A stretch of DNA of 64,000 nucleotides from Ophiura sarsii. Lineage: Eukaryota; Echinodermata; Ophiuroidea; Amphilepidida; Ophiuridae. Numbering within the stretch: position 1 is the stretch's first letter; each line of letters begins with the position of its first letter. Both the position numbers and the translations under genes were made by a program. Below are positions 1 through 64,000 of the stretch, piece by piece. The notes beneath the pieces were generated by a model. That model was not told the origin of the DNA. It searched no databases and saw only the letters and a program-made list of their open reading frames with translations. The stretch spans positions 79,049,175-79,113,174 of the forward strand of contig CM069447.1 of NCBI GenBank assembly GCA_035610835.1, in the 5' to 3' direction.

Positions 1-76
1 CCTTGCCTTTGTAAGTCTTGCCAGTGTAAGTCTTGCCTGTAAAAGTCTTGCCGGTGTAAGTCTTTCAGATCAACAT
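1..76. repeat. short degenerate tandem repeat at window edge
   Basis: About four degenerate copies of a 16-bp unit built on GTAAGTCTTGCC run into the left edge. The array probably continues outside the window. No coding function is visible. Confidence 0.7.
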
Positions 77-2494
77 TACACATAGGTCCTAATTATGACC
101 GAGTTTAACTTTCGTTGCACTAGTTTTGTGCCGCGTGTGCATCATACAATGGGCCAAGTTACGCTGTACGCTTGCGTTGAGATTTCAACTTACAAGTTTG
201 TAAATGTTATTTGAAAGAAGTTGAGGTTTTGCGTAACTGGCGATTGTGTATAAATTATTGATTTCTCATCACACTCACTTCGAATGTAAATACTTCATTC
301 ATTTACGTTTCACACTTTTATCACTGACGTTATTGGCAGATAAAAATAGTGCATGACTTTGATTCCTTACTTAATCATTTCGAGGAAAAAAACCGAAATC
401 GAATATGCGCAGCTTATTTTCCATTATTATGAAACTAAGGATGTGTTATTCAAAATACTTAGAAATATAATCACTATTTTATTAACTTTGATCTGTTAAA
501 ACGTTGTTGAAAATGTATGACGTTTGTATAGAGATTTAGTGGTTAGATAAATCAATGCTGGGAACGTTTTCATTTACAATCAACATAGAGCTAACGAACA
601 GTTTTATTATGCCATTCTGTTTTCCCAACAAATTGAATATCGTGATGATACCTTGATTATCAAGATTCATACTTTCAAAGTTATGTGTAAAAACTTAAAC
701 TTGACGAGATCAAGCGAAATGTGTCACACGTCGGTAGTTTTCAACGTTGATACGTGTCCATCCATTAAGAGCAGGCGGTATGGTCCAAACCCCACTTAAA
801 TCTGACTTGAATCTGAATTGCAGCACGTAACGCGCTCGCCTACTCGAGGCACTGGCGTATACGCATGAGCCTTGAAAGACGGAAGATACATACGCGTGCG
901 TACAAACTGCACCTGTTAAGTTACGTCACTGTCCAGAGGAAGCCAAATAGAGTATAGAGCCGTATACATGCCGGTGTTATATCAAAAGGTATCACGTACT
1001 GCAAGTTGGCCTAACTCCTCAAAATATGAAAAATTGCAACATATCGCGGATGAAGTCTCACAGATTTGATAGAGTAGGATGATATATATGTATGGTAAGA
1101 TTCGTCAGCATAATTAAAGCAATTTCTTTTTTTCTAACGTAATATGGTAATTTTGGACGGCATTACAATCTTCGTTTACAAACTATTTCTTGCGCAGGCA
1201 CTATATTTGTAGACAAGTAGCAAAATCCCGACAGATTGGGTTCCACTGACATTAACCCTTTGCCAAAACCTAATTAGAAATAATGATTCGAACCCATTAT
1301 ATTCGTCTCATACAGTCAAAACATAACAATAAATCGGCCATTCTAAGAACAGCCTGACATGTGACTCGCCTCGTGACGCAATCTGCGATGTCAGAGAACC
1401 TGACTATTTTTAAACAATTAACATCAATACCCAGTATCCAGAATAGCCATGCAGTTATGTATCTTGATGGAAATATATATAAAATGAATGCAAATTCATA
1501 TATTGAACAAGATTGCGCGGTAATTCAACCCTCAATCTGTGTTATAGATACGCAATAGAAACTTATGCCTTCGTTACAGAGTGTCCGGTACAAATATTAC
1601 CGCTGTTGACAAAACGAGTTTATAAAATCGCAGGTGTGTGATCCATGACACTAAAATGAATATCATCATTGAGGCCACTGGTTGAATTTAGCGAACACGT
1701 AATAGATACGGTAGTATTTTGCAAGCTTCCCACAGTAACATGGTAGATTACTGTAGCATGTTTTTTTTAAATAATCATCCAAGTTTGCCTCAAAAAGTGA
1801 ATGTTCTGCCATTGTTTATAATGATGTTTTCATCAATGAAACGATCAAATGGTACGTTTTATTCCGTCAATGACTTGAAACATGTGTGGGTCTTAGAGTA
1901 CAATTTCTCCAGACATATTTAATATCTACTTTAGGATTTGCATTTATATCAGTTAGATCAACGGTGATTCAAATGTAAGCGTAATTGTTATACAGACGTA
2001 ATTTGACCCGTTCCTTGCTCCCCTCAGCGTTTGATGAAGCACATTTACCCGATGAATATATAGTATGCCAATTTGAATGTAATACCAGGACCGTGTCTAT
2101 TTTAAATACACATTCGTTGTTCTCCAATTATTGCTAGTGTTTTTCTTTCGGGACACTCTATATCAATGAGCCAACTACTGACGTCATAAGGACGGACTTT
2201 GTCTAGAATCCGAGTTTAATTACAGGAGTTGATGATGCTTATCGAAACTCTATCCAACTAAATTGTTATTACTTTTTCGATTATTAAACTCATAATGTGT
2301 TCAATTTCATTTTAAAAATCGAAGAAGTTCATGTGGGAATATTATGAAATGATAATATTAACTAAAATAATTGAGCTTGATTTGACGTTCTAGTGGCTGA
2401 TTTAAAATCAAGAAAAACAATGGTTAAGATAAAAATAAGATATCGGTTATAGACTTGTTGATGTCATTACTCGGTCAAGTGACATATGTGTATC
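77..2494. other. AT-rich stretch, no supported gene
   Basis: Only short chance open frames occur (for example 1361-1558 and 1719-1922), with no recognisable domain and frequent stops around them. I see no repeats with an obvious partner in this window. It could be intronic or intergenic. Confidence 0.6.
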
Positions 2495-2605
2495 GTGTCA
2501 ATTTGCATAATAAACTGGTCACCGAATTAATGAACGATTTATGACAGATTTGTGTCACGTCAATTTGCATTGCTTTAATGTCACCGAATTGATGATCAAT
2601 CGTGT
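2495..2605. repeat. two-copy diverged tandem repeat, ~64 bp
   Basis: The words GTCAATTTGCAT and GTCACCGAATT occur twice in the same order, about 64 bp apart. This is an old local duplication. Confidence 0.6.
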
Positions 2606-2754
2606 TTCATTTGTCTATGGCCATGTGTGTTGAACTCGACCCCCTTCGCGCGTTGCATTTCCAGAATTTTACATTTTACACCATCTGAGATTTGAATTAG
2701 TATATCGCTATAAATACCTTTTCTACTCCATAACAAGTATTTTCTGAACGAAAA

Positions 2755-3610
2755 TCCAAATATGCCATGAGAATTTATATGGGTCCCAAACTCCCAATGC
2801 TAACATTTGTATGATCAGTCCGGGCCGATTTCCCATTCAGGAAGCATTCCTGAACTGGAAGTATTACCCATAATGCAATGCGATATTTTGGGTAGTCCTC
2901 TACAGGAACCCGCTTTTCATAAGGCTAAGAGAACTGTAGCATACAAATTAAACCTAGACCTATTTCAATATGGGTGAAACATGTTGTATAATATAAGGAT
3001 AGATTTTATTGTCGTTCTCAGCGTTCAGTGGCTCATTTTAATCTCGTAATTTTGATTTGAGGGTCTATGAAGTGACTACAAGACTACAAGCTAAAATGGA
3101 TATCGATTAGTTATTTTAATTTGCGACATGCTCAAACTTGGTTATATGGAAGATCATACAATTATGCAAATTTCTGTCGAAGGAAAAAAAGTGTTAGCCG
3201 TACTTTTTTTTTAAAAAGAGTGTGAATATTTAATGAGGTAATTAGCCCTATTTCTTAGTTACAATAAAATAGGAAAATCACCTCAATAATATCTATTAAT
3301 TATGACTAAACAGTTCATCTTATATTTTGACTCATTTACTGATCGTTATTGATTCAAAGATCCATCATATTTGGTTAAAATAAATAAATTGGTCTTTTTG
3401 GTATTACCACTACAAATACTTTGCAATATATACATTCGCAAGGGATTATTGGTAATACTTCCAATAAGTATTGCTTCCTGAACGGGAAATCGGTCCGGAC
3501 TGATGATGAACAATGTTCATAAAATATAGACAACTTCATATTTTGATTAAAATTCAATCATATTTGTATACCTATCCAATTCATAAGTTACTATGCATAT
3601 TTGAATTCCT
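2755..3610. mobile_element. degenerate inverted-repeat element
   Basis: A left segment (about 2813-2880, containing CCGATTTCCCATTCAGGAAG) is matched in inverse orientation by about 3444-3505 (CTTCCTGAACGGGAAATCGG). Weaker inverted similarity extends outward on both sides. The interior is AT-rich and non-coding. It looks like a decayed MITE or foldback element; no target duplication could be fixed. Confidence 0.55.
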
Positions 3611-3896
3611 CATAACATTACCCATCGGAACATAATGATTGTCAATGGTTACTTTGAAATAGGCCTATACGATATCGGGAAATAAATGAGCCTACAGTGT
3701 AAGTTTCATATGTCTTAGAGTTTACAGATACAGTTGGTTTTGGGGTACACCTTATCTCGATTTAACCTTCGTCTTCCTGCATTTGTCAAAATTGAAATAT
3801 ATAGATGCAGAACATGCATGAAAGACAGTTACAAAATACATATTTTACACTTTGCTCTACATCTTTAGCCTTTTCGGGTCAAAAGTAATGGCCCTC

Positions 3897-3943
3897 GGTA
3901 ATTTCCGGAAATGTCCGGTAATTTCCGGAAGTTTCCGGAAATT
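3897..3943. repeat. TTTCCGGAA microrepeat
   Basis: Four or five copies of TTTCCGGAA or GTCCGGTAA occur back to back. TTCCGGAA is itself a palindrome. Confidence 0.7.
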
Positions 3944-4297
3944 TGAATATAATTCACTATTTTGTAAGCCGAAATGGTAGAAATATGGTTCTTTTATCAT
4001 GGTAACACATTGATAGGAATGTCCTTAATGAAATGCAATAAAAAAATGAAAATGTATGGGATAATTGTTTTTAAAATTGCACACAAACAGAAGTGTTGTT
4101 ATTTCAAAAAATGTGCCAAATTGTCAAAATTTTCAGTTTTTTCAAGAAAGAACAAAATGTCATAATTTAAAAAGTTGAAGAGGTATTTGAATGCGGTTTT
4201 CTATTTTCAATGTGATTTGATAATTTCTTTCAGGTGTACTTTAATTGAAAATAAAGATTGTTTAGTAAAGTGTTTTTTGAAAATTAGTCGAAACATT

Positions 4298-4524
4298 TAT
4301 GTTCCAAAAGGGATCAACTCCACTAATTTCCGAAAAAAAAGAATGACCTAGAAAATACAGTGAAAAACAAAAATAAAATAAAACCTGTTTTTGGCTTACA
4401 CGTATAGTATCTTTCATATGGCAGAAAATTAGCATAATCAAAGAAGTGCAACATCCTTGATTTAAAAAAAACGTTGCTTTTCTCCTATTTCACTTTTATG
4501 GAGTTGATTCCTTGTGGAACATAG
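4298..4524. repeat. inverted repeat, ~25-bp arms
   Basis: TATGTTCC followed by GGGATCAACTCCA on the left pairs with TGGAGTTGATTCC followed by GGAACATA on the right. The ~175-bp AT-rich interior has no coding potential. It is probably a foldback or MITE relic. Confidence 0.65.
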
Positions 4525-4675
4525 CTCTTGTTGAAACAGAAAAGGTATAGCCACTGATGCTGCTGTCACAAGTGATATCGCTTTCAAGTTTTAGCGTTTA
4601 TCAAGTGTCTTTGATTATTTGTACAAAACTATATACCATGATGATTATGCGGAACAAAAAGAGACCAGACGATGC

Positions 4676-4765
4676 CGATAGCAGTCAATGGTTGAATAAC
4701 TTATGACTGCTTGTTCCTGCCAATAGCAGTCAATGCTTGAATAACTTATGACTGCTTATTCCTGC
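4676..4765. repeat. two-copy tandem repeat, 45 bp
   Basis: Two adjacent 45-bp units share AGCAGTCAATG and TGAATAACTTATGACTGCTT with only a few mismatches, so the duplication is recent. Confidence 0.85.
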
Positions 4766-5179
4766 TGATTACCATCACTATCGGAATTTCATAAAACCAC
4801 CAATACGCGCGTCACATTAGCCTCGTTATTGCGCACTATCGATTGTACATGGGATAAAAAAGAACCAGGGGAAATTCTTCATACTCGAAAGAACATTGTC
4901 GTGGGATCAATCAATGTTTCTAAAATGCCTTGTCTGTTCAAGAACACCATTGAGTGAAACAGTTCACAACAATTATTTCAAATGTCGGGAATCAACAGAT
5001 GGGACACACTTCATTATGGTTAAATACGTGTTAAACTCACTGAACACTAGCTGCCTATTTAACAACGTTTATGATTGGTTAATTTCAAGATACACCCATT
5101 TGAATCATCAATGCAAAGACAGCTTCCTAACTATTGTACTCGCATTTGTACCAGGAATACAATTATTCTAATATTAACT

Positions 5180-5474
5180 AAGAAGATAGTCAGTCTCAGA
5201 AAAAAATTGCAAATAAGCTTAGTACTGTGCGATTTTGTTGTTGATTTTTTAGAAAATATGCTATGAGGTATGCGATTTTTGTTGTTGTTGCTAATCCAAG
5301 CTACAGAGAACTTTTTTTAACTTTAAAAAAGAAAATCCACCCCCCCCCCCCCAAAAAAAGAAAAAGAAGAAGAAGTGTTTTGAGGCATCAGCGCATAGAC
5401 ATACGCGCCGTAGCTCATTTCACATACCAATGCGGGCGGGCTTCTGAGACAGACTATCTTCTTTGTTTGGCCTA
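5180..5474. mobile_element. GGCCAAACAAAG-family MITE, copy 1
   Basis: The right end reads TTCTGAGACAGACTATCTTC followed by TTTGTTTGGCCTAA. The left end is a degraded inverse of it (AAGAAGATAGTCAGTCTCAGAA). The interior shares GCAAATAAGCTTAGTACTGT and the reverse complement of a GCAACAACAAC tract with the copy at 26156-26501. A poly-C run sits inside. It is non-autonomous; the reading frame across it has no recognisable domain. Confidence 0.7.
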
Positions 5475-5729
5475 ACTATCGTATAAATATAACGTAAGAG
5501 TTAACCACAAGCATTAGTTTTGCACTCAGGCCTAAGAATAAACAGCAACTTTCTTGACAAAAAGCTACACCAATGACGGTTTTACTGGCATGAGGACGTC
5601 CGTAGGTCAGTCGGTTTAACTCCGACGGAAAATAACCGAGCACCTGATCAGTAATCCACACTGAAACCCTTGCAATATAAAATTAGATGGCAGTGATAGG
5701 CATGACTCAATTATATCAAGGCTTGATTC

Positions 5730-6051
5730 AAAGAAGATTTCTTGATGCACCCCAGGATGCTTCACTTTCATCACATGACCACTGATTTCTGTCACCAGTG
5801 TCTACTAGTTCCCATCGACATTACAGTGCAAGGAAATGCTTATAAAGTTGTTAAACGAGGGTCTTTAAGAAAACACTGTTGCAAGTAATATGATTGATGT
5901 GTCTTTAATACAGTTCTCTCTTGATTTTCTTCAGACGACCTCCAGCTGTTAATTACTTTAACACATGTGTGGCACTGTTTGTTTTGGTGATAAGCCCTGC
6001 TGGTACTGTAGGGGCGCTAAGCATGATGGGGTACATCAAGAAATCTTCTTT
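5730..6051. mobile_element. terminal-inverted-repeat element, ~31-bp TIR
   Basis: The left arm AAAGAAGATTTCTTGATG, continuing to CACCCCAGGATGC, is matched in inverse by GCATGATGGGGTACATCAAG, continuing to AAATCTTCTTT. The ~260-bp interior is non-coding. It is a MITE of unknown superfamily, with no clear target duplication. Confidence 0.7.
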
Positions 6052-6407
6052 GGGCATGATTATAATATGTAGGTAATCGTGCTAAGTCGCCATGATTATT
6101 TTTTTCTGCGTGGAATTCACCAGATTAAATGTAAACCGGTAGGCATCTATTGCTTTCAGTTAATGTAATGCAACGATAAATCAACATATCGTTTGGATAA
6201 GCAAACAATAGTTCGTCAAAATTGGGTTAGCTTTGTTTGATTGCATATGTCGAATAGTATTTGCTCTGATCCCATAATCTCATATATATCATTCTAGTTA
6301 ATAATTACAAATCTTACGTCAACCGTTATTTAGGTATTATGTAATGGTAATCTCACTTCACTTCTCTATTTCGAAATCAAATTATTTAAGATGTGTTGGG
6401 AATCTAA

Positions 6408-6495
6408 GGATTTAAAACAAGAGTGTTTATTAATCAATACTTTACCAATCCGGATTTAAAACAAGAGTGTTTATTAATCAAATACCTTACCAATC
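6408..6495. repeat. two-copy tandem repeat, 44 bp
   Basis: GGATTTAAAACAAGAGTGTT and TTATTAATCAA occur twice in direct orientation, 44 bp apart and almost identical. Confidence 0.9.
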
Positions 6496-7560
6496 CCGCA
6501 ATAATTGCATAGTATTAACGTTTTATTAAAGATGAAAATATAAACCCCTACTCCTTTTCTTTTCCAAAAGCTACGAGGAGAAATTGTATACTTGAATCGG
6601 GGTTTATTTCTGGCCTTACTTACAAGACAACCGTTGCTTTGTAGTGACAGTTCTGGAGCACCCTGTGGCAACATTGATAACAATGTATAACCTATGAATA
6701 ATATTGTTTTGAAAGAAAGTTCTTTGTATCGTATACTATCTTTATGCCGATAATAACAAAGTTGTTTCATACTACGTGTGAATTGGCATAGTGTGGCGCA
6801 ACTTAGTCTTGCATTGCCGTAAGGGGATGGGGCCGAACACAATAGCAAAGCATATCAATTGCATCATCCATGTACAAAAATGTATTGATTTTGCTATTCA
6901 TGTAATCCATACATTAAAGGTAGTGTTTCTCGACTTGCATTTTCGGTTCCCTGACCATTTCTTGTCCAGGCTTTACCCGTAGTTTGTTCTTCTTTGATGT
7001 TGAGAGTTGAAACACGTTGACGGTTAACCTGAGTCATATGTGACTGATAAAAATCCCTTTCATGAACTTAAACTGAACCAGTTTGACCGAAACGGGGATA
7101 TGGGTATATAGCAAATCGTACTTCATACTATCAAACACAGACATCGTCACGATGTATTCTGTGGTGCAAGTCAACATATATGAATCGAATTATTAAACTC
7201 AGATGATTCATTATACCGCTAAATCATACTTGTCGAGTAGTCTAGATGAATAATCGTAGATGGCGCTATTACAATAAATACTATATCTGTTTATATGACG
7301 ATATCTGCACAGTCCCCACTTGTATATTAATAATGTACAGACTGTAATCATGGAAGTTATTTTATGTCCAAAACAGGATGGCACCACTGTCGAAGAATTT
7401 GTATAACATCCTAAAGTCCCCGTATTTTACTGAGTTTTAAAACGGCACACACATAATGTAAATTTAGATTTCGATTTTGATTTGAACACAAATCGGTTTA
7501 AAAACCAAACAAATTGACTCTCAGAACGTAGGGTAGAGTTCTGTGTACATCACATTCAGC

Positions 7561-7681
7561 AGGTTTTCCGGCATAATTCTGTTATAACCTACACACCTCC
7601 ATCGGTAGTATGCGTCGTTCTTAAAAAATCATGTACTATGAATGCCTCTGTGAAGGTTATAACAGAATTACTCCGGTTTCC
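7561..7681. repeat. inverted repeat, ~30-bp arms
   Basis: The left arm ends GGCATAATTCTGTTATAACC. The right arm begins AGGTTATAACAGAATTACTC and ends with CCGG. The ~60-bp loop is unrelated. Confidence 0.7.
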
Positions 7682-7965
7682 CAAAGCGACTTGTTCAATG
7701 TTCAAACCTGTTCCCTTTAATGGATTCTATAGTTGATAGTCGAAGGAATATTGACATATTATATTTTATAATGTATACGTTTTCTTGTCCCACCACTTGA
7801 GCCTCGCTATAACCAACTTGTTTTATTTTTCCTTGTCGTCGCTGTTCTGTCAAAACCCCGTATACACAAACCAAATGCTTACAATTTGCTCTAAACACGC
7901 GTAAGCAGTCAGCTGCGGAACGGCAGCCCGTTTCACTTGAGGACGCCTCAAATTGACTGGTGTGC

Positions 7966-7979
7966 GTCACCGTGGTAAC
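7966..7979. promoter_or_regulatory. X-box-like RFX site
   Basis: GTCACCGTGGTAAC fits the RFX X-box pattern (GTNRCC, 0-3 spacer, RGYAAC) known from ciliary gene promoters. No ciliary gene is visible beside it, so function is unproven. Confidence 0.3.
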
Positions 7980-8132
7980 GTATGCCCGTCAATTTGTGCA
8001 ATCATTGCATTTTCGAGATTCAACCCTAAATATTTGCATCAATATTACCATCGCGGCAGCAACTCCGATCATTTGATCTCACAATCGACCCCAACATTTC
8101 ACAATAAAGGTAGAAATCACCCATTGAGTCTA

Positions 8133-8352
8133 CACACAGAAAACACTATGTAAAAAATTATGTAAATATAGAACTCCATAATTATTATGTAAGAGTTTAC
8201 ATAAAACATGTAATATATACCCAAGCTTGTGTAAATTCCTATGCAAAAGCTTAACACAACTGTTTACATAGTATTATGGAGTTCTATTTTTACACAGATT
8301 ATGTATTTTTTACATAATTTGTGTAATTTTTTTACATAGTGTTTTCTGTGTG
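8133..8352. mobile_element. CACACAGAAA-family MITE with TA target duplication, copy 1
   Basis: The ends are TA-CACACAGAAAACACTATG and CATAGTGTTTTCTGTGTG-TA. A second inner pair, around GAACTCCATAAT and ATTATGGAGTTC, extends the arms to ~50 bp. The 220-bp element is essentially a stem with an AT-rich core. A TA duplication is typical of Tc1/mariner-type transposition; there is no transposase. The terminal sequence recurs at 18311 and 47461. Confidence 0.85.
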
Positions 8353-8670
8353 TATATACAGCAATGAGACTACCATTTTTTAGGCGAGTTTGCACCGTTT
8401 TAATGAATTTGTAGGTTAAGTGTGATAATTTTAACATCATACATAAGCCTTGCAGTATTATATAGTAATGAATGTTTTATCATTATCTCAGAGATAAGAG
8501 ACTTATTTTATGGTTGAAAATCGGTAAAATAGGATATTTTCTCAATCTATGACGGGAGGCCGTTCCCTCGGAAACGCAGGCCCGTTCCCAAACCGGCCCT
8601 TTATTGATATATCAAACTTATTCGTAACCCAGCGGAAGACGGTGCGTCACTAAATAGCACGCCCTCAAGC

Positions 8671-8770
8671 NNNNNNNNNNNNNNNNNNNNNNNNNNNNNN
8701 NNNNNNNNNNNNNNNNNNNNNNNNNNNNNNNNNNNNNNNNNNNNNNNNNNNNNNNNNNNNNNNNNNNNNN
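8671..8770. other. assembly gap (100 N)
   Basis: Exactly 100 ambiguous bases, the usual placeholder for a gap of unknown size. Open-frame calls crossing it are meaningless. Confidence 0.99.
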
Positions 8771-8906
8771 TTTTTAAAATTCGCGGCGATCGCGATCCAG
8801 TGTCGATGATGTCATAGTTATACAATGCACATGCGCAAATTTTAGCACCGATACCCGTGACGTCATCGACACCGGGACTTTTGATCGCCGCGAATTTTAA
8901 AAATTG
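8771..8906. repeat. long hairpin abutting the gap
   Basis: The arm TTTTTAAAATTCGCGGCGAT, continuing to TGTCGATGATGTCA, pairs with TGACGTCATCGACA, continuing to ATCGCCGCGAATTTTAAAAA. Arms are ~45 bp around a ~45-bp loop. This is a foldback element or the inner part of a larger inverted repeat cut by the gap. Confidence 0.8.
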
Positions 8907-10238
8907 CATGTTGAGTGATGGCAGTCTTTATTCATTGTGTGACTAGTATGGTGTTTTGTTCTATATAATTACGTAATTTCGGCTCGATAATTATTTTTCT
9001 AACAAATAATGCTCAATGTTGTGCTTGCGGGACCCTTCCTTTAATGGAACTCTCAGGTTGGCCTCCCCTCCCCACTTTTCCTCTTTAACCTTACTACTTA
9101 TCATGTGACCAAACATGAGAGGTTTTATTACAAACTAGCCAAATACAGGATCGGTATTAACATACCTCCTCCCATATTCTTATGGCAGGGGCATATGTTA
9201 TCCCTTATGCATTTCGTGACCATATATATAAAGGTTAGGATATAAACTTGATAATAAGACACGGCGCCAATTTTTTTCGGAGCATGTCTTCAGGTATATT
9301 GTCATGTCATCCTACATAGACACATGCCCCCACACTATCTCTTATAAAATGTGAAAAACAATGACTCGGTCGTGGCTGTAGACATGGTTTATTCATCGTC
9401 GCCTTGTGGTCACCTTTATAGGATATTCAACAACTCCCCATACCTTAAGTACAGTAACAAAGCGTTGTTGATTTGAGATAAACCCACTGTTCATATGCAA
9501 ATTACTAGGATAGCGAACCTTATTTGGAAACCGCAAAATTGTAAACAAACAAAAATGTTCGCAAAAATGTGTTCATTTTTCGACGTATAAATTGCATTTC
9601 GCCATGCAATCCTTAAGGTTAGCAAATAGCTTTATATACCGAAATGTAGCTATACCCCTGAGGAAAATATTCTTGCGAGGGCCATATGTAAAGCTTCACT
9701 TCTAAAGCCACAATTTTAGCCGAACCGTCGCTACCTGAGCACAAGAGAATCGCAATTTTGCATCATCGCGGCGAAATGTGTTCGCTTTGATCTCCAGGAC
9801 CGTATCACTATTGAAACGGAGGGGTGTGTTTTGATTTTATACAAATATTCTATAACATGTATCAAATGTGTTGTGTAAATTAAACGCATTCTTGATTTAA
9901 TTTTTCTCTGAATGTTAAAGGTGGAGTGTGAATAAAATGCTATTGACAAAATATTTTTAATTTCACAATTACTTGCGAAATAATTTGTCTTCTCTCATGT
10001 TTACCTTTTGTAACCCAGCCCATTCTGAAGTTCGATCGCCCATTTACGGGGAACGGACGATGTCCAAATAAGGGCCTAATTATAATAAACGTAAACTTTT
10101 TTTCTCGATTTTAAAGAGCAGCTATTTTTTTATATGTCAAATTAAGCCTATTAAAACAAGTTTTGTACTTGTTTTCATTAATTATCCAAAACGATATTCA
10201 CATTTGAATGATGTAAATATGTTTGGTCGTTGTTGAAC
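8907..10238. other. AT-rich stretch, no supported gene
   Basis: Only short chance open frames occur (for example 9731-9949 on the minus strand). No repeat partner was noticed in the window. Confidence 0.55.
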
Positions 10239-10368
10239 GGGGTTCAACAAGGTCTTCGTCGTTGTTTATCTTGAATCGACAACGGTAAGACGGGTTTATT
10301 TTGCTCGGATAAACCCGTCTTACCGTTGTCGATTCAAGATAAACAACTCCGAAACCTTGTTGAACCCC
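10239..10368. repeat. 130-bp hairpin
   Basis: The arms GGGGTTCAACAAGGT, then ATCTTGAATCGACAACGGTA, then AGACGGGTTTAT are mirrored almost perfectly, with a ~9-bp loop (TTTGCTCGG) and small internal mismatches. Such a stem is typical of a young foldback MITE. No flanking duplication was found. Confidence 0.85.
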
Positions 10369-10565
10369 TAAGCCAATGATGCTACACCAATAAAGTTATT
10401 TAATTTCTCCTTATCAAAAAGAGAGTGGCATATCGTTATACGCGTGGACGTTAATGGATATATATATCACGACCTTTGCGCTTGTGGGAAGATTTTGGAG
10501 ACGTGTTGTAACTATAATGTTGTCTTAATGTTGTGTCCGGAGATACAAATTAAAACAAAAAACGG

Positions 10566-10849
10566 AAAAAGTGTACTTAAGGTCCCAGATTCTGGACTGC
10601 ATTAGTATCGTGCGATACTAGAACACCCAGTATCGTCCGATATTGGTACAAAGTCAGTATTCCAGTATCGGCCGATACTGGCACATATAAAATGTGCCAG
10701 TATTGGGCGATACTGGAATTTGGTGTTCCAGTATCGACCGATACTAAAAAAGTAAGATCGTACCAATATGAGCGACACTGGCAACTGTTATGTTCCAGTA
10801 TCGAACGATACTGGTATACCAGTATTTGGGACCTAAAGTATACACTTTT
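10566..10849. mobile_element. palindrome cassette A1 (7 dyad units)
   Basis: Terminal inverted repeats (AAAAAGTGTACTT, then AGGTCCCAGAT) bound seven ordered copies of a ~20-bp dyad of the form CCAGTATCG-NN-CGATACTGG. The central dinucleotides are TG, TC, GC, GG, AC, AG and AA. Spacers are 8-20 bp and are conserved one-for-one with the second cassette at 51017-51432. There is no coding sequence. It is best read as a non-autonomous element whose body is an array of binding-site-like palindromes. Confidence 0.8.
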
Positions 10850-11164
10850 ACCCAAAAAAGCAATCAACTAAAAAACTCCATAATTCTGTTATTTTCTGCT
10901 TTAAGAAATGACGTTTGCCTCTAGAGTCTCCTTTTAAAAGCAAACAGGTTGCCATGCAATTTTTTCTGGAACAAGAGTGTACTTTGTATAAGTCGAATAC
11001 GTAATTTCTCCGTGTCACTTGGGGATTGAGGTCATTTAGTCACAATTACATGTCACCACTACTGTACAACACCTAGTTAAATGACTCGTTGCATCAAATG
11101 GTTCGGTCATGACCCCACCCTACACAGACTGTCGAATCTGATCATCAATCTGCCCTACTTTCTG

Positions 11165-11340
11165 TCTAGTTGAAATATCTTGATGTGGAAAAAATCATAG
11201 CCAAAAAAGTGATCAGAAGTGATCCATGTCACCGTGTGTGTCTAAAATAAGAACAATTGGAGTTATGCAACCAACTCAAACTTTGGAGTATGACTATTTT
11301 AAGGATGACCCTTCATGTAGCCAGGGTTGCACAAAGTTGT
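11165..11340. repeat. relic related to the TTAA element at 36684-37037
   Basis: It shares, in order, AAATATCTTGATGTG (inverse orientation there), GGAGTTATGCA, CTCAAACTTTGGAGT and AAGGATGACC with the element at 36684-37037. The ends are eroded. Confidence 0.5.
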
Positions 11341-11507
11341 TTCTTCCCCAGGAACAAGGTTTTGAACTTAACATCTATACTTACAGGTTTGATAAAAATC
11401 AGATTACAATATCATATGTTAGCTATAGTGTTGTTTAAATGTACCAGTACCATAGTAATATTTTTACATTTGAGAAGAATTTTTGTTAGGTGGGCATGAA
11501 AAAAAAT

Positions 11508-11693
11508 GATTTGCGCGAAACGCGCAAATTTGTTTGTGGCATTTTCAGTAAAATTGTCAAATTTTGTTTAATTTATTAAGAAAATGTGCGCGAAGCGCGA
11601 AAATAATTGCCTTTTTATGCTAAAATTGTCGATTTCTTTCTAATTTTAAATAGATTTTGTTGTTGTTGGGTGGGGGGGGGGGGGGGGGGGGGG
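11508..11693. repeat. GCGCGAA hairpins and poly-G run
   Basis: Two short hairpins, TTTGCGCGAAACGCGCAAA and GCGCGAAGCGCG, lie in T-rich DNA. A 22-bp G run follows at 11672-11693. This looks like the tail of a decayed transposable element. Confidence 0.5.
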
Positions 11694-12285
11694 TAGGGGG
11701 CACAAAAATATATTTACCCTAACGCCCCGAAAAACAAACAAAAACCGCCGTCCTAAAATAAGAAGAAAAAATGTATATTTTGTATAACATGTACAATCGC
11801 CTGCTTTAACATGTACGTGTAATATCCTCCATTTAATAACAATAAATTATGCATGTACGAACATCGATTTAACGGCATGCGTGTTTCGCTGTTATTTAGG
11901 AGGCAGATAGCTTACACAATGTTCACGCTCGGTCTTGTACAGAGATCGTTGAAACTGTGACCCTCATTGCAAACAGTCGCTAACACAGATACGCACACTA
12001 GCTTAAGAACGTATAACTCTATACCTATGTCTTGTCCATGTTAATCAGTAGAAGATACTTATAGAATGTTTTGGAAACCGCTTGAAACTTTTGCGGCAGC
12101 AATTCGGAAGCGATCCAATGTGTTTAAAAACGTGGTATTTATTTTGTACGGACATTAATAAATTTACAATGTAGGCACAGGATGGAGACTGACAATTTTT
12201 AGAATGTCCTAAATGTTAGATACCTTTTTAGCCTATATTCTATTCAAATGAGAAGAAAAACTCGTGCAACATGATTCAGTTATAA

Positions 12286-12370
12286 CCCCCCCCCCCCCCC
12301 CCCCAGGCCTCTACTCTAAACAAATGAGGGAGTTATACCCCCAGGCCTCTACTCTAAACGAATGAGGGAG
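12286..12370. repeat. poly-C run plus tandem duplication
   Basis: A 19-bp C run is followed by two copies of AGGCCTCTACTCTAAAC, each continuing to AATGAGGGAG. Confidence 0.8.
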
Positions 12371-12980
12371 GAGAGCTGTCCCCCTGCCCCACCCTTCTAA
12401 GAACATTGACGAATTGAAGACCATATCACTGTGGTTATATATAGTATTTGCAATTTTCAAATCAAATGCACAGCCTTCAACACCCAATTCAATCAGTTCA
12501 CGACTTAAGGCGTAACTACCTGCATTATAAACACATTATTGTCTTCACATGCTTATCTGTTAGTTAATCTGAGCAATAGAGGAAGCAATTAATTACGATA
12601 GACATAACCAAAGGACTTGACATTTAGACATGCATGCTTATCAGGTCCGAATAATATAAGTATCGATAAGATCTATAATAACACAGTGAGTTTCCTGACG
12701 CCATTAACACCTACGTGGCACATACAGAAATAACCTGGGGGATTCCCGAAACAATCGTACACGCAAGGCTTTTCATAGAGGACAAGATAATTATACAAAT
12801 GCGGGTTTCAAATCTTTACATCCGATAACAGCATAATTAGTATAACAGTTTGTAAGTTTGAATCATACTTAAAGTAGATTTTCACGATAACTGTGTACCA
12901 ACCCGGCCTTCTCACAAACGTTATACCAAAACACATGCCTAAATGACTATTACATCGACAATATGGTTTGTTATACTAAT

Positions 12981-13225
12981 AACACTTCCCGCGCGGCAGT
13001 TGTCTGCAGACGCCAATTCCAAAATGTCAAGCAATATTTAAAAATTGTCAACATTATTGAATGTCATCACGATTTTGGAATCACCATGAGAAATGCATTA
13101 ATACAAGTGTAAAGATGCCTAATATTGGTTAAGTAATTCTTGGGATAAACTTTGAAAGTTGGAAAAAGTTTCTGAAAAAATCTGATCTGTATTATGGTAA
13201 AACTAATAGCCACGTGGAAAGTGTT
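12981..13225 (-). mobile_element. CACTTTCC MITE, copy M1
   Basis: The ends are degraded AACACTTCCCGCGCGGC and GCCACGTGGAAAGTGTT. The interior matches the family in reverse orientation (CTCCATGAGAAATGCATT-type core, then ACAGATTTTTTCAGAAAC-like sequence). The family recurs at 16472, 22307, 27466, 32589, 50806 and 58674. It is non-autonomous. Confidence 0.8.
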
Positions 13226-13794
13226 CAACCAGAATTTCAAATTTGAAACTTACCCAAAATCGAGAATCCAAGTACAAAAATCCAACCCAAATCCATTGTG
13301 ATCCAACCCCACTTCATCGTGAAGAGTATGTCCTTGCTTACCCTTGACAATGAAAGTATAAGCCGAGCTAACTTTGCAAGTAAACTAAAATGTAATTACA
13401 ATTACTCATACGCTAGTCAGATTGATCTTATACATTGTTCATACATTACGGTATTTTTCTTCCTTTTACAAAATATTATTCAACATCAAAAACACGAGGT
13501 CTACACCGGAACTACAATTTTATACTCCAGAGTCACGGCAGTAAGTCAACAAGTTGATGCGGACTTCCGTCACTGTCAATTCTCGTATATATCTCATTAA
13601 GAAGTGCATTTGTCATCTCCCTGCGCTGTTGTGACCTGTCTGTCAACTATACATATTATTGGGTCACTTAACCTATACGTGACAATATTGTATCCAGGCA
13701 GTGACAGCAGGGTAGCATAATTGAGGGTGGTATACTAATAGGGACGTGTTCGCACGTGTTATGATAAAAGCACTGTGTCACACGCGATCTTATC

Positions 13795-14290
13795 CAGGGT
13801 CCTGAAACTCCCCTCCCCCCTCCCCTTGAGCGGAGCGAGCTAAGCGTGTGGAACTACCAGCGGGTGGGGTCAAGGGGGCCACCTTAGGGGTGGGGTCCAG
13901 GGGCAAAGCCCCTGGAAGCTCCTGGGTTTTCGGCATTTTAAGGCAAAGATTCAGCAATCTGAAAGCAGTATATTCTCAAATGCCAACTAAAACACAATTA
14001 TTGCTGCATTTAGGCATTACTATTAGGTAATAGGAGTAAAATCCGAACGCAAAGTGTGTACATTTAAATTCTAACTTAAAAGATTCAGCATTCTGAAGCA
14101 ATAATATTGATAGTGGATTGAGACCCATTATAATGTCGTAACCAGTAGAGTGTAGAAAAACATCATTTTTTAAACTAAAATGGTCCAGAAAAAAAGTTCC
14201 TGAAGCCATATTGTTAAGCTTTAAAATAAAATACGCGGGCAAAAGTGTGAACAAGAAAATTATGGGGACGAGACCCCATAACCCCTACTA
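13795..14290. repeat. GC-rich hairpin relic region
   Basis: It contains TCCAGGGGCAAAGCCCCTGG (hairpin, 13896-13916), two diverged copies of AAAGATTCAGCAATCTGAA, and TTATGGGGACGAGACCCCAT. These look like fragments of a dispersed element. Short open frames here are incidental. Confidence 0.45.
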
Positions 14291-14378
14291 TTGGCGCCGC
14301 CTATGCCCTACCAGTCCGCCTCCTCCCCTACCTCCTTCTTCTCCTCTTCCTCTTTTTTTAAAAACTCTTTTATCAATT

Positions 14379-14395
14379 GGGGGGGGGGGGGGGGG
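14379..14395. repeat. 17-bp poly-G run
   Basis: A pure G run at the boundary between the preceding relic and the TACGTT-rich mosaic. Confidence 0.9.
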
Positions 14396-14401
14396 CATGG
14401 C

Positions 14402-15567
14402 CGTTGATGTACGCTGATATAAGTTAGGGGTACGTTGGGGATACGTCGTTTACGTTAAGAGCACGCTGTGATACGCTGTGACAATTTGGAACACGTCGAG
14501 CCCGCGAAAAAATATTGAGCATGCTCAAAATTTCTCGACGTACTCAATGTGTGCTTAATACGTTCTGCATACGTTCCCGGTAAGTTTGTGGTACGTTGGG
14601 GATACGTCGTTTACGTTAAGAGCACGCTGTGATACGCTGTGACAATTTGGAACACGTCGAGCCCGCGAAAAAATATTGAGCATGCTCAAAATTTCTCGAC
14701 GTACTCAATGTGTGCTTAATACGTTCTGCATAAGTTCCCGGTAAGTTTGTGGTACGTTAAATATACGTTGACATACGTTAGTGGTACGTTACTCGTACGT
14801 TACTCGTAAGTTGGTATACGTTGATGAACGTAGGCTGACGGGGAAACGTACAGCCAACGTAGTGATAACGAGTTGATAACGTATGTGCTGTATGTCTAAC
14901 GTATGCCTGACGTATTTCCAACGAGTTTCGACGTATTCTCACGTATTCACCTTATGCCGGGCGATCGTGTAAGGCCCTGTCACGTATCCATAGCGTATCC
15001 ATAGCGTATTGAACGTATACATAGCGTATGACTAACGTATTGATAGCGTATCACTAACTTATAACATACTTATGCCAGCGTATCACAGCGTATGCGAGCG
15101 TATGACTAACGTAATATGCTTAACGTATACTTACCGTAGCGTAGCGTATTCGTAGCGTATGATGATGGGTTGATGTGTTCAGCACGACAGACCATGAAGA
15201 AGTGAGGATGAGATACTCAAGGGACCCATTTATATACTCAAACCCTCCATAAGTTCCCAAAACGCCGATTGCTCGCTAGCTGTACGGTACATACGCTAGC
15301 TGTACGGTAGCCCTGTCACACCATGGCGTATCGCCTGAACGTATGACAACGTATGCGAAATATCGAAAAATACGTTGGCGTACGTTGGTGTACGCTGATA
15401 CAAGTTAGGGGTAAGTTGGGGATACGCTGTGATACGTTGTGAAAATTTGGAACACGTCGAGCCCGCGAAAAATTATTGAGCATGTTCAAAATTTCTCGAC
15501 GTACTCGAACTCAACGTGTGCTTAACTTACGTTCTGCATAAGTTCCCGATAGGTTCGTGGTACGTTA
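14402..15567. mobile_element. TACGTT-rich mosaic element, left part
   Basis: The words TACGTT, TACGCT and GATACG (or their inverses) recur every 10-20 bp. Two tandem 161-bp units (14430-14590 and 14591-14751) are nearly identical, and a third diverged unit begins near 15400. Word orientation flips around 14830: TACGTT before, AACGTA after. Family ends AAGGCCCTGTCAC and GCCCTGTCACACCAT appear at 14970 and 15308. The right-hand counterpart lies at 19765-20764. No coding sequence. Confidence 0.7.
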
Positions 15568-15597
15568 GGCGTGGCGTCGAAACGGATCGACGGATAT

Positions 15598-15838
15598 TGC
15601 TGACATGTCGGAACCGGTCCACGGAAACTCATGTCATCTCCAGTATTGATTTTTTCTGTGATAAAATAAGCAAATTTCGACGCCCCTTGGGTTTTATTGA
15701 CATGAATCCTTATAGTAAACAATTTACAATTATGACAATGGTAGTGGGAGGAGTAGTTTTTTGATTGATTGGGAGCAATTGGATCCAATTGCTTCCTTTC
15801 AAATGACATGAGATTCCGTGTGCTGGTTCCGACATGGA
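15598..15838. repeat. subterminal inverted repeat of the 4.2-kb element
   Basis: ACATGTCGGAACCGGTCCAC, continuing into GGAAACTCATGTCAT, is mirrored by ATGACATGAGATTCCGTGTG, continuing into CTGGTTCCGACATGG. It lies just inside the left end, a position where transposase-binding repeats often occur. Confidence 0.65.
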
Positions 15839-16471
15839 CGTACTCAACTCACAGCCTGAAGTTCATTTCCCGAATATATCAAGTTGGAGTCCTCAATTTT
15901 GTAGATTTGATAATCACGATCAGACCTAAAGACACTCGCAAGCAACATTCAAATCCCCAATATTGCTGACACGAGTTTAAGTAGGCAATATAATAGCCAC
16001 TTCACACGTCAGACACTACCTATTGTTGTGGAGAGGTCATAAACCCTAACTGGCAAAACGTTATCGATTAACGTCTCACGGTCGAAATAAACTTGTCTCG
16101 TGCATGTCGTGTGTATAAATAGGCGTGTACATGTAGGGACGGTAATTACTGTTTTATTAATTAACAGCATAGTTACCCTGTTGTTTCTATAATTATTCAT
16201 ACTATAATAATTGTCTCCAAATTGTCGATGTTACATAATTTGTTGATAATTTATTTGTCATCATTCCTTGCAAGATGTAAAAAAGGTAAATGAAATGAAT
16301 AAATAAACTAATAATGTTCAAAGTTATATTTTTTACTAAATAATTACTATGTTGTGGCAAGTTAATAAACTCTGCACGCCCATAAACCATAGTAAATAGA
16401 CTTGTTTTAACAAATTTCATATTGTGCATCGCATCCTCAAAGTGTTGGCTATTTCAAATTTGAAATAATAT

Positions 16472-16956
16472 TAACCTTTTCCACGCGGCTATTGGTTTTA
16501 TATTGTATTGTATAAAACAGATTTTTCAGAAACCTTTCATTCTTTCATTCATTAGTCATAAAGGTGTATTAAAAACTGTTCTTGCAGCAAATACAAAGTA
16601 GCTGAATTACAGACAATTTTACAAATATAATCATTAAAGGAATCAATATAATCTAAAATTAATTACATGAACCCAATCTTCACACTCACCGAATACCACA
16701 AAACAATTAACCAACACTCAAAAACATCCACTACATCCAACACACGCACCCCTACCTTTCCCAACTTTCCATGTCTATATCAAGTATTACGGAACCAATA
16801 CTAGGCATGTTTGCACTTATTTCCATGCTTCTCATGGTGATGCCAAAAATGGTAATTTAATTTAACATTATTGAAACATTTTATAAAGTTTTGCAATGTC
16901 GTCAGACCTGAGACTAAAATTTAGTCTCAGGTCAGACCCTTGCCGCGTGGAAAGTT
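16472..16956 (+). mobile_element. CACTTTCC MITE, copy M2 (interrupted)
   Basis: It starts AACCTTTTCCACGCGGCTAT and ends CTTGCCGCGTGGAAAGTT. At 485 bp it is about twice the family length. Extra sequence (about 16570-16780) sits between the AACCTTTC and CAACTTTCCATGTCTATATC blocks. A 23-bp palindrome with 7-bp flanking repeats is inserted near the right end. Confidence 0.75.
16901..16937. mobile_element. nano-palindrome P1 with 7-bp duplication
   Basis: GTCAGAC (16901-16907) and GTCAGAC (16931-16937) flank a 23-bp palindrome with 11-bp arms CTGAGACTAAA and a single-base centre. Sister MITE copies lack the palindrome at this place. Confidence 0.8.
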
Positions 16957-17040
16957 GAAAAGCTGAAACACATCATTCTGCACTAGAAATTTCTTTTGAC
17001 AAATCTGAAACTTTCCCTGACCAAAATGACCACGGAAGGT

Positions 17041-18308
17041 GTATTATACAACCAATTTCCTTCACATTTAGAGATTTAATTAAACACATATTTGTAGTTT
17101 AGAATACACAAAACGAAATTGTATACACTAGTGTCATCGTCTTTGTAAAACTTTTCCAGATTTAATTTCTGAGGCACGTGGGTCTTCGTTTCACCAGTAT
17201 GTTATTCATAGTTTTGAATATCTGAGCTATCTTCGCGTGTTTTTGTTTCTTTACGGAATAAACGCATATTTCCCTCTCCAGAATATTCTCTCATAGGTGG
17301 CAAGCAGCCACCTGATATTGTTCATAGTCTTGAATAATTGCCTTTTATTTGTTCTTTTTAAGAACGACGCATGCCTTTGATTTTCTATAATAGTCTTTAT
17401 AGTCATTCCGCCTTTATAATTTCATATCAGTTATATATGAATGCAAGATATTATAGTCATGAATATCTAATTGTGTGTTTTTAAGGTCCTTACGGCCGGC
17501 CTTCACACAATCTTACACAACTATCAACCAGCCATTTGTACTTGTCAACGTCTTCATCATTAGAGTTTACTAGTTTGAACATTTTAATTCTTTGTTTATG
17601 TCGGATGTTTTACATAGAGCTTGAGTTTTAGCCGAAGTTCGTTACATAGAGCAAGTTTATACCGTTCTTCTGTACAGAAGCAGGTTCCGCCTAGTGCCCT
17701 CCGCTTTTTTATTAATTTTTTGAACTTTGACCTCTATTGTTCTTATTTTTCACTTGTGTCTCTCTAAGTGTAATTTGATTTTTATTTGTGTGATTGGAGT
17801 ATGAGAAAATAAACCGTGACGTTTTTAATACATTCATGTTTATGGATTTTAAAAATATTTTTTTGTCGAAAAGTAGACGATATATATGTATCTTTTAACA
17901 CCTAAAGTGCGTGGAATTGGTTATTTCCCAACTATCATGGGTCTAATTTTATCTATACAATCTTCTGTCATCTTTCCTTATCATGCTTATTGCAAACAAA
18001 TTAATTAATTAACCCCTCTCTATTCTCTTTAATAATTTCAAGAAAATAAATATAAAATAATAATATTATAATTGTAGGCCGCAACACTGGGCGTTTTGCC
18101 ATGGGATTGGCAACACTGCCTGTATCAACCATAGCCGTAATTTCAGTAAACTACGTTTGTTTTCGTCCATTGACGAATCGAAATGCATTAGTTTTTTCTA
18201 ATAAATCTAATAATTCTATTCTTATGCATTTGTTACCATAAGAATGAATAAAAATGTTTCAAATGTTCAGAAAAGTTACATAAAAGTTACCACTTTTGAA
18301 CGTACAAC
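17041..18308. other. AT-rich interior of the 4.2-kb element, nothing recognised
   Basis: No domain, repeat partner or RNA gene was recognised. Open frames are short and in low-complexity T-rich DNA. Confidence 0.5.
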
Positions 18309-18504
18309 TACACACAGAAAAAAAAATACGTAAGTTATGTAAAAAAATACATAACGTTAGGTGCAATACGAACTCTCGAACAAATAGGTATATTCTACCG
18401 AATTTGTAATTATGTAAAATATACCTAGCAGTTAGGTAAGTAAAATACATAAATATTAGGTAAAATAATAACATAATTTTTTATGTAGTTCTTTTACCTC
18501 ACCA

Positions 18505-18818
18505 GTTAGGTAAGTTAAATACATGATTATTAGGTATAATTTAAAAGTTAAATACATGATTATTAGGTATAATTTAAAAATTAAATACATGAATATTAGG
18601 TATAATTTAAAAGTTAAATACATGATTATTAGGTATAATTTAAAAGTCAAATACGTGATTATTAGGTATAATTTAAAAATTAAATACATGAATATTAGGT
18701 ATACATGAATATTAGGTATAATTTAAAAGTTAAATACATGATTATTAGGTATAATTTAAAAGTTAAATACGTGATTATTAGGTATAATTTAAAAATTAAA
18801 TACATGAATATTAGGTAT
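18505..18818. repeat. 33-bp minisatellite, ~9.5 copies
   Basis: The unit is GTTAAATACATGATTATTAG plus GTATAATTTAAAA, 33 bp. Three variants (GATTATT, CGTGATTATT, GAATATT) alternate in a three-unit, 99-bp higher-order pattern. Because 33 is a multiple of three, both strands show repetitive open frames that are artefacts. Confidence 0.9.
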
Positions 18819-19050
18819 CGACGCCCCTGACCATAGTACATTGATATGCTGAATGGCTGAATGCAGTGCCGCAATCACGCAATGAGTCCCGGGAGTGCAG
18901 TGCAGTATACATGCACGGATAGCGTAACCATAGAAGCTTCCCCAGGTCCGAGCCGTATTACATTACATCATACATGCATGTGCACTTCCTTACAAATAGC
19001 CAAATATAAACAAAAAATCAAGTAATAAGACGTAGAACTCCGGTACTCAC

Positions 19051-19144
19051 CTTTGAATGCTTCAACAAAAGACTGGAGGCCCCAAGCCTTCATTAATTCT
19101 ATCCACTTGGGCTTCAGCTCTTCTGCCTCCGCCATGTCCGCCAT
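19051..19144 (-). CDS. candidate first coding exon (partial, 31 codons)
   Basis: Reading leftward, an ATG at 19144 in good context (GCAAAATGGCGG) opens 31 codons beginning MADMAEAEELKPKW and containing WGLQSFVEAF. They end at AAAG followed by GTGAGT, a consensus splice donor at 19050-19049. The charged start and WGL..F..AF pattern recall the beginning of a SAM-like helical domain, but this is too short to assign. It could be a fragment of a host gene's first exon captured by the surrounding TA element, a genuine first exon disturbed by the element, or chance. No downstream exon was recognised. Confidence 0.35.
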
Positions 19145-19764
19145 TTTGCTCAAGTGTGATCGATCTTGCGCGCAAAATTACATCGCAAAGTGGTATTTTT
19201 GAAAGATTTGTACATTATAAGAATGTAATTCGACACTTTTACCTTTTTAATATGTAAAAAAATACACAAACTATGTAACATTTCCGCTTTGCGTTTAATT
19301 GTGTATTTTTAATATCTACATGCCAACTGGTAAACTGGTTGGACAACAATTCTACCGAAGTTGTGTAGAAACTCGTCGAAAATATACACAACATCGTTAT
19401 ACATATTATTTTTTTACATATCGAGGTCGCGATTTTTCTGTGTGTAGGATCGCTAGGGCAATTATCGATTATTGATTGAAGCACTTAAAAAGGTCACGCT
19501 GGCAAACCGGCTTTGTTACTCACACAATAGAAAAGGAAACCAATTACAGCGGCACTTGAGACCGTGCAGTAAAATGTTTCAAACAGTTTAAGTACTTTGC
19601 GTTAAAATCCTCAAATATTTGCGTACTGAAAATTCAGACACACTGTGAAATTGATGGAAAATACATGCTCAGGTCCTCAAAATCTGTCCTTTAATTCCTC
19701 AATGCATTGAAGATTCCACCTGGGGACGTCAGCAGTATCCGTCGATCCGATTCGACGCCACGCC

Positions 19765-20764
19765 TTAGACATACGTTTACAAACGCTGACATACGTTAGA
19801 CATACGTTGACATACGCTGACATACGTTAGAGCATGGACTAATAAGTCCATGGTTAGAGGTACATTACTCGTCGTAAATTATAGGTTGGACCTATAGATT
19901 TACCCTTCTAGATATTTTAATAGTTATCATCTAGGCTGCGTTTACTTGAACTTGTCCCGCCGTGAACGAAACTCGATTTCTGCAGCGGCATAAGTCACGT
20001 GTTCGTTGTACGCCGAGGATACGCTGAGGATACGTCGAACACGGCAGACATACGCTTCGAATACGTTAAGCATACGTTGGTATACGCTCGCCGATCGCAT
20101 ACGCTGTGATACGCTGTCATAAGTTTGTTATAAGTTAGTGATACGCTATCAATACGTTAGTCATACGCTATGTATACGTCTAATACGCTATGGATACGCT
20201 ATGGATACGTCCATTCCATCACCGAGGTCGACTTTTCCTACGCAATTCGTTGGGAAGTTGGACGTTCTTGGACGTTCTTGGACGTTCTTGGACGTTCTTG
20301 GACACGTTCAGGCCACGTTCAGGCCATACGCTATGGTGTGACAGGGCCTTTAAACTGGCAACACTTGTCCCGCCGTGTACGAAACTCAATTTCTGCAGCG
20401 GCATAAGTCACGTGTTCGTTGAACGCCGAGGATACGCTGTGGATACGTCGAACACGACAGACATACGCTACGAATACGTGAAACATACGTTTGTCATACG
20501 TGAAGCATACGTTGTGATACGCTGTCATAAGTTTGTTATAAGTTAGTGATACGCTATCAATACGTTAGTCATACGCTATGTATACGTTCAATACGCTATG
20601 GATACGTCCATTCCATTACCGACATGACCGATGTCGACTTTTCCTACGCAATTCGTTGGGAAGTTGGACGTTATTGTACTCTGACAATTTTCGAGCTATT
20701 TTTTGAATACGTCGTCATACGTTCAGGCCACGTTCAGGCCATACGCTATGGTGTGACAGGGCCT
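19765..20764. mobile_element. TACGTT-rich mosaic element, right part
   Basis: Two ~413-bp tandem units begin at 19951 and 20364 (CTTGTCCCGCCGTG). Each ends with ATACGCTATGGTGTGACAGG followed by GCCTTT, the inverse of the GCCCTGTCACACCAT end seen at 15308. Inside the first unit a 10-bp GTTCTTGGAC repeat is amplified (20259-20305). This is the continuation of the element split by the 4.2-kb insertion. Short open frames on both strands are by-products. Confidence 0.7.
19826..19859. mobile_element. nano-palindrome P4 with 7-bp duplication
   Basis: GTTAGAG at 19826-19832 and 19853-19859 flanks a 20-bp palindrome with arms CATGGACT and centre AATA. The related TACGTT sequence near 14775 reads CATACGTTAGTGGTACGTTA without the palindrome, so it is an insertion. 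Confidence 0.85.
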
Positions 20765-20828
20765 TTCATTTCTAGATCATGAACATGACTCGTCCAAGAC
20801 GTTTTTATAAATTGTCTTGTATTTTAAT

Positions 20829-20858
20829 ACGTGTTTGTTGTTAAAACAACAAACACGT
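20829..20858. repeat. 30-bp perfect palindrome
   Basis: The arms are ACGTGTTTGTTGTT and its inverse around AA. Unlike the five nano-palindromes, it lacks a flanking 7-bp repeat. Confidence 0.8.
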
Positions 20859-21144
20859 AAACGATTGTCCACAGCCACCTGATTATTCGGCTTGATAAAT
20901 AAAAAAACACGTGACAAGTTTAAAACCAATTAATTGTTTACATTATCATCGAATGTCTCGGTGATTTCTTGTGTCCGGGTATTCATTTGCTTATAATAGG
21001 CCTATGCATGATCTTTATGTGAGTACTAACGTATTGCTTTTCTGTAATGCAGATGTAATATTGCAACGTACGCAATATTCGCGTGACACCGGTATATACA
21101 ATACAACAATTAAAATACATTATTGTCATTGTCCTGCTTCTTAA

Positions 21145-21723
21145 CTCTTTACCTGACATAGACGCATTAATGCGTCAACACGACCTTTTTACGTTTTACC
21201 CTATAACTCGTTACCTTTTTGGAATCCTTGTGCTCAGCCGAACAATTTGGTATGCCTTTTAGTGTAATTGAAGGCATTTGAATTTTTGTGCCCCTGTATG
21301 GCGGCCATTTTGGATTTTGGGCTTACGGTATATTTGTCGTGCTGATCGTACACGATTCTGGTCGTTGCGCCATAACCGAATAACCCACTACAGCAAATTT
21401 GGTATCAAAATGTTCAGAATTATAATGCCCATATCTTGAAAGCATTTTGAAGGGCTCAAGTAGTATAGTTTTCATACAGGACTACTAAATATTTGTAAAA
21501 AAAGATGTTACAAAAATTGCATGCTGGGTAACGGTTACCATGGCAACCGCCACGATTGTCCGGTATCGTTGAAATTTTCACAGAAGTGTCCGGCCATTCA
21601 TAAGCTTTCAGAATATATATAGTTTTACTACCTTACAGAGTCTCATATTCAAATTATAAGTTGATATTTACATGCATGTGCAAATTCACAATTTCTTCAA
21701 AAATTAATTTGTCAGGGAAAGAG
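21145..21723. mobile_element. TTAA-flanked TIR element (piggyBac-like ends)
   Basis: TTAA-CTCTTTACCTGACA on the left and TGTCAGGGAAAGAG-TTAA on the right give a 579-bp element with a TTAA duplication, as in piggyBac-type transposition. The interior carries GGCGGCCATTTTGGATTTTG, a 16-bp palindrome GACGCATTAATGCGTC and an X-box. Part of it (21176-21328) recurs at 37440-37612. No transposase. Confidence 0.75.
21534..21547. promoter_or_regulatory. X-box-like RFX site in the TTAA element
   Basis: GTTACCATGGCAAC is an excellent match to the RFX X-box consensus. It sits inside a transposable element, so it may be chance or mobile regulatory cargo. Confidence 0.35.
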
Positions 21724-22165
21724 TTAAGGGAGCTGTTAGCCATACAGATACAAATGTATCAAGCGCTGTAATCCAAAGAGTGTCAACAATTTGATATTTT
21801 ACCAACGCAATGGTGGACCATGTTTAGAAAACTATCTAAAAACTAAACATTTTTAGTCAACAATTTAAAAACTAAACATTTTTATGAACAAATACAAATA
21901 CTGTTTCTAGAGAATTGTCTTAAGATAATTGTTGGTGCAATTTCGGCATTTTTTACCAAAAACTGATTTGGTTATTTTGTACGGAATTTGTTAGCGTAAC
22001 AAGTGATTTTGTTCGTCACAATTTAAAAATAAGAATTGGATGTTCTGACTAATTTACTTGCCAAACATGTTTACTTTTATATAATATATAGGACCTACAC
22101 CCCATTGATATTTCAAAAGTTACAGCGCTTGATTTTGATACATTTCATATGTTAAGGGTTAACAG
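21724..22165. repeat. inverted-repeat element
   Basis: GATACAAATGTATCAAGCGC, continuing to TGTAA, at 21747-21771 is mirrored by TTACAGCGCTTGATTTTGAT at 22120-22139. TTAAGGG lies at the outer edges. The interior is AT-rich and non-coding. Confidence 0.6.
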
Positions 22166-22306
22166 TAACACCCTTAGTAATCGCCCTCATATCGCTTCCA
22201 AGGTGTTTAATTTCAAGCAGCATTGTCATTACATGTGTAAATAATGGTGATGCATCTTATCTTTCTAGTGTGCGCTTTGAACTAAAGCTACGTTCTCTCA
22301 ATTACT

Positions 22307-22501
22307 AACACTTTCCACGCGGCTGTTACGTTTACCATAATAATACAAACCAGATTTTTTAGCAACCTACCAAACTTTCAAGTCTCTTCTCAAAAAATAC
22401 TGAACCAATACTAGGCATACTTGTACTTATATTGAGGCATTTCTCGTGGTGATCCCAAATGTGGCGATGAAATTAAATTCGACTGTCGCGTGGAAAGTGT
22501 T
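22307..22501 (+). mobile_element. CACTTTCC MITE, copy M3
   Basis: It runs from AACACTTTCCACGCGGC to GTCGCGTGGAAAGTGTT, 195 bp. The core has TACTGAACCAATACTAGGCA. It is inserted in repeat R1 at CAATTACT, the same place where copy R5 carries a different TTAA element. Confidence 0.85.
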
Positions 22502-22508
22502 AATTCCG

Positions 22509-22930
22509 GCAATCACTTCACCGGATATGTGTTGATATTATATAAAACCTAAGGTAATTACAAAAACGCAACACACACATCAGAGTATTGTCTCAATGAT
22601 GCACCGCGATAGTCAGATAAACTTAAACAGAGAAATTCTGAAGAAATAAATCTCATTGCGCTGAGCTTAACCCGTGTTAAATTAAATCAATCGGCAAATC
22701 CGGAGGATGAACGTCGCCAAATGTCCACTGATGAAGCGAAATATTTGATTAAATTCACACACTGCCACGCAAATGATTACAGCCGTGGTTATTCTAGACT
22801 AAAACAGGGTTGCCGCGGGAAAAAAGTGTACACGCCGGATCTATTTGATCTTTGCAGTGAATCGTGGATACGTAATCCTCCACAGCAGGGCGCACAGAGA
22901 AGATTGTTTTGTTTAAAACAGTGGAGTTGC
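22509..22930 (+). repeat. dispersed repeat R, copy R1
   Basis: It shares CAATCACTTCACCGG, CGATAGTC, AACCCGTGTTAAAT and GAGGATGAACGTCGCCAAA, then a ~170-bp core, with copies near 27860, 32970, 51770 and 54030. Across the core the + frame is open and similar in R1-R3 (HANDYxRGY, QGCR.K, TPDLFDLC.ESW, NPPQQ). R1 has a one-base difference before the ATG, and R4 and R5 are frame-broken. It could be an exon-derived or non-autonomous repeat; no known protein is recognised. Confidence 0.65.
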
Positions 22931-22975
22931 GAAGGGACACGGCATCTGTATTCAATATTACAATATGTTATTTAG

Positions 22976-24003
22976 GATTATTCTTACTGTTGCCGATGTA
23001 AGAATCTAACATAGTATAGATGGTGTGACCGGTGACGTAGTGCCCGGCAGTATGCGTGCGCACCTATAGGGAATGTGCTTTAATTCACGCTTGATTGATC
23101 ATTACTTACAATGCTTACGGTTTAATAGTGCAGTCTTGGTCTGCATCCTAAGCACAGTGAGAGACCAGGCACTAAATCTGGTCGCGTACGCACCATAAGG
23201 GCATGTGCTTTTTAAAATTGGCGCTCAGTGATGTGTGTTTTGCTTTCGAATAGTATGTATGCAGTATAGTCATGGACTAGTACCTCTAGCATGTCTTTAG
23301 ACCAGGCGCTAATCAATTTGTAAACACTACTGATGTAAACAACGGTCACCTCATCTATAGTACCAAGCACAAACCTGGATTGCCTAAGCCCTTGTAATTA
23401 CCATGTATGATACCAAATTGGATAGATTGAGCTCATATGTAATGGTTGAGCTACAAGTTGTTTTGATATTGTAAATCTCATAGCGAGACCAATACATATT
23501 GGGCGTAAATCATCCAATTTTTTTCATTATTGTTATGGATCCAATATTATCCATTATTATGTTTTGAGAATCTTCCGTCCTATTCACTTACACAGAGCTT
23601 TGAACTTGAGTTAATCATGTATTGGACTGTATTTGTAAGTTAAAAAATCGGTCAACTGTATTGGACAGGTTGGAATAAGAGCTTTTGATTGGTTCAATGT
23701 GTTTGCTGGATTGACCCATACATTTGAAGGGTTCAAAACTGTAATTTTTAGTTGGAACTTTTCATAACTGACGCCGGATAAATAATTGACATATTTGTAT
23801 ATTTTCTATAACGAAACAAAAATATAATGATTAATATATTTTAACACGAGAATAGAATGATAATTTTGGTATTTTTGGATGTGAAACATGTTAAAAACCT
23901 ATCTTCTTTACTAGTCAATTAGCCCCTACCGTCACTATAATATAACCCCCTATTTAACTCACTGGAACAGTCCATAAACCCTGTGAAATCAGTAAACAAC
24001 AAG
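22976..24003. other. unassigned stretch, no supported gene
   Basis: It contains local partial repeats (GGCATGTGCTTT and GGAATGTGCTTT; GAGACCAGGCACTAA and AGACCAGGCGCTAA), suggesting an old duplication. Otherwise nothing is recognised. Confidence 0.4.
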
Positions 24004-24069
24004 ATGGCCGACACCTGTGCTGTGATAATATTTTGTGTGGAGTTTTACTCAGAATTACTCATGAAAAGG
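24004..24069 (+). CDS. weak candidate first coding exon (22 codons)
   Basis: ATG in context ACAAGATGGCCGAC opens 22 codons starting MADTCAVIIFCVEF and ending at AGG before GTAAAT, an acceptable donor. AAGATGGC is the kind of YY1-type start region often seen at animal first exons. No continuation exon, domain or conservation can be shown, so chance is quite possible. Confidence 0.2.
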
Positions 24070-24546
24070 GTAAATACAAGGAACATGGACATGGTTAATT
24101 AATTCAAGCAGTGTGAAATACTCTTTGGCTACAAATATTGTACTTTTGGTCTTTTGATAGTTAGTAGGAGAATTTATAGCCTTTTTACTAGGCCTACTAA
24201 AGTAAAGCTGCTTATTATTTTTATTTCCAATTTTCGTGCTAGCCTTTTTAGATCTAAATTCCCTTAATATTTCTATGATGTTTACACATTCCAATGAAAT
24301 CCAAAATCAAATATCAATGATATAGTTAGTCATTTAAAACATATTTTGATAGCATTTTTACAGTTTACTTTCAGACAAAAATACACCCTAGAAATAAGCT
24401 TATTTCTGATTTGTGTGTAGGCCTAGCCCTAGCCTAGGTGATGATGCTAGCGTGACCTAGGCCTATACTTCATAGGATTTTTGACAAATGGATGGCTATC
24501 ATATTTCATATAAATTGATTAGAGTCAGATTCTCAAAACATAATAA

Positions 24547-24694
24547 TGTAAATATTGGATTCCTTTTTTCGGGCGATACAGTGAAAATTGGTTTCGCCTT
24601 GAAAACAAAATCGGACTCGCCTGCGGCTTGTCCGATTTCTTTCTCAAGGCTTAACCAATTTTCACTGTATCGCCCTCAAGTCATCCAATATTAC
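24547..24694. repeat. 148-bp hairpin
   Basis: Nested arms GTAAATATTGGAT, GGGCGATACAGTGAAAATTG, GCCTTGA and AAATCGGAC mirror the right side around a GCCTGCGGC loop. Open frames across it are incidental. Confidence 0.85.
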
Positions 24695-24965
24695 ACCACA
24701 CTTGGACACCTCAAAACCTAACAATGCCTAAGCTTGAAATCTATAAAAGCTGACAAAATCAGAATGGCTGCCTTTGAGATGTAGTGTTGGAGGCATATAC
24801 TTTACACCCCATGGACCATGAGAAGGACCAATTGCAGTAGTATTCAACACTGGAGTGTCTAAACGACTTCCTAATTATAGCAACAGGTTATGCAAGGCGT
24901 GATTGAAGGGAAGAGAAATAAAGACAAACCTCTGTCCCGATATGGACTGACCAAATAAGATCCGA

Positions 24966-25222
24966 CAATAGGGAGCTTAAGATGACACCTCGAATCATGT
25001 GCGCATGCGTCGACTTAGCAATCCGTCGGACGTCCAATTTCTGGGACCTGTCTTCGGCTGATTATAGCGAGCTTTCGATTTGCCCGACGGATGAATCTAG
25101 GACGGTTGAATGACACTTTGAGTCATGTGCGAATGCGTTAATTTTGTCATCTGTTGCGCACATGACTCGAGGTGTCATCTTGTCGTAGAAGCGTTCGTCG
25201 TCCAAATCGAAAGCTCCCTAAT
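24966..25222. repeat. composite inverted-repeat region
   Basis: ATGACACCTCGAATCATGTG and its inverse, together with GAGCTTTCGATTTG and its inverse CAAATCGAAAGCTC, interleave. The word CATGTGCGNATGCG occurs twice. It looks like overlapping or nested MITE ends. Confidence 0.55.
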
Positions 25223-25293
25223 ATCACCATGGTGACGGTACTATTTTTAGCTTTGACAAATTGCGTGTACTGGTATGCGTAATGAGCAGTCTC

Positions 25294-25806
25294 TAAGGGA
25301 TCACGTCAAAACTCGACCGCCAGGCAACCGCCGGTTACGGCCGGTTCCGCCCGGTTCTCACAAAACGTGTCGTCTGTTATAATATACACACATAATGAGG
25401 TCAAATAGTTACACTCTGGTGAACACGACCGGTTGATAGTGCCTCGTCACACGCGTGAGCAATAAAATCTTGAAGTAATGGGCTCAGTTGACAACCAGTA
25501 CAATACAGCTATTGATTTTCGCTGGGGTTGGCTTTTTCAATCTGTTTATAGCTCAATTAACTTTTTAAAATCAATACCGAAAGTCTATGAATGTGTTTTT
25601 TTATAGAACGATTATAGAGAGAGCTATTATGACCGCAAAGTAACAGATTGATAATGTAAATTGGTCCGGTTACAGCAAACGGCGGTTGTTCAGTGTTGCA
25701 TGCGCGAATATTCATATACCAGTAAAACATTTGACCTGAAAGAACCGGGCGGAACCGCCCGTAACCGGCGGTCAACGGGCGGTCGAGTTTGGACGTCTTC
25801 CCTAAG
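25294..25806. mobile_element. TIR element with GC-rich ~65-bp arms
   Basis: The left arm AAACTCGACCGCC, CCGCCGGTTACGGCCGGTTC, CGCCCGGTTCT is mirrored on the right (AGAACCGGGCGGAACCGCCC, GTAACCGGCGG, GGCGGTCGAGTTT). Outermost bases TAAGGGA and TCCCTAA also pair. The interior is AT-rich and non-coding. Superfamily unknown. Confidence 0.85.
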
Positions 25807-25952
25807 TAGTTAGTCTATGCCGAATAGACGTACGCAGCTTCGCCGTGTGGGTGTGTGTTAACCCTAACTCTGGAACACCATGCACACGGCAACATTTTTT
25901 TTCCGACGGAGAAAATTCACCCGAAAGATCATCCCCACATCCCACCGACCGA

Positions 25953-25968
25953 CCCCCCCCCCCCCCCC
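25953..25968. repeat. 16-bp poly-C run
   Basis: A pure C run. The overlapping proline-rich open frames in three phases are its artefact. Confidence 0.9.
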
Positions 25969-26155
25969 ACCAGAGATTGGAACCACGCACCAAATCTCAT
26001 CTCCATTCCACTACATTACGGCTGTCGAGGCTACTCGGCTTAGTAAACTTCGCCTCGTGTATAGCTTGGGTTCATTTTATAGCCCAAAAACTTGCACGCC
26101 GGGTTATAAGAACAGGCTGGCCGTGTTGTTGACGTTTGGTGTAGTAGGGTTAAGG

Positions 26156-26501
26156 TTAGGCCAAACAAAGAAGAAGGTCCGTCTCAGAAGCCCACCTGCA
26201 TTGGTATGTACATTGAGCTATGGCGCGTAGGTCTGTGCGCTGAGGGCTAAAAAACTTTTATTTTTTATTTTTTATTTTTATTTTTTTTTAATTATTTTTT
26301 TTATTTAAAAAAAAGTTAATAAAAAATGTTCTCTGTGTATACACAGAGAACATTTTTGGATTAGCAACAACAACAAAATCGCAAAAAAAAAAAAAAAATC
26401 GCATACCTCATAGCCTATTTTCTAAAATAAATAAATCGCACAGCACTTAGCTTATTTGCAAAATGTTTCTGAGACAGACTATCTTCTTTGTTTGGCCTTA
26501 T
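26156..26501. mobile_element. GGCCAAACAAAG-family MITE, copy 2
   Basis: TTAGGCCAAACAAAGAAG at the left and CTTCTTTGTTTGGCCTTA at the right, followed inward by GTCTCAGAA/TTCTGAGAC. The centre contains a 36-bp perfect palindrome (26322-26357, arms AAAAATGTTCTCTGTGTA) and long A/T runs. Copies lie at 5180 and 62231. Confidence 0.85.
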
Positions 26502-27465
26502 AGAACGCGATTATTTGAAGCAGGAAGTTGGAAAATAACTCGCTGGATTCGCCGATTTGTAATGGCGGGAATTTGTTGTTGTTTGATAAAAATAAATCTA
26601 ACAAAAACAAGTTATGTTTATGATAAAAAAATATATATATATAACAAATACTCTAAATACACGTCTCCAAATATTGTACAGCCTACATTATATGACCAAA
26701 TTTAGCCAAACAGCAACGACCTATATTATATTCTTTAATTATTGGTTTCCAAAAGCAATCTAGTTGGGTTTAATTGCTTTTATTTAAAATGTATGCCATG
26801 AGGTCATGAAATGATTTGGGCCAATTTATCCGTTTCTTGAGCATTACAATATTTGTCTATAGTAATCAAAATGGCTGTGCATCATCATGCAGTACTTACG
26901 AGGACGCAGCAAAACTATGTTCTGTGTAAGTTTATACCATTTGATAATGTTAATTCTGATGATCATTTGAAATACAACATTTTACACCACTAAACAGGGG
27001 CAATACAAATGATAAAATGTTAACAGAAACTTATTGAAACTGCTCAATTCATTACTGATGTGTTACAGTCTGTTTTAAACTAAATCAATATTTTTTGTCT
27101 TATAATGTCCAATATAATATGCAAATGTAATTATGAAAATGTCGACTTCACTATAAATAGAACAGTGCCAATCACTAAGTAGCTTACATGCGTAAGCAGG
27201 TATTACGCACTCGTCCAATATAGAGCAATAAGTTCCGAAAAAGGGCAGTTTTCATCTCTCCAGGCGCAAACATAATCCAAGCGTACGCGTCAACCTTGGC
27301 CATACGCACGCGGCATTGGTGGCATTGGTCGCACGCACGAGTCACGCGTTTGATGCACACGTTATGCGAGGCTTATGTGTGCCCATACTCTTCTGTATTT
27401 ATCCGTGCTGACGTAATAGGCCATCTTGAGCTGTTAAACTACACCACAATATTGTCCTACTTCTT

Positions 27466-27708
27466 AACACTTTCCACGCGGCTTTTAGTTTTACCATATA
27501 CGAAACAGATTTTTCAGAAAACTTTCCTAAATGGCAAGGTCTATCTGAAGTATTACGGAACCAATACTAGGCATGTTTGTACTTATGTCAATGCATTTCT
27601 CATGGTGGTTCCAAATATGGTAATGAAATTCAATAATTTTGACCTTTTTTAAACATTTTGTGAAATTTTGGAATGTCGTCTGCAGCCGCCTGCCGCGTGG
27701 AAAGTGTT
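27466..27708 (+). mobile_element. CACTTTCC MITE, copy M4 (best preserved)
   Basis: AACACTTTCCACGCGGC to GCCGCGTGGAAAGTGTT, 243 bp. The core has CCAATACTAGGCATGTTTGT and CTCATGGTGGTTCCAAATAT. TTAA overlaps both ends, which could be the target duplication or part of the terminal repeat. Confidence 0.9.
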
Positions 27709-27849
27709 AAGCATCCTTCTATCAAGTTCACCTCTAGCTGCAATGCAATATAATCATTACATAAGTGAGGCTAAATTAGCGCAGCAATTTACCTTACTAA
27801 TGTTCATTTTCAACCACCACAAGTACATGTATGTCTCCTCGATTCTCCA

Positions 27850-28340
27850 TTCCAGCAATCACTTCACCGGTTAATTCAATCTCCAATAGAACCTAAGGTA
27901 ATTATAAGACGGCAAAACATCCCTGCATTTTTGTGTGATTCTCTAAGACAGTCAAGTTAACCTAGAAAAGCTAAGGAAAATCACCGCACTCCGCTGAACT
28001 AACCCGTGTTAAATTTAATCCATCGGTAAATCCGTAGGATACCGCGGAGGATGAACGTCGCCAAAATGTCCGCTGATGAGGCACACTATTTGATTACATC
28101 ACAAACTATATACCACGCAAATGATTACAACCGTGGTTATTTTGAAGTACAGCAAGGTTGCCGCAGGAAAGAGGGTACACCGGATCTATTTGATCTGTGC
28201 ATTGAATCGTGGACATGTAATCCGCCACAGCAGGCGCGCATTGATAATATTATTTTGCTTGAAACGGTTAGAATCACAGCACTCTGCACAGCACCAGTGT
28301 TTTGTTTTGGATCATTCTTACTGTGGCCATTGTGAAAATT
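27850..28340 (+). repeat. dispersed repeat R, copy R2
   Basis: It contains the R landmarks AACCCGTGTTAAATTTAATC, GGATACCGCGGAGGATGAAC and CCGGATCTATTTGATCTG. The 94-codon open stretch from 28051 (MNVAKMSADEA...) shares its frame with R3 and mostly with R1. Nothing identifies a function. Confidence 0.7.
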
Positions 28341-30606
28341 TGAATATTTGACTTTGACGGTGTAGAATAAAATATAGCGCCCTTTCTACGTTTAAAGGCA
28401 GTTCCTCTTTAATTTGTTTTCAGAAGCGTACACATGTATCCTCTACCTAAACAAGGTATTAAATGGAATTCAATTTCATTTTTGTTTTGAGAAATCTCTC
28501 AATGCCCCTGTAACTTGGCGCACACGTTATAATTGAAGAACGTTGTTAACTAATTATTAACATGATTAAGGGCCGTATTATCGTACCAAACACAGTTTTA
28601 GCATAATGAGCCGTGACTAAATAAACGCGAGGTTATATTTGAATTAACAAAACCCGTATTTGCACTGCTTGAATCTCGTTCTCAGAGTGGTCGTGCGTTC
28701 ACTGTATACAGAAATATATAGTTATCGACCAAATTCCTCAAATGCATATTCACGTCAGCTTACATCTGGTACTGTGAGGGAGTATGTGTACACTTCGTGC
28801 ACGAATTTAGTTAAACGCTACCACCATACCCATATTTAAAGTTTAGACGCTTTTCAGTGGGGTTAGACACATGTTTAAGTTTAACAAACACATTGCGTTT
28901 TAACAATTTGTCTAAAGTTAATGTTAAGCGCTTGTTTAGCTTAAAACCGCGTTAAAGTGCACATGACAATACGGCCCTATGTATAACCCTGGAATCGATT
29001 GACTTCTTAGCTAACTTCTTTTACAATTTAGAGTCCTCCATACCTGTTTCACGACATCAACTTCACAATGGCGCCGCCATAAAGTGACCCGATATAATTG
29101 GTAGTACTGTTTGGCTGATTTGTGGTTTGGCATGTTTGGAAAAGAAGAAGAACAAAATCCGAAATCTTATTTCTTAAATCCAGCCGAACAAAGATAAAAT
29201 CGGGCATCTGTAATAATTGGATTAGAGTGTACGCCGTTATTCAATAGTTAAATTTAAAAGATGTTATAAGAACAAAATCACAAATCTTGTTCGGTTTTAA
29301 AATGTACACTTTTATCTAAAGGACCATAAATCACGTTTTTTAAAACCAATTTTAACCAATTTAAATATTTTGAAAAAAAAGCTAATGAGACAGCCTCTCT
29401 CCCAGAATAAATAATATGAGAATTGTTTGCACACATTTATAGAAATAAAATCCCAAAGTTGAGTGCATGTTTTTTTTAATCACCCTGTTCACAAAATGGT
29501 GAACTCGAGACCAAAAAGAGAAAAACTCAAATAGATACAGCTACTGTCTTTTTTAATTTCAACTATGCATTTACTACATAGCATCATGTATTAAATACTG
29601 AGTATATCATTTTATATACGTATTATGCATCATTAAGCGTTATTTCTCAATAGGTAGTCCTTTATAAACCTGGGCAATACCTGAGTTATAAATACGACCC
29701 CATTGTGTGCAACATGCATGTTATAAAAATGCAACGAACGACTATTTAGAAACATACCAATCCGACCTGCTTATTATAAAATGACGAGATCTAGAGTACT
29801 TATTGCATACACCTTACACAATGTTTTACCTTTGAGGGCTAAATACAGTTCTATCTGCGGGCCATGTCATCTCAACGGCAGCAATGTCAGACCCGACGAT
29901 ATTGGTGGTGAACGTGTTCCTAATTTGGTCACGACAGAACTCATTACTACCCGGCCCACTTTGGCATACATAGCCGAAAGCATGCCGTAGCTATTTGAGA
30001 TTATTTGCCACTTGAACTTTGGAAGGGAAAGTCGGGGCATCTGTTACTTATTCCTACCTGTTCGTTACATATGAATCGTCTTCGCTACATTCTTTGATAA
30101 CCCTAAAGCAGGAATAAAATATATTTAAAAAAAGAAGGGTGATCAAACATGTCAAATGGAAACTAACAGTAGTCTAGAAGGGGTATGGATGGACGGTGTT
30201 TTTGTAGCAGATGAGCTGTACTAAGAAATGAAAGGGTGTTGGAGTGTGGGAAGTGTTTGGTACGAATTAAGAAGTAGGAGTACATACCAATTTATGGCAA
30301 TATAAAATGTTGGTATAGTGAGACATATGCAAAGCAAAGTATGGAGGAATATGATGTCGGTAGCATGTATGATTCTTATTAGGAAAAATGAAGAAAAAGA
30401 AAAATTTGTCTTATATCCATGTAGGCCTACATACATAGCCAATAATAAGGACATTTAGATAGTCACTTAATGTATCCAGTATAGCTACATACAGCTAGAT
30501 GGGTCCGGTGGGTCTATTTTGGTTTTAAAAAACACGAAGATTTTAACTTTCCCACTCTGTCACACGTGGGGCTCCTTTAAAATTAATATTCGCCTTCAGT
30601 TTTCAA

Positions 30607-31289
30607 AATGGACCTATTTTATTTTTTAATCACGATTTCCAACTTTCAAGTCTGTCACACGTAGGCTACTTTAATATGAAAACCCGCTTTCAATGTTCAG
30701 CTAAATGTATTGTTATGGTCTTATTTCAAAGATAATTCACGCCAGTTTGTCAGAGAAACCTAAGGTAGCGAACTGCCAAATAAAAAATGTTTTATTTGAT
30801 ATATTAATATTTAAATAATAAGCAAATTTAGATACTCACTTGATATATCCAAACATGGCTACATATAGCCAGATCGGTTAAAGGAGTCTAGTGGTACAAA
30901 TTCACGAATTTGATCTTGCAACTCTGTCACAAGCGAACTCCTTTCAAATGAGTATCTGATTTTATTCTTCAACTAAATTCCGTTTGATTCCATTTGAACA
31001 TATTGAATGGTTTCATTTGTCACACATTGCCTCTTGGTTCGAATGTGCCATCATCCAGTATCCATTTCGGTTTGGGTGCGTCATCCCACAACCCCCTGGT
31101 CCCTCAAGCCCGCCCTCAAGCAACAACAAATACCAATACAACTCCGATCACGGTTCGTTGCACTCGAGTGTTATACGAGGGGTATCAAAAAGTGTTAGAA
31201 ATCACCCAGAAGTAAAGGAGCCAGAAACTTCATTTTGATATGTGATCCTTCACACATCTTTACAAAGTCCCTTTGCAATTAAAGTTACA
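30607..31289. other. spacer between the duplicated copies, with local repeats
   Basis: It holds diverged extra copies of the block around ACTCTGTCAC followed by CTCCTTT (near 30650 and 30920) and of the AATAATAAGGACATTTAGAT block (30812). The area was locally multiplied before the large duplication. No gene. Confidence 0.5.
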
Positions 31290-31400
31290 CAACTGAATCA
31301 ATATTATTTGTCTTATAATGTCCAATATAATATGCAAATGTTATTATTAAAAAAAGTTGTTCGACTTCAATATGAATAGAACAGTGCCAATCACTAAGTA

Positions 31401-32312
31401 CACTCTTAGAAGGTCAGGATCAAATATGAGACGAAAAGGATCAATTTTGATCCAGAAGCGGTATCACATATGAGCTTACCCTTTCCGGATCAAAGTGATC
31501 CGACAAGCAGGATCAAAAAGTTTGATCCGAAATGGGATCAAATATTTCTGTCAAATGATACTGAAACGGATCAAAATAATGATCCTTAATCGGATGTACC
31601 TGTAGCTTATGATCCTACTCCAGGATCAAACTGAATCAAAGAAAAAGTGAAAACATAGGGGGTCATCGGGTGAGAGATTGTAAAAACAAGCATGCATGCA
31701 AGGGTCTTTCGGTGACACCGGGCCAAAAAAAGGGGGGTATTTTTGATGGAGCCTGGTGTGAAACCTAATATTGATTGAATGCCCCCACCCCCGGGTGCAC
31801 ACTGCAGACTATATATCGAGTGCAGTAAGCTTACTACATCGTGTAGGCCTAGTACATCGCAGTGATCGTGACATTTTGTGAGGAGCATTTTGACCGAAAA
31901 TCGTACTGATGGCACTGGTCAGGTACAAGAAATTTGTTCACAAGAATAGAGCATGTTCAAACATAAAAAATAAAACTAACATTTTACAGATTAGACTGGA
32001 TAACTTACCGCGGTATTTCACCCTTGTTTCAACTGTGGCGACCGATTTCAAAAGATCGTCTGCTTGTCGTCTATCGGTTTGCGAAAGAGTGACGTCAGTC
32101 ACTCATTGACCAATGAACTGTTTCATCGAATTGATCCGGAAATCAGATCAAAGTTGATCAAGGTGAATTTGATCCGTTTGTTGATATCTATCTGGAAACG
32201 GATCAAAACGATCCGAAAACGGATCAAAACGATCCGAAAATGATCCTTAAAGGATCAAAACAAAGTGAGCCGGAAATCTACTCATGTATTTGATCCTGAC
32301 CTTCTAAGAGTG
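31401..32312. mobile_element. TA-flanked element with GATC-rich arms and promoter-like cargo
   Basis: TA-CACTCTTAGAAGGTCAGG and CCTGACCTTCTAAGAGTG-TA bound 912 bp. Copy 1 has the intact site AAGTAGCTTAC. Both arms repeat GGATCAAA/TTTGATCC words. The centre lacks them and carries, on the minus strand, a CCAAT box, a perfect CRE and a splice donor. A minus-strand open stretch (31607-31915) is not recognised. Confidence 0.85.
32009..32114 (-). promoter_or_regulatory. promoter-like module: CCAAT box, CRE, 5' exon end with splice donor
   Basis: Reading leftward: ATTGG (inverse CCAAT, 32114-32110), then TGACGTCA (32097-32090, consensus CREB/ATF octamer). About 80 bp later ACCGCG is followed by GTAAGT, a consensus splice donor just left of 32009. 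A possible acceptor (ACCTGACCAG) lies near 31915. The arrangement resembles a host promoter with a short 5' untranslated exon, here inside a transposable element. No transcription evidence. Confidence 0.35.
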
Positions 32313-32588
32313 TAGCTTACATGCGTAAGCGGGTATTACGCACTCGTCTAATATAAAGCAATACATTCCGAAAAAGGGCAGTGTTTATCTCTCCGGGCGC
32401 AAAAATAAATCAAACGTACGCGCCAACCTTGGCCATACACACGCAACTTTGGTCGCATGCACGAGTCACGCGTTTGATGCACACGTTATGCGAGGCTTAT
32501 GTGTGCCCATACACCTCTGTATTTATCCGCGCTGACGTAATAGGCAATCTTGAGCTGTTAAACTACAATATTGTCCTATATTCTTCTT

Positions 32589-32832
32589 AACGCTTTCCAC
32601 GCGGCTATTATTTTTACCATACACAAAACAGATTTTTCAGAAACCTTTCATAATTTCAAAGTCTATCTCAAAGATTACTGACAAACACTAGGCATGTTTG
32701 TACTTATTTCAATGCATTTCTCATGGTGATTCCAAATAATATGGTAATGAAATACAGTAATGTTGACATTTTTGAAACATTTTGTGAAATTTTGGAATGT
32801 CGTCTGCAGCTGCCTGCCGCGTGGAAAGTGCT
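32589..32832 (+). mobile_element. CACTTTCC MITE, copy M5
   Basis: Paralogue of M4 within the duplication: AACGCTTTCCACGCGGC to GCCGCGTGGAAAGTGCT, 244 bp. Confidence 0.9.
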
Positions 32833-32969
32833 AATCATCCTTCTATCAAGTTCACCTCTATAGCTGCAGCATGATCATTACATAAGTGAGGCTAAATTAG
32901 CGCAGCAATTTACCTTACTAATGTTCATTTTCAACTACCACAGGTACATGTATGTCTCCTCGATTCTTC

Positions 32970-33470
32970 ATTCCATCAATCACTTCAACGGTTAATTCAA
33001 TCTCAAATAGAACCTAAGGTAATTATAAGACCGCAAAACATCCCTGCATTTTTTTTATGATTCTCTAAGACAGTCAAGTTAACCTAGAAAAGCTAAGGAA
33101 AATCACCGCACTACGCTGAACTAACCCGTGTTAAATTTAATCCATCGGTAAATCCGTAGGATACCGCGGAGGATGAACGTCGCCAAAATGTCCGCTGATG
33201 AGGCGAAATATTTGATTACATCACAAACTATATACCACGCGAATGATTACAACCGTGGTTATTTTAAAGTACAGCAAGGTTGCCGCAGGAAAGAGGGTAC
33301 ACCGGATCTATTTGATCTGTGCATTGAATCGTGGACATGTAATCCGCCACAGCAGGCGCGCATTGATAATATTATTTTGCTTGAAACGGTTAGAATCACA
33401 GCACTCTGCACAGCACCAGTGTTTTGTTTTGGATCATTCTTACTGTGGCCATTGTGAAAATTTGAATATT
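32970..33470 (+). repeat. dispersed repeat R, copy R3
   Basis: Near-identical to R2, with the same open stretch from 33173. The few differences include one that changes His to Lys. It is a product of the block duplication, not an independent insertion. Confidence 0.75.
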
Positions 33471-33654
33471 TGACTTTGACGGTGTAGAATAAAATATAGC
33501 GCCCTTTCTACGTTTAAAGGCAGTTCCTCCTTAGTTTGTTTTCAGAAGCTTACACATGTATCCTCTACCTAAACAAGGTATTAAATGGAATTCAATTTCA
33601 ATTTTTGTTTTGAGAAATCTCTCAATGCCCCTGTAACTTGGCGCACACGTTATA

Positions 33655-34262
33655 AAGGGTTCAACAAAAGAAAGTATACCACTTTGTTTATGTCATTTTG
33701 AGTAACTTTCAATTTGTTTGTGACCAAACAGGCTAAATAGGCATTTAGATGAATCTTTTAGGCATAATTTGATACCAAATTTGCCCCCTAACAACAAAGA
33801 TAAACCATGATTAGCACCATTTAAAGGAAAATATCCCATTTTAAAAAGTCGCATTTCCAATACACAGCACGAGAAGATTTGGTTAATCTGTCCATGTTCT
33901 CCCCATCCATAACGTTCCTTTACATTCAAACCCTTCACCCATGCATCAGTTTACATTTGAATTAGCCCGCGCATTGAGGGATAAGCGCGGTGATCAGTAC
34001 GGGATAAACACGGCATGTGTGTGTTAACAATTGGCCCTTTCTTCTCGTGCTGTGTATTGGAAATGCGACTTTTGAAAATGGGATATTTTCCTTTAAATGG
34101 TGCTAATCATGGTTTATCTTTGTTGTTAGGGGGCAAATGTGGTATCAAATTATGCCTAAACGATTCATCTAAATGCCTATCTAGCCTGTTTGGACAAAAA
34201 CAAATTGAAAATTACTCAAAATGACATAGGCAAAGTGGTATACTTTCTTTTGTTGAACCCTT
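33655..34262. mobile_element. near-complete palindromic TA element
   Basis: TA-AAGGGTTCAACAAAAGAAAG and its inverse CTTTCTTTTGTTGAACCCTT-TA bound 608 bp. The two ~240-bp arms are inverted copies around a ~100-bp centre. Copy 1 has the intact site CGTTATAATTG. The matching open frames in each arm (33693-33938 minus, 34015-34224 plus) are the same sequence read twice, and no domain is recognised. Confidence 0.9.
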
Positions 34263-35348
34263 TAATTGAAGAACGTTGTTAACTAATTATTAACATGATT
34301 AAGGGCCGTATTATCGTACCAAACACAGTTTTAGCATAATGAGCCGTGACTAAATAAACGTGAGGTTATATTTGAATTAACAAAACCCGCATTTGCACTG
34401 TTTGAATCTCGTTCTCAGAGTGGTCGTGCGTTCACTGTATACAGAAATATATAGTTATCGACTAAATTCCTCAAATGCATATTCACGTCAGCTTACATCT
34501 GGTACTGTGAGGGAGTATGTGTACACTTCGTGCACAAATTTAGTTAAACGCTACCACCATACCCATATTTAAAGTTTAGACACTTTTCAGTGAGTTTAAC
34601 AAATATATTGCGTTATAACAATATGTCTAAAGTTAATGTTAAGCGCTTGTTTAGCTTAAAACCGCGTTAAAGTGCATACGGCCCTATGTATAACCCTGGA
34701 ATCGATTGACTTCACAGCTAACTTCTTTTACAATTTAGAGTCCTCCATGCCATACCTGTTTCACGACATCAACTTCACAATGGCGCCGCCATAAAGTGAC
34801 CCGATATAAGTGGTAGTACTGTTTGGCTGATTTGTGGTTTGGCATGTTTGGAAAAGAAGAAGAACGAAATCCGAAATATTATTTCTTAAATCCAGCCGAA
34901 CAAAGATAAAATCGGGCATCTGTAATAATTGGATTAGAGTGTACGCCGTTATTCAATAGTTAAATTTAAAAGATGTTATTAGAACAAAATCACAAATCTT
35001 GTTCGGTTTTAAAATGTACACGTTTATCTAAAGGACCATAAATCACGTTTTTTAAAAGCAATTTTAACCAATTTAAATATTTTGAAAAAAAAAGCTAATG
35101 AGACAGCCTCTCTCCCAGAATAAATAATATGAGAATTGTTTGCACACATTTATAGAAATAAAATCCCAAAGTTGAGTGCATGTTTTTTTTAATCACCCTG
35201 TTCACAAAATGGTGAACTCGAGACCAAAAAAGAGAAAAAATCAAATAGATACAGCTACTGTCTTTTTTAATTTCAACTATGCATTTACTACATAGCATCA
35301 TGTATTAAATACTGAGTATATCATTGAACGTATTAATTATGCATCATT

Positions 35349-35818
35349 CATTACTTCATGAATAATCGCGATAGCTGCGTACAAGTGCGTTCCAATCAAA
35401 TTAACGCCTCACGCCCCTAAACTGAATATTCAATGAGTTATGAGGAAACACGATTAAAGCTTATTTCTGATTGGTTGAATGATAAAAATGTTAATGAGGG
35501 GATGACCCGAATTAGACTGTTTCAATAACTAAGAAGGGGTGGACAAAATAAACAGAAAACTAATTAATTATTAGCAAGATTATATCGGTACAAATCAACG
35601 ATTTGGATAAAATATGCATTCAGTAATGAATGAGAATAATGACTGCTTAACAACTGTTTCGTGAATTTGTTTTGAAATCCTAGGGTTTTGTTCTGGTCAT
35701 TCGGAATTGTCCCTCGGGGGCTGCGCCCCTCGGGACAATTCCCCAGACCAGTACAAAAACCTCTGATTTTAAAACAAATTCACGAAAACAGTTGTTACGC
35801 AGTCATTATTCTCTAATT
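35349..35818. mobile_element. foldback element with nested hairpin
   Basis: Absent from copy 1 near 29632. The right half is a long stem: AATGACTGC, AACAACTGTTTCGTGAATTT, GTTTT pairs with its inverse ending GCAGTCATT. At its tip is a GC-rich hairpin GAATTGTCCCTCGGGG / CCCCTCGGGACAATTC (about 35693-35740). A related AATAATCGCGATAGCTGCGT end lies at the left. Boundaries are approximate. Confidence 0.75.
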
Positions 35819-36446
35819 AAACGCCATTTGTCATGTATTTCTCAATAGGTAGTCCTTTATAAACCTGGGCAATACCTGAGTTATAAATACGACCCTATTG
35901 TGTGCAACATGCATGTTATATAAATGCAACGACTATTTAGAAAAATACCAATCCGACCTGCTTATTATAAAATGACGAGATCTAGAGTACTTATTGCATA
36001 CACCTTACACAATGTTTTACCTTTGAGGGCTAAATACAGTTCTATCTGCGGGCCATGTCATCATAACGGCAACAATGTCAGACCCGACGATATTGGTGAA
36101 CGTGTTCCTAATTTGGTCATGACAGAACTCATTATTACCCGACCCACTTTGGCATACATAGCCGAAAGCATGCCGTAGCTACATTTGAGATTATTTGCCA
36201 CTTGAACTTAGGAAGGGAAAGTCGGGGCATCTGTTACTTATTCCTACCTGTTCGTTACATATGAATTGTCTTCGCTACATTCTTGGATAACCCTAAAGCA
36301 GGAATAAAATATCTTTTAAAAAAGAAGGGGTGATCAAACATGTCAAATGGAAACTAACAGTAGTCTAGAAGGGGTATGGAAGGACGGTGTTTCTGTAGCA
36401 GATCAGCTGTACTATAGAACTGAAAGGGTGTTGTGGGAAGTGTTTG

Positions 36447-36490
36447 GTACGAACATGAAAGTAACAGGTCTGTTACTTTCATGGTACGAA
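36447..36490. mobile_element. nano-palindrome P3 with 7-bp duplication and known empty site
   Basis: GTACGAA at 36447-36453 and 36484-36490 flanks a 30-bp palindrome with perfect 14-bp arms CATGAAAGTAACAG and centre GT. Copy 1 has a single GTACGAA at 30260-30266 in the same context, so insertion plus target duplication is directly visible. Confidence 0.92.
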
Positions 36491-36683
36491 TTTAGAAGTA
36501 GGAGTACATACCAATTTATGGCAATATAAATGTTGGTATAGTGAGACATATGCAAAGCAAGATATGGAGGAATATGCTGTCGGTAGCATGTATGATTCTT
36601 ATTAAGAAAAATACAAATTTGTATTATATACATGTAGGCCTACTTACATAGCCAATAATAAGGACATTTAGATAGTCACTTAA

Positions 36684-37037
36684 AGGTGTATGTTCCGATC
36701 ACCTTTTTGGGCTATGATTTTTTTTTTCACATCAAGATATTTTGATATTAGAAGAATTCCCACATTTTCTCATTATGTCTATAAAATCTTAGGGCCAGAA
36801 ATGTTCCATTTAGAAATTAAAGGCTAAAATGTGGAGAATTACTGCCAAAGGTGATTAACCACCAACCAGTTTGTGTACTACTCAATGGACAAATATTTTC
36901 TGACCTTGTGCTTCTAAAATAGAACCGTTGGAGTTATGCATCTCAAACTTTGGAGTGCATCAATTGTAAGGATGACCTTTCATGTAAAATAGAAAACATC
37001 AAGTTGAAAATCGGGCCAGAAATCGGAACATCTACCT
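36684..37037. mobile_element. TTAA-flanked MITE with empty site
   Basis: TTAA-AGGTGTATGTTCCGAT and ATCGGAACATCTACCT-TTAA bound 354 bp. Copy 1 (near 30465) has one TTAA. The duplication is as in piggyBac-type elements. A decayed relative lies at 11165-11340. Non-coding. Confidence 0.9.
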
Positions 37038-37439
37038 TTAATGTATTCAAATATATCTACATACAGCCAGATGGGTCCGGTAGGTCTATTTTAGTTTAAA
37101 AAAAACACCAAGATTTTCAACTTTCCCACTCTGTCACGTGGGGCTCCTTTAAAATGATTATTCGCCTTCAGTTTTCAACTGAATTCCGCTTTTATTACCA
37201 TGAATAGCCTATTTAGGTATTTTTTTAGGAACCAGGAATTTTGTTTGTTTGCGTGGGTCAAAGGTCAAGGTATACTGACCTATATGGAACCTGATCTTTT
37301 GACCCCTTTATAAGGTACAACTGACACTCTAGGTGGTAAAAACTATAATTTCTGTAATCCTTGTGACCATACGAACAATATCAGATATTGTTTTTCAAAA
37401 TCGGTGCAAGTTTAAATGTTGACCCCATATGCAAAGGTC

Positions 37440-37612
37440 AACGACCTTTTTATGTTTAACCCAATAACTCGTTAACCAAACATCGGAAGTATGGCAAACT
37501 ATACTTTTCTGGAATCCTTGTGCTCAGGCGAACAATTTGGTATGCTTTTTAGCTTAATTGAAGCCATTTGAATTTTCAGGCCCCTGTATGGCGGCCATTT
37601 TGGATTTTACGC
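37440..37612 (+). repeat. dispersed segment shared with 21176-21328
   Basis: Shared words are TCCTTGTGCTCAG, GAACAATTTGGTATGC, CCATTTGAATTTT and CCCCTGTATGGCGGCCATTT. Here the TTAA ends seen around 21145 are not evident. Confidence 0.7.
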
Positions 37613-38190
37613 TATAAAAACTATTGCCAGCACTTCTGGGAGGTATATAGGAGCTCATTTTTCTTAGAATTAGTCCATCTTGACAAATCCATCAAGAAAA
37701 GAAGGTATCCTAAAACTGGTCACAGATCTCATGGAAATAACTCTACTATAACATGCAACAACATGCGACAACATGCGACTAATTTAAAATTACCCGCCAT
37801 TTTCAAAACCTGTTATTTAATTGCAAAAATGAAAAAAGGACACTTTGAGTGGAGTTGGTTATCCAGCTCCATTGATTTTGGGATTATTTTAACCTAGGAA
37901 TGTGATATTTGAATTTTTCAATGGGTATTTGCAACATGTTAAACCAATACGAATTGCAAATGTAGGCACATCGTGACCGCCATCGTCTTCTTTGGGAGAC
38001 TATTTTTAATATGAACACGAAGGTGATATACAGTCATCAAAAAAAGTAACTATACAGGTAATAAATGGGCTTCTACATGTAACTCTTAAAATATACATCC
38101 TACCTAAAAATATTAAATAATAAAGTTGTTGAAAATGTTGTCTTCTTTAATATGAGATATTGCACGCTAGGATCGGGTGATTATCTTATA
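37613..38190. other. unassigned stretch, no supported gene
   Basis: The 109-codon frame 37568-37897 runs through the dispersed segment into low-complexity sequence (CAACATGCGA repeats) and shows no domain. Confidence 0.45.
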
Positions 38191-38596
38191 AACTTAAAAC
38201 ATAATCGGCCGAGCGCACCAATGGCGGGTAGCTGAAGAATAGCGCTACCTCGCTAGTAGCTGAGGCGTAACCCAACATTTTGAGAGCACCAAACCGGGGT
38301 AAGCTAATAGGCTAGTAACTGGCGGGTAATTTATGCTAAATCTTATACCTCACCGGACCCAAGAGTAAGTCGGGGCATAACAATTTATGCTGTAACTAAA
38401 CGACAATTTCTTATTTGCCCGATGGACGATTACATAGATATGATGATCAGTGAGAGAATTGTATCATGCAATTTATTATCAAGTTGTGTATAATAATTAA
38501 ACTCAATGATACATTTAAGATCAATTTATTATTAATATTTTAAAACTATCCACAATCATGCATACACAATTGTAAAAATTAGTTCAACAAATCAAG

Positions 38597-38630
38597 CATC
38601 CATTCAATCAATCAATCAATCAATCACTCA
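38597..38630. repeat. ATCA microsatellite
   Basis: Runs of ATCA from CAATCAATCAATCAATCAAT. Confidence 0.85.
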
Positions 38631-38710
38631 ACAAATAATGATTTAATTAATTAACAAATTCAAGTCATAAAAATCATTTTTTGAAGAAAAAAGAAGAAAG
38701 AAAAAAAAGA

Positions 38711-38790
38711 AGGGAATTACGGGAATCGAACCCGTGATTTACATTTACAAAAGCCAGGATCACAGTAGCACGCCACAGTGATTTGACGCT
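38711..38790 (-). pseudogene. tRNA-like relic (B box, pol III-type terminator)
   Basis: On the minus strand ACGGGTTCGATTCCCGT forms a perfect T-arm with a consensus B box, followed by AATTCCC and then a long T run. No matching GGGAATT 5' acceptor strand and no convincing anticodon arm were found. It is therefore a tRNA-derived fragment or the head of a SINE rather than a working tRNA. Confidence 0.45.
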
Positions 38791-39469
38791 AGAATTGAGA
38801 CATTTTTTTTATTGTTTAACCATTGATCCATTATTTAAAACGAACGGATTTTGATCGTGAAATGTTTGCCATTTTATACCATTTTGTATGTTACTCTCGC
38901 ACAGAATGTGTTTATAAGTATGGTCCTTATTTTTGGAAGAAAGGTAATCAACTTTAAAATTTTGGAACACAAAAAATGGCGTCATATTCACAGATTTCAT
39001 TGCTCTACTGGACATGCTGGACGTGGTGTGACGTGCCATAGACGTGTTGCATTATTCATGTTATTTAAATCAACGCTTAACGTAGCGACTGATGACACAG
39101 TTTTATAATTCTACGGAACACCATTCGTGTCAATATGATTGCTGTTTGATACATGTACACACACATTTGATGCATGCTACAATTAATTTTGTAAGGGAAC
39201 GATGCTGATTAATGTGGATATTTACCTTGCTAGTTACTATGCTGGTGTTACTCGCCAGTTATGCTCTAAAAATTACTTCGTTAGAAAGTTACGCTACAGT
39301 TAGAGCATAACTACTACTACTAGGGAGGTAGCTTACCTCCCTATTAAGTTACGCGGCTGGTGTGGTGCACTCGGCCGAATGTGTTAAGAACGGCAACGGA
39401 TTGTTTGTAAGGGTTGAAACTGAGTAGTAGGCCTACATAAACCAGTGGTTGACGTGATAGATGTAAACC

Positions 39470-39880
39470 AACCCGGCATCCTTGCTATATTATTCAACAA
39501 CTACATAGGCTATTTAAATATATACCAACCCGACCTTCTTATTGTTAGATGCAGAGATTATTTGGAATGATTATTTCATACACCTATACACAATGTTGAT
39601 ATACATATAGTTCTATCCGCCAGCCATGCCATTTCAATTAACCGCAATGTCAAACCCGGACGATATTAGTGAACGTGCTTCCAATGTGGTCATGCCATAA
39701 CTCATTACAAACCGACCCACTTTGGCACTCATAGCCGAAAGCACTTAGTTGTTACTTTTGAAATTATTTGCCATGCCATTTGAAGGGAGATTCGGTATAT
39801 CTGCCACGTACTTATACCGACGTGTTCATTGCATGAGTCTTCTTCACATCATATTTGAATATTACAAATTTCAGAAAATA
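39470..39880 (+). repeat. third copy of the segment at 29640-30130 and 35840-36320
   Basis: It shares ACCAACCCGACCTTCTTATT, CACAATGTT, CCGACGATATT-like, GTGAACGTG, CGACCCACTTTGGCA and CATAGCCGAAAGCA in order, with many differences. It lies outside the large duplication, so the segment is part of a dispersed repeat. Confidence 0.75.
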
Positions 39881-39901
39881 ATATATGACACGTAGCGTTA
39901 A

Positions 39902-40610
39902 GGGGGCTGTGCACCTTCAGGTACAGCCTCCGTAAAACTGCCGTAACTTCTTTATTATTCATTAAATCTATATAAAAGTATACATTTTCTTGCAGAAAAG
40001 GGTTCAATGAATCCAACCATGATCATGAAATTGACCATTTTGGGAGAAAATTATAAAAAACACGTTTTTTGACCCATTTTAGGTTTGGAAAAGATAACTC
40101 AAAATATAGTTTGTTAAATTTTATCATACTAGTTTAATTATATTCCTCATGCAATTCCCTAGGAATACGGGTTTTTTTTAAAATTTTACTTTATTATTTT
40201 TTGAATTATCGAACAAAAAGTGCCAAAAAATATGATTTTTTACCAAAAAACGTGATTTTCACGATTTTGGAGGTAAACAAACAGGTTTTTTGGCACTTTT
40301 TGGTCTGTAATTCAAAAAATAATAAAGTAAAAATTAAAAAAAAAAACGATTCCTAGGGAATTGCATGAGGAATATAATTAAACTAGTATGATAAAATTTA
40401 ACAAAATATATTTTGAGTTATTTTTTCCAAACCTAAAATGGGTCAAAAAACATGTTTTTTATAATTTTCTCCAAAATGGTCAATTTCATGATCATAGTTG
40501 GATTCATTGAACCCTTTCCTGCAAAAAAATGTATACTTTTATTAAGATTAAATGAATAATGAAGAAGTTACGGCAGTTTTACGGAGGCTATGCGAAGGTG
40601 CACATCCCCC
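39902..40610. mobile_element. near-complete palindromic TTAA element
   Basis: TTAA-GGGGGCTGTGCACCTTC and GAAGGTGCACATCCCCC-TTAA bound 709 bp. The halves are inverted copies along ~340 bp with a short centre near 40258 (AAAACGTGATTTTCACG). Such structures usually derive from a DNA transposon by deletion of everything between its ends. No coding sequence. Confidence 0.9.
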
Positions 40611-40803
40611 TTAACCTACGAATGATTAAAGTAAAACTCAATATGCTGTTAGATTTTGAAGACCTATTGCTCCTATAATTGTACACAGTTGTTGCCAATA
40701 TTTAATTTTAAAGTTATATGTTCATAAAAAGGCAAATGTAGGAAGCTATTGTCTCGTATTCGGATTTTAATTCGCATAATTTGATCATATAACATTGTAA
40801 TAT

Positions 40804-41045
40804 TGTGACGATTTGTACTTCTTCATCTTGTCACGGGGTAAACTAGCCTCAGAGGTAGACTACACTGCAACTCGCTTCGTTATTATTCTCAAACAATACT
40901 TTATTTACTCCATCTTTACATTGCGCCCGTATCGGCCGGATCCTCCAATCAATCTGAATCAAATACAGGAATTACGTTAGCGCCTAGCCGGGAAGGACTG
41001 ATCTTACCGAGAGAGGGCGCTATGTCCTATATTCTATTCGTGACA
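40804..41045 (+). repeat. left LTR-like terminal repeat
   Basis: 242 bp from TGTGACGATTTGTACTTCTT to ATTCTATTCGTGACA. Near-identity to the right copy implies recent insertion. Confidence 0.85.
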
Positions 41046-42468
41046 TATCCCCCTCGCCCGCTAAGCGAGTTCCACCGAGCTGACTTGTTAGAGGAAAAAT
41101 CAAATCATTTACAAATCATGGCATGCAAATCACAAGTAATAATGGAATCAACTTTTTCTATGTGTATTATACCATTGGGAAGAAAAAAAACACACATTCG
41201 GACATCATTGAGAGAACCAACTAATTAAAGTAAGACGTCTCAAATTAATACCAAATACAATGTGATCATGAAATCATATGAGCAGTGTCAATTATTCTAG
41301 AAACGCAGGCACTTATCAAATATCAAAAACCTCAGTCTACTGTTCAATTTCAAAACATACTTGTTCAACATCTCACGTGCCGCGCAACGATTTATTCCTA
41401 GTACATAACACTGATTCACACATTTGTACCGCAATTCACGCCTTTAATTGTAAGCGACCCCGGATGAGAGCTATTGATTCCGAAAATATGTAAAAACAAC
41501 GCGCACCGCAATTATGATGTTGCAATATTGTTTGTCTGATACAGAGCGCGTGCAGTACCATGTCTATGTCTGAGCGGCAAACACGAAAGCCTTATTGAGC
41601 GCGTCGTAAACACTTGAGCAACACACGCGGCGGGCACGCCCAAACACGTACAGGTGCAGCTGTTTGAAACATTGAATCACAAAAACAATTAGCGCAAAAT
41701 GTATGATTCAAAATAGCCTATAATATTTTAACTATATTTTACTCTAGCCTATAAATAGGGCCTAAAACGAGAACAAGTATTTTGGACAAAATAACCCACA
41801 TCGGCCAAAACCTACACAAAACAGAGCCCCAGAAAGAAACTGGGCGCGGATCATATCGGTGATCGCTCGTACACACTTTAGCAACAAGCTTTGGAGGACG
41901 CGACAAATGCTATAGCTTCTCAGAAACGCCTTTTCTATATAAAAAACATGCTTCTTCACCAACATTGCCCCTTTCCAATACATAAAAACATTTAAATGGT
42001 ATTCGGCGAATCCACGCGCAGTCACCATGACATTTGCAAGCCAATATATACACATGGACAAAAGTATCGCACCACTTTTTTCTTCTTTGAAAAGTGCAAA
42101 TGTGACCTCGAATTTTGCCACCAATGTGTGATATTAAGTTTCATTTGTTTGCGTAAGCTGTCCAACAAAATGTTGTGCAATAAAAGGGCCACATTTGAGT
42201 TTGTGACGTAATCGATGTAATGTCTTTTCAAGGCCAAGGGGAAAATGCATGATTTTGTCCAGAAACATTCATGAAACAAGTTTGGGTATAACGCCATATA
42301 TATCGCGGTGCTTCATTTTCACATCTCGTACAATGAGGACTAACACAATTTTATTTCTGCGACTCGCACTGTTTGCAAATTTCATACAGAAAAAAACCCC
42401 AGAGGCCTATACCTGGCACTAATTCATTCACCCATAATTTAAAGACAAAAGTGTTCAAAAAAAAATCC

Positions 42469-42545
42469 TCAGCATTCCCTTGGCTGGCTCAAGTTCAACA
42501 ACAAAAATACCACTCAGCTTTCCCTTGGCTGGTTCAAGTTCAACG
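42469..42545. repeat. two-copy tandem repeat in the LTR-element interior
   Basis: TTCCCTTGGCTGG followed by TCAAGTTCAAC occurs twice, about 45 bp apart. Confidence 0.8.
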
Positions 42546-43884
42546 CTCTTCAGTTCAATCGCGCATAAAAAAAATCCCCCAAATCCTTAATTTACCAAAC
42601 TATCTAATTTACATCTTACACTACAATTTTCATGTGCATTTGTTCAAAAATCGTGAAATCGGAACGCGCATAGGCCTAGCTCTAAACGAGTAAGTGAACC
42701 AGGCTTGACACTATTCACGAATGGGATGGGTACACATTTTAATAGGCCTCGCGCAGTTACAATTTTGGTTTACATATAAAACACGCCAGGGTTCATACAA
42801 GACATCAAAACTACAATTTTCCGCGCTGTTGCTGCATTGTACACTCAACATTGATTATGGTCCATTATTTTTGTCCACACACTGAGTATATCATCAACAT
42901 GTCTATTAAATCACAACTACTCCATATTGATCATAATCCAGCCAGTTAAGACAAAATTATAAACAACCCGAAAAAAGGCTGATATCCACTGACCCATAAT
43001 ACAGTGAATAAAGCCACAAGGACCCTTGTCAACCAGTGAAGGTCAGCAAAAGACCCTGCCCAGTTGTGAAAATCTGAATTACCCTACAGTCTGAAAACAG
43101 CAAGAGCAACATAATTTGCCTTTTTGATATTTTTACAAAACCTGCAAAGTGCACCAAACTATTTGCTGTGTGATTTTTGTCAGACATTTTGTACAAAGTA
43201 AGCGTAGGCTCAAATCACATAAAAAGTTTTTGAAATATGCCAAAAAGAAAACACTGCATAAAATATTGAAGCGAGTGAATTTGAATTTTTGATTAAATAT
43301 CCTATAAACGCTGTACACAACTACCTCGTCCTACATGTTACGATTTTAAAGCTAGGGTTCAGATTTCCACATTTCCACATTATGCACATCTTATCTGAGA
43401 CTAATTTACATCTTACAGTACATCTTAAATCTACAATAGGCCTACATGTCATTAGTCAAGTAACATGGAACACATAATTTGTCACCTGGTCTCGTCAGCA
43501 GAGTAACTAACTTAAGATATGGATATGGTCGTCTTAGTCTCGTCATCAGTCAGTCAACATATGGTCAAACATTGTCAAACATTTTCAACCATTTTGTAAA
43601 TAGGCATCAATGATAATTGTCACAACATCACTGGCATGATTGGTGAATACGCATTTTATGAATAGGCCTAATGTTAATGAATAATGTTTTGCATGAAAAT
43701 GATATCACATTGTTTAGAGTCTTTGTTTTAATCAGTGTTCATTCAACTCGCACCTTTTAGATCCATCGATGAATTGTCTTCGTTGTATTTATTAAACGGA
43801 ACACCTGGCCGGCTTGCTCGGAACTGTCGGTGGCTGTTGAATCCGGTACACAGACATGGTGTAGGCAGCGTTCGCGTTAAGTGG

Positions 43885-44055
43885 TTGCCCGGTTCCCGGG
43901 ACACCCAACATTAGCACCGGGCAACCAACATGTACTTATTTTACAAGAAGTGAAACACATGCATTTAAATATTTTACAGAACGGACAACCAAAAAATCTG
44001 CCGGGCGACCATAATTTCCTGCTTGGTTGCCCGTCGGGCAACCAGATTTTTTTCC
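43885..44055. repeat. GGGCAACCA-rich interior segment
   Basis: TTGCCCGG, CCGGGCAACCA, GGTTGCCCG and CGGGCAACCAG recur in both orientations inside the LTR-type element, suggesting a nested short element or structured RNA segment. Confidence 0.5.
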
Positions 44056-44820
44056 TTAATTCGGACGCTGGGTGTAGGAGGAGGCATACAGTAAATAAGG
44101 CCTACGATATATGGGCCTATCGTACAGACGTCTTCATGGACGGAATGATTCATAGACGTTTCAAATGTTACTGAATTCCATAGCGATCTCACCTGCTAGT
44201 CGTGTATATTGGTTGGAGTCTCTGCTGCCGGGGTCTCTGACTCGTTCTTGGCACACTGTTTCATAGGCTTTGGCCTACTTGTTGGGAGACAGATAGGCCT
44301 GCGGCAATCGCCAGTGGTTTAAAACTCTCTTGGTCGTATCATGTTCACAATCAATCGGTCCTTGCGCAAAATTGTAAAATACATCAAAATGTCGCCATAT
44401 AATATTATAATCCACTATTCGACGATTCATGCGATCGGAAATAATATTCTCTTGTGTCGTTGTCGTATACATGTCTCACTTTATCGTCCATCAAATAATC
44501 TCACGGGTAAACGTACTTGAAATCATCATGTCGAAAAAGGCCTATTGATGTCCATTTTTGCAATCTTGAGCTCTGCAATTTACTGTATTTATATTAAAGT
44601 CGTTCGTCATCTCTCAGTCACTGTCTCCTCGATCCATATCAGTCACTTTTACCATTGTTCACGGCTTCACTGTCCATGTCCAGTCATGTTCATTGTTCAT
44701 GTTCAAGAATGTACATGAATCTTTCGCACAACGCTGGGCTGTCCAATTATCATTTCCACTTCGGCGAGAGGTACCGTAGGCAAATAAATGTCTGAAAATC
44801 CTGCCCGGATCTGCACCATA

Positions 44821-45062
44821 TGTGACGATTTGTACTTCTTCATCTTGTCACGGGGTAAACTAGCCTCAGAGGTAGACTACACTGCAACTCGCTTCGTTAT
44901 TATTCTCAAACAATACTTTATTTACTCCATCTTTTCATTGCGCCCGTATCGGCCGGATCCTCCAATCAATCTGAATCAAATACAGCAATTACGTTAGCGC
45001 CTAGCCAGGAAGGACTGATCTTACCGAGAGAGGGCGCTATGTCCTATATTCTATTCGTGACA
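44821..45062 (+). repeat. right LTR-like terminal repeat
   Basis: 242 bp, same boundaries as the left copy. Differences noted: TACA/TTCA, AGGAA/AGCAA and CCGGGA/CCAGGA. Confidence 0.85.
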
Positions 45063-45149
45063 ATATGTCGGATCGGACTAGACAAAACAAATGAAAGTCG
45101 AATCTAGTCGAGTTACGTAACAGAGCAGCTGAGTCTCGAGTCCCAACAA

Positions 45150-45225
45150 CTTAAGGAAGGAGAATCGGTGAAAACGTTGATGGTGCTGCACGGATACAGT
45201 ATAGGTGTATTGAAAACATTTATTA
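45150..45225 (+). repeat. segment repeated at 46436-46500
   Basis: AAGGAAGG, then ACGTTGATGG, then GCTGCACGGATACAG and ATAGGTGTA recur in direct orientation 1.28 kb downstream. Confidence 0.75.
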
Positions 45226-45526
45226 GTTATCTGTACTAAAGGAAATGAGTAAAAACGATTTTAAGTTGAAGCATTCTTTAAATGATAATATTGATCGCAA
45301 ATCCAAACCACCAATGTCCCAACTTAGCAATATGCTCCATTTTACGGTCATTTCAACCACAACCTATGGTTTTAATCATATTTCGGAAAGTCCCTAAGGT
45401 CACTAAAATATAGCACCCATCAAATGCAATATGCACCTAGCATCTTAATGTATAATTTACTGGTGCATATCTATCAATCATATAAACACAGGTTTACTCC
45501 CTGATCATTTATTGCATAGAGCCGCC

Positions 45527-45855
45527 ATCTTGGATTTTTCAACTTTTTACATTTTCTCACCAAGGACCAATTTTTTCTTCAATTTTTGAAGTCTATAAGT
45601 AAATAGTATACAATAATCTTTCATATAAAACACGTTAATTGCTTGGCTTCGACTTAATTACCTCTTTCTGACCATTTACACCTCACGGCCGCCATCTTGG
45701 ATTTTCAGCAAAATTTCCATAATTTCACTAATTTTCGGCATTTTGAAACCAAGAATCAATTTTTTCTTCAATTTTCAAAGTTTCTAAGTAAAGCTTACAC
45801 AATTATCTTTCATATAAGACACGTTAATTGCTTGGCTTCGACTTAGTTCTCTTGT
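45527..45855 (+). repeat. two-copy tandem repeat, ~165 bp
   Basis: Each unit begins GCCGCCATCTTGGATTTT, carries AATCAATTTTTTCTTCAATT-type sequence and ends CACGTTAATTGCTTGGCTTC followed by GACTTA. GCCGCCATCTTGG is a YY1-type motif. Confidence 0.85.
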
Positions 45856-46512
45856 TATGACCATAATGGAATAAATGATCGAGATGTCTATGTAAAGCAA
45901 CACCTGTGAAAGTACATTAAACATGATCTAAACCCATCTTCATATATCGCCCATACTATCTGTGAATTTTCAATCAGTCACTCAAGGAGGGGGCTGCAAA
46001 GATCTGGAGAATATTACATGTGTAAATACCCTAAAGTTCCAAATGTTTTGGATTATAGAAGGTAAGGATGTATGTCAAGTTTTAACAAAAGTCGTATTGT
46101 TCAAAAGAAGGCAGTATGCCTATACAATTACAAAATCCTTCATGTCGGACCACTTGCCCCACGGACCAGTTGCCCCATATTCCCCTAAATACTCTTGGTA
46201 GAGGTAGATTAGTTTAGATAGCTGCACCAATTTGGACATTATGCTATACGAAGAGAAAGTTGTTATCACGATACTACAATTACCGACACCAATAAAAGAT
46301 TAGTTGTACTCCCTGAACTAAATATTTTTACTAACATTTCTTAGTACAGCATGTCATTAACCAATAAATGTATTCAGTGTGTAAAGCCCTCGAAAATAGT
46401 ATTCTTTATTGGAAGTGCTATCGAGTTCTTACAACGTAAGGAAGGGGAATTGGTGAGAACGTTGATGGGGCTGCACGGATACAGCATAGGTGTAGCCCTC
46501 GAAAATAGTATA

Positions 46513-46673
46513 CAAATACTACATGGTTAGAGGGGAAATAGTGCAATCTATTTTCCCGAGGTACTGGCTACAGGCCTACCACCCCGAACCCGGAGGGTGA
46601 GGGGTGGTAGGCCTGTAGCCAGTACCGAGGGAAAAAAGTGTGCCCTATTGCCCCGATCATACCATGTAGTATT
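46513..46673. repeat. 161-bp hairpin
   Basis: ATACTACATGGT at the outside, then GGTACTGGCTACAGGCCTAC, CACCCC in the stem, mirrored around GAACCCGGAGGGTGA. Part of the lower stem (GGGGAAATAG / CTATTGCCCC) is imperfect. Confidence 0.85.
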
Positions 46674-46675
46674 TG

Positions 46676-46822
46676 CTTTATTACACCTCACTGTGTCTCT
46701 GGGGATGAGGTTGTAGGGAAATAGTCAAAACTATTTCCCTAGGGAAATAGTACTTGTGATAGGAATTGGCCAATGAATTGACATGATTAGTTCATGAATA
46801 TTTATGAGGTGTAATAATATTC
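46676..46822. repeat. inverted repeat with GGGAAATAGT words
   Basis: TTATTACACCTCA and TGAGGTGTAATAA bound the segment. CTATTTCCCTAGGGAAATAG forms a perfect 20-bp palindrome in its middle. GGGAAATAG also occurs in the adjacent hairpin, so the two may belong to one element. Confidence 0.75.
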
Positions 46823-47460
46823 TTTATTGGAAGTGCTACTGGAGGCTATAAGAAATCTGCACAATTAAATATACTTGATTATCTAAGGAAGCTTTAGGTT
46901 TTTGAAAAATGAGATTAATTAATGCACTTAAATTATTTGTTTCAAGTTCATGCATTTTACTAAAGATATTTCAAGTTGGTATTTATTTGGATATACAACT
47001 CTCCTTATTTCCTGTGCTGCTGGAATCAAATGAAGTTTTCAATACAAAATTAAAGCACAAAACAAAACAAAACAATTACAATTTTACCTAGGGAGTCAAA
47101 AAACAACCACAAACCAGACGACGATGGTCACGCACATCCTAAATTTTGAATTCGTATTGGAATAACACGTAATCGCGAATGTTAATCTTATCATTTTGAA
47201 AAATTCATCATAATTAGAAGATTTTTTTCCAATCCAAAACCGTTGGAGTTGGCTAACCAACTCCATTGTAAATGCTATTTTTGTAAATTATTTTCATCGT
47301 TAACCGGGCGGTGACTGTTAAAAATATTTCAAAATGGGGGCACTACCGTTGCCATATTCATCATCATCATCGGTCGTCCTTTGACCTTTATTATAATTAT
47401 TCCATCATTCTTTTTTGGCTATTTGTTTACTCCATTGGTGCGCCACGCCTAGTGAAGGTA

Positions 47461-47610
47461 CACAGAAAAAAAATAAGTGAGTCATTATCGTAAAATGAGT
47501 CACTACACGGACAAAATGTCTCATTTTGAGCCATAGTGTGTCACTACACGTACAAAATTAGGACAAAATGACTCATTTTTCGATGATGACTCACTTTTTT
47601 TCTTTCTGTG
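47461..47610. mobile_element. CACAGAAA TA MITE, 150 bp
   Basis: TA-CACAGAAAAAAAATAAGTGAG and CTCACTTTTTTTCTTTCTGTG-TA. AATGAGTCA/TGACTCATT words recur inside (TGAGTCAT-type AP-1-like). Same end type as 8133 and 18311. Confidence 0.8.
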
Positions 47611-48830
47611 TATGTATGCCATATTGGAACGATGAAATCACGTGGCCATCGTCGTCAGCAACAAAATAGAACGCCCTCTGTTGGCCGATAAACCATACAA
47701 AACGAAATATATAACTTTTGAACCGTGCACCTGATTTACCACCAGTAAAATATTTTCTGTTGAACTCAACCAGCTCTACCTGCACTTCTTCTAGATATAT
47801 AACCATATTTAATGGTTCGGTTGCTTACAGCTGCCTTTAGAAATAATAACGGGGAATTACATTTCGTAAGATGCAAGGAAGTTACCTAATTAGCTTGTTT
47901 TCTTAAGACTCAACAGGACGTGATCTATTTAACGGAATGACATATGTAAGAAAGATATGCAACTGGGTGGCAGCGCGTTGTAGAAAGTAAAATGCCTCAG
48001 GTTTTGATTTCGCTACATCGTCAATTGTTGGGTAAAGCCAATTAGGGTACACTGTCATATCATCGAGCGCATAACCAATCTAGGAATCATTCTAAAAACA
48101 TAAATAGCTTACCTTAACTACATACGATCATCTTGCTACATTTTAATATTATGTTGCCATCCTTTTAAATCAGTAATAAAACAGTACACACAATAACGTT
48201 TATTTTATTGGAAAGAGTTTTTAAATGGAATTCCATCTCATAGCATTTTTTTGTGTCAGTGATATGTGCTGTCATTGATTAGTATTGAACACTGTGTGTT
48301 ATCGAAACCGTTCAGGCATATGGTATGGATAGTTGATGAACTGTGATTCGTTTCAAACAAATTGTTACTGCTTATCACACACTAGTCAGTAAGTATCCGA
48401 TCGATTTTTAATGTGTATCTCACTGTTTGGAAACCGATTACCGACTAACTTTAATCAACCTGGTCTGAAACCATTTGTGTTAGGTTGTAGTTAGTATGGG
48501 CCTTAGATTTGAAGTCATTTTGTCTGTACAATTGCCGTGTTTCCCTGGGAGGTTTCCCTCTTACCTTTCGAGTTGTGTAATTATCAATTAACACTACTTC
48601 ATTCTTGAATACCTATGTTCAAGATGAGAAGTAATCATTTTGGCCATTTTAATCCTAACCTTCCCGGGCACTACGATTCACTACAGCCAAACAGATCACA
48701 ACGCGCATGCTACAGCATTGATTCGATGCCGTCATCTTCAGAGCTGATATGTGGGTACAAAATCCCTGCATACGCTTTATTCCGTCAATATATCAAATGT
48801 TGTTTACGGTAAATAATATCGCGCCCGGGG
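47611..48830. other. AT-rich stretch, no supported gene
   Basis: Short frames only (47591-47806 minus, 48615-48812 plus), no motif recognised. Confidence 0.5.
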
Positions 48831-48834
48831 AAAC

Positions 48835-48935
48835 GGTGGCAGCTTAACTCAGTGGTTAGGGACGCGGCGGTGGGTGTGGAGGATCCGGTCATATCCTGGG
48901 GGCTTCGCTGCGATATGTGGGGTAAAAATGCATAC
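48835..48935 (+). pseudogene. tRNA-like SINE-head candidate
   Basis: GCAGCTTAACTCAGTGGTTA followed by GGGAC resembles a tRNA D-arm with A box. A good B box (GGTTCRANNCC) is not found in the next 60 bp, only GGGGGCTTCGCTGCG. A decayed tRNA-derived SINE head is possible. Confidence 0.25.
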
Positions 48936-49033
48936 TTTGCGTAAATATATGTTAAAGCAATATTATTATGACCCCAAAAGGAAAAACGATTGTGATCTTT
49001 TTCTAATGTTTACACATTTGTCTCTTTCTCTCA

Positions 49034-50395
49034 GAGTGAATCAAGAAAAATGTGCACAGATTGAAACAGCCATTTGACCTTGATTTGTGCATTGAACCAT
49101 GAAACGGTTGCTGTTTGTATGAAGCGTCGGTAAACTAGTTTATCCTCCAAAAAATGAAAGTAATCAACAGACAAATAAGAAAACTGTGACAGGTCCTGTA
49201 AGCTGAACGCGTTTTTCGCCATTCCAATGGGATTTACACAAGACATGGCTATTACTTCAGCTTGACGACATGGAGCAAGAGTACATGTTCGTAGCATAAT
49301 AAAAGAGCCAAGGGTGGTTAAAACACTGTAGAAATAAATAGTTCAGATGATAATACTTCACATACTAAAATAGTGTACAAATGTTCTGTAAACATGGTAA
49401 ACACATTGTTTCTTGCTAATTGTACTTAAAAGTCATTCAAATTTGTGAAAGACAATGTTGGCAAGGTTCGCAAATGATACGGTCGGAGTTTAGTGTTTCT
49501 TCTGCTACAGTCTTTTTGTAAAATATAAAATAACATATTAAAGGGAATAGCGCATGGTGAGGAAAAGAAACCGCTGACGACGATTTTGTACCAGCTAAAC
49601 CTTAGCTCATAACTAATACAATACATCATACGATAGAAAATGCGTTCAATCAAATGAAGGATGGTTGATTGAGCGCGCCGTCCATATTGGGTTAAGAGAT
49701 TGTTGTAGAATCGCACACAATACCGCTTGGATGTAAACATACGTAGAACAATTACAGACTGCGCCAATGTCCAACTTGTTTAGATTCATATAGTCGCCGC
49801 GCGCTGTTCAATTTTCGTTAGAATACCACCATGACCGCTTCCCTTTAACTTCCCTTGCGATTTGAAATATAAATCAATGATATCAAGTTTTTAATGAATC
49901 CTTCTATCGACATGGCCACCATTTTGCTGAAGACGTATGTGTCCTGTCCAACATGTTGCAAACAGCTCGCCTACCATTCCCTGTTGCGGCGTAGGGATGT
50001 CACTTCAGCTCTGACACATGCCTCCACTTCCTGAAGGTTGGCTGGTGATGTTTGTATTCAGAGATGCCTTTTTATTTGATACTTTGGTTTGGTATCTACA
50101 GATTAATTGCTTATCTCAGAGTTAGAGAATAGATTTTCAGGAATATTATGACAATTGATATGATGATAATGACCATTTTACCAAACTAATTTTACTGTGT
50201 GTAAATCCCATTGGAATGGCAAACAAATTGCGGTAAGCTTACAAAACCTGTCACAGTTGGCTCATTTTACTTTCATTTTTTTTGACAGGTAAACTAGATT
50301 AACTATGCTACACAAACAGCTAAACAGCTACAATTTTTAAAGCACGCATCAAGGTCAAATGACCGTTTCAATCCATGCACATTTCTTTTTGATTC
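49034..50395. mobile_element. inverted-repeat element with ~200-bp arms
   Basis: The left arm (about 49034-49240: GAATCAAGAAAAATGTGCA, CATTTGACCTTGAT, GGTAAACTAG, CTGTGACAGG, CCATTCCAATGGGATTTACA) is mirrored in order at about 50195-50395. The ~950-bp interior shows no transposase. Arms are diverged, so the insertion is old. Confidence 0.75.
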
Positions 50396-50805
50396 ATCCT
50401 GTATTAATGAAGTATGACTATCTGGAAATACTGTATTCTCCGTTAAAAAAAACAAAGAACTTAACTAAATCATAATGAAAATCTGCTTCCACTTTAAGGA
50501 ATTTTTCAACATATTTGTTTCGATTTTCATCATAAAGCATTCCGTAGAGGTGTGTTTACTTGTGTACAGTTGTGGTCGTATCCGGAAACACTGTACACGG
50601 CGTCAAACCATATACTTCTTTTTCCGAACGAAACAAATATCTTATTTTGAAGTAATAAAACAAATGACTATTCTTTTAAGATACTTTTAGTTACATGGTC
50701 ATATATGAAATTTGACAAATGAATTCCATGGACATGATGAAAAAGATCGCTTAATATGCCTTTAAATCATTACGTTTTTGTCATTGGGCAGATAGCTAGC
50801 AATGT

Positions 50806-51467
50806 TACACTTTCCACGCGGCTTTATTAGTTTTACCATAATTTATACAGAACAGATTTTTCATAAACCTTTCCCAACTTTCAAAGTCTATCTCAAGGAT
50901 AACGAATACTAGGCATACATAATGTTAATATATTTTTTCATGGTGATTCCATGTGGTGATGACATTTACTAATAATGATATTTTTTGAAACATTTTGAAT
51001 AACATTTTGTGGAAACAGTGTACTTTAGGTCCCAGATTCTGGACTGTACTAGCATCTGTCGATACTGGAACACCCAGTATCGTACGATACTGGTACAAAA
51101 TTCAGTGTTCCAGTATTGGTCGATATTGGCACTTATAAAATGTACCAGTATCGGGCGATACTGGAACAAAATTATGTACCAGTATTGTTCACACTGGGAC
51201 AAATTACACTGGTAGCATGTGTACTAGTATCGCCCATAAAAACATAACATAAAAATAACAAAACATAAAACGTTCCAGTATCGCTCGATACTGCAACACA
51301 ATTTGGTGTTCCAGTACCGACCGATACTGGAACATTAAAATCGTACCAGTATCGAGCGATACTAGCAAATGTTATGTTCCAGTATTGTATGATACTGGTA
51401 TACCAGTATCTGGGACCTAAAGTACACTTTTTCTTATTTTGGAACTTGCCGCATGGAGAATACTGTT
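50806..51467 (+). mobile_element. CACTTTCC MITE, copy M6, split by palindrome cassette A2
   Basis: The left part 50806-51016 matches the family up to ACATTTTGTG. The right part (about 51433-51467) ends CTTGCCGCATGGAGAATACT. The insert between them is cassette A2, so A2 is the younger element. Confidence 0.8.
51017..51432. mobile_element. palindrome cassette A2 (10 dyad units)
   Basis: Terminal repeats AGTGTACTTTAGGTCCCAGA and TCTGGGACCTAAAGTACACT bound ten units of CCAGTATCG-NN-CGATACTGG type. One is reduced to a half site. Well-preserved centres include TA, GG, CT, AC and AG. Flanking spacers match cassette A1 unit for unit, except for about three extra units in the middle of A2. No protein is encoded. 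Confidence 0.85.
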
Positions 51468-51589
51468 AAGATCAAGGAGGCTGAAAGGTCAATCTTAAAA
51501 TCTATTTAACTTTCAGCACAATAATGTGTTATTTAACTCTCATTTATGATATATTTATGTAAGGCAGGTATTAAACACAACTACATCAA

Positions 51590-53490
51590 TTACACAATTC
51601 TTATTGTCCTACTTCAGCCTGTCCTACTTCTTTAAGCACCTTCGTACCGTTCCTTTTCATCATTGAAGCTACATTTATCTTTCTAGTATTTACTTACAGT
51701 AGCTGCATCCTTTCAATTGTTATCTACAGCCTGGTTATCTATATACCAATCACTTTACCGGATAATGATCTTAAATATAACCTACCTACGGTTTAAAACC
51801 ACAACACGTGTGAGCATAATGCACTGCGATAGTCGAGAAAATAGTTAGCAAATCATTGCATTGAGCTAAGCTAACCGATGTTAATCAATCGAAAAATCCG
51901 TAAGATACCGCGGAGGATGACGTCACCAACTGTCCGACGCCAATAGCCATGGTTATTCTAGAATAAAATAGGGTTGCCGCGGGAAACAGTCCGACGCCGA
52001 TAGCCATGGTTATTCTAGAATAAAATAGAGTTGCCGCAGCAACTGTCCGACGCCAATAGCCATGGTTATTCTAGAATAAAATAGGGTTGCCGCAGCAACT
52101 GTCCGACGCCAATAGCCATGGTTATTCTAGAATAAAATAGAGTTGCCGCAGCAACTGTCCGACGCCAATAGCCATGGTTATTCTAGAATAAAATAGGGTT
52201 GCCGCAGGAAACAGTCCGACGCCAATAGCCATGGTTATTCTAGAATAAAATAGGGTTGCCGCAGGAAACAGTCCGACGCCAATAGCCATGGTTATTCTAG
52301 AATAAAATAGGGTTGCCGCGGGAAACAGTCCGACGCCAATAGCCATGGTTATTCTAGAATAAAATAGAGTTGCCGCAGCAACTGTCCGACGCCAATAGCC
52401 ATGGTTATTCTAGAATAAAATAGGGTTGCCGCAGGAAACAGTCCGACGCCAATAGCCATGGTTATTCTAGAATAAAATAGGGTTGCCGCAGGAAACAGTC
52501 CGACGCCAATAGCCATGGTTATTCTAGAATAAAATAGGGTTGCCGCGGGAAACAGTCCGACGCCAATAGCCATGGTTATTCTAGAATAAAATAGAGTTGC
52601 CGCAGCAACTGTCCGACGCCAATAGCCATGGTTATTCTAGAATAAAATAGGGTTGCCGCAGGAAACAGTCCGACGCCAATAGCCATGGTTATTCTAGAAT
52701 AAAATAGGGTTGCCGCAGGAAACAGTCCGACGCCAATAGCCATGGTTATTCTAGAATAAAATAGGGTTGCCGCGGGAAACAGTCCGACGCCAATAGCCAT
52801 GGTTATTCTAGAATAAAATAGGGTTGCCGCGGGAAACAGTCCGACGCCAATAGCCATGGTTATTCTAGAATAAAATAGGGTTGCCGCAGGAAACAGTCCG
52901 ACGCCAATAGCCATGGTTATTCTAGAATAAAATAGGGTTGCCGCGGGAAACAGTCCGACGCCAATAGCCATGGTTATTCTAGAATAAAATAGGGTTGCCG
53001 CGGGAAACAGTCCGACGCCAATAGCCATGGTTATTCTAGAATAAAATAGGGTTGCCGCAGGAAACAGTCCGACGCCAATAGCCATGGTTATTCTAGAATA
53101 AAATAGGGTTGCCGCGGGAAACAGTCCGACGCCAATAGCCATGGTTATTCTAGAATAAAATAGGGTTGCCGCGGGAACTGTCCGACGCCAATAGCCATGG
53201 TTATTCTAGAATAAAATAGGGTTGCCGCGGGAACTGTCCGACGCCAATAGCCATGGTTATTCTAGAATAAAATAGGGTTGCCGCAGGAACTGTCCGACGC
53301 CAATAGCCGTGGTTATTCTAGAATAAAATAGGGTTGCCGCAGCAACTGTCCGACGCCAATAGCCATGGTTATTCTAGAATAAAATAGGGTTGCCGCGGGA
53401 AACAGTGCAGTACATGCCGGAAATGTTTGATCTCTGCAGTGAATCGTGGATACGTAATCCACTACTGCAGGGCGCACGGAGAATATATAT
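51590..53490 (+). repeat. dispersed repeat R, copy R4, with expanded core
   Basis: The left flank (CACTGCGATAGTCGAG, AAAAATCCGTAAGATACCGC, GGAGGATGA) and right flank (GTGAATCGTGGATACGTAAT, CCA, GCAGGGCGCACGGAGAA) match R1. The region between, one ~57-bp stretch in R1 (GCCGTGGTTATTCTAGACTA ... GGTTGCCGCGGGAA), is here a 26-copy array. Confidence 0.85.
51935..53406. repeat. 57-bp minisatellite, 26 copies, with higher-order structure
   Basis: The unit is CCGACGCCAATAGCCATGGT, TATTCTAGAATAAAATAGGG, TTGCCGCGGGAAACAGT (57 bp; a 56-bp variant ends AACTGT). By linker variants, units 4-7, 8-11 and 12-15 are the same four-unit block (~227 bp) repeated three times. Units 16-18 and 19-21 form a three-unit block repeated twice. 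Minus-strand frames of 74 and 188 codons (19-residue periods) are a consequence of the period being a multiple of three. Confidence 0.95.
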
Positions 53491-53749
53491 ATAATTTTTT
53501 TAAACAATCAAACAACATACAACATACATATGTTGACATAGATCTGGCAAATACGTGATTCATAACGGATCTTATCTGCCAATACGACATGTATGCGCTA
53601 TATACTTCAATATCTTAGACTGACACATATTAATAGATTATGAGGCATTGTAAAGTGACTGTATTTGTGAGTTTTATGGGAAACCAGGTTGAGGTATGCA
53701 ATGCCCTATTTACTCGTTTTAAGTTTTACTTTGCCAGCATGATGATTAT

Positions 53750-54292
53750 ACGTGCGGCTTAATTAGTGCTACAATTCGCTTTTCTAGTGTTCATATTGAA
53801 CTTCAAGTATGTTCCCTCAATTATTAACCCGTATCATCCGAAAGGTAAAAATTAAGTTAACAGTGTTACAAAAACGTCTCAGGAGGACGAGGGTTAATTT
53901 CATAACTTGGTTCCTCTGATAAGTGTAGAACATAAGTTTATTATAGAACCGTATCTGAGCATTGTCCAAATCACGATATAAAGTTAACCGTAACCGAGTA
54001 AACCTATATCATAATCACCGGATTGCACAGACAGATCTAATCCGTGTTACATTTAACCAATCGGTAAATCCGTATGATACCACGCAGGATGAGCGTCGCC
54101 AAAATGTCCGCCGAAGAGGCGGACAATATTTGATTACACTGACTAACTACAACCCAACTGATTACTGTGGTTATTTTAAAGTATACAGGGGTTGCCGCGG
54201 GAAACAGGGTACACAACGGATATAATTGATATTTGCAGTAGTGAAAATGTAATCCACAACAGCAGAGCGCATGGATACTGTTGTTTTGTTTG
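53750..54292 (+). repeat. dispersed repeat R, copy R5
   Basis: It shares TTTTCTAGTGT, TTCCCTCAATTA, ATCCGTGTTACATTTAACCA, AATCCGTATGATACC, GATGAGCGTCGCCAAAATGT and GGTTGCCGCGGGAAACAGG with the other copies. An extra base after GAGGCGGAC breaks the shared open frame. No core expansion here. Confidence 0.75.
53828..53893. mobile_element. 66-bp TTAA mini-element
   Basis: TTAA-CCCGTATCATCC and GGAGGACGAGGG-TTAA. It sits in repeat R5 exactly where R1 carries a CACTTTCC MITE (CAATTA[CT]TAA), so two TTAA-type elements used the same target. Confidence 0.6.
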
Positions 54293-54523
54293 ACACACCC
54301 AGACAAAAATTTCACTAAATCTAGCGTAGAAAAAAGGCGAGATCTAGTCAACATATAGCTAAATTTCCTTAGTTACCGAGCTAAATTGAGCTAAATCATG
54401 CCTTCAAATCTCGCCTTTGCCCAAATTTGTCTAGCCTTTGCCCAAATTTTTCTTGACTTTTTACCCTTTTCTAGCTAGATCTTAATACATTTCTCGCCTA
54501 AATATCGGTCTTTCCTAGTGTGT
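54293..54523. mobile_element. probable insertion with CTCGCC/CTAGATC words
   Basis: It interrupts the right part of R5 after TTTTGTTTGA. Ends CACACC and GTGTG pair weakly. GCCTTTGCCCAAATTT occurs twice 22 bp apart, and GGCGAGATCTAG/CTCGCCT words recur in both orientations. Boundaries uncertain. Confidence 0.45.
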
Positions 54524-54986
54524 TGTAATCGCGGCATATTGCCTATTGTATTCTTTCTCGCCTTTTTAGCGTTTTCTAGGGATTATCGTATGGATTACCT
54601 TCAGGGGAGGAGTCATAATAATGTGCGAGTTTTCAAGTAGGACGCCCTCGTATCAATTATTTTCACTCGAAGGCACCAGTCTAATGACTACATTTACTTC
54701 AGTATCGGTTGATGCTGTGCCCCGTGCTGTGCCAACCCGCCCGTTCTTTGTTCGCCGTCGTCGACTACATAGGCCTACATTGCACCATTGCACTGATACA
54801 CATAGCCTATTAAATCGTTGACATAATCGCCAAACGCATCGCGACTAGCATGACTATATTAGTGTTCCTAATAGCGACTACGAATTGCAGGACTAGGTCT
54901 TATCTTTTAATTCTTCAGTGTGTCCATAGTGAGAATATGTGTGATGAACACATTTTGACACTCTGATCAAGTGTTCTCCTACAGTT

Positions 54987-55044
54987 GTGAAACCTGAGAC
55001 TACTAATATACCAAGGTATATTAGGTATTAGTCTCAGGTGAAAC
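54987..55044. mobile_element. nano-palindrome P2 with 7-bp duplication
   Basis: GTGAAAC at 54987-54993 and 55038-55044 flanks a 44-bp near-palindrome. Outer arms CTGAGACTA/TAGTCTCAG are the same as in P1, with inner arms CTAATATACC/GGTATATTAG. Confidence 0.85.
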
Positions 55045-55153
55045 ATTCTGAATTTGCGCGATTGTTATAGGGTTCGGCGATTTCCTTACTGATAACCTAT
55101 GCTTTCAACTGGTGGGTGGGGGGGGTTCTCACATTTATATGGTATACGTGTAT

Positions 55154-55947
55154 GTAGGGGAAGGTGGGGTAATGGCGGACACCTTTTGTCAGAGAGGTAT
55201 AACACACATATAATACGTCATATAACAATAAAAATCATGTAAACACAAAGCACTGTGATGGTTCTACCTTTTATCAAGTTTTTATCAACTCATCATTTTG
55301 AAATTCGAAGCTACGACGCAATAAAAAAAATGGCGTCGTCCGGCATTACCCCACACTCTGGGGGTAATCACGGACCGTATTTTCAATGGCAGCCCTCTTT
55401 TTATTAGAATACAGTATTTCAATGGGAGTTAAAAAATACCCTTTTTAAAAGTGTAGCAGAAATCAAAGAACAATGTCACATATTTATATGGTCAACAACT
55501 ATTACCGATTTATGATGTTAAATTGACCACGCCCATATTGGTTACCATGGAAACGGTACATGTCCGGGATTACCCCAATCCATGTACAATGTTGTGGCAC
55601 ATCCTCTCTTATTATTATGCTCATCATTGTGACTCCGAATTCATTTCTTTTTTTATCAGAAGGTATCATACATTAAATAAAAAAATAATAAGACTTTGTT
55701 TTCCTTGATGTAGAAATACCAGTTTCAAAGAGAAAGTAATGCACCAAAATATCAACTTGCCCAAAAAGTGATTTTTGTAATTCTCGCGAGAATTTGCGAG
55801 ACAACCATCCCATTTAGGTTTTGTGTGATTTCAATGGAGAGGCACCTAACATCATAGGGTGGCAAAATACCACCTTCTTTCACCTGCCTTTAGATACAGC
55901 CCTGTCCGCCATTACCCCGCGTCCGCCATTACCCCACCTTCCCCTAC
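55154..55947. mobile_element. TIR element with repeated TCCGNNATTACCCC motif
   Basis: GTAGGGGAAGGTGGGGTAAT, then GGCGGACA, on the left is mirrored at the right. The motif (G)TCCGSSATTACCCC occurs about six times, at both ends and internally near 55345, 55365 and 55555. An X-box-like GTTACCATGGAAAC lies at 55541-55554. No transposase; superfamily not assigned. Confidence 0.8.
55541..55554. promoter_or_regulatory. X-box-like RFX site
   Basis: GTTACCATGGAAAC fits the RFX consensus and lies inside the element at 55154-55947. Confidence 0.3.
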
Positions 55948-57087
55948 CTGTTATTTGGGGTACTTTTTCGCAATGGTATAGCGATCCGTCAGGCACATCC
56001 ACCTACACTTTTGGCGAAAGTATCCCTCCCCCGGTATATCATAGCCTGCTTTAACATTTGAAACCTTAGCTCATGTCCTAACCTAAATTATAGCAGTTAA
56101 ACACTAAACCATAGTCCTAAATCTTACCGAACCATATTCTGAACCATACAATCTTGCGATAAACCCCCGGATAAACCCCGACAATTAAAAAAAATGATTG
56201 GCTTACGTTGCTGCTATAGTCTAACGTGCAACATGTTTAATTAATCGCACTTCCAATTACAATGAATGGAAAAAATACCCGCCACACTCTCGTTTAGTGC
56301 TGTTGTAGGGTGTGGAGAGGAATTCTACAATTAGGCATGCCGATAAGGACATGCTGATTAATTGATTGAAATATATTTATGTAGTGCAATTGACGGTAGG
56401 CCGGGCCTAAAAAGCAACTCTTAAAAATCAAATACTATAACAATGGAAGTCGTTACATTGTATATAGCAGCAAAATCATGATGATACACAAAAAGCATTC
56501 TATAGTAGAGAGCATTCTTGTAGTGAACTTCAATAGACCTACATATTGATCTCATACTTACTCCCCTAGCCTTTCTATTTGTTATCTCGGCAGGCTCACA
56601 TCCATTGTACTAATTTATTGTTGATCGCATTTTTAGGCCTCTCAGACAATTTTAGCGTTTGCAGTTTGTTACTACATGTATTACATCTAGCTATATCTAG
56701 CTATAGCTAAATCCATCTATATTTAGCTAAATCTAGCTAAATCCGGTTATTAGGACTAAATCAACGCACCGAACCATTATTGACTGGCTGAAATGCCCGT
56801 TGAAAAATTTGAAAGGCTATGGGCCTACCGTTCACTGAGACGATATATTACCTTTTAGGCTTTAGGTCGGGCTTTAGGTTCGCCCATGGTTCGCTTTAGA
56901 TTTAACCCAGTTATGGAATTTTCGCCGTACGTATTTTTGATTAGTATAACCACTTCCATGGTATAAATGTGTTAAATATTCAGAACACATTCATTGCAAA
57001 TCCCCGGTCTATATCAGATCAGATTGAAGGCTGATTGTTGATATTGAGCACACAGACATATCACTTCGAAATCCCCGGTACCCATAT
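55948..57087. other. unassigned stretch with a CTAGCTA-rich patch
   Basis: About 56685-56752 is low-complexity ATCTAGCTAAATCTAGCTAA-type sequence. The remainder shows no gene or clear repeat. Confidence 0.5.
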
Positions 57088-57410
57088 TTGGTATGGTCGG
57101 GGTGTGTCGCCCTGGAGATTCAAAATCCCTACCAATTTTTAAGGGTGATTTTGGACGATTCCCCCCTCAAGTTTGTGAGAAAATATGGTACCCATTATAA
57201 GGATTTTGCTTCATTATTGACCCAATGTTCGCGAAAATCGGGAAATAGACCTGACTTTCGCAAATGTTCGCGAAAATATTCCAAATTTTGGGGAAAAATA
57301 GACCCATTTGTAAAAAGGGACCCATTATTAGAGATTAGTCCAGCACAAAATAATACCCAGTGTTTAGGGATTTTTGCAAAAAAACCTACCCTTTAGGGAG
57401 CGATTATTTA
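57088..57410 (+). repeat. degenerate ACCCATT / GTTCGCGAAAAT repeat region
   Basis: GTTCGCGAAAATCGGG and GTTCGCGAAAATATTCC, and several GACCCATT or ACCCATTA words, recur at intervals. The 102-codon open frame over it has no recognisable domain and is more likely a by-product. Confidence 0.4.
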
Positions 57411-57618
57411 CGTCGGGGAGGGGTGGGGGAGGTGGGCATTTTAAGTGGGAAACCTATGTATAATGATTTATAGAATCATAAGAATTTGCTATTTGCATAA
57501 AACATTCTAAATTAGGCCTATGTTAAAATAGCATGGCAAATATTCTACTAATGAACCCTATACACAACAAACCGACACCCGGAAGGCCCATTAAATGGTG
57601 AGCAAAACTTTCATACAG

Positions 57619-57680
57619 GCTCCCTCGCTATCACAATTGGTAGAGTGTCAGACTTGCACGCACACGCAGATTTGATCCTT
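57619..57680 (+). pseudogene. tRNA-like relic (A box, weak B box)
   Basis: GCTATCACAATTGGTAGAGT followed by GTCAGACTTGCA closely resembles a tRNA D-arm and anticodon 5' stem. GATTTGATCC follows where the B box would be. No acceptor stem pairs, so it is a SINE head or tRNA pseudogene. Confidence 0.4.
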
Positions 57681-57855
57681 TTTTCTCACCCGATAGTTAA
57701 ATGATTGCCAAAAACATGCCGGGTAGTTTATAGAGTGTCCTAAAAATGCTTACCAATCGCCGCGAATGCGAGAGGGACCGGGTTCTAGACAGTGTATTTG
57801 TTAATTCAATTCTCGCAAAATGTATTGTAAAAATAGTTCCCTAAAAAGCTGTTGA

Positions 57856-57882
57856 GGGGGGGGGGGGGGGGGGGGGGGGGGG
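57856..57882. repeat. 27-bp poly-G run
   Basis: Pure G run, with a further G8 run ~60 bp downstream. Confidence 0.95.
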
Positions 57883-58673
57883 TGAACCTGACATATTTTG
57901 TTAGTAATTAAGGGGAATCCGAAATTTGTGATAGTTAAGTAGGGGGGGGGAATCAAAAAAAAATGATACAAAATGGATAATGACCCACCCCCGCCCCCTG
58001 CCGTGTTAAATGATCTCTCCCTTTGAGCGGCACATCCCCGTATACCGTATTAGGTGAGTACCCCCTCCCGGGATGGAAACACGTGTGCAATCGACAATAG
58101 AATCGAATATTTAAACCCCGACATTAACTCTCAATCAAAACTTTTTTTCTTTCATTTTGGCCAGGTTTGGCCGGCTATGCAAGTTTTGACTGAAAATTAA
58201 TTCTAACAATTGAACATTTATTTAACTGTTTTCGAAATCAAGTGATTTCAACGTGGTTGTTCATGTATGATTGTATATAATAAGTAGCGCCAGCAATAAT
58301 AAAAAGGATACCAAGTCAACATTATAACGTTTATCTCGTCTATTCTTTAAATATCCGAATGAAATGCAATCATCATTTTCATGTAATTATATTTGACATT
58401 TACTAGTTCACGGGAGCATGTTTTGTCTTGATAGGCTTAATGAAAAATAACTGACCGTTTTACAATAATAGAGCGGGAGGAGAATTTTATCACTTGGAGA
58501 AACCAGAAAACAAAAACAAGAAACAAATAAATTTGTATTGTGTGACGAACATTTTATACCCTTTTAATTAATTTAAAATAAAGAGTCATTAATAATGTTT
58601 GAATGTACCAACGTTAGAATAACAGCCCGTATTGATAGACGAGAGAATAACCGTTGCTTATTTCAATAATCTG

Positions 58674-58967
58674 AACACTTTCCACGTGGTAGTCGTCTGC
58701 AGACGACAGTCGTACTCAAAAAGTTCACTAAAATGTTTAAACAATGTGAACATTATTAATTTGATGTCACGGTCACCATGATATTCGGAATCATTATGAG
58801 AAGTGCATTTTGCACAGTGATAAATGGCGCGTGATATCATTCACTATTTAGAAAGTCTATCGGCGTAAAGATCAACTCTGAGTTCATTTTACCAATTACT
58901 TAGTCAAATATTTTTTATTTCAAAATCTGTTTTGTATGGTAAAACCAATAGTCGCGTGGAAAGTGTT
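58674..58967 (-). mobile_element. CACTTTCC MITE, copy M7
   Basis: AACACTTTCCACGTGGTAGT to GTCGCGTGGAAAGTGTT, 294 bp, reversed relative to M4 (GTCGTCTGCAGACGAC lies at its left). The interior is diverged. Confidence 0.85.
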
Positions 58968-60126
58968 AAGAAGAATTAAAACTCTCATAAGATAAGAAAA
59001 TAGGCCTGAGTAACTTAATTCTGTACATTTTAAAGTTAGCTTCGGAACTCTTCTTAAAGTTAAGAAGGAAATATATTGTTCTCAAAGCGTTACATGATTG
59101 GTCGTTGGAAAAGAATAAATAGAGAGTGGGAGATGGAGATTTAAAGAAAAGGGTAAAAGGAGTTGTGTAACCTTGATTTCAACTGTTTCTGTACATTAAA
59201 TGATCAGACGACCACAAGTGCCCCCCCCCCCCCCACCCCCCCCCCCCCCTCCCCCCTCCCCCCATCCATGTATAGGTAAAAACGATAACAACAATCTACA
59301 TACTTCATGTCATTTTCTACGGTTTTTTTCCCGGCTGAAAGGTCATAAGACGAGTGATGCCATGTGTGCGCCGTACTCAGCACAAACAAGTTGAGCGCAC
59401 AATCGACTTGAGTTGCGAATAAATATTCAAATGAAGGAATTATTAAGACAAACGTGATCACATGTTATAGGGGTTTGAGTTACTGAGTAGGAGCACGGTT
59501 CACAAATTTCATTTGCACCTAAGCTTACCATGTGTGAACTATAGGTATAGATATGTGGTACGGTATGTCATGTAGGCATATACTTTAGCGTGCTATAGTA
59601 TCTACTGAAGATAGGCCTAGCTAATGTTTCAATGTCCAATCTTCTGATAGAGATTGATCAATGTTGCTATATAAATTATAATACCATAGGCCCTTATAAT
59701 AAGCATGGTAAGAAAGTGAAAAGATATCCGTTTGTCCTTCATCTACAGATTGTTTATTGTTATCAGGCACTATTAAACCATATTGCATATAAATGGAGAG
59801 TGGGAGATGGAGAATTAAAGAAAAGTGGAGAAGGACTTGTAACTTTGATTTCAACTGACTTACTGTTTCTGTACATTAACTTATAATCAGATGACCACAA
59901 GTGCCCTCCCCATCCATGTATTATACTTAGGTAAAAACGGTAAAAACGATATGAATATCACGGGTTACTCCGGATGAAAGGTCATAATACGATAAAGACG
60001 CCATTGTGGTGTACGGTGTGCGCCGTATTCAGCACACACGAGTTGAGCGCACAATCCACTTGAGATGCGAATAAATGTTCAAATGAAGAAATTATTCAGA
60101 CAAACGTGATCTCATGTCAGGCATTA

Positions 60127-60800
60127 GCCCCCCAAAAAAATGTTTGTTTGTCCTTAAGAGGGTCCGAAAAAGTTTTTTTTTTTTTAAATTGTGTTTGGGA
60201 ATATAAAATCGGCATGAATACTGTGAATTGTAGTCGACCAAACACAAAACACGTTACTTTGATAGTATTGAACTCTTTTTCATGAGTTTGTTAGAATTGT
60301 ACTTTAATACTTAGGCCTACAACTGTTCAACCATGGATAAGTCCATGGTTCAACTAACAAAATGAACATGTTGTCATGTCGGTCGCCGCCATTTATTTTG
60401 ATTGAAAATTTTCAGAAAGTAAAACAACGTAGTGTTTAAGTTATGTTAGAAATGTATACGTGAAAGTAGTGCTGTTATAGATACAAAATTTTGTATAAAT
60501 ACCAATATACGACTGGCATTCCCGATGGCGTTGTTATTCAATATAAATTATTTTGATACTTCTGGATCTGGATCTGGATCATTATACTCCAATTAAGCAG
60601 GTTCTGAGCATTGGGGATGGTGTTTATAAAGACCAGATTCATTATAGCGTACGAAATCAGGAATAAAACGGTCCGTTTGGCCATTTAAATTGCTCAAAAA
60701 GTGGTTTTAAAAAAATAATAGAAAATAAAAAATAATACGGTCGGCACCAGGTACACGGTCGGTCGGACGTGGACAAACAAACAACTTTTTTTGTTGGGCC
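60127..60800. mobile_element. TTA-flanked element with GCCC-A7 ends
   Basis: TTA-GCCCCCCAAAAAAATG, then TTTGTTTGTCC, and the inverse GGACAAACAAACAACTTTTT ... GGGCC-TTA bound 674 bp. Copy A has the unoccupied site at about 59465. The TTA duplication suggests PIF/Harbinger type, inferred. It hosts nano-palindrome P5. Confidence 0.75.
60325..60354. mobile_element. nano-palindrome P5 with 7-bp duplication
   Basis: GTTCAAC at 60325-60331 and 60348-60354 flanks a 16-bp palindrome with arms CATGGA and centre TAAG. It is very similar to P4 (arms CATGGACT). Confidence 0.8.
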
Positions 60801-61666
60801 TTAGGGGAGTGAGTTATTGAGTAGGACTACGTTTATTTCATTTGAGACTATGCTTACCATGGGAACTAAGTAGATATGTGGTGGCATATTAAGTTGTATA
60901 TAGGTATATAACTTACAATGCTATAGTATCTACTGAAGATAGCTAATGTTTCAATGTCAAATCTTCTGATTATAGAGATTGATCAATTTTGCTATAGGCC
61001 CTTATAATAAGCATAATTATTATTGTCGGGTTTGACAGGAAGCAGGGGAGGGGGGGGGGGGGGATATGCACTACAATGTTATAAAAAAAGTCGGGTTTCA
61101 CCCAAATCTATTCGTAACAAAGATGCGGCTTCCGTTATCTGACCGTATCTCTAAAACGGACTGTTTTTGACCAACAATATGACGCGGATCCACGTATTGC
61201 ACAAATTATGCTATAATTATGCCGGGTTTCAACACTTTCAGGGCGAATCGTGTCAATTGCCACAAAGGTAAACCTTTGTGTGACAGACACTCGTCATGCT
61301 CATTTTTACTTCCAGACAAAATGAGTATAATTCAACGAGTCGGGATAGTATTGTCGGGTTTGACAAGAACCGGGGGAGATAATATGCATTGCACAATGTT
61401 ATAAATAAAAGTTGGGTTTAACCAACTCTATGCGTTAGCAAAGATGCGGCCTACGTTATCTGATCATATTTCTACAACGGACTGTTCTTGTCCCATTATG
61501 CAGTAGCGTAGCGAGTGGGGGCGGGTGGGGCGAACTGCCCCCCCCCCCCCCCCCCCGGATGGGAAAAATTGGCAAAATGGGGACGAAAAGGGCGGAAAAT
61601 CATGTTAAATCAGCCGTTTTTTGACCTGGTTTCTTTGAAATAGGGACCGTTATGGGGATCTATGGG

Positions 61667-62057
61667 CAGGGGCGGACTGAGACCTGAAAGCGGCCGTGGC
61701 AAAATTATTAAAGCGGCCCTTTTTGACCATGTCAGGCAGAAGTATGTCGTCCCGGTAGTAAATTTTCGTAAAAGGTTGCCCCAATTTTTTTCCAAGTCAG
61801 TTACCTCGTGAATTTCACGTAAGTGGGGGGGGGGGGGGGGGGGGGGGGGGGGTAGGGTCAAAAAAATTCGCACGGTCAAAAAAATTCGCACAGTCACAAA
61901 TTTTCGCACGGTCACAAAATTTCGCAAAGTCACAAAATTTCGCGCAGTCACACATTTTCGCACGGCCACAAAATTTGAGTAACCGGCCCTGAGAGGCACA
62001 AAACCAAGCGGCCCATGTGGCGATCGCCACAACGCCACAGTGGCCAGTCCGCCCCTG
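61667..62057. mobile_element. hAT-type MITE (CAGGGGCGGACTG ends)
   Basis: CAGGGGCGGACTG at the left and CAGTCCGCCCCTG-type right end (GGCCAGTCCGCCCCTG), with CTATGGG directly repeated on both sides. CAGGGGCGG ends and a 7-8 bp duplication fit hAT elements. Inside are a 28-bp G run (61825-61852) and a ~17-bp tandem repeat. The 171-codon minus-strand frame is an artefact of the repeat. Confidence 0.8.
61858..61978. repeat. ~17-bp tandem repeat inside the hAT MITE
   Basis: Seven units of TTCGCACGGTCACAAAA type. Confidence 0.85.
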
Positions 62058-62230
62058 CTATGGGGATCTTGCCCCCTCGGAGTGGCTGGGCTGGCTACGC
62101 GGCTGCCATTATGGCTCGGATCCACCTTTGATCATGTATCCAGGGGTATACTGATTTTCGAATCTAACTAGTGTAGGCCTATTCATTTGTTGTTTGTCGG
62201 TTCAATAGCGTTTTATCCCCAATATCCCCT

Positions 62231-62652
62231 TAGGCCAAACAAAAAAAAAAGTTTGTCTCAAAGCTTGCGAAGGCTTCAAAATCGGGCGACGCGCGCTGTT
62301 TTTGGTCTTCCATTTTTTTTTTTTTTACTTTTTTTTTATTTGTGTTGCAATTTTTACTCTTACTATTTGCAACCGTTGACACTTTCTGATATTTGTTTTT
62401 TCTATTTGAAATGAATATTGTGATGTAGTTGTGTATACGAACAATTGTGCAGCGTTTTTTGAAGAACTGAGTCATGTAAAAGTTTGAGAAGAGGAAAATC
62501 TGCCGATATTTTTAATAAAAACTCGAATAAAAATTTGTATGGAAAAAAAAAATGATTTTACAATTTTCTGCATTTCAGACGCGGTATTTTGGCATTTCAA
62601 AACCAATGCGCGCGCAAGCTTTGAGACGAACCATTTATTTTGTTTGGCCTTA
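62231..62652. mobile_element. GGCCAAACAAA-family MITE, copy 3
   Basis: TAGGCCAAACAAA and TTTGTTTGGCCTTA ends, with inner AGCTTGCG / CGCAAGCTTTGAGACG pairing. Inserted in the tandem block. T-rich core. Confidence 0.8.
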
Positions 62653-63782
62653 TCCAGGGGGTATACTGATTTTCGAATCTAACTAGTGTATGTATTTGTA
62701 GATTGGTTGGTTTCGGTTCAATAGTGTTTTATCCGCAATAGATATGATTCGCTAGGCCGATCCCAAACCGAACCATAGTATGGAAATTCCTTTTTCATGG
62801 GCAGCACCGTTTTTACACGTGGTGTCTTTGGCTGAATTAGTCAAAATTGCAGGGTGAATTCAATCGTGTCAAGTAACCACGAAGGTAAACCATTGTCTGA
62901 AAGACACTCGTCATGCTCATTTTACTTCCACAGACAAAATATGTATAATTCAACTAGTAGATAGTACTGTCGGGTTTGTCAAGGATGTTGTAAAAGTTGC
63001 CTGCAATTTGTTCTGAATTAGATATTTCTATTACGGTTTTTTGCTCATACCTTGGGCAATTCTGTATGGTTTTCGACCATTCAAGTCATCATAACCAGGA
63101 GGTGAGGCAATTATGCATTGCACAATGTTATACATAAAAGTCGGTTTTAACCCAAATCTATGCGTAGCAAAGATGCGGCATACGTTATCTGATCATATTT
63201 CTAAAACGGACTGTTCTTGTTCCGTTATGGCTCGGATCCAGTGCATTGCACAATGGTATAAAGAAAAGTCGGGTTTCAGCCAAATCTATGTGTAGGTTTA
63301 GACCTTTGATCATCATGTATCCAGGGGGTATACTGATTTCGAATCTAACAAGAAACTAGTGGATTCATTTGTAGATTGGTTTTATACCCAATAGATATGA
63401 TTTGCTGACCGAGCCCAAACCGAACACTACATGTAGTTACCGGAATATTTGTTCATCATGTTCATGGGTACGGTAGCACCGTTTGGACGCGTGTTGTCTT
63501 TGTCCCATTATGGATCGGATCCACCTGCATTGCAAAATGTCGGATTTCAACCAACTCTAATGCGTAGGTTTTGATCTTTGATCTTTGATCGCGTATCCAG
63601 GGTATACTGATTCAATCAGCCAGAAGACACCGGCCAGTTTGACTGTTGGTTGGTGTAGGTTCAATGCAGTTTAACCTCAATAGATTATGTTTTGCTTCCA
63701 ACCATAGTTTGGAAATTCCTTTTCATGAGCAGCGCCGTGTTCGCACTATTAAGGAAGCCGAAATAAGTGTCGGGTTTGACAA

Positions 63783-63824
63783 GGGCCAAGGGGGGTGGGG
63801 GGGGGGGGGTTGGGGGGGGGGTGC
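63783..63824. repeat. G-rich tract
   Basis: Four G runs of 6-13 bases separated by single or double T. G-quadruplex potential. Confidence 0.8.
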
Positions 63825-64000
63825 TTGCTCTTATTATACAAAAATGTGACATATTTCAACTGTTATATTAGTTCAACATTATCAGTGACTGATCAAAATC
63901 AAAATCGCTTGGATTTGTCTTTAACAAGTTGAATTTACTTGAGTGTAGGTCCAGTAGCGTACAACTAAAATGGGGACGGCGAAGCGGAAAAATGGGGACG

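What the first reader, a model, noticed from the sequence alone, without database searches (positions are those of the whole stretch)
16901..60354. Five nano-palindromes, each flanked by an exact 7-bp duplication of form GTNNRAN
Seen directly: P1 16901-16937 (GTCAGAC), P2 54987-55044 (GTGAAAC), P3 36447-36490 (GTACGAA), P4 19826-19859 (GTTAGAG), P5 60325-60354 (GTTCAAC). Each is a bare palindrome of 16-44 bp starting CTGAG or CATG, with the 7-mer repeated exactly on both sides. P1 and P2 share arms CTGAGACTA; P4 and P5 share CATGGA. P3 and P4 have related uninterrupted sites in the window (30260-30266 and near 14775). All five 7-mers begin GT and have A at position 6. Elements this small with a fixed-length, sequence-biased duplication are not a standard transposon class. 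They may be minimal substrates of a transposase, or the product of hairpin capture at a staggered break.
Basis: partly seen in the sequence, partly recalled or inferred. Interest (0 to 1): 0.88.

Follow-up and report, generated by a model that had tools for sequence, protein, structure and literature searches.

The report
Scars left by departed jumping genes
Five tiny palindromes, each framed by the same seven letters on both sides, look like healed cuts where P-type transposons once sat and then left, rather than a new kind of miniature mobile element.

Summary
All five palindromes (16, 20, 23, 30, 44 bp) lie at the stated places between exact 7-bp copies of GTNNRAN. In the strict scan, 5 were found at 7 bp against a mean of 0.025 in 40 shuffles; no other length from 5 to 11 exceeded the shuffle maximum. 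The minimal-substrate reading is not supported. The anatomy matches excision footprints of P-superfamily transposons: P transposase cuts 17 nt inside the element, so each flank keeps its target duplication plus a tail of terminal inverted repeat, and end joining leaves duplication, repeat, inverted repeat, duplication. Of 66 isolates in one Drosophila table (PMC2895639 Table 1), 40 have this layout, palindromes 16-44 bp; other tables there hold some longer ones. The duplication resembles that of the P-superfamily element 1360 (7 bp, GTTNAAC); P5 is GTTCAAC. P4/P5 and P1/P2 share arms but not centres, as independent repairs would. P3 has an uninterrupted paralogous site.

The parts
16901..16907 (.). 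P1 left target-site duplication GTCAGAC
   Evidence: exact 7-mer
16908..16930 (.). P1 footprint palindrome, 23 bp: arms CTGAGACTAAA, centre A
16931..16937 (.). P1 right target-site duplication GTCAGAC (the next base is C, so the bare direct repeat is 8)
54987..54993 (.). P2 left target-site duplication GTGAAAC
54994..55037 (.). P2 footprint, 44 bp: arms CTGAGACTA, 26-bp centre containing a nested inverted repeat CTAATATACC/GGTATATTAG (read as templated filler)
   Evidence: the filler reading is inference
55038..55044 (.). P2 right target-site duplication GTGAAAC
36447..36453 (.). P3 left target-site duplication GTACGAA (the preceding G also matches)
36454..36483 (.). P3 footprint palindrome, 30 bp: arms CATGAAAGTAACAG, centre GT
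36484..36490 (.). P3 right target-site duplication GTACGAA
30260..30266 (+). single GTACGAA at the uninterrupted paralogous site of P3, within the match 30014-30470
19826..19832 (.). P4 left target-site duplication GTTAGAG
19833..19852 (.). P4 footprint palindrome, 20 bp: arms CATGGACT, centre AATA
19853..19859 (.). P4 right target-site duplication GTTAGAG
60325..60331 (.). P5 left target-site duplication GTTCAAC (fits GTTNAAC)
60332..60347 (.). P5 footprint palindrome, 16 bp: arms CATGGA, centre TAAG; right arm read inward CATGGACTTA as in P4
60348..60354 (.). P5 right target-site duplication GTTCAAC
27522..27705 (+). diverged paralog of the P1 locus without the palindrome (78%)
32643..32829 (+). 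second diverged paralog of the P1 locus without the palindrome (77%)

Best explanation
Each nano-palindrome is an excision footprint of a P-superfamily cut-and-paste transposon that makes 7-bp target duplications (1360- or Galileo-like). Shown here: an exact 7-bp duplication biased to GT...AC, framing a palindrome of at most 44 bp whose perfect arms are 6-14 nt; arms shared and centres differing between sites; an uninterrupted paralog at P3. Inferred: a full-length element inserted and duplicated 7 bp; its transposase later cut at the element border on one strand and about 17 nt inside on the other; both flanks kept the duplication plus a single-stranded tail of the terminal inverted repeat; end joining, by short microhomology, blunt joining or templated filler synthesis (polymerase theta type), joined the two tails. 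Because the tails come from inverted copies of one sequence, the joint is a palindrome. P1/P2 would come from one family (ends CTGAGACTA), P4/P5 from another (CATGGACTTA), P3 from a third (CATGAAAGTAACAG).
For: Strict scan: excess beyond every shuffle only at k=7; looser scan 6 against at most 3 in 600 shuffles. 1360, of the P superfamily, has 7-bp duplications in 274 of 279 sites, motif GTTNAAC; Galileo has 7 bp, GTANTAC or GTATTAC; P itself has 8 bp, GTCCGGAC. Here GT stands at 8 of 10 half-sites and T at position 2 in 10 of 10 (counted by eye from the five 7-mers; binomial 6e-9 and 9e-6; post hoc). P transposase makes an unusually long 17-nt staggered cut (PMC7776569 passages). Published junctions after P excision in Rad51-deficient flies: 40 of the 66 isolates in Table 1 of PMC2895639 are duplication-palindrome(arm >=5)-duplication, palindrome 16-44 bp, median 30, arms 7-18; P1-P5 are 16, 20, 23, 30 and 44 bp. 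Large insertions there are templated repeats, which the P2 centre resembles. Same arms with different centres. P3 empty paralog. Two of three arm families begin CATG, as does the Drosophila P tail.
Against: CTGAG ends do not start CA, as P termini do (recalled). The arms are not more similar to the Drosophila P tail or the zebrafish Pdre2 end than shuffled arms with the first four bases kept (0.14-0.96 of shuffles score as well). The largest published class, long microhomology (20 of 66), was not seen here, but my scans would miss it. Tables 2 and 3 of that paper were not scored; Table 2 holds insertions of 42 and 49 nt, so the 16-44 bp agreement concerns Table 1 alone. Excision by zebrafish THAP9 gave larger flanking deletions in fly cells (PMC10983969 passages), so clean footprints are not assured outside flies. 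In the broadest scan the window exceeds shuffles at every k from 4 to 9. The duplication is formally 8 bp at P1 and P3 without the symmetry argument. Five sites only; species not identified.
Confidence: 0.87

Rival explanations
1. Nano-transposons: the palindromes themselves are mobile elements of 16-44 bp inserted whole by a transposase that duplicates 7 bp.
For: Exact fixed-length duplication with sequence bias and shared arms; P3 has an empty paralog.
Against: Sites sharing arms have different centres and lengths. Drosophila P elements carry 31-bp terminal repeats plus internal transposase-binding sites (PMC7776569 passages), for which a 16-44 bp element has no room. The layout is already explained by published excision products.
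Confidence: 0.04
2. Excision footprints, but of another superfamily that leaves several nucleotides of its ends (for example an uncharacterised hAT-like or Mutator-like element with 7-bp duplications).
For: GT...AC duplications are not unique to P: hobo (hAT) has GTNCGNAC. The CTGAG ends are unlike P ends as recalled.
Against: hobo duplications are 8 bp (1,196 of 1,198 sites), and from general knowledge hAT, Tc1/mariner and piggyBac excisions leave few or no element bases. The review read in passages names the long 17-nt staggered cut as a feature that distinguishes P from other characterised cut-and-paste transposons.
Confidence: 0.07
3. Chance or satellite artefact: palindromes in an A+T-rich, repeat-dense sequence that happen to have matching flanks.
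For: P4 lies at the edge of a 10-bp satellite; the extra hit at 21850 is such an artefact; the window exceeds block shuffles at every k from 4 to 9 in the broadest scan.
Against: 5 against 0.025 expected at k=7 in the strict scan; 0 of 600 shuffles exceed 3 in the looser scan, against 6; the sequence bias and shared arms were not part of the selection rule.
Confidence: 0.01
4. Break repair by foldback synthesis or oligonucleotide capture at ordinary staggered breaks, with no transposon.
For: Foldback and templated inverted insertions at breaks are described (abstract start of PMC11724301 seen in the listing); the P2 centre looks templated.
Against: Would not be expected to give a fixed 7-bp GT...AC duplication, or the same arm sequences at loci 38 and 40 kb apart.
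Confidence: 0.01

Closest known systems
Drosophila P-element excision footprints (P{wa} end-joining junctions, PMC2895639)
   Same: Target duplication on both sides, inverted terminal-repeat tails joined into a palindrome (16-44 bp in Table 1), with microhomology, blunt or filler centres.
   Different: Duplication 8 bp there, 7 here; induced in laboratory flies there, standing in a genome here; here the parent elements are unseen.
1360 element of the P superfamily, Drosophila
   Same: 7-bp duplication with motif GTTNAAC (PMC3276498 passages); P5 fits it exactly and the others partly.
   Different: A transposon with insertion data, not a footprint; its terminal sequence was not compared here.
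Galileo (P superfamily)
   Same: 7-bp duplication with GT...AC (GTANTAC, GTATTAC; PMC4168063 passages).
   Different: Long terminal repeats; stronger target consensus than seen here; footprints not described in the passages read.
Zebrafish Pdre2 / THAP9 P-like elements (PMC10983969 passages)
   Same: P-like elements outside insects whose transposase excises them in cell assays; ends start CAT.
   Different: 8-bp duplication; larger flanking deletions on excision in fly cells; no significant similarity of the ends to these arms.

Membership tests
P-superfamily excision footprint | Fixed-length target duplication intact on both sides (7 or 8 bp) | tested here: met
   7 bp at 5 of 5; in the strict scan only k=7 passes every shuffle; 7/8 ambiguity at P1 and P3 without symmetry. 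Sites without an intact duplication were excluded by the search rule
P-superfamily excision footprint | GT...AC target motif | tested here: met
   GT at 8 of 10 half-sites, T at position 2 in 10 of 10 (counted, binomials, post hoc); compare GTTNAAC and GTANTAC
P-superfamily excision footprint | Palindrome built from at most about 17 nt of each terminal repeat, with variable centre | tested here: met
   Perfect arms 6-14 nt, lengths 16-44; 40 of 66 Table 1 isolates have the layout, 16-44 bp, arms 7-18
P-superfamily excision footprint | Arms are the ends of a full-length transposon present in the genome or its relatives | tested here: inconclusive
P-superfamily excision footprint | Parent encodes a P/THAP9-type transposase | not tested
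   No parent element in hand; Pfam scan of 10 of 206 window ORFs showed none
Self-mobile nano-element (MITE-like) | Multiple copies with the same whole sequence | tested here: not met
   Two pairs share arms, but centres and lengths differ; window only
Self-mobile nano-element (MITE-like) | Empty paralogous sites with one copy of the 7-mer | tested here: inconclusive
   Met at P3, weak at P4, diverged at P1, no spanning match for P2 and P5; footprints predict the same

The most novel reading that the evidence does not exclude
The genome carries a dense archive of P-type excision scars (5 per 64 kb here, about 78 per Mb if typical), including scars of families with non-standard CTGAG ends whose parent transposons are now rare or lost, so the scars alone record extinct transposons and how the germline repaired their breaks.
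Probability: 0.3. Interest if true: 0.6.

Novelty: new member of a known kind. Interest (0 to 1): 0.42.

Why it matters
If the density holds genome-wide, short duplication-palindrome-duplication motifs are a simple, annotation-free signature of past P-type transposon excision. They would let one count departures, which insertion counts miss, recover terminal repeats of families with no surviving copies, and read natural end-joining outcomes (microhomology against templated filler). It also warns annotators not to catalogue such scars as a new class of tiny transposon.

Tried and rejected
Searching the window for parent elements; exact 7-bp duplication, terminal repeat with the first 6 bases exact and at most 2 mismatches in 12, up to 12 kb; 5 rows, P1-P4 and 61667-62057 (P5 fails this rule); duplications of 5-9 bp with at most one mismatch, C-starting 9-bp exact repeat, 46-8000 bp; 14, 12, 4, 2 and 1 rows for k=5-9, none with the three end types except P2 itself. 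The one exact 7-bp case longer than the footprints in these two scans, 61667-62057, has CAGGGGCGGACTG ends and looks hAT-like (recalled). A lone CTGAGACTA at 43395 has no GT...AC flank.

One-sided or non-palindromic footprints: maximal 7- and 8-bp direct repeats with GT or AC ends and spacers of 3-60 bp were listed (29 at 7 bp, 19 at 8 bp). Apart from P1, P2, P4 and P5 none carried the known ends at the spacer's edge; this list was not compared with shuffles (P3 drops out because its bare repeat is extended by a G).

Similarity of the arms to the Drosophila P tail and zebrafish Pdre2 end: not better than shuffled arms, so not used as evidence. The element at 2802-3517 with GTCCGGAC near its ends looked like a P insertion at first; the inverted repeat runs through and past that 8-mer, so it is not a duplication.

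Species: Pfam on 10 ORFs gave only matches below cut-off; a protein search with one short ORF found two unnamed short relatives. Left unresolved; that the window is from a eukaryote is inference from its satellites and lack of long ORFs. Rfam: no match at gathering score.

Full report
What is there. All five 7-mers fit GTNNRAN. Perfect arms are 11, 9, 14, 8 and 6 nt, with centres of 1, 26, 2, 4 and 4 nt.

Is it more than chance. A strict scan for a k-mer, a C-starting palindrome of 12-100 bp with arms of at least 5, and the same k-mer gave 5 hits at k=7 against 0.025 on average (maximum 1) in 40 Markov shuffles; the counts at k=5, 6, 8, 9, 10 and 11 were 5, 2, 0, 0, 0 and 0 against 2.35, 0.7, 0.05, 0, 0 and 0. 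With arms of at least 6 and one mismatch allowed in the k-mer, k=5, 6 and 7 gave 14, 7 and 6 against 7.0, 2.1 and 0.675, and only k=7 passed the shuffle maximum. A scan with exact k-mers, any starting base and arms of at least 6 gave 6 at k=7; the sixth, 21850-21871, is A/T-rich and inside a tandem repeat. In 600 shuffles the count never passed 3. Replacing the second flank by its reverse or complement gave none at k=7, though complements gave 39 at k=5 against 11 direct. The broadest scan, palindromes up to 400 bp against 20 block shuffles, exceeds the shuffles at every k from 4 to 9, which shows that the window is rich in repeats of other kinds; the claim of a peak at 7 therefore rests on the short, strict class. 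GT stands at 8 of 10 half-sites and T at position 2 at 10 of 10 (counted from the five 7-mers); the binomial figures are 6e-9 and 9e-6, but the motif was chosen after looking. One caution: at P1 and P3 the bare direct repeat is 8 bp, because a flanking base equals the palindrome's end base; only symmetry fixes the boundary at 7.

Before and after. P3 lies in one copy of a diverged duplication (27179-30470 against 32312-36683, in four direct pieces of 90.6-94.7% identity). The other copy has the same flanks with a single GTACGAA and no palindrome (30014-30470, 92% over 459 columns). P1 has two uninterrupted paralogs at 77-78% whose 7-mer region has diverged, and P4 only a weak satellite match. 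P2 and P5 have no spanning match in the window.

What makes such a structure. P-element transposase makes an unusually long 17-nt staggered cut at each end (PMC7776569, passages). The donor ends carry the target duplication plus 17-nt 3' tails of the terminal inverted repeat (PMC2895639, passages and sections 7 and 9 read). When these ends are joined, the product is duplication, repeat, optional filler, inverted repeat, duplication. I scored the 66 isolates listed in Table 1 of that paper (its Figure 6 legend counts 68 junctions; Rad51-deficient flies) with a like rule, an intact 8-bp duplication and arms of at least 5: 40 of 66 have the layout, with palindromes of 16 to 44 bp, median 30, and arms of 7 to 18. 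The five in this window are 16, 20, 23, 30 and 44 bp. The other 26 isolates have shorter arms or lost part of the duplication; 20 of them are long-microhomology joins, a class my scans cannot see. Tables 2 and 3 were read but not scored; Table 2 has two insertions of 42 and 49 nt, so the published range is wider than Table 1 alone.

Why footprints and not tiny elements. P4 and P5 both have CATGGACTTA when read in from the right, but are 20 and 16 bp with centres AATA and TAAG; P1 and P2 share CTGAGACTA but have 1-bp and 26-bp centres. Copies of one element would be expected to share their centre; independent repair events would not. The P2 centre holds a nested inverted repeat and near-copies of its own tail, like the templated insertions seen after P excision; this reading is inference. 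A 16-bp element also has no room for the 31-bp terminal repeats and internal binding sites described for P.

Which transposons. Among the families tabulated in PMC3276498, the P-superfamily element 1360 has a 7-bp duplication (274 of 279 sites) with motif GTTNAAC, P itself 8 bp with GTCCGGAC, and hobo (hAT) 8 bp with GTNCGNAC (passages). Galileo, also P superfamily, makes mostly 7 bp with GTANTAC or GTATTAC (PMC4168063, PMC2775673, passages). P5 fits GTTNAAC exactly. The parent elements are therefore most likely 1360/Galileo-like members of the P superfamily.

What could not be done. The species was not identified.

Novelty. Excision footprints of this form are known from laboratory flies. Paper searches aimed at P-type or palindromic excision footprints (listings of 20 of 43, 17 of 17, 20 of 31 and 3 of 3 papers) showed no title or abstract start reporting a genomic survey of them, which is weak evidence because listings were cut and most subscription journals are not held. 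I file it as a new member of a known kind: natural, standing footprints of 7-bp P-type transposons at five per 64 kb.

Noticed in passing
61667-62057: 391-bp inverted-repeat element with ends CAGGGGCGGACTG and exact flanking CTATGGG; contains 18-bp GGTCACAAAATTTCGCAC repeats; looks hAT-like (recalled).
   Followed up: no
51928-53406: 57-bp satellite, about 26 copies, 96% matches; one stretch is open for 209 aa as a repeated peptide.
   Followed up: no
27179-30470 and 32312-36683: Diverged segmental duplication (four direct pieces, 90.6-94.7% identical); the second copy holds P3 and an inverted repeat (33653-34264) that lies between aligned pieces and has no counterpart in the first.
   Followed up: partly
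39891-40620: 730-bp palindrome-like stretch, 90.6% self-complementary.
   Followed up: no
46513-46675: Near-palindrome of about 163 bp, 82% self-complementary, with an inner 63-bp palindrome (46562-46624) that has 24-nt perfect arms.
   Followed up: no
2802-3517: Inverted-repeat element whose ends include ATCAGTCCGGACCGATTTCCC; a GTCCGGAC-like 8-mer near each end mimics a P-element target duplication but belongs to the inverted repeat.
   Followed up: yes
18971-19177 (-): Short ORF (PKWIELMKAWGLQSFVEA...) with two unnamed relatives in the protein collection, 86% and 71% identical; possibly a repeated exon.
   Followed up: partly
14400-15160 and 19765-20600: Arrays of degenerate 10-11 bp TACGTT/GATACGCTAT satellites; P4 sits at the edge of one.
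   Followed up: no
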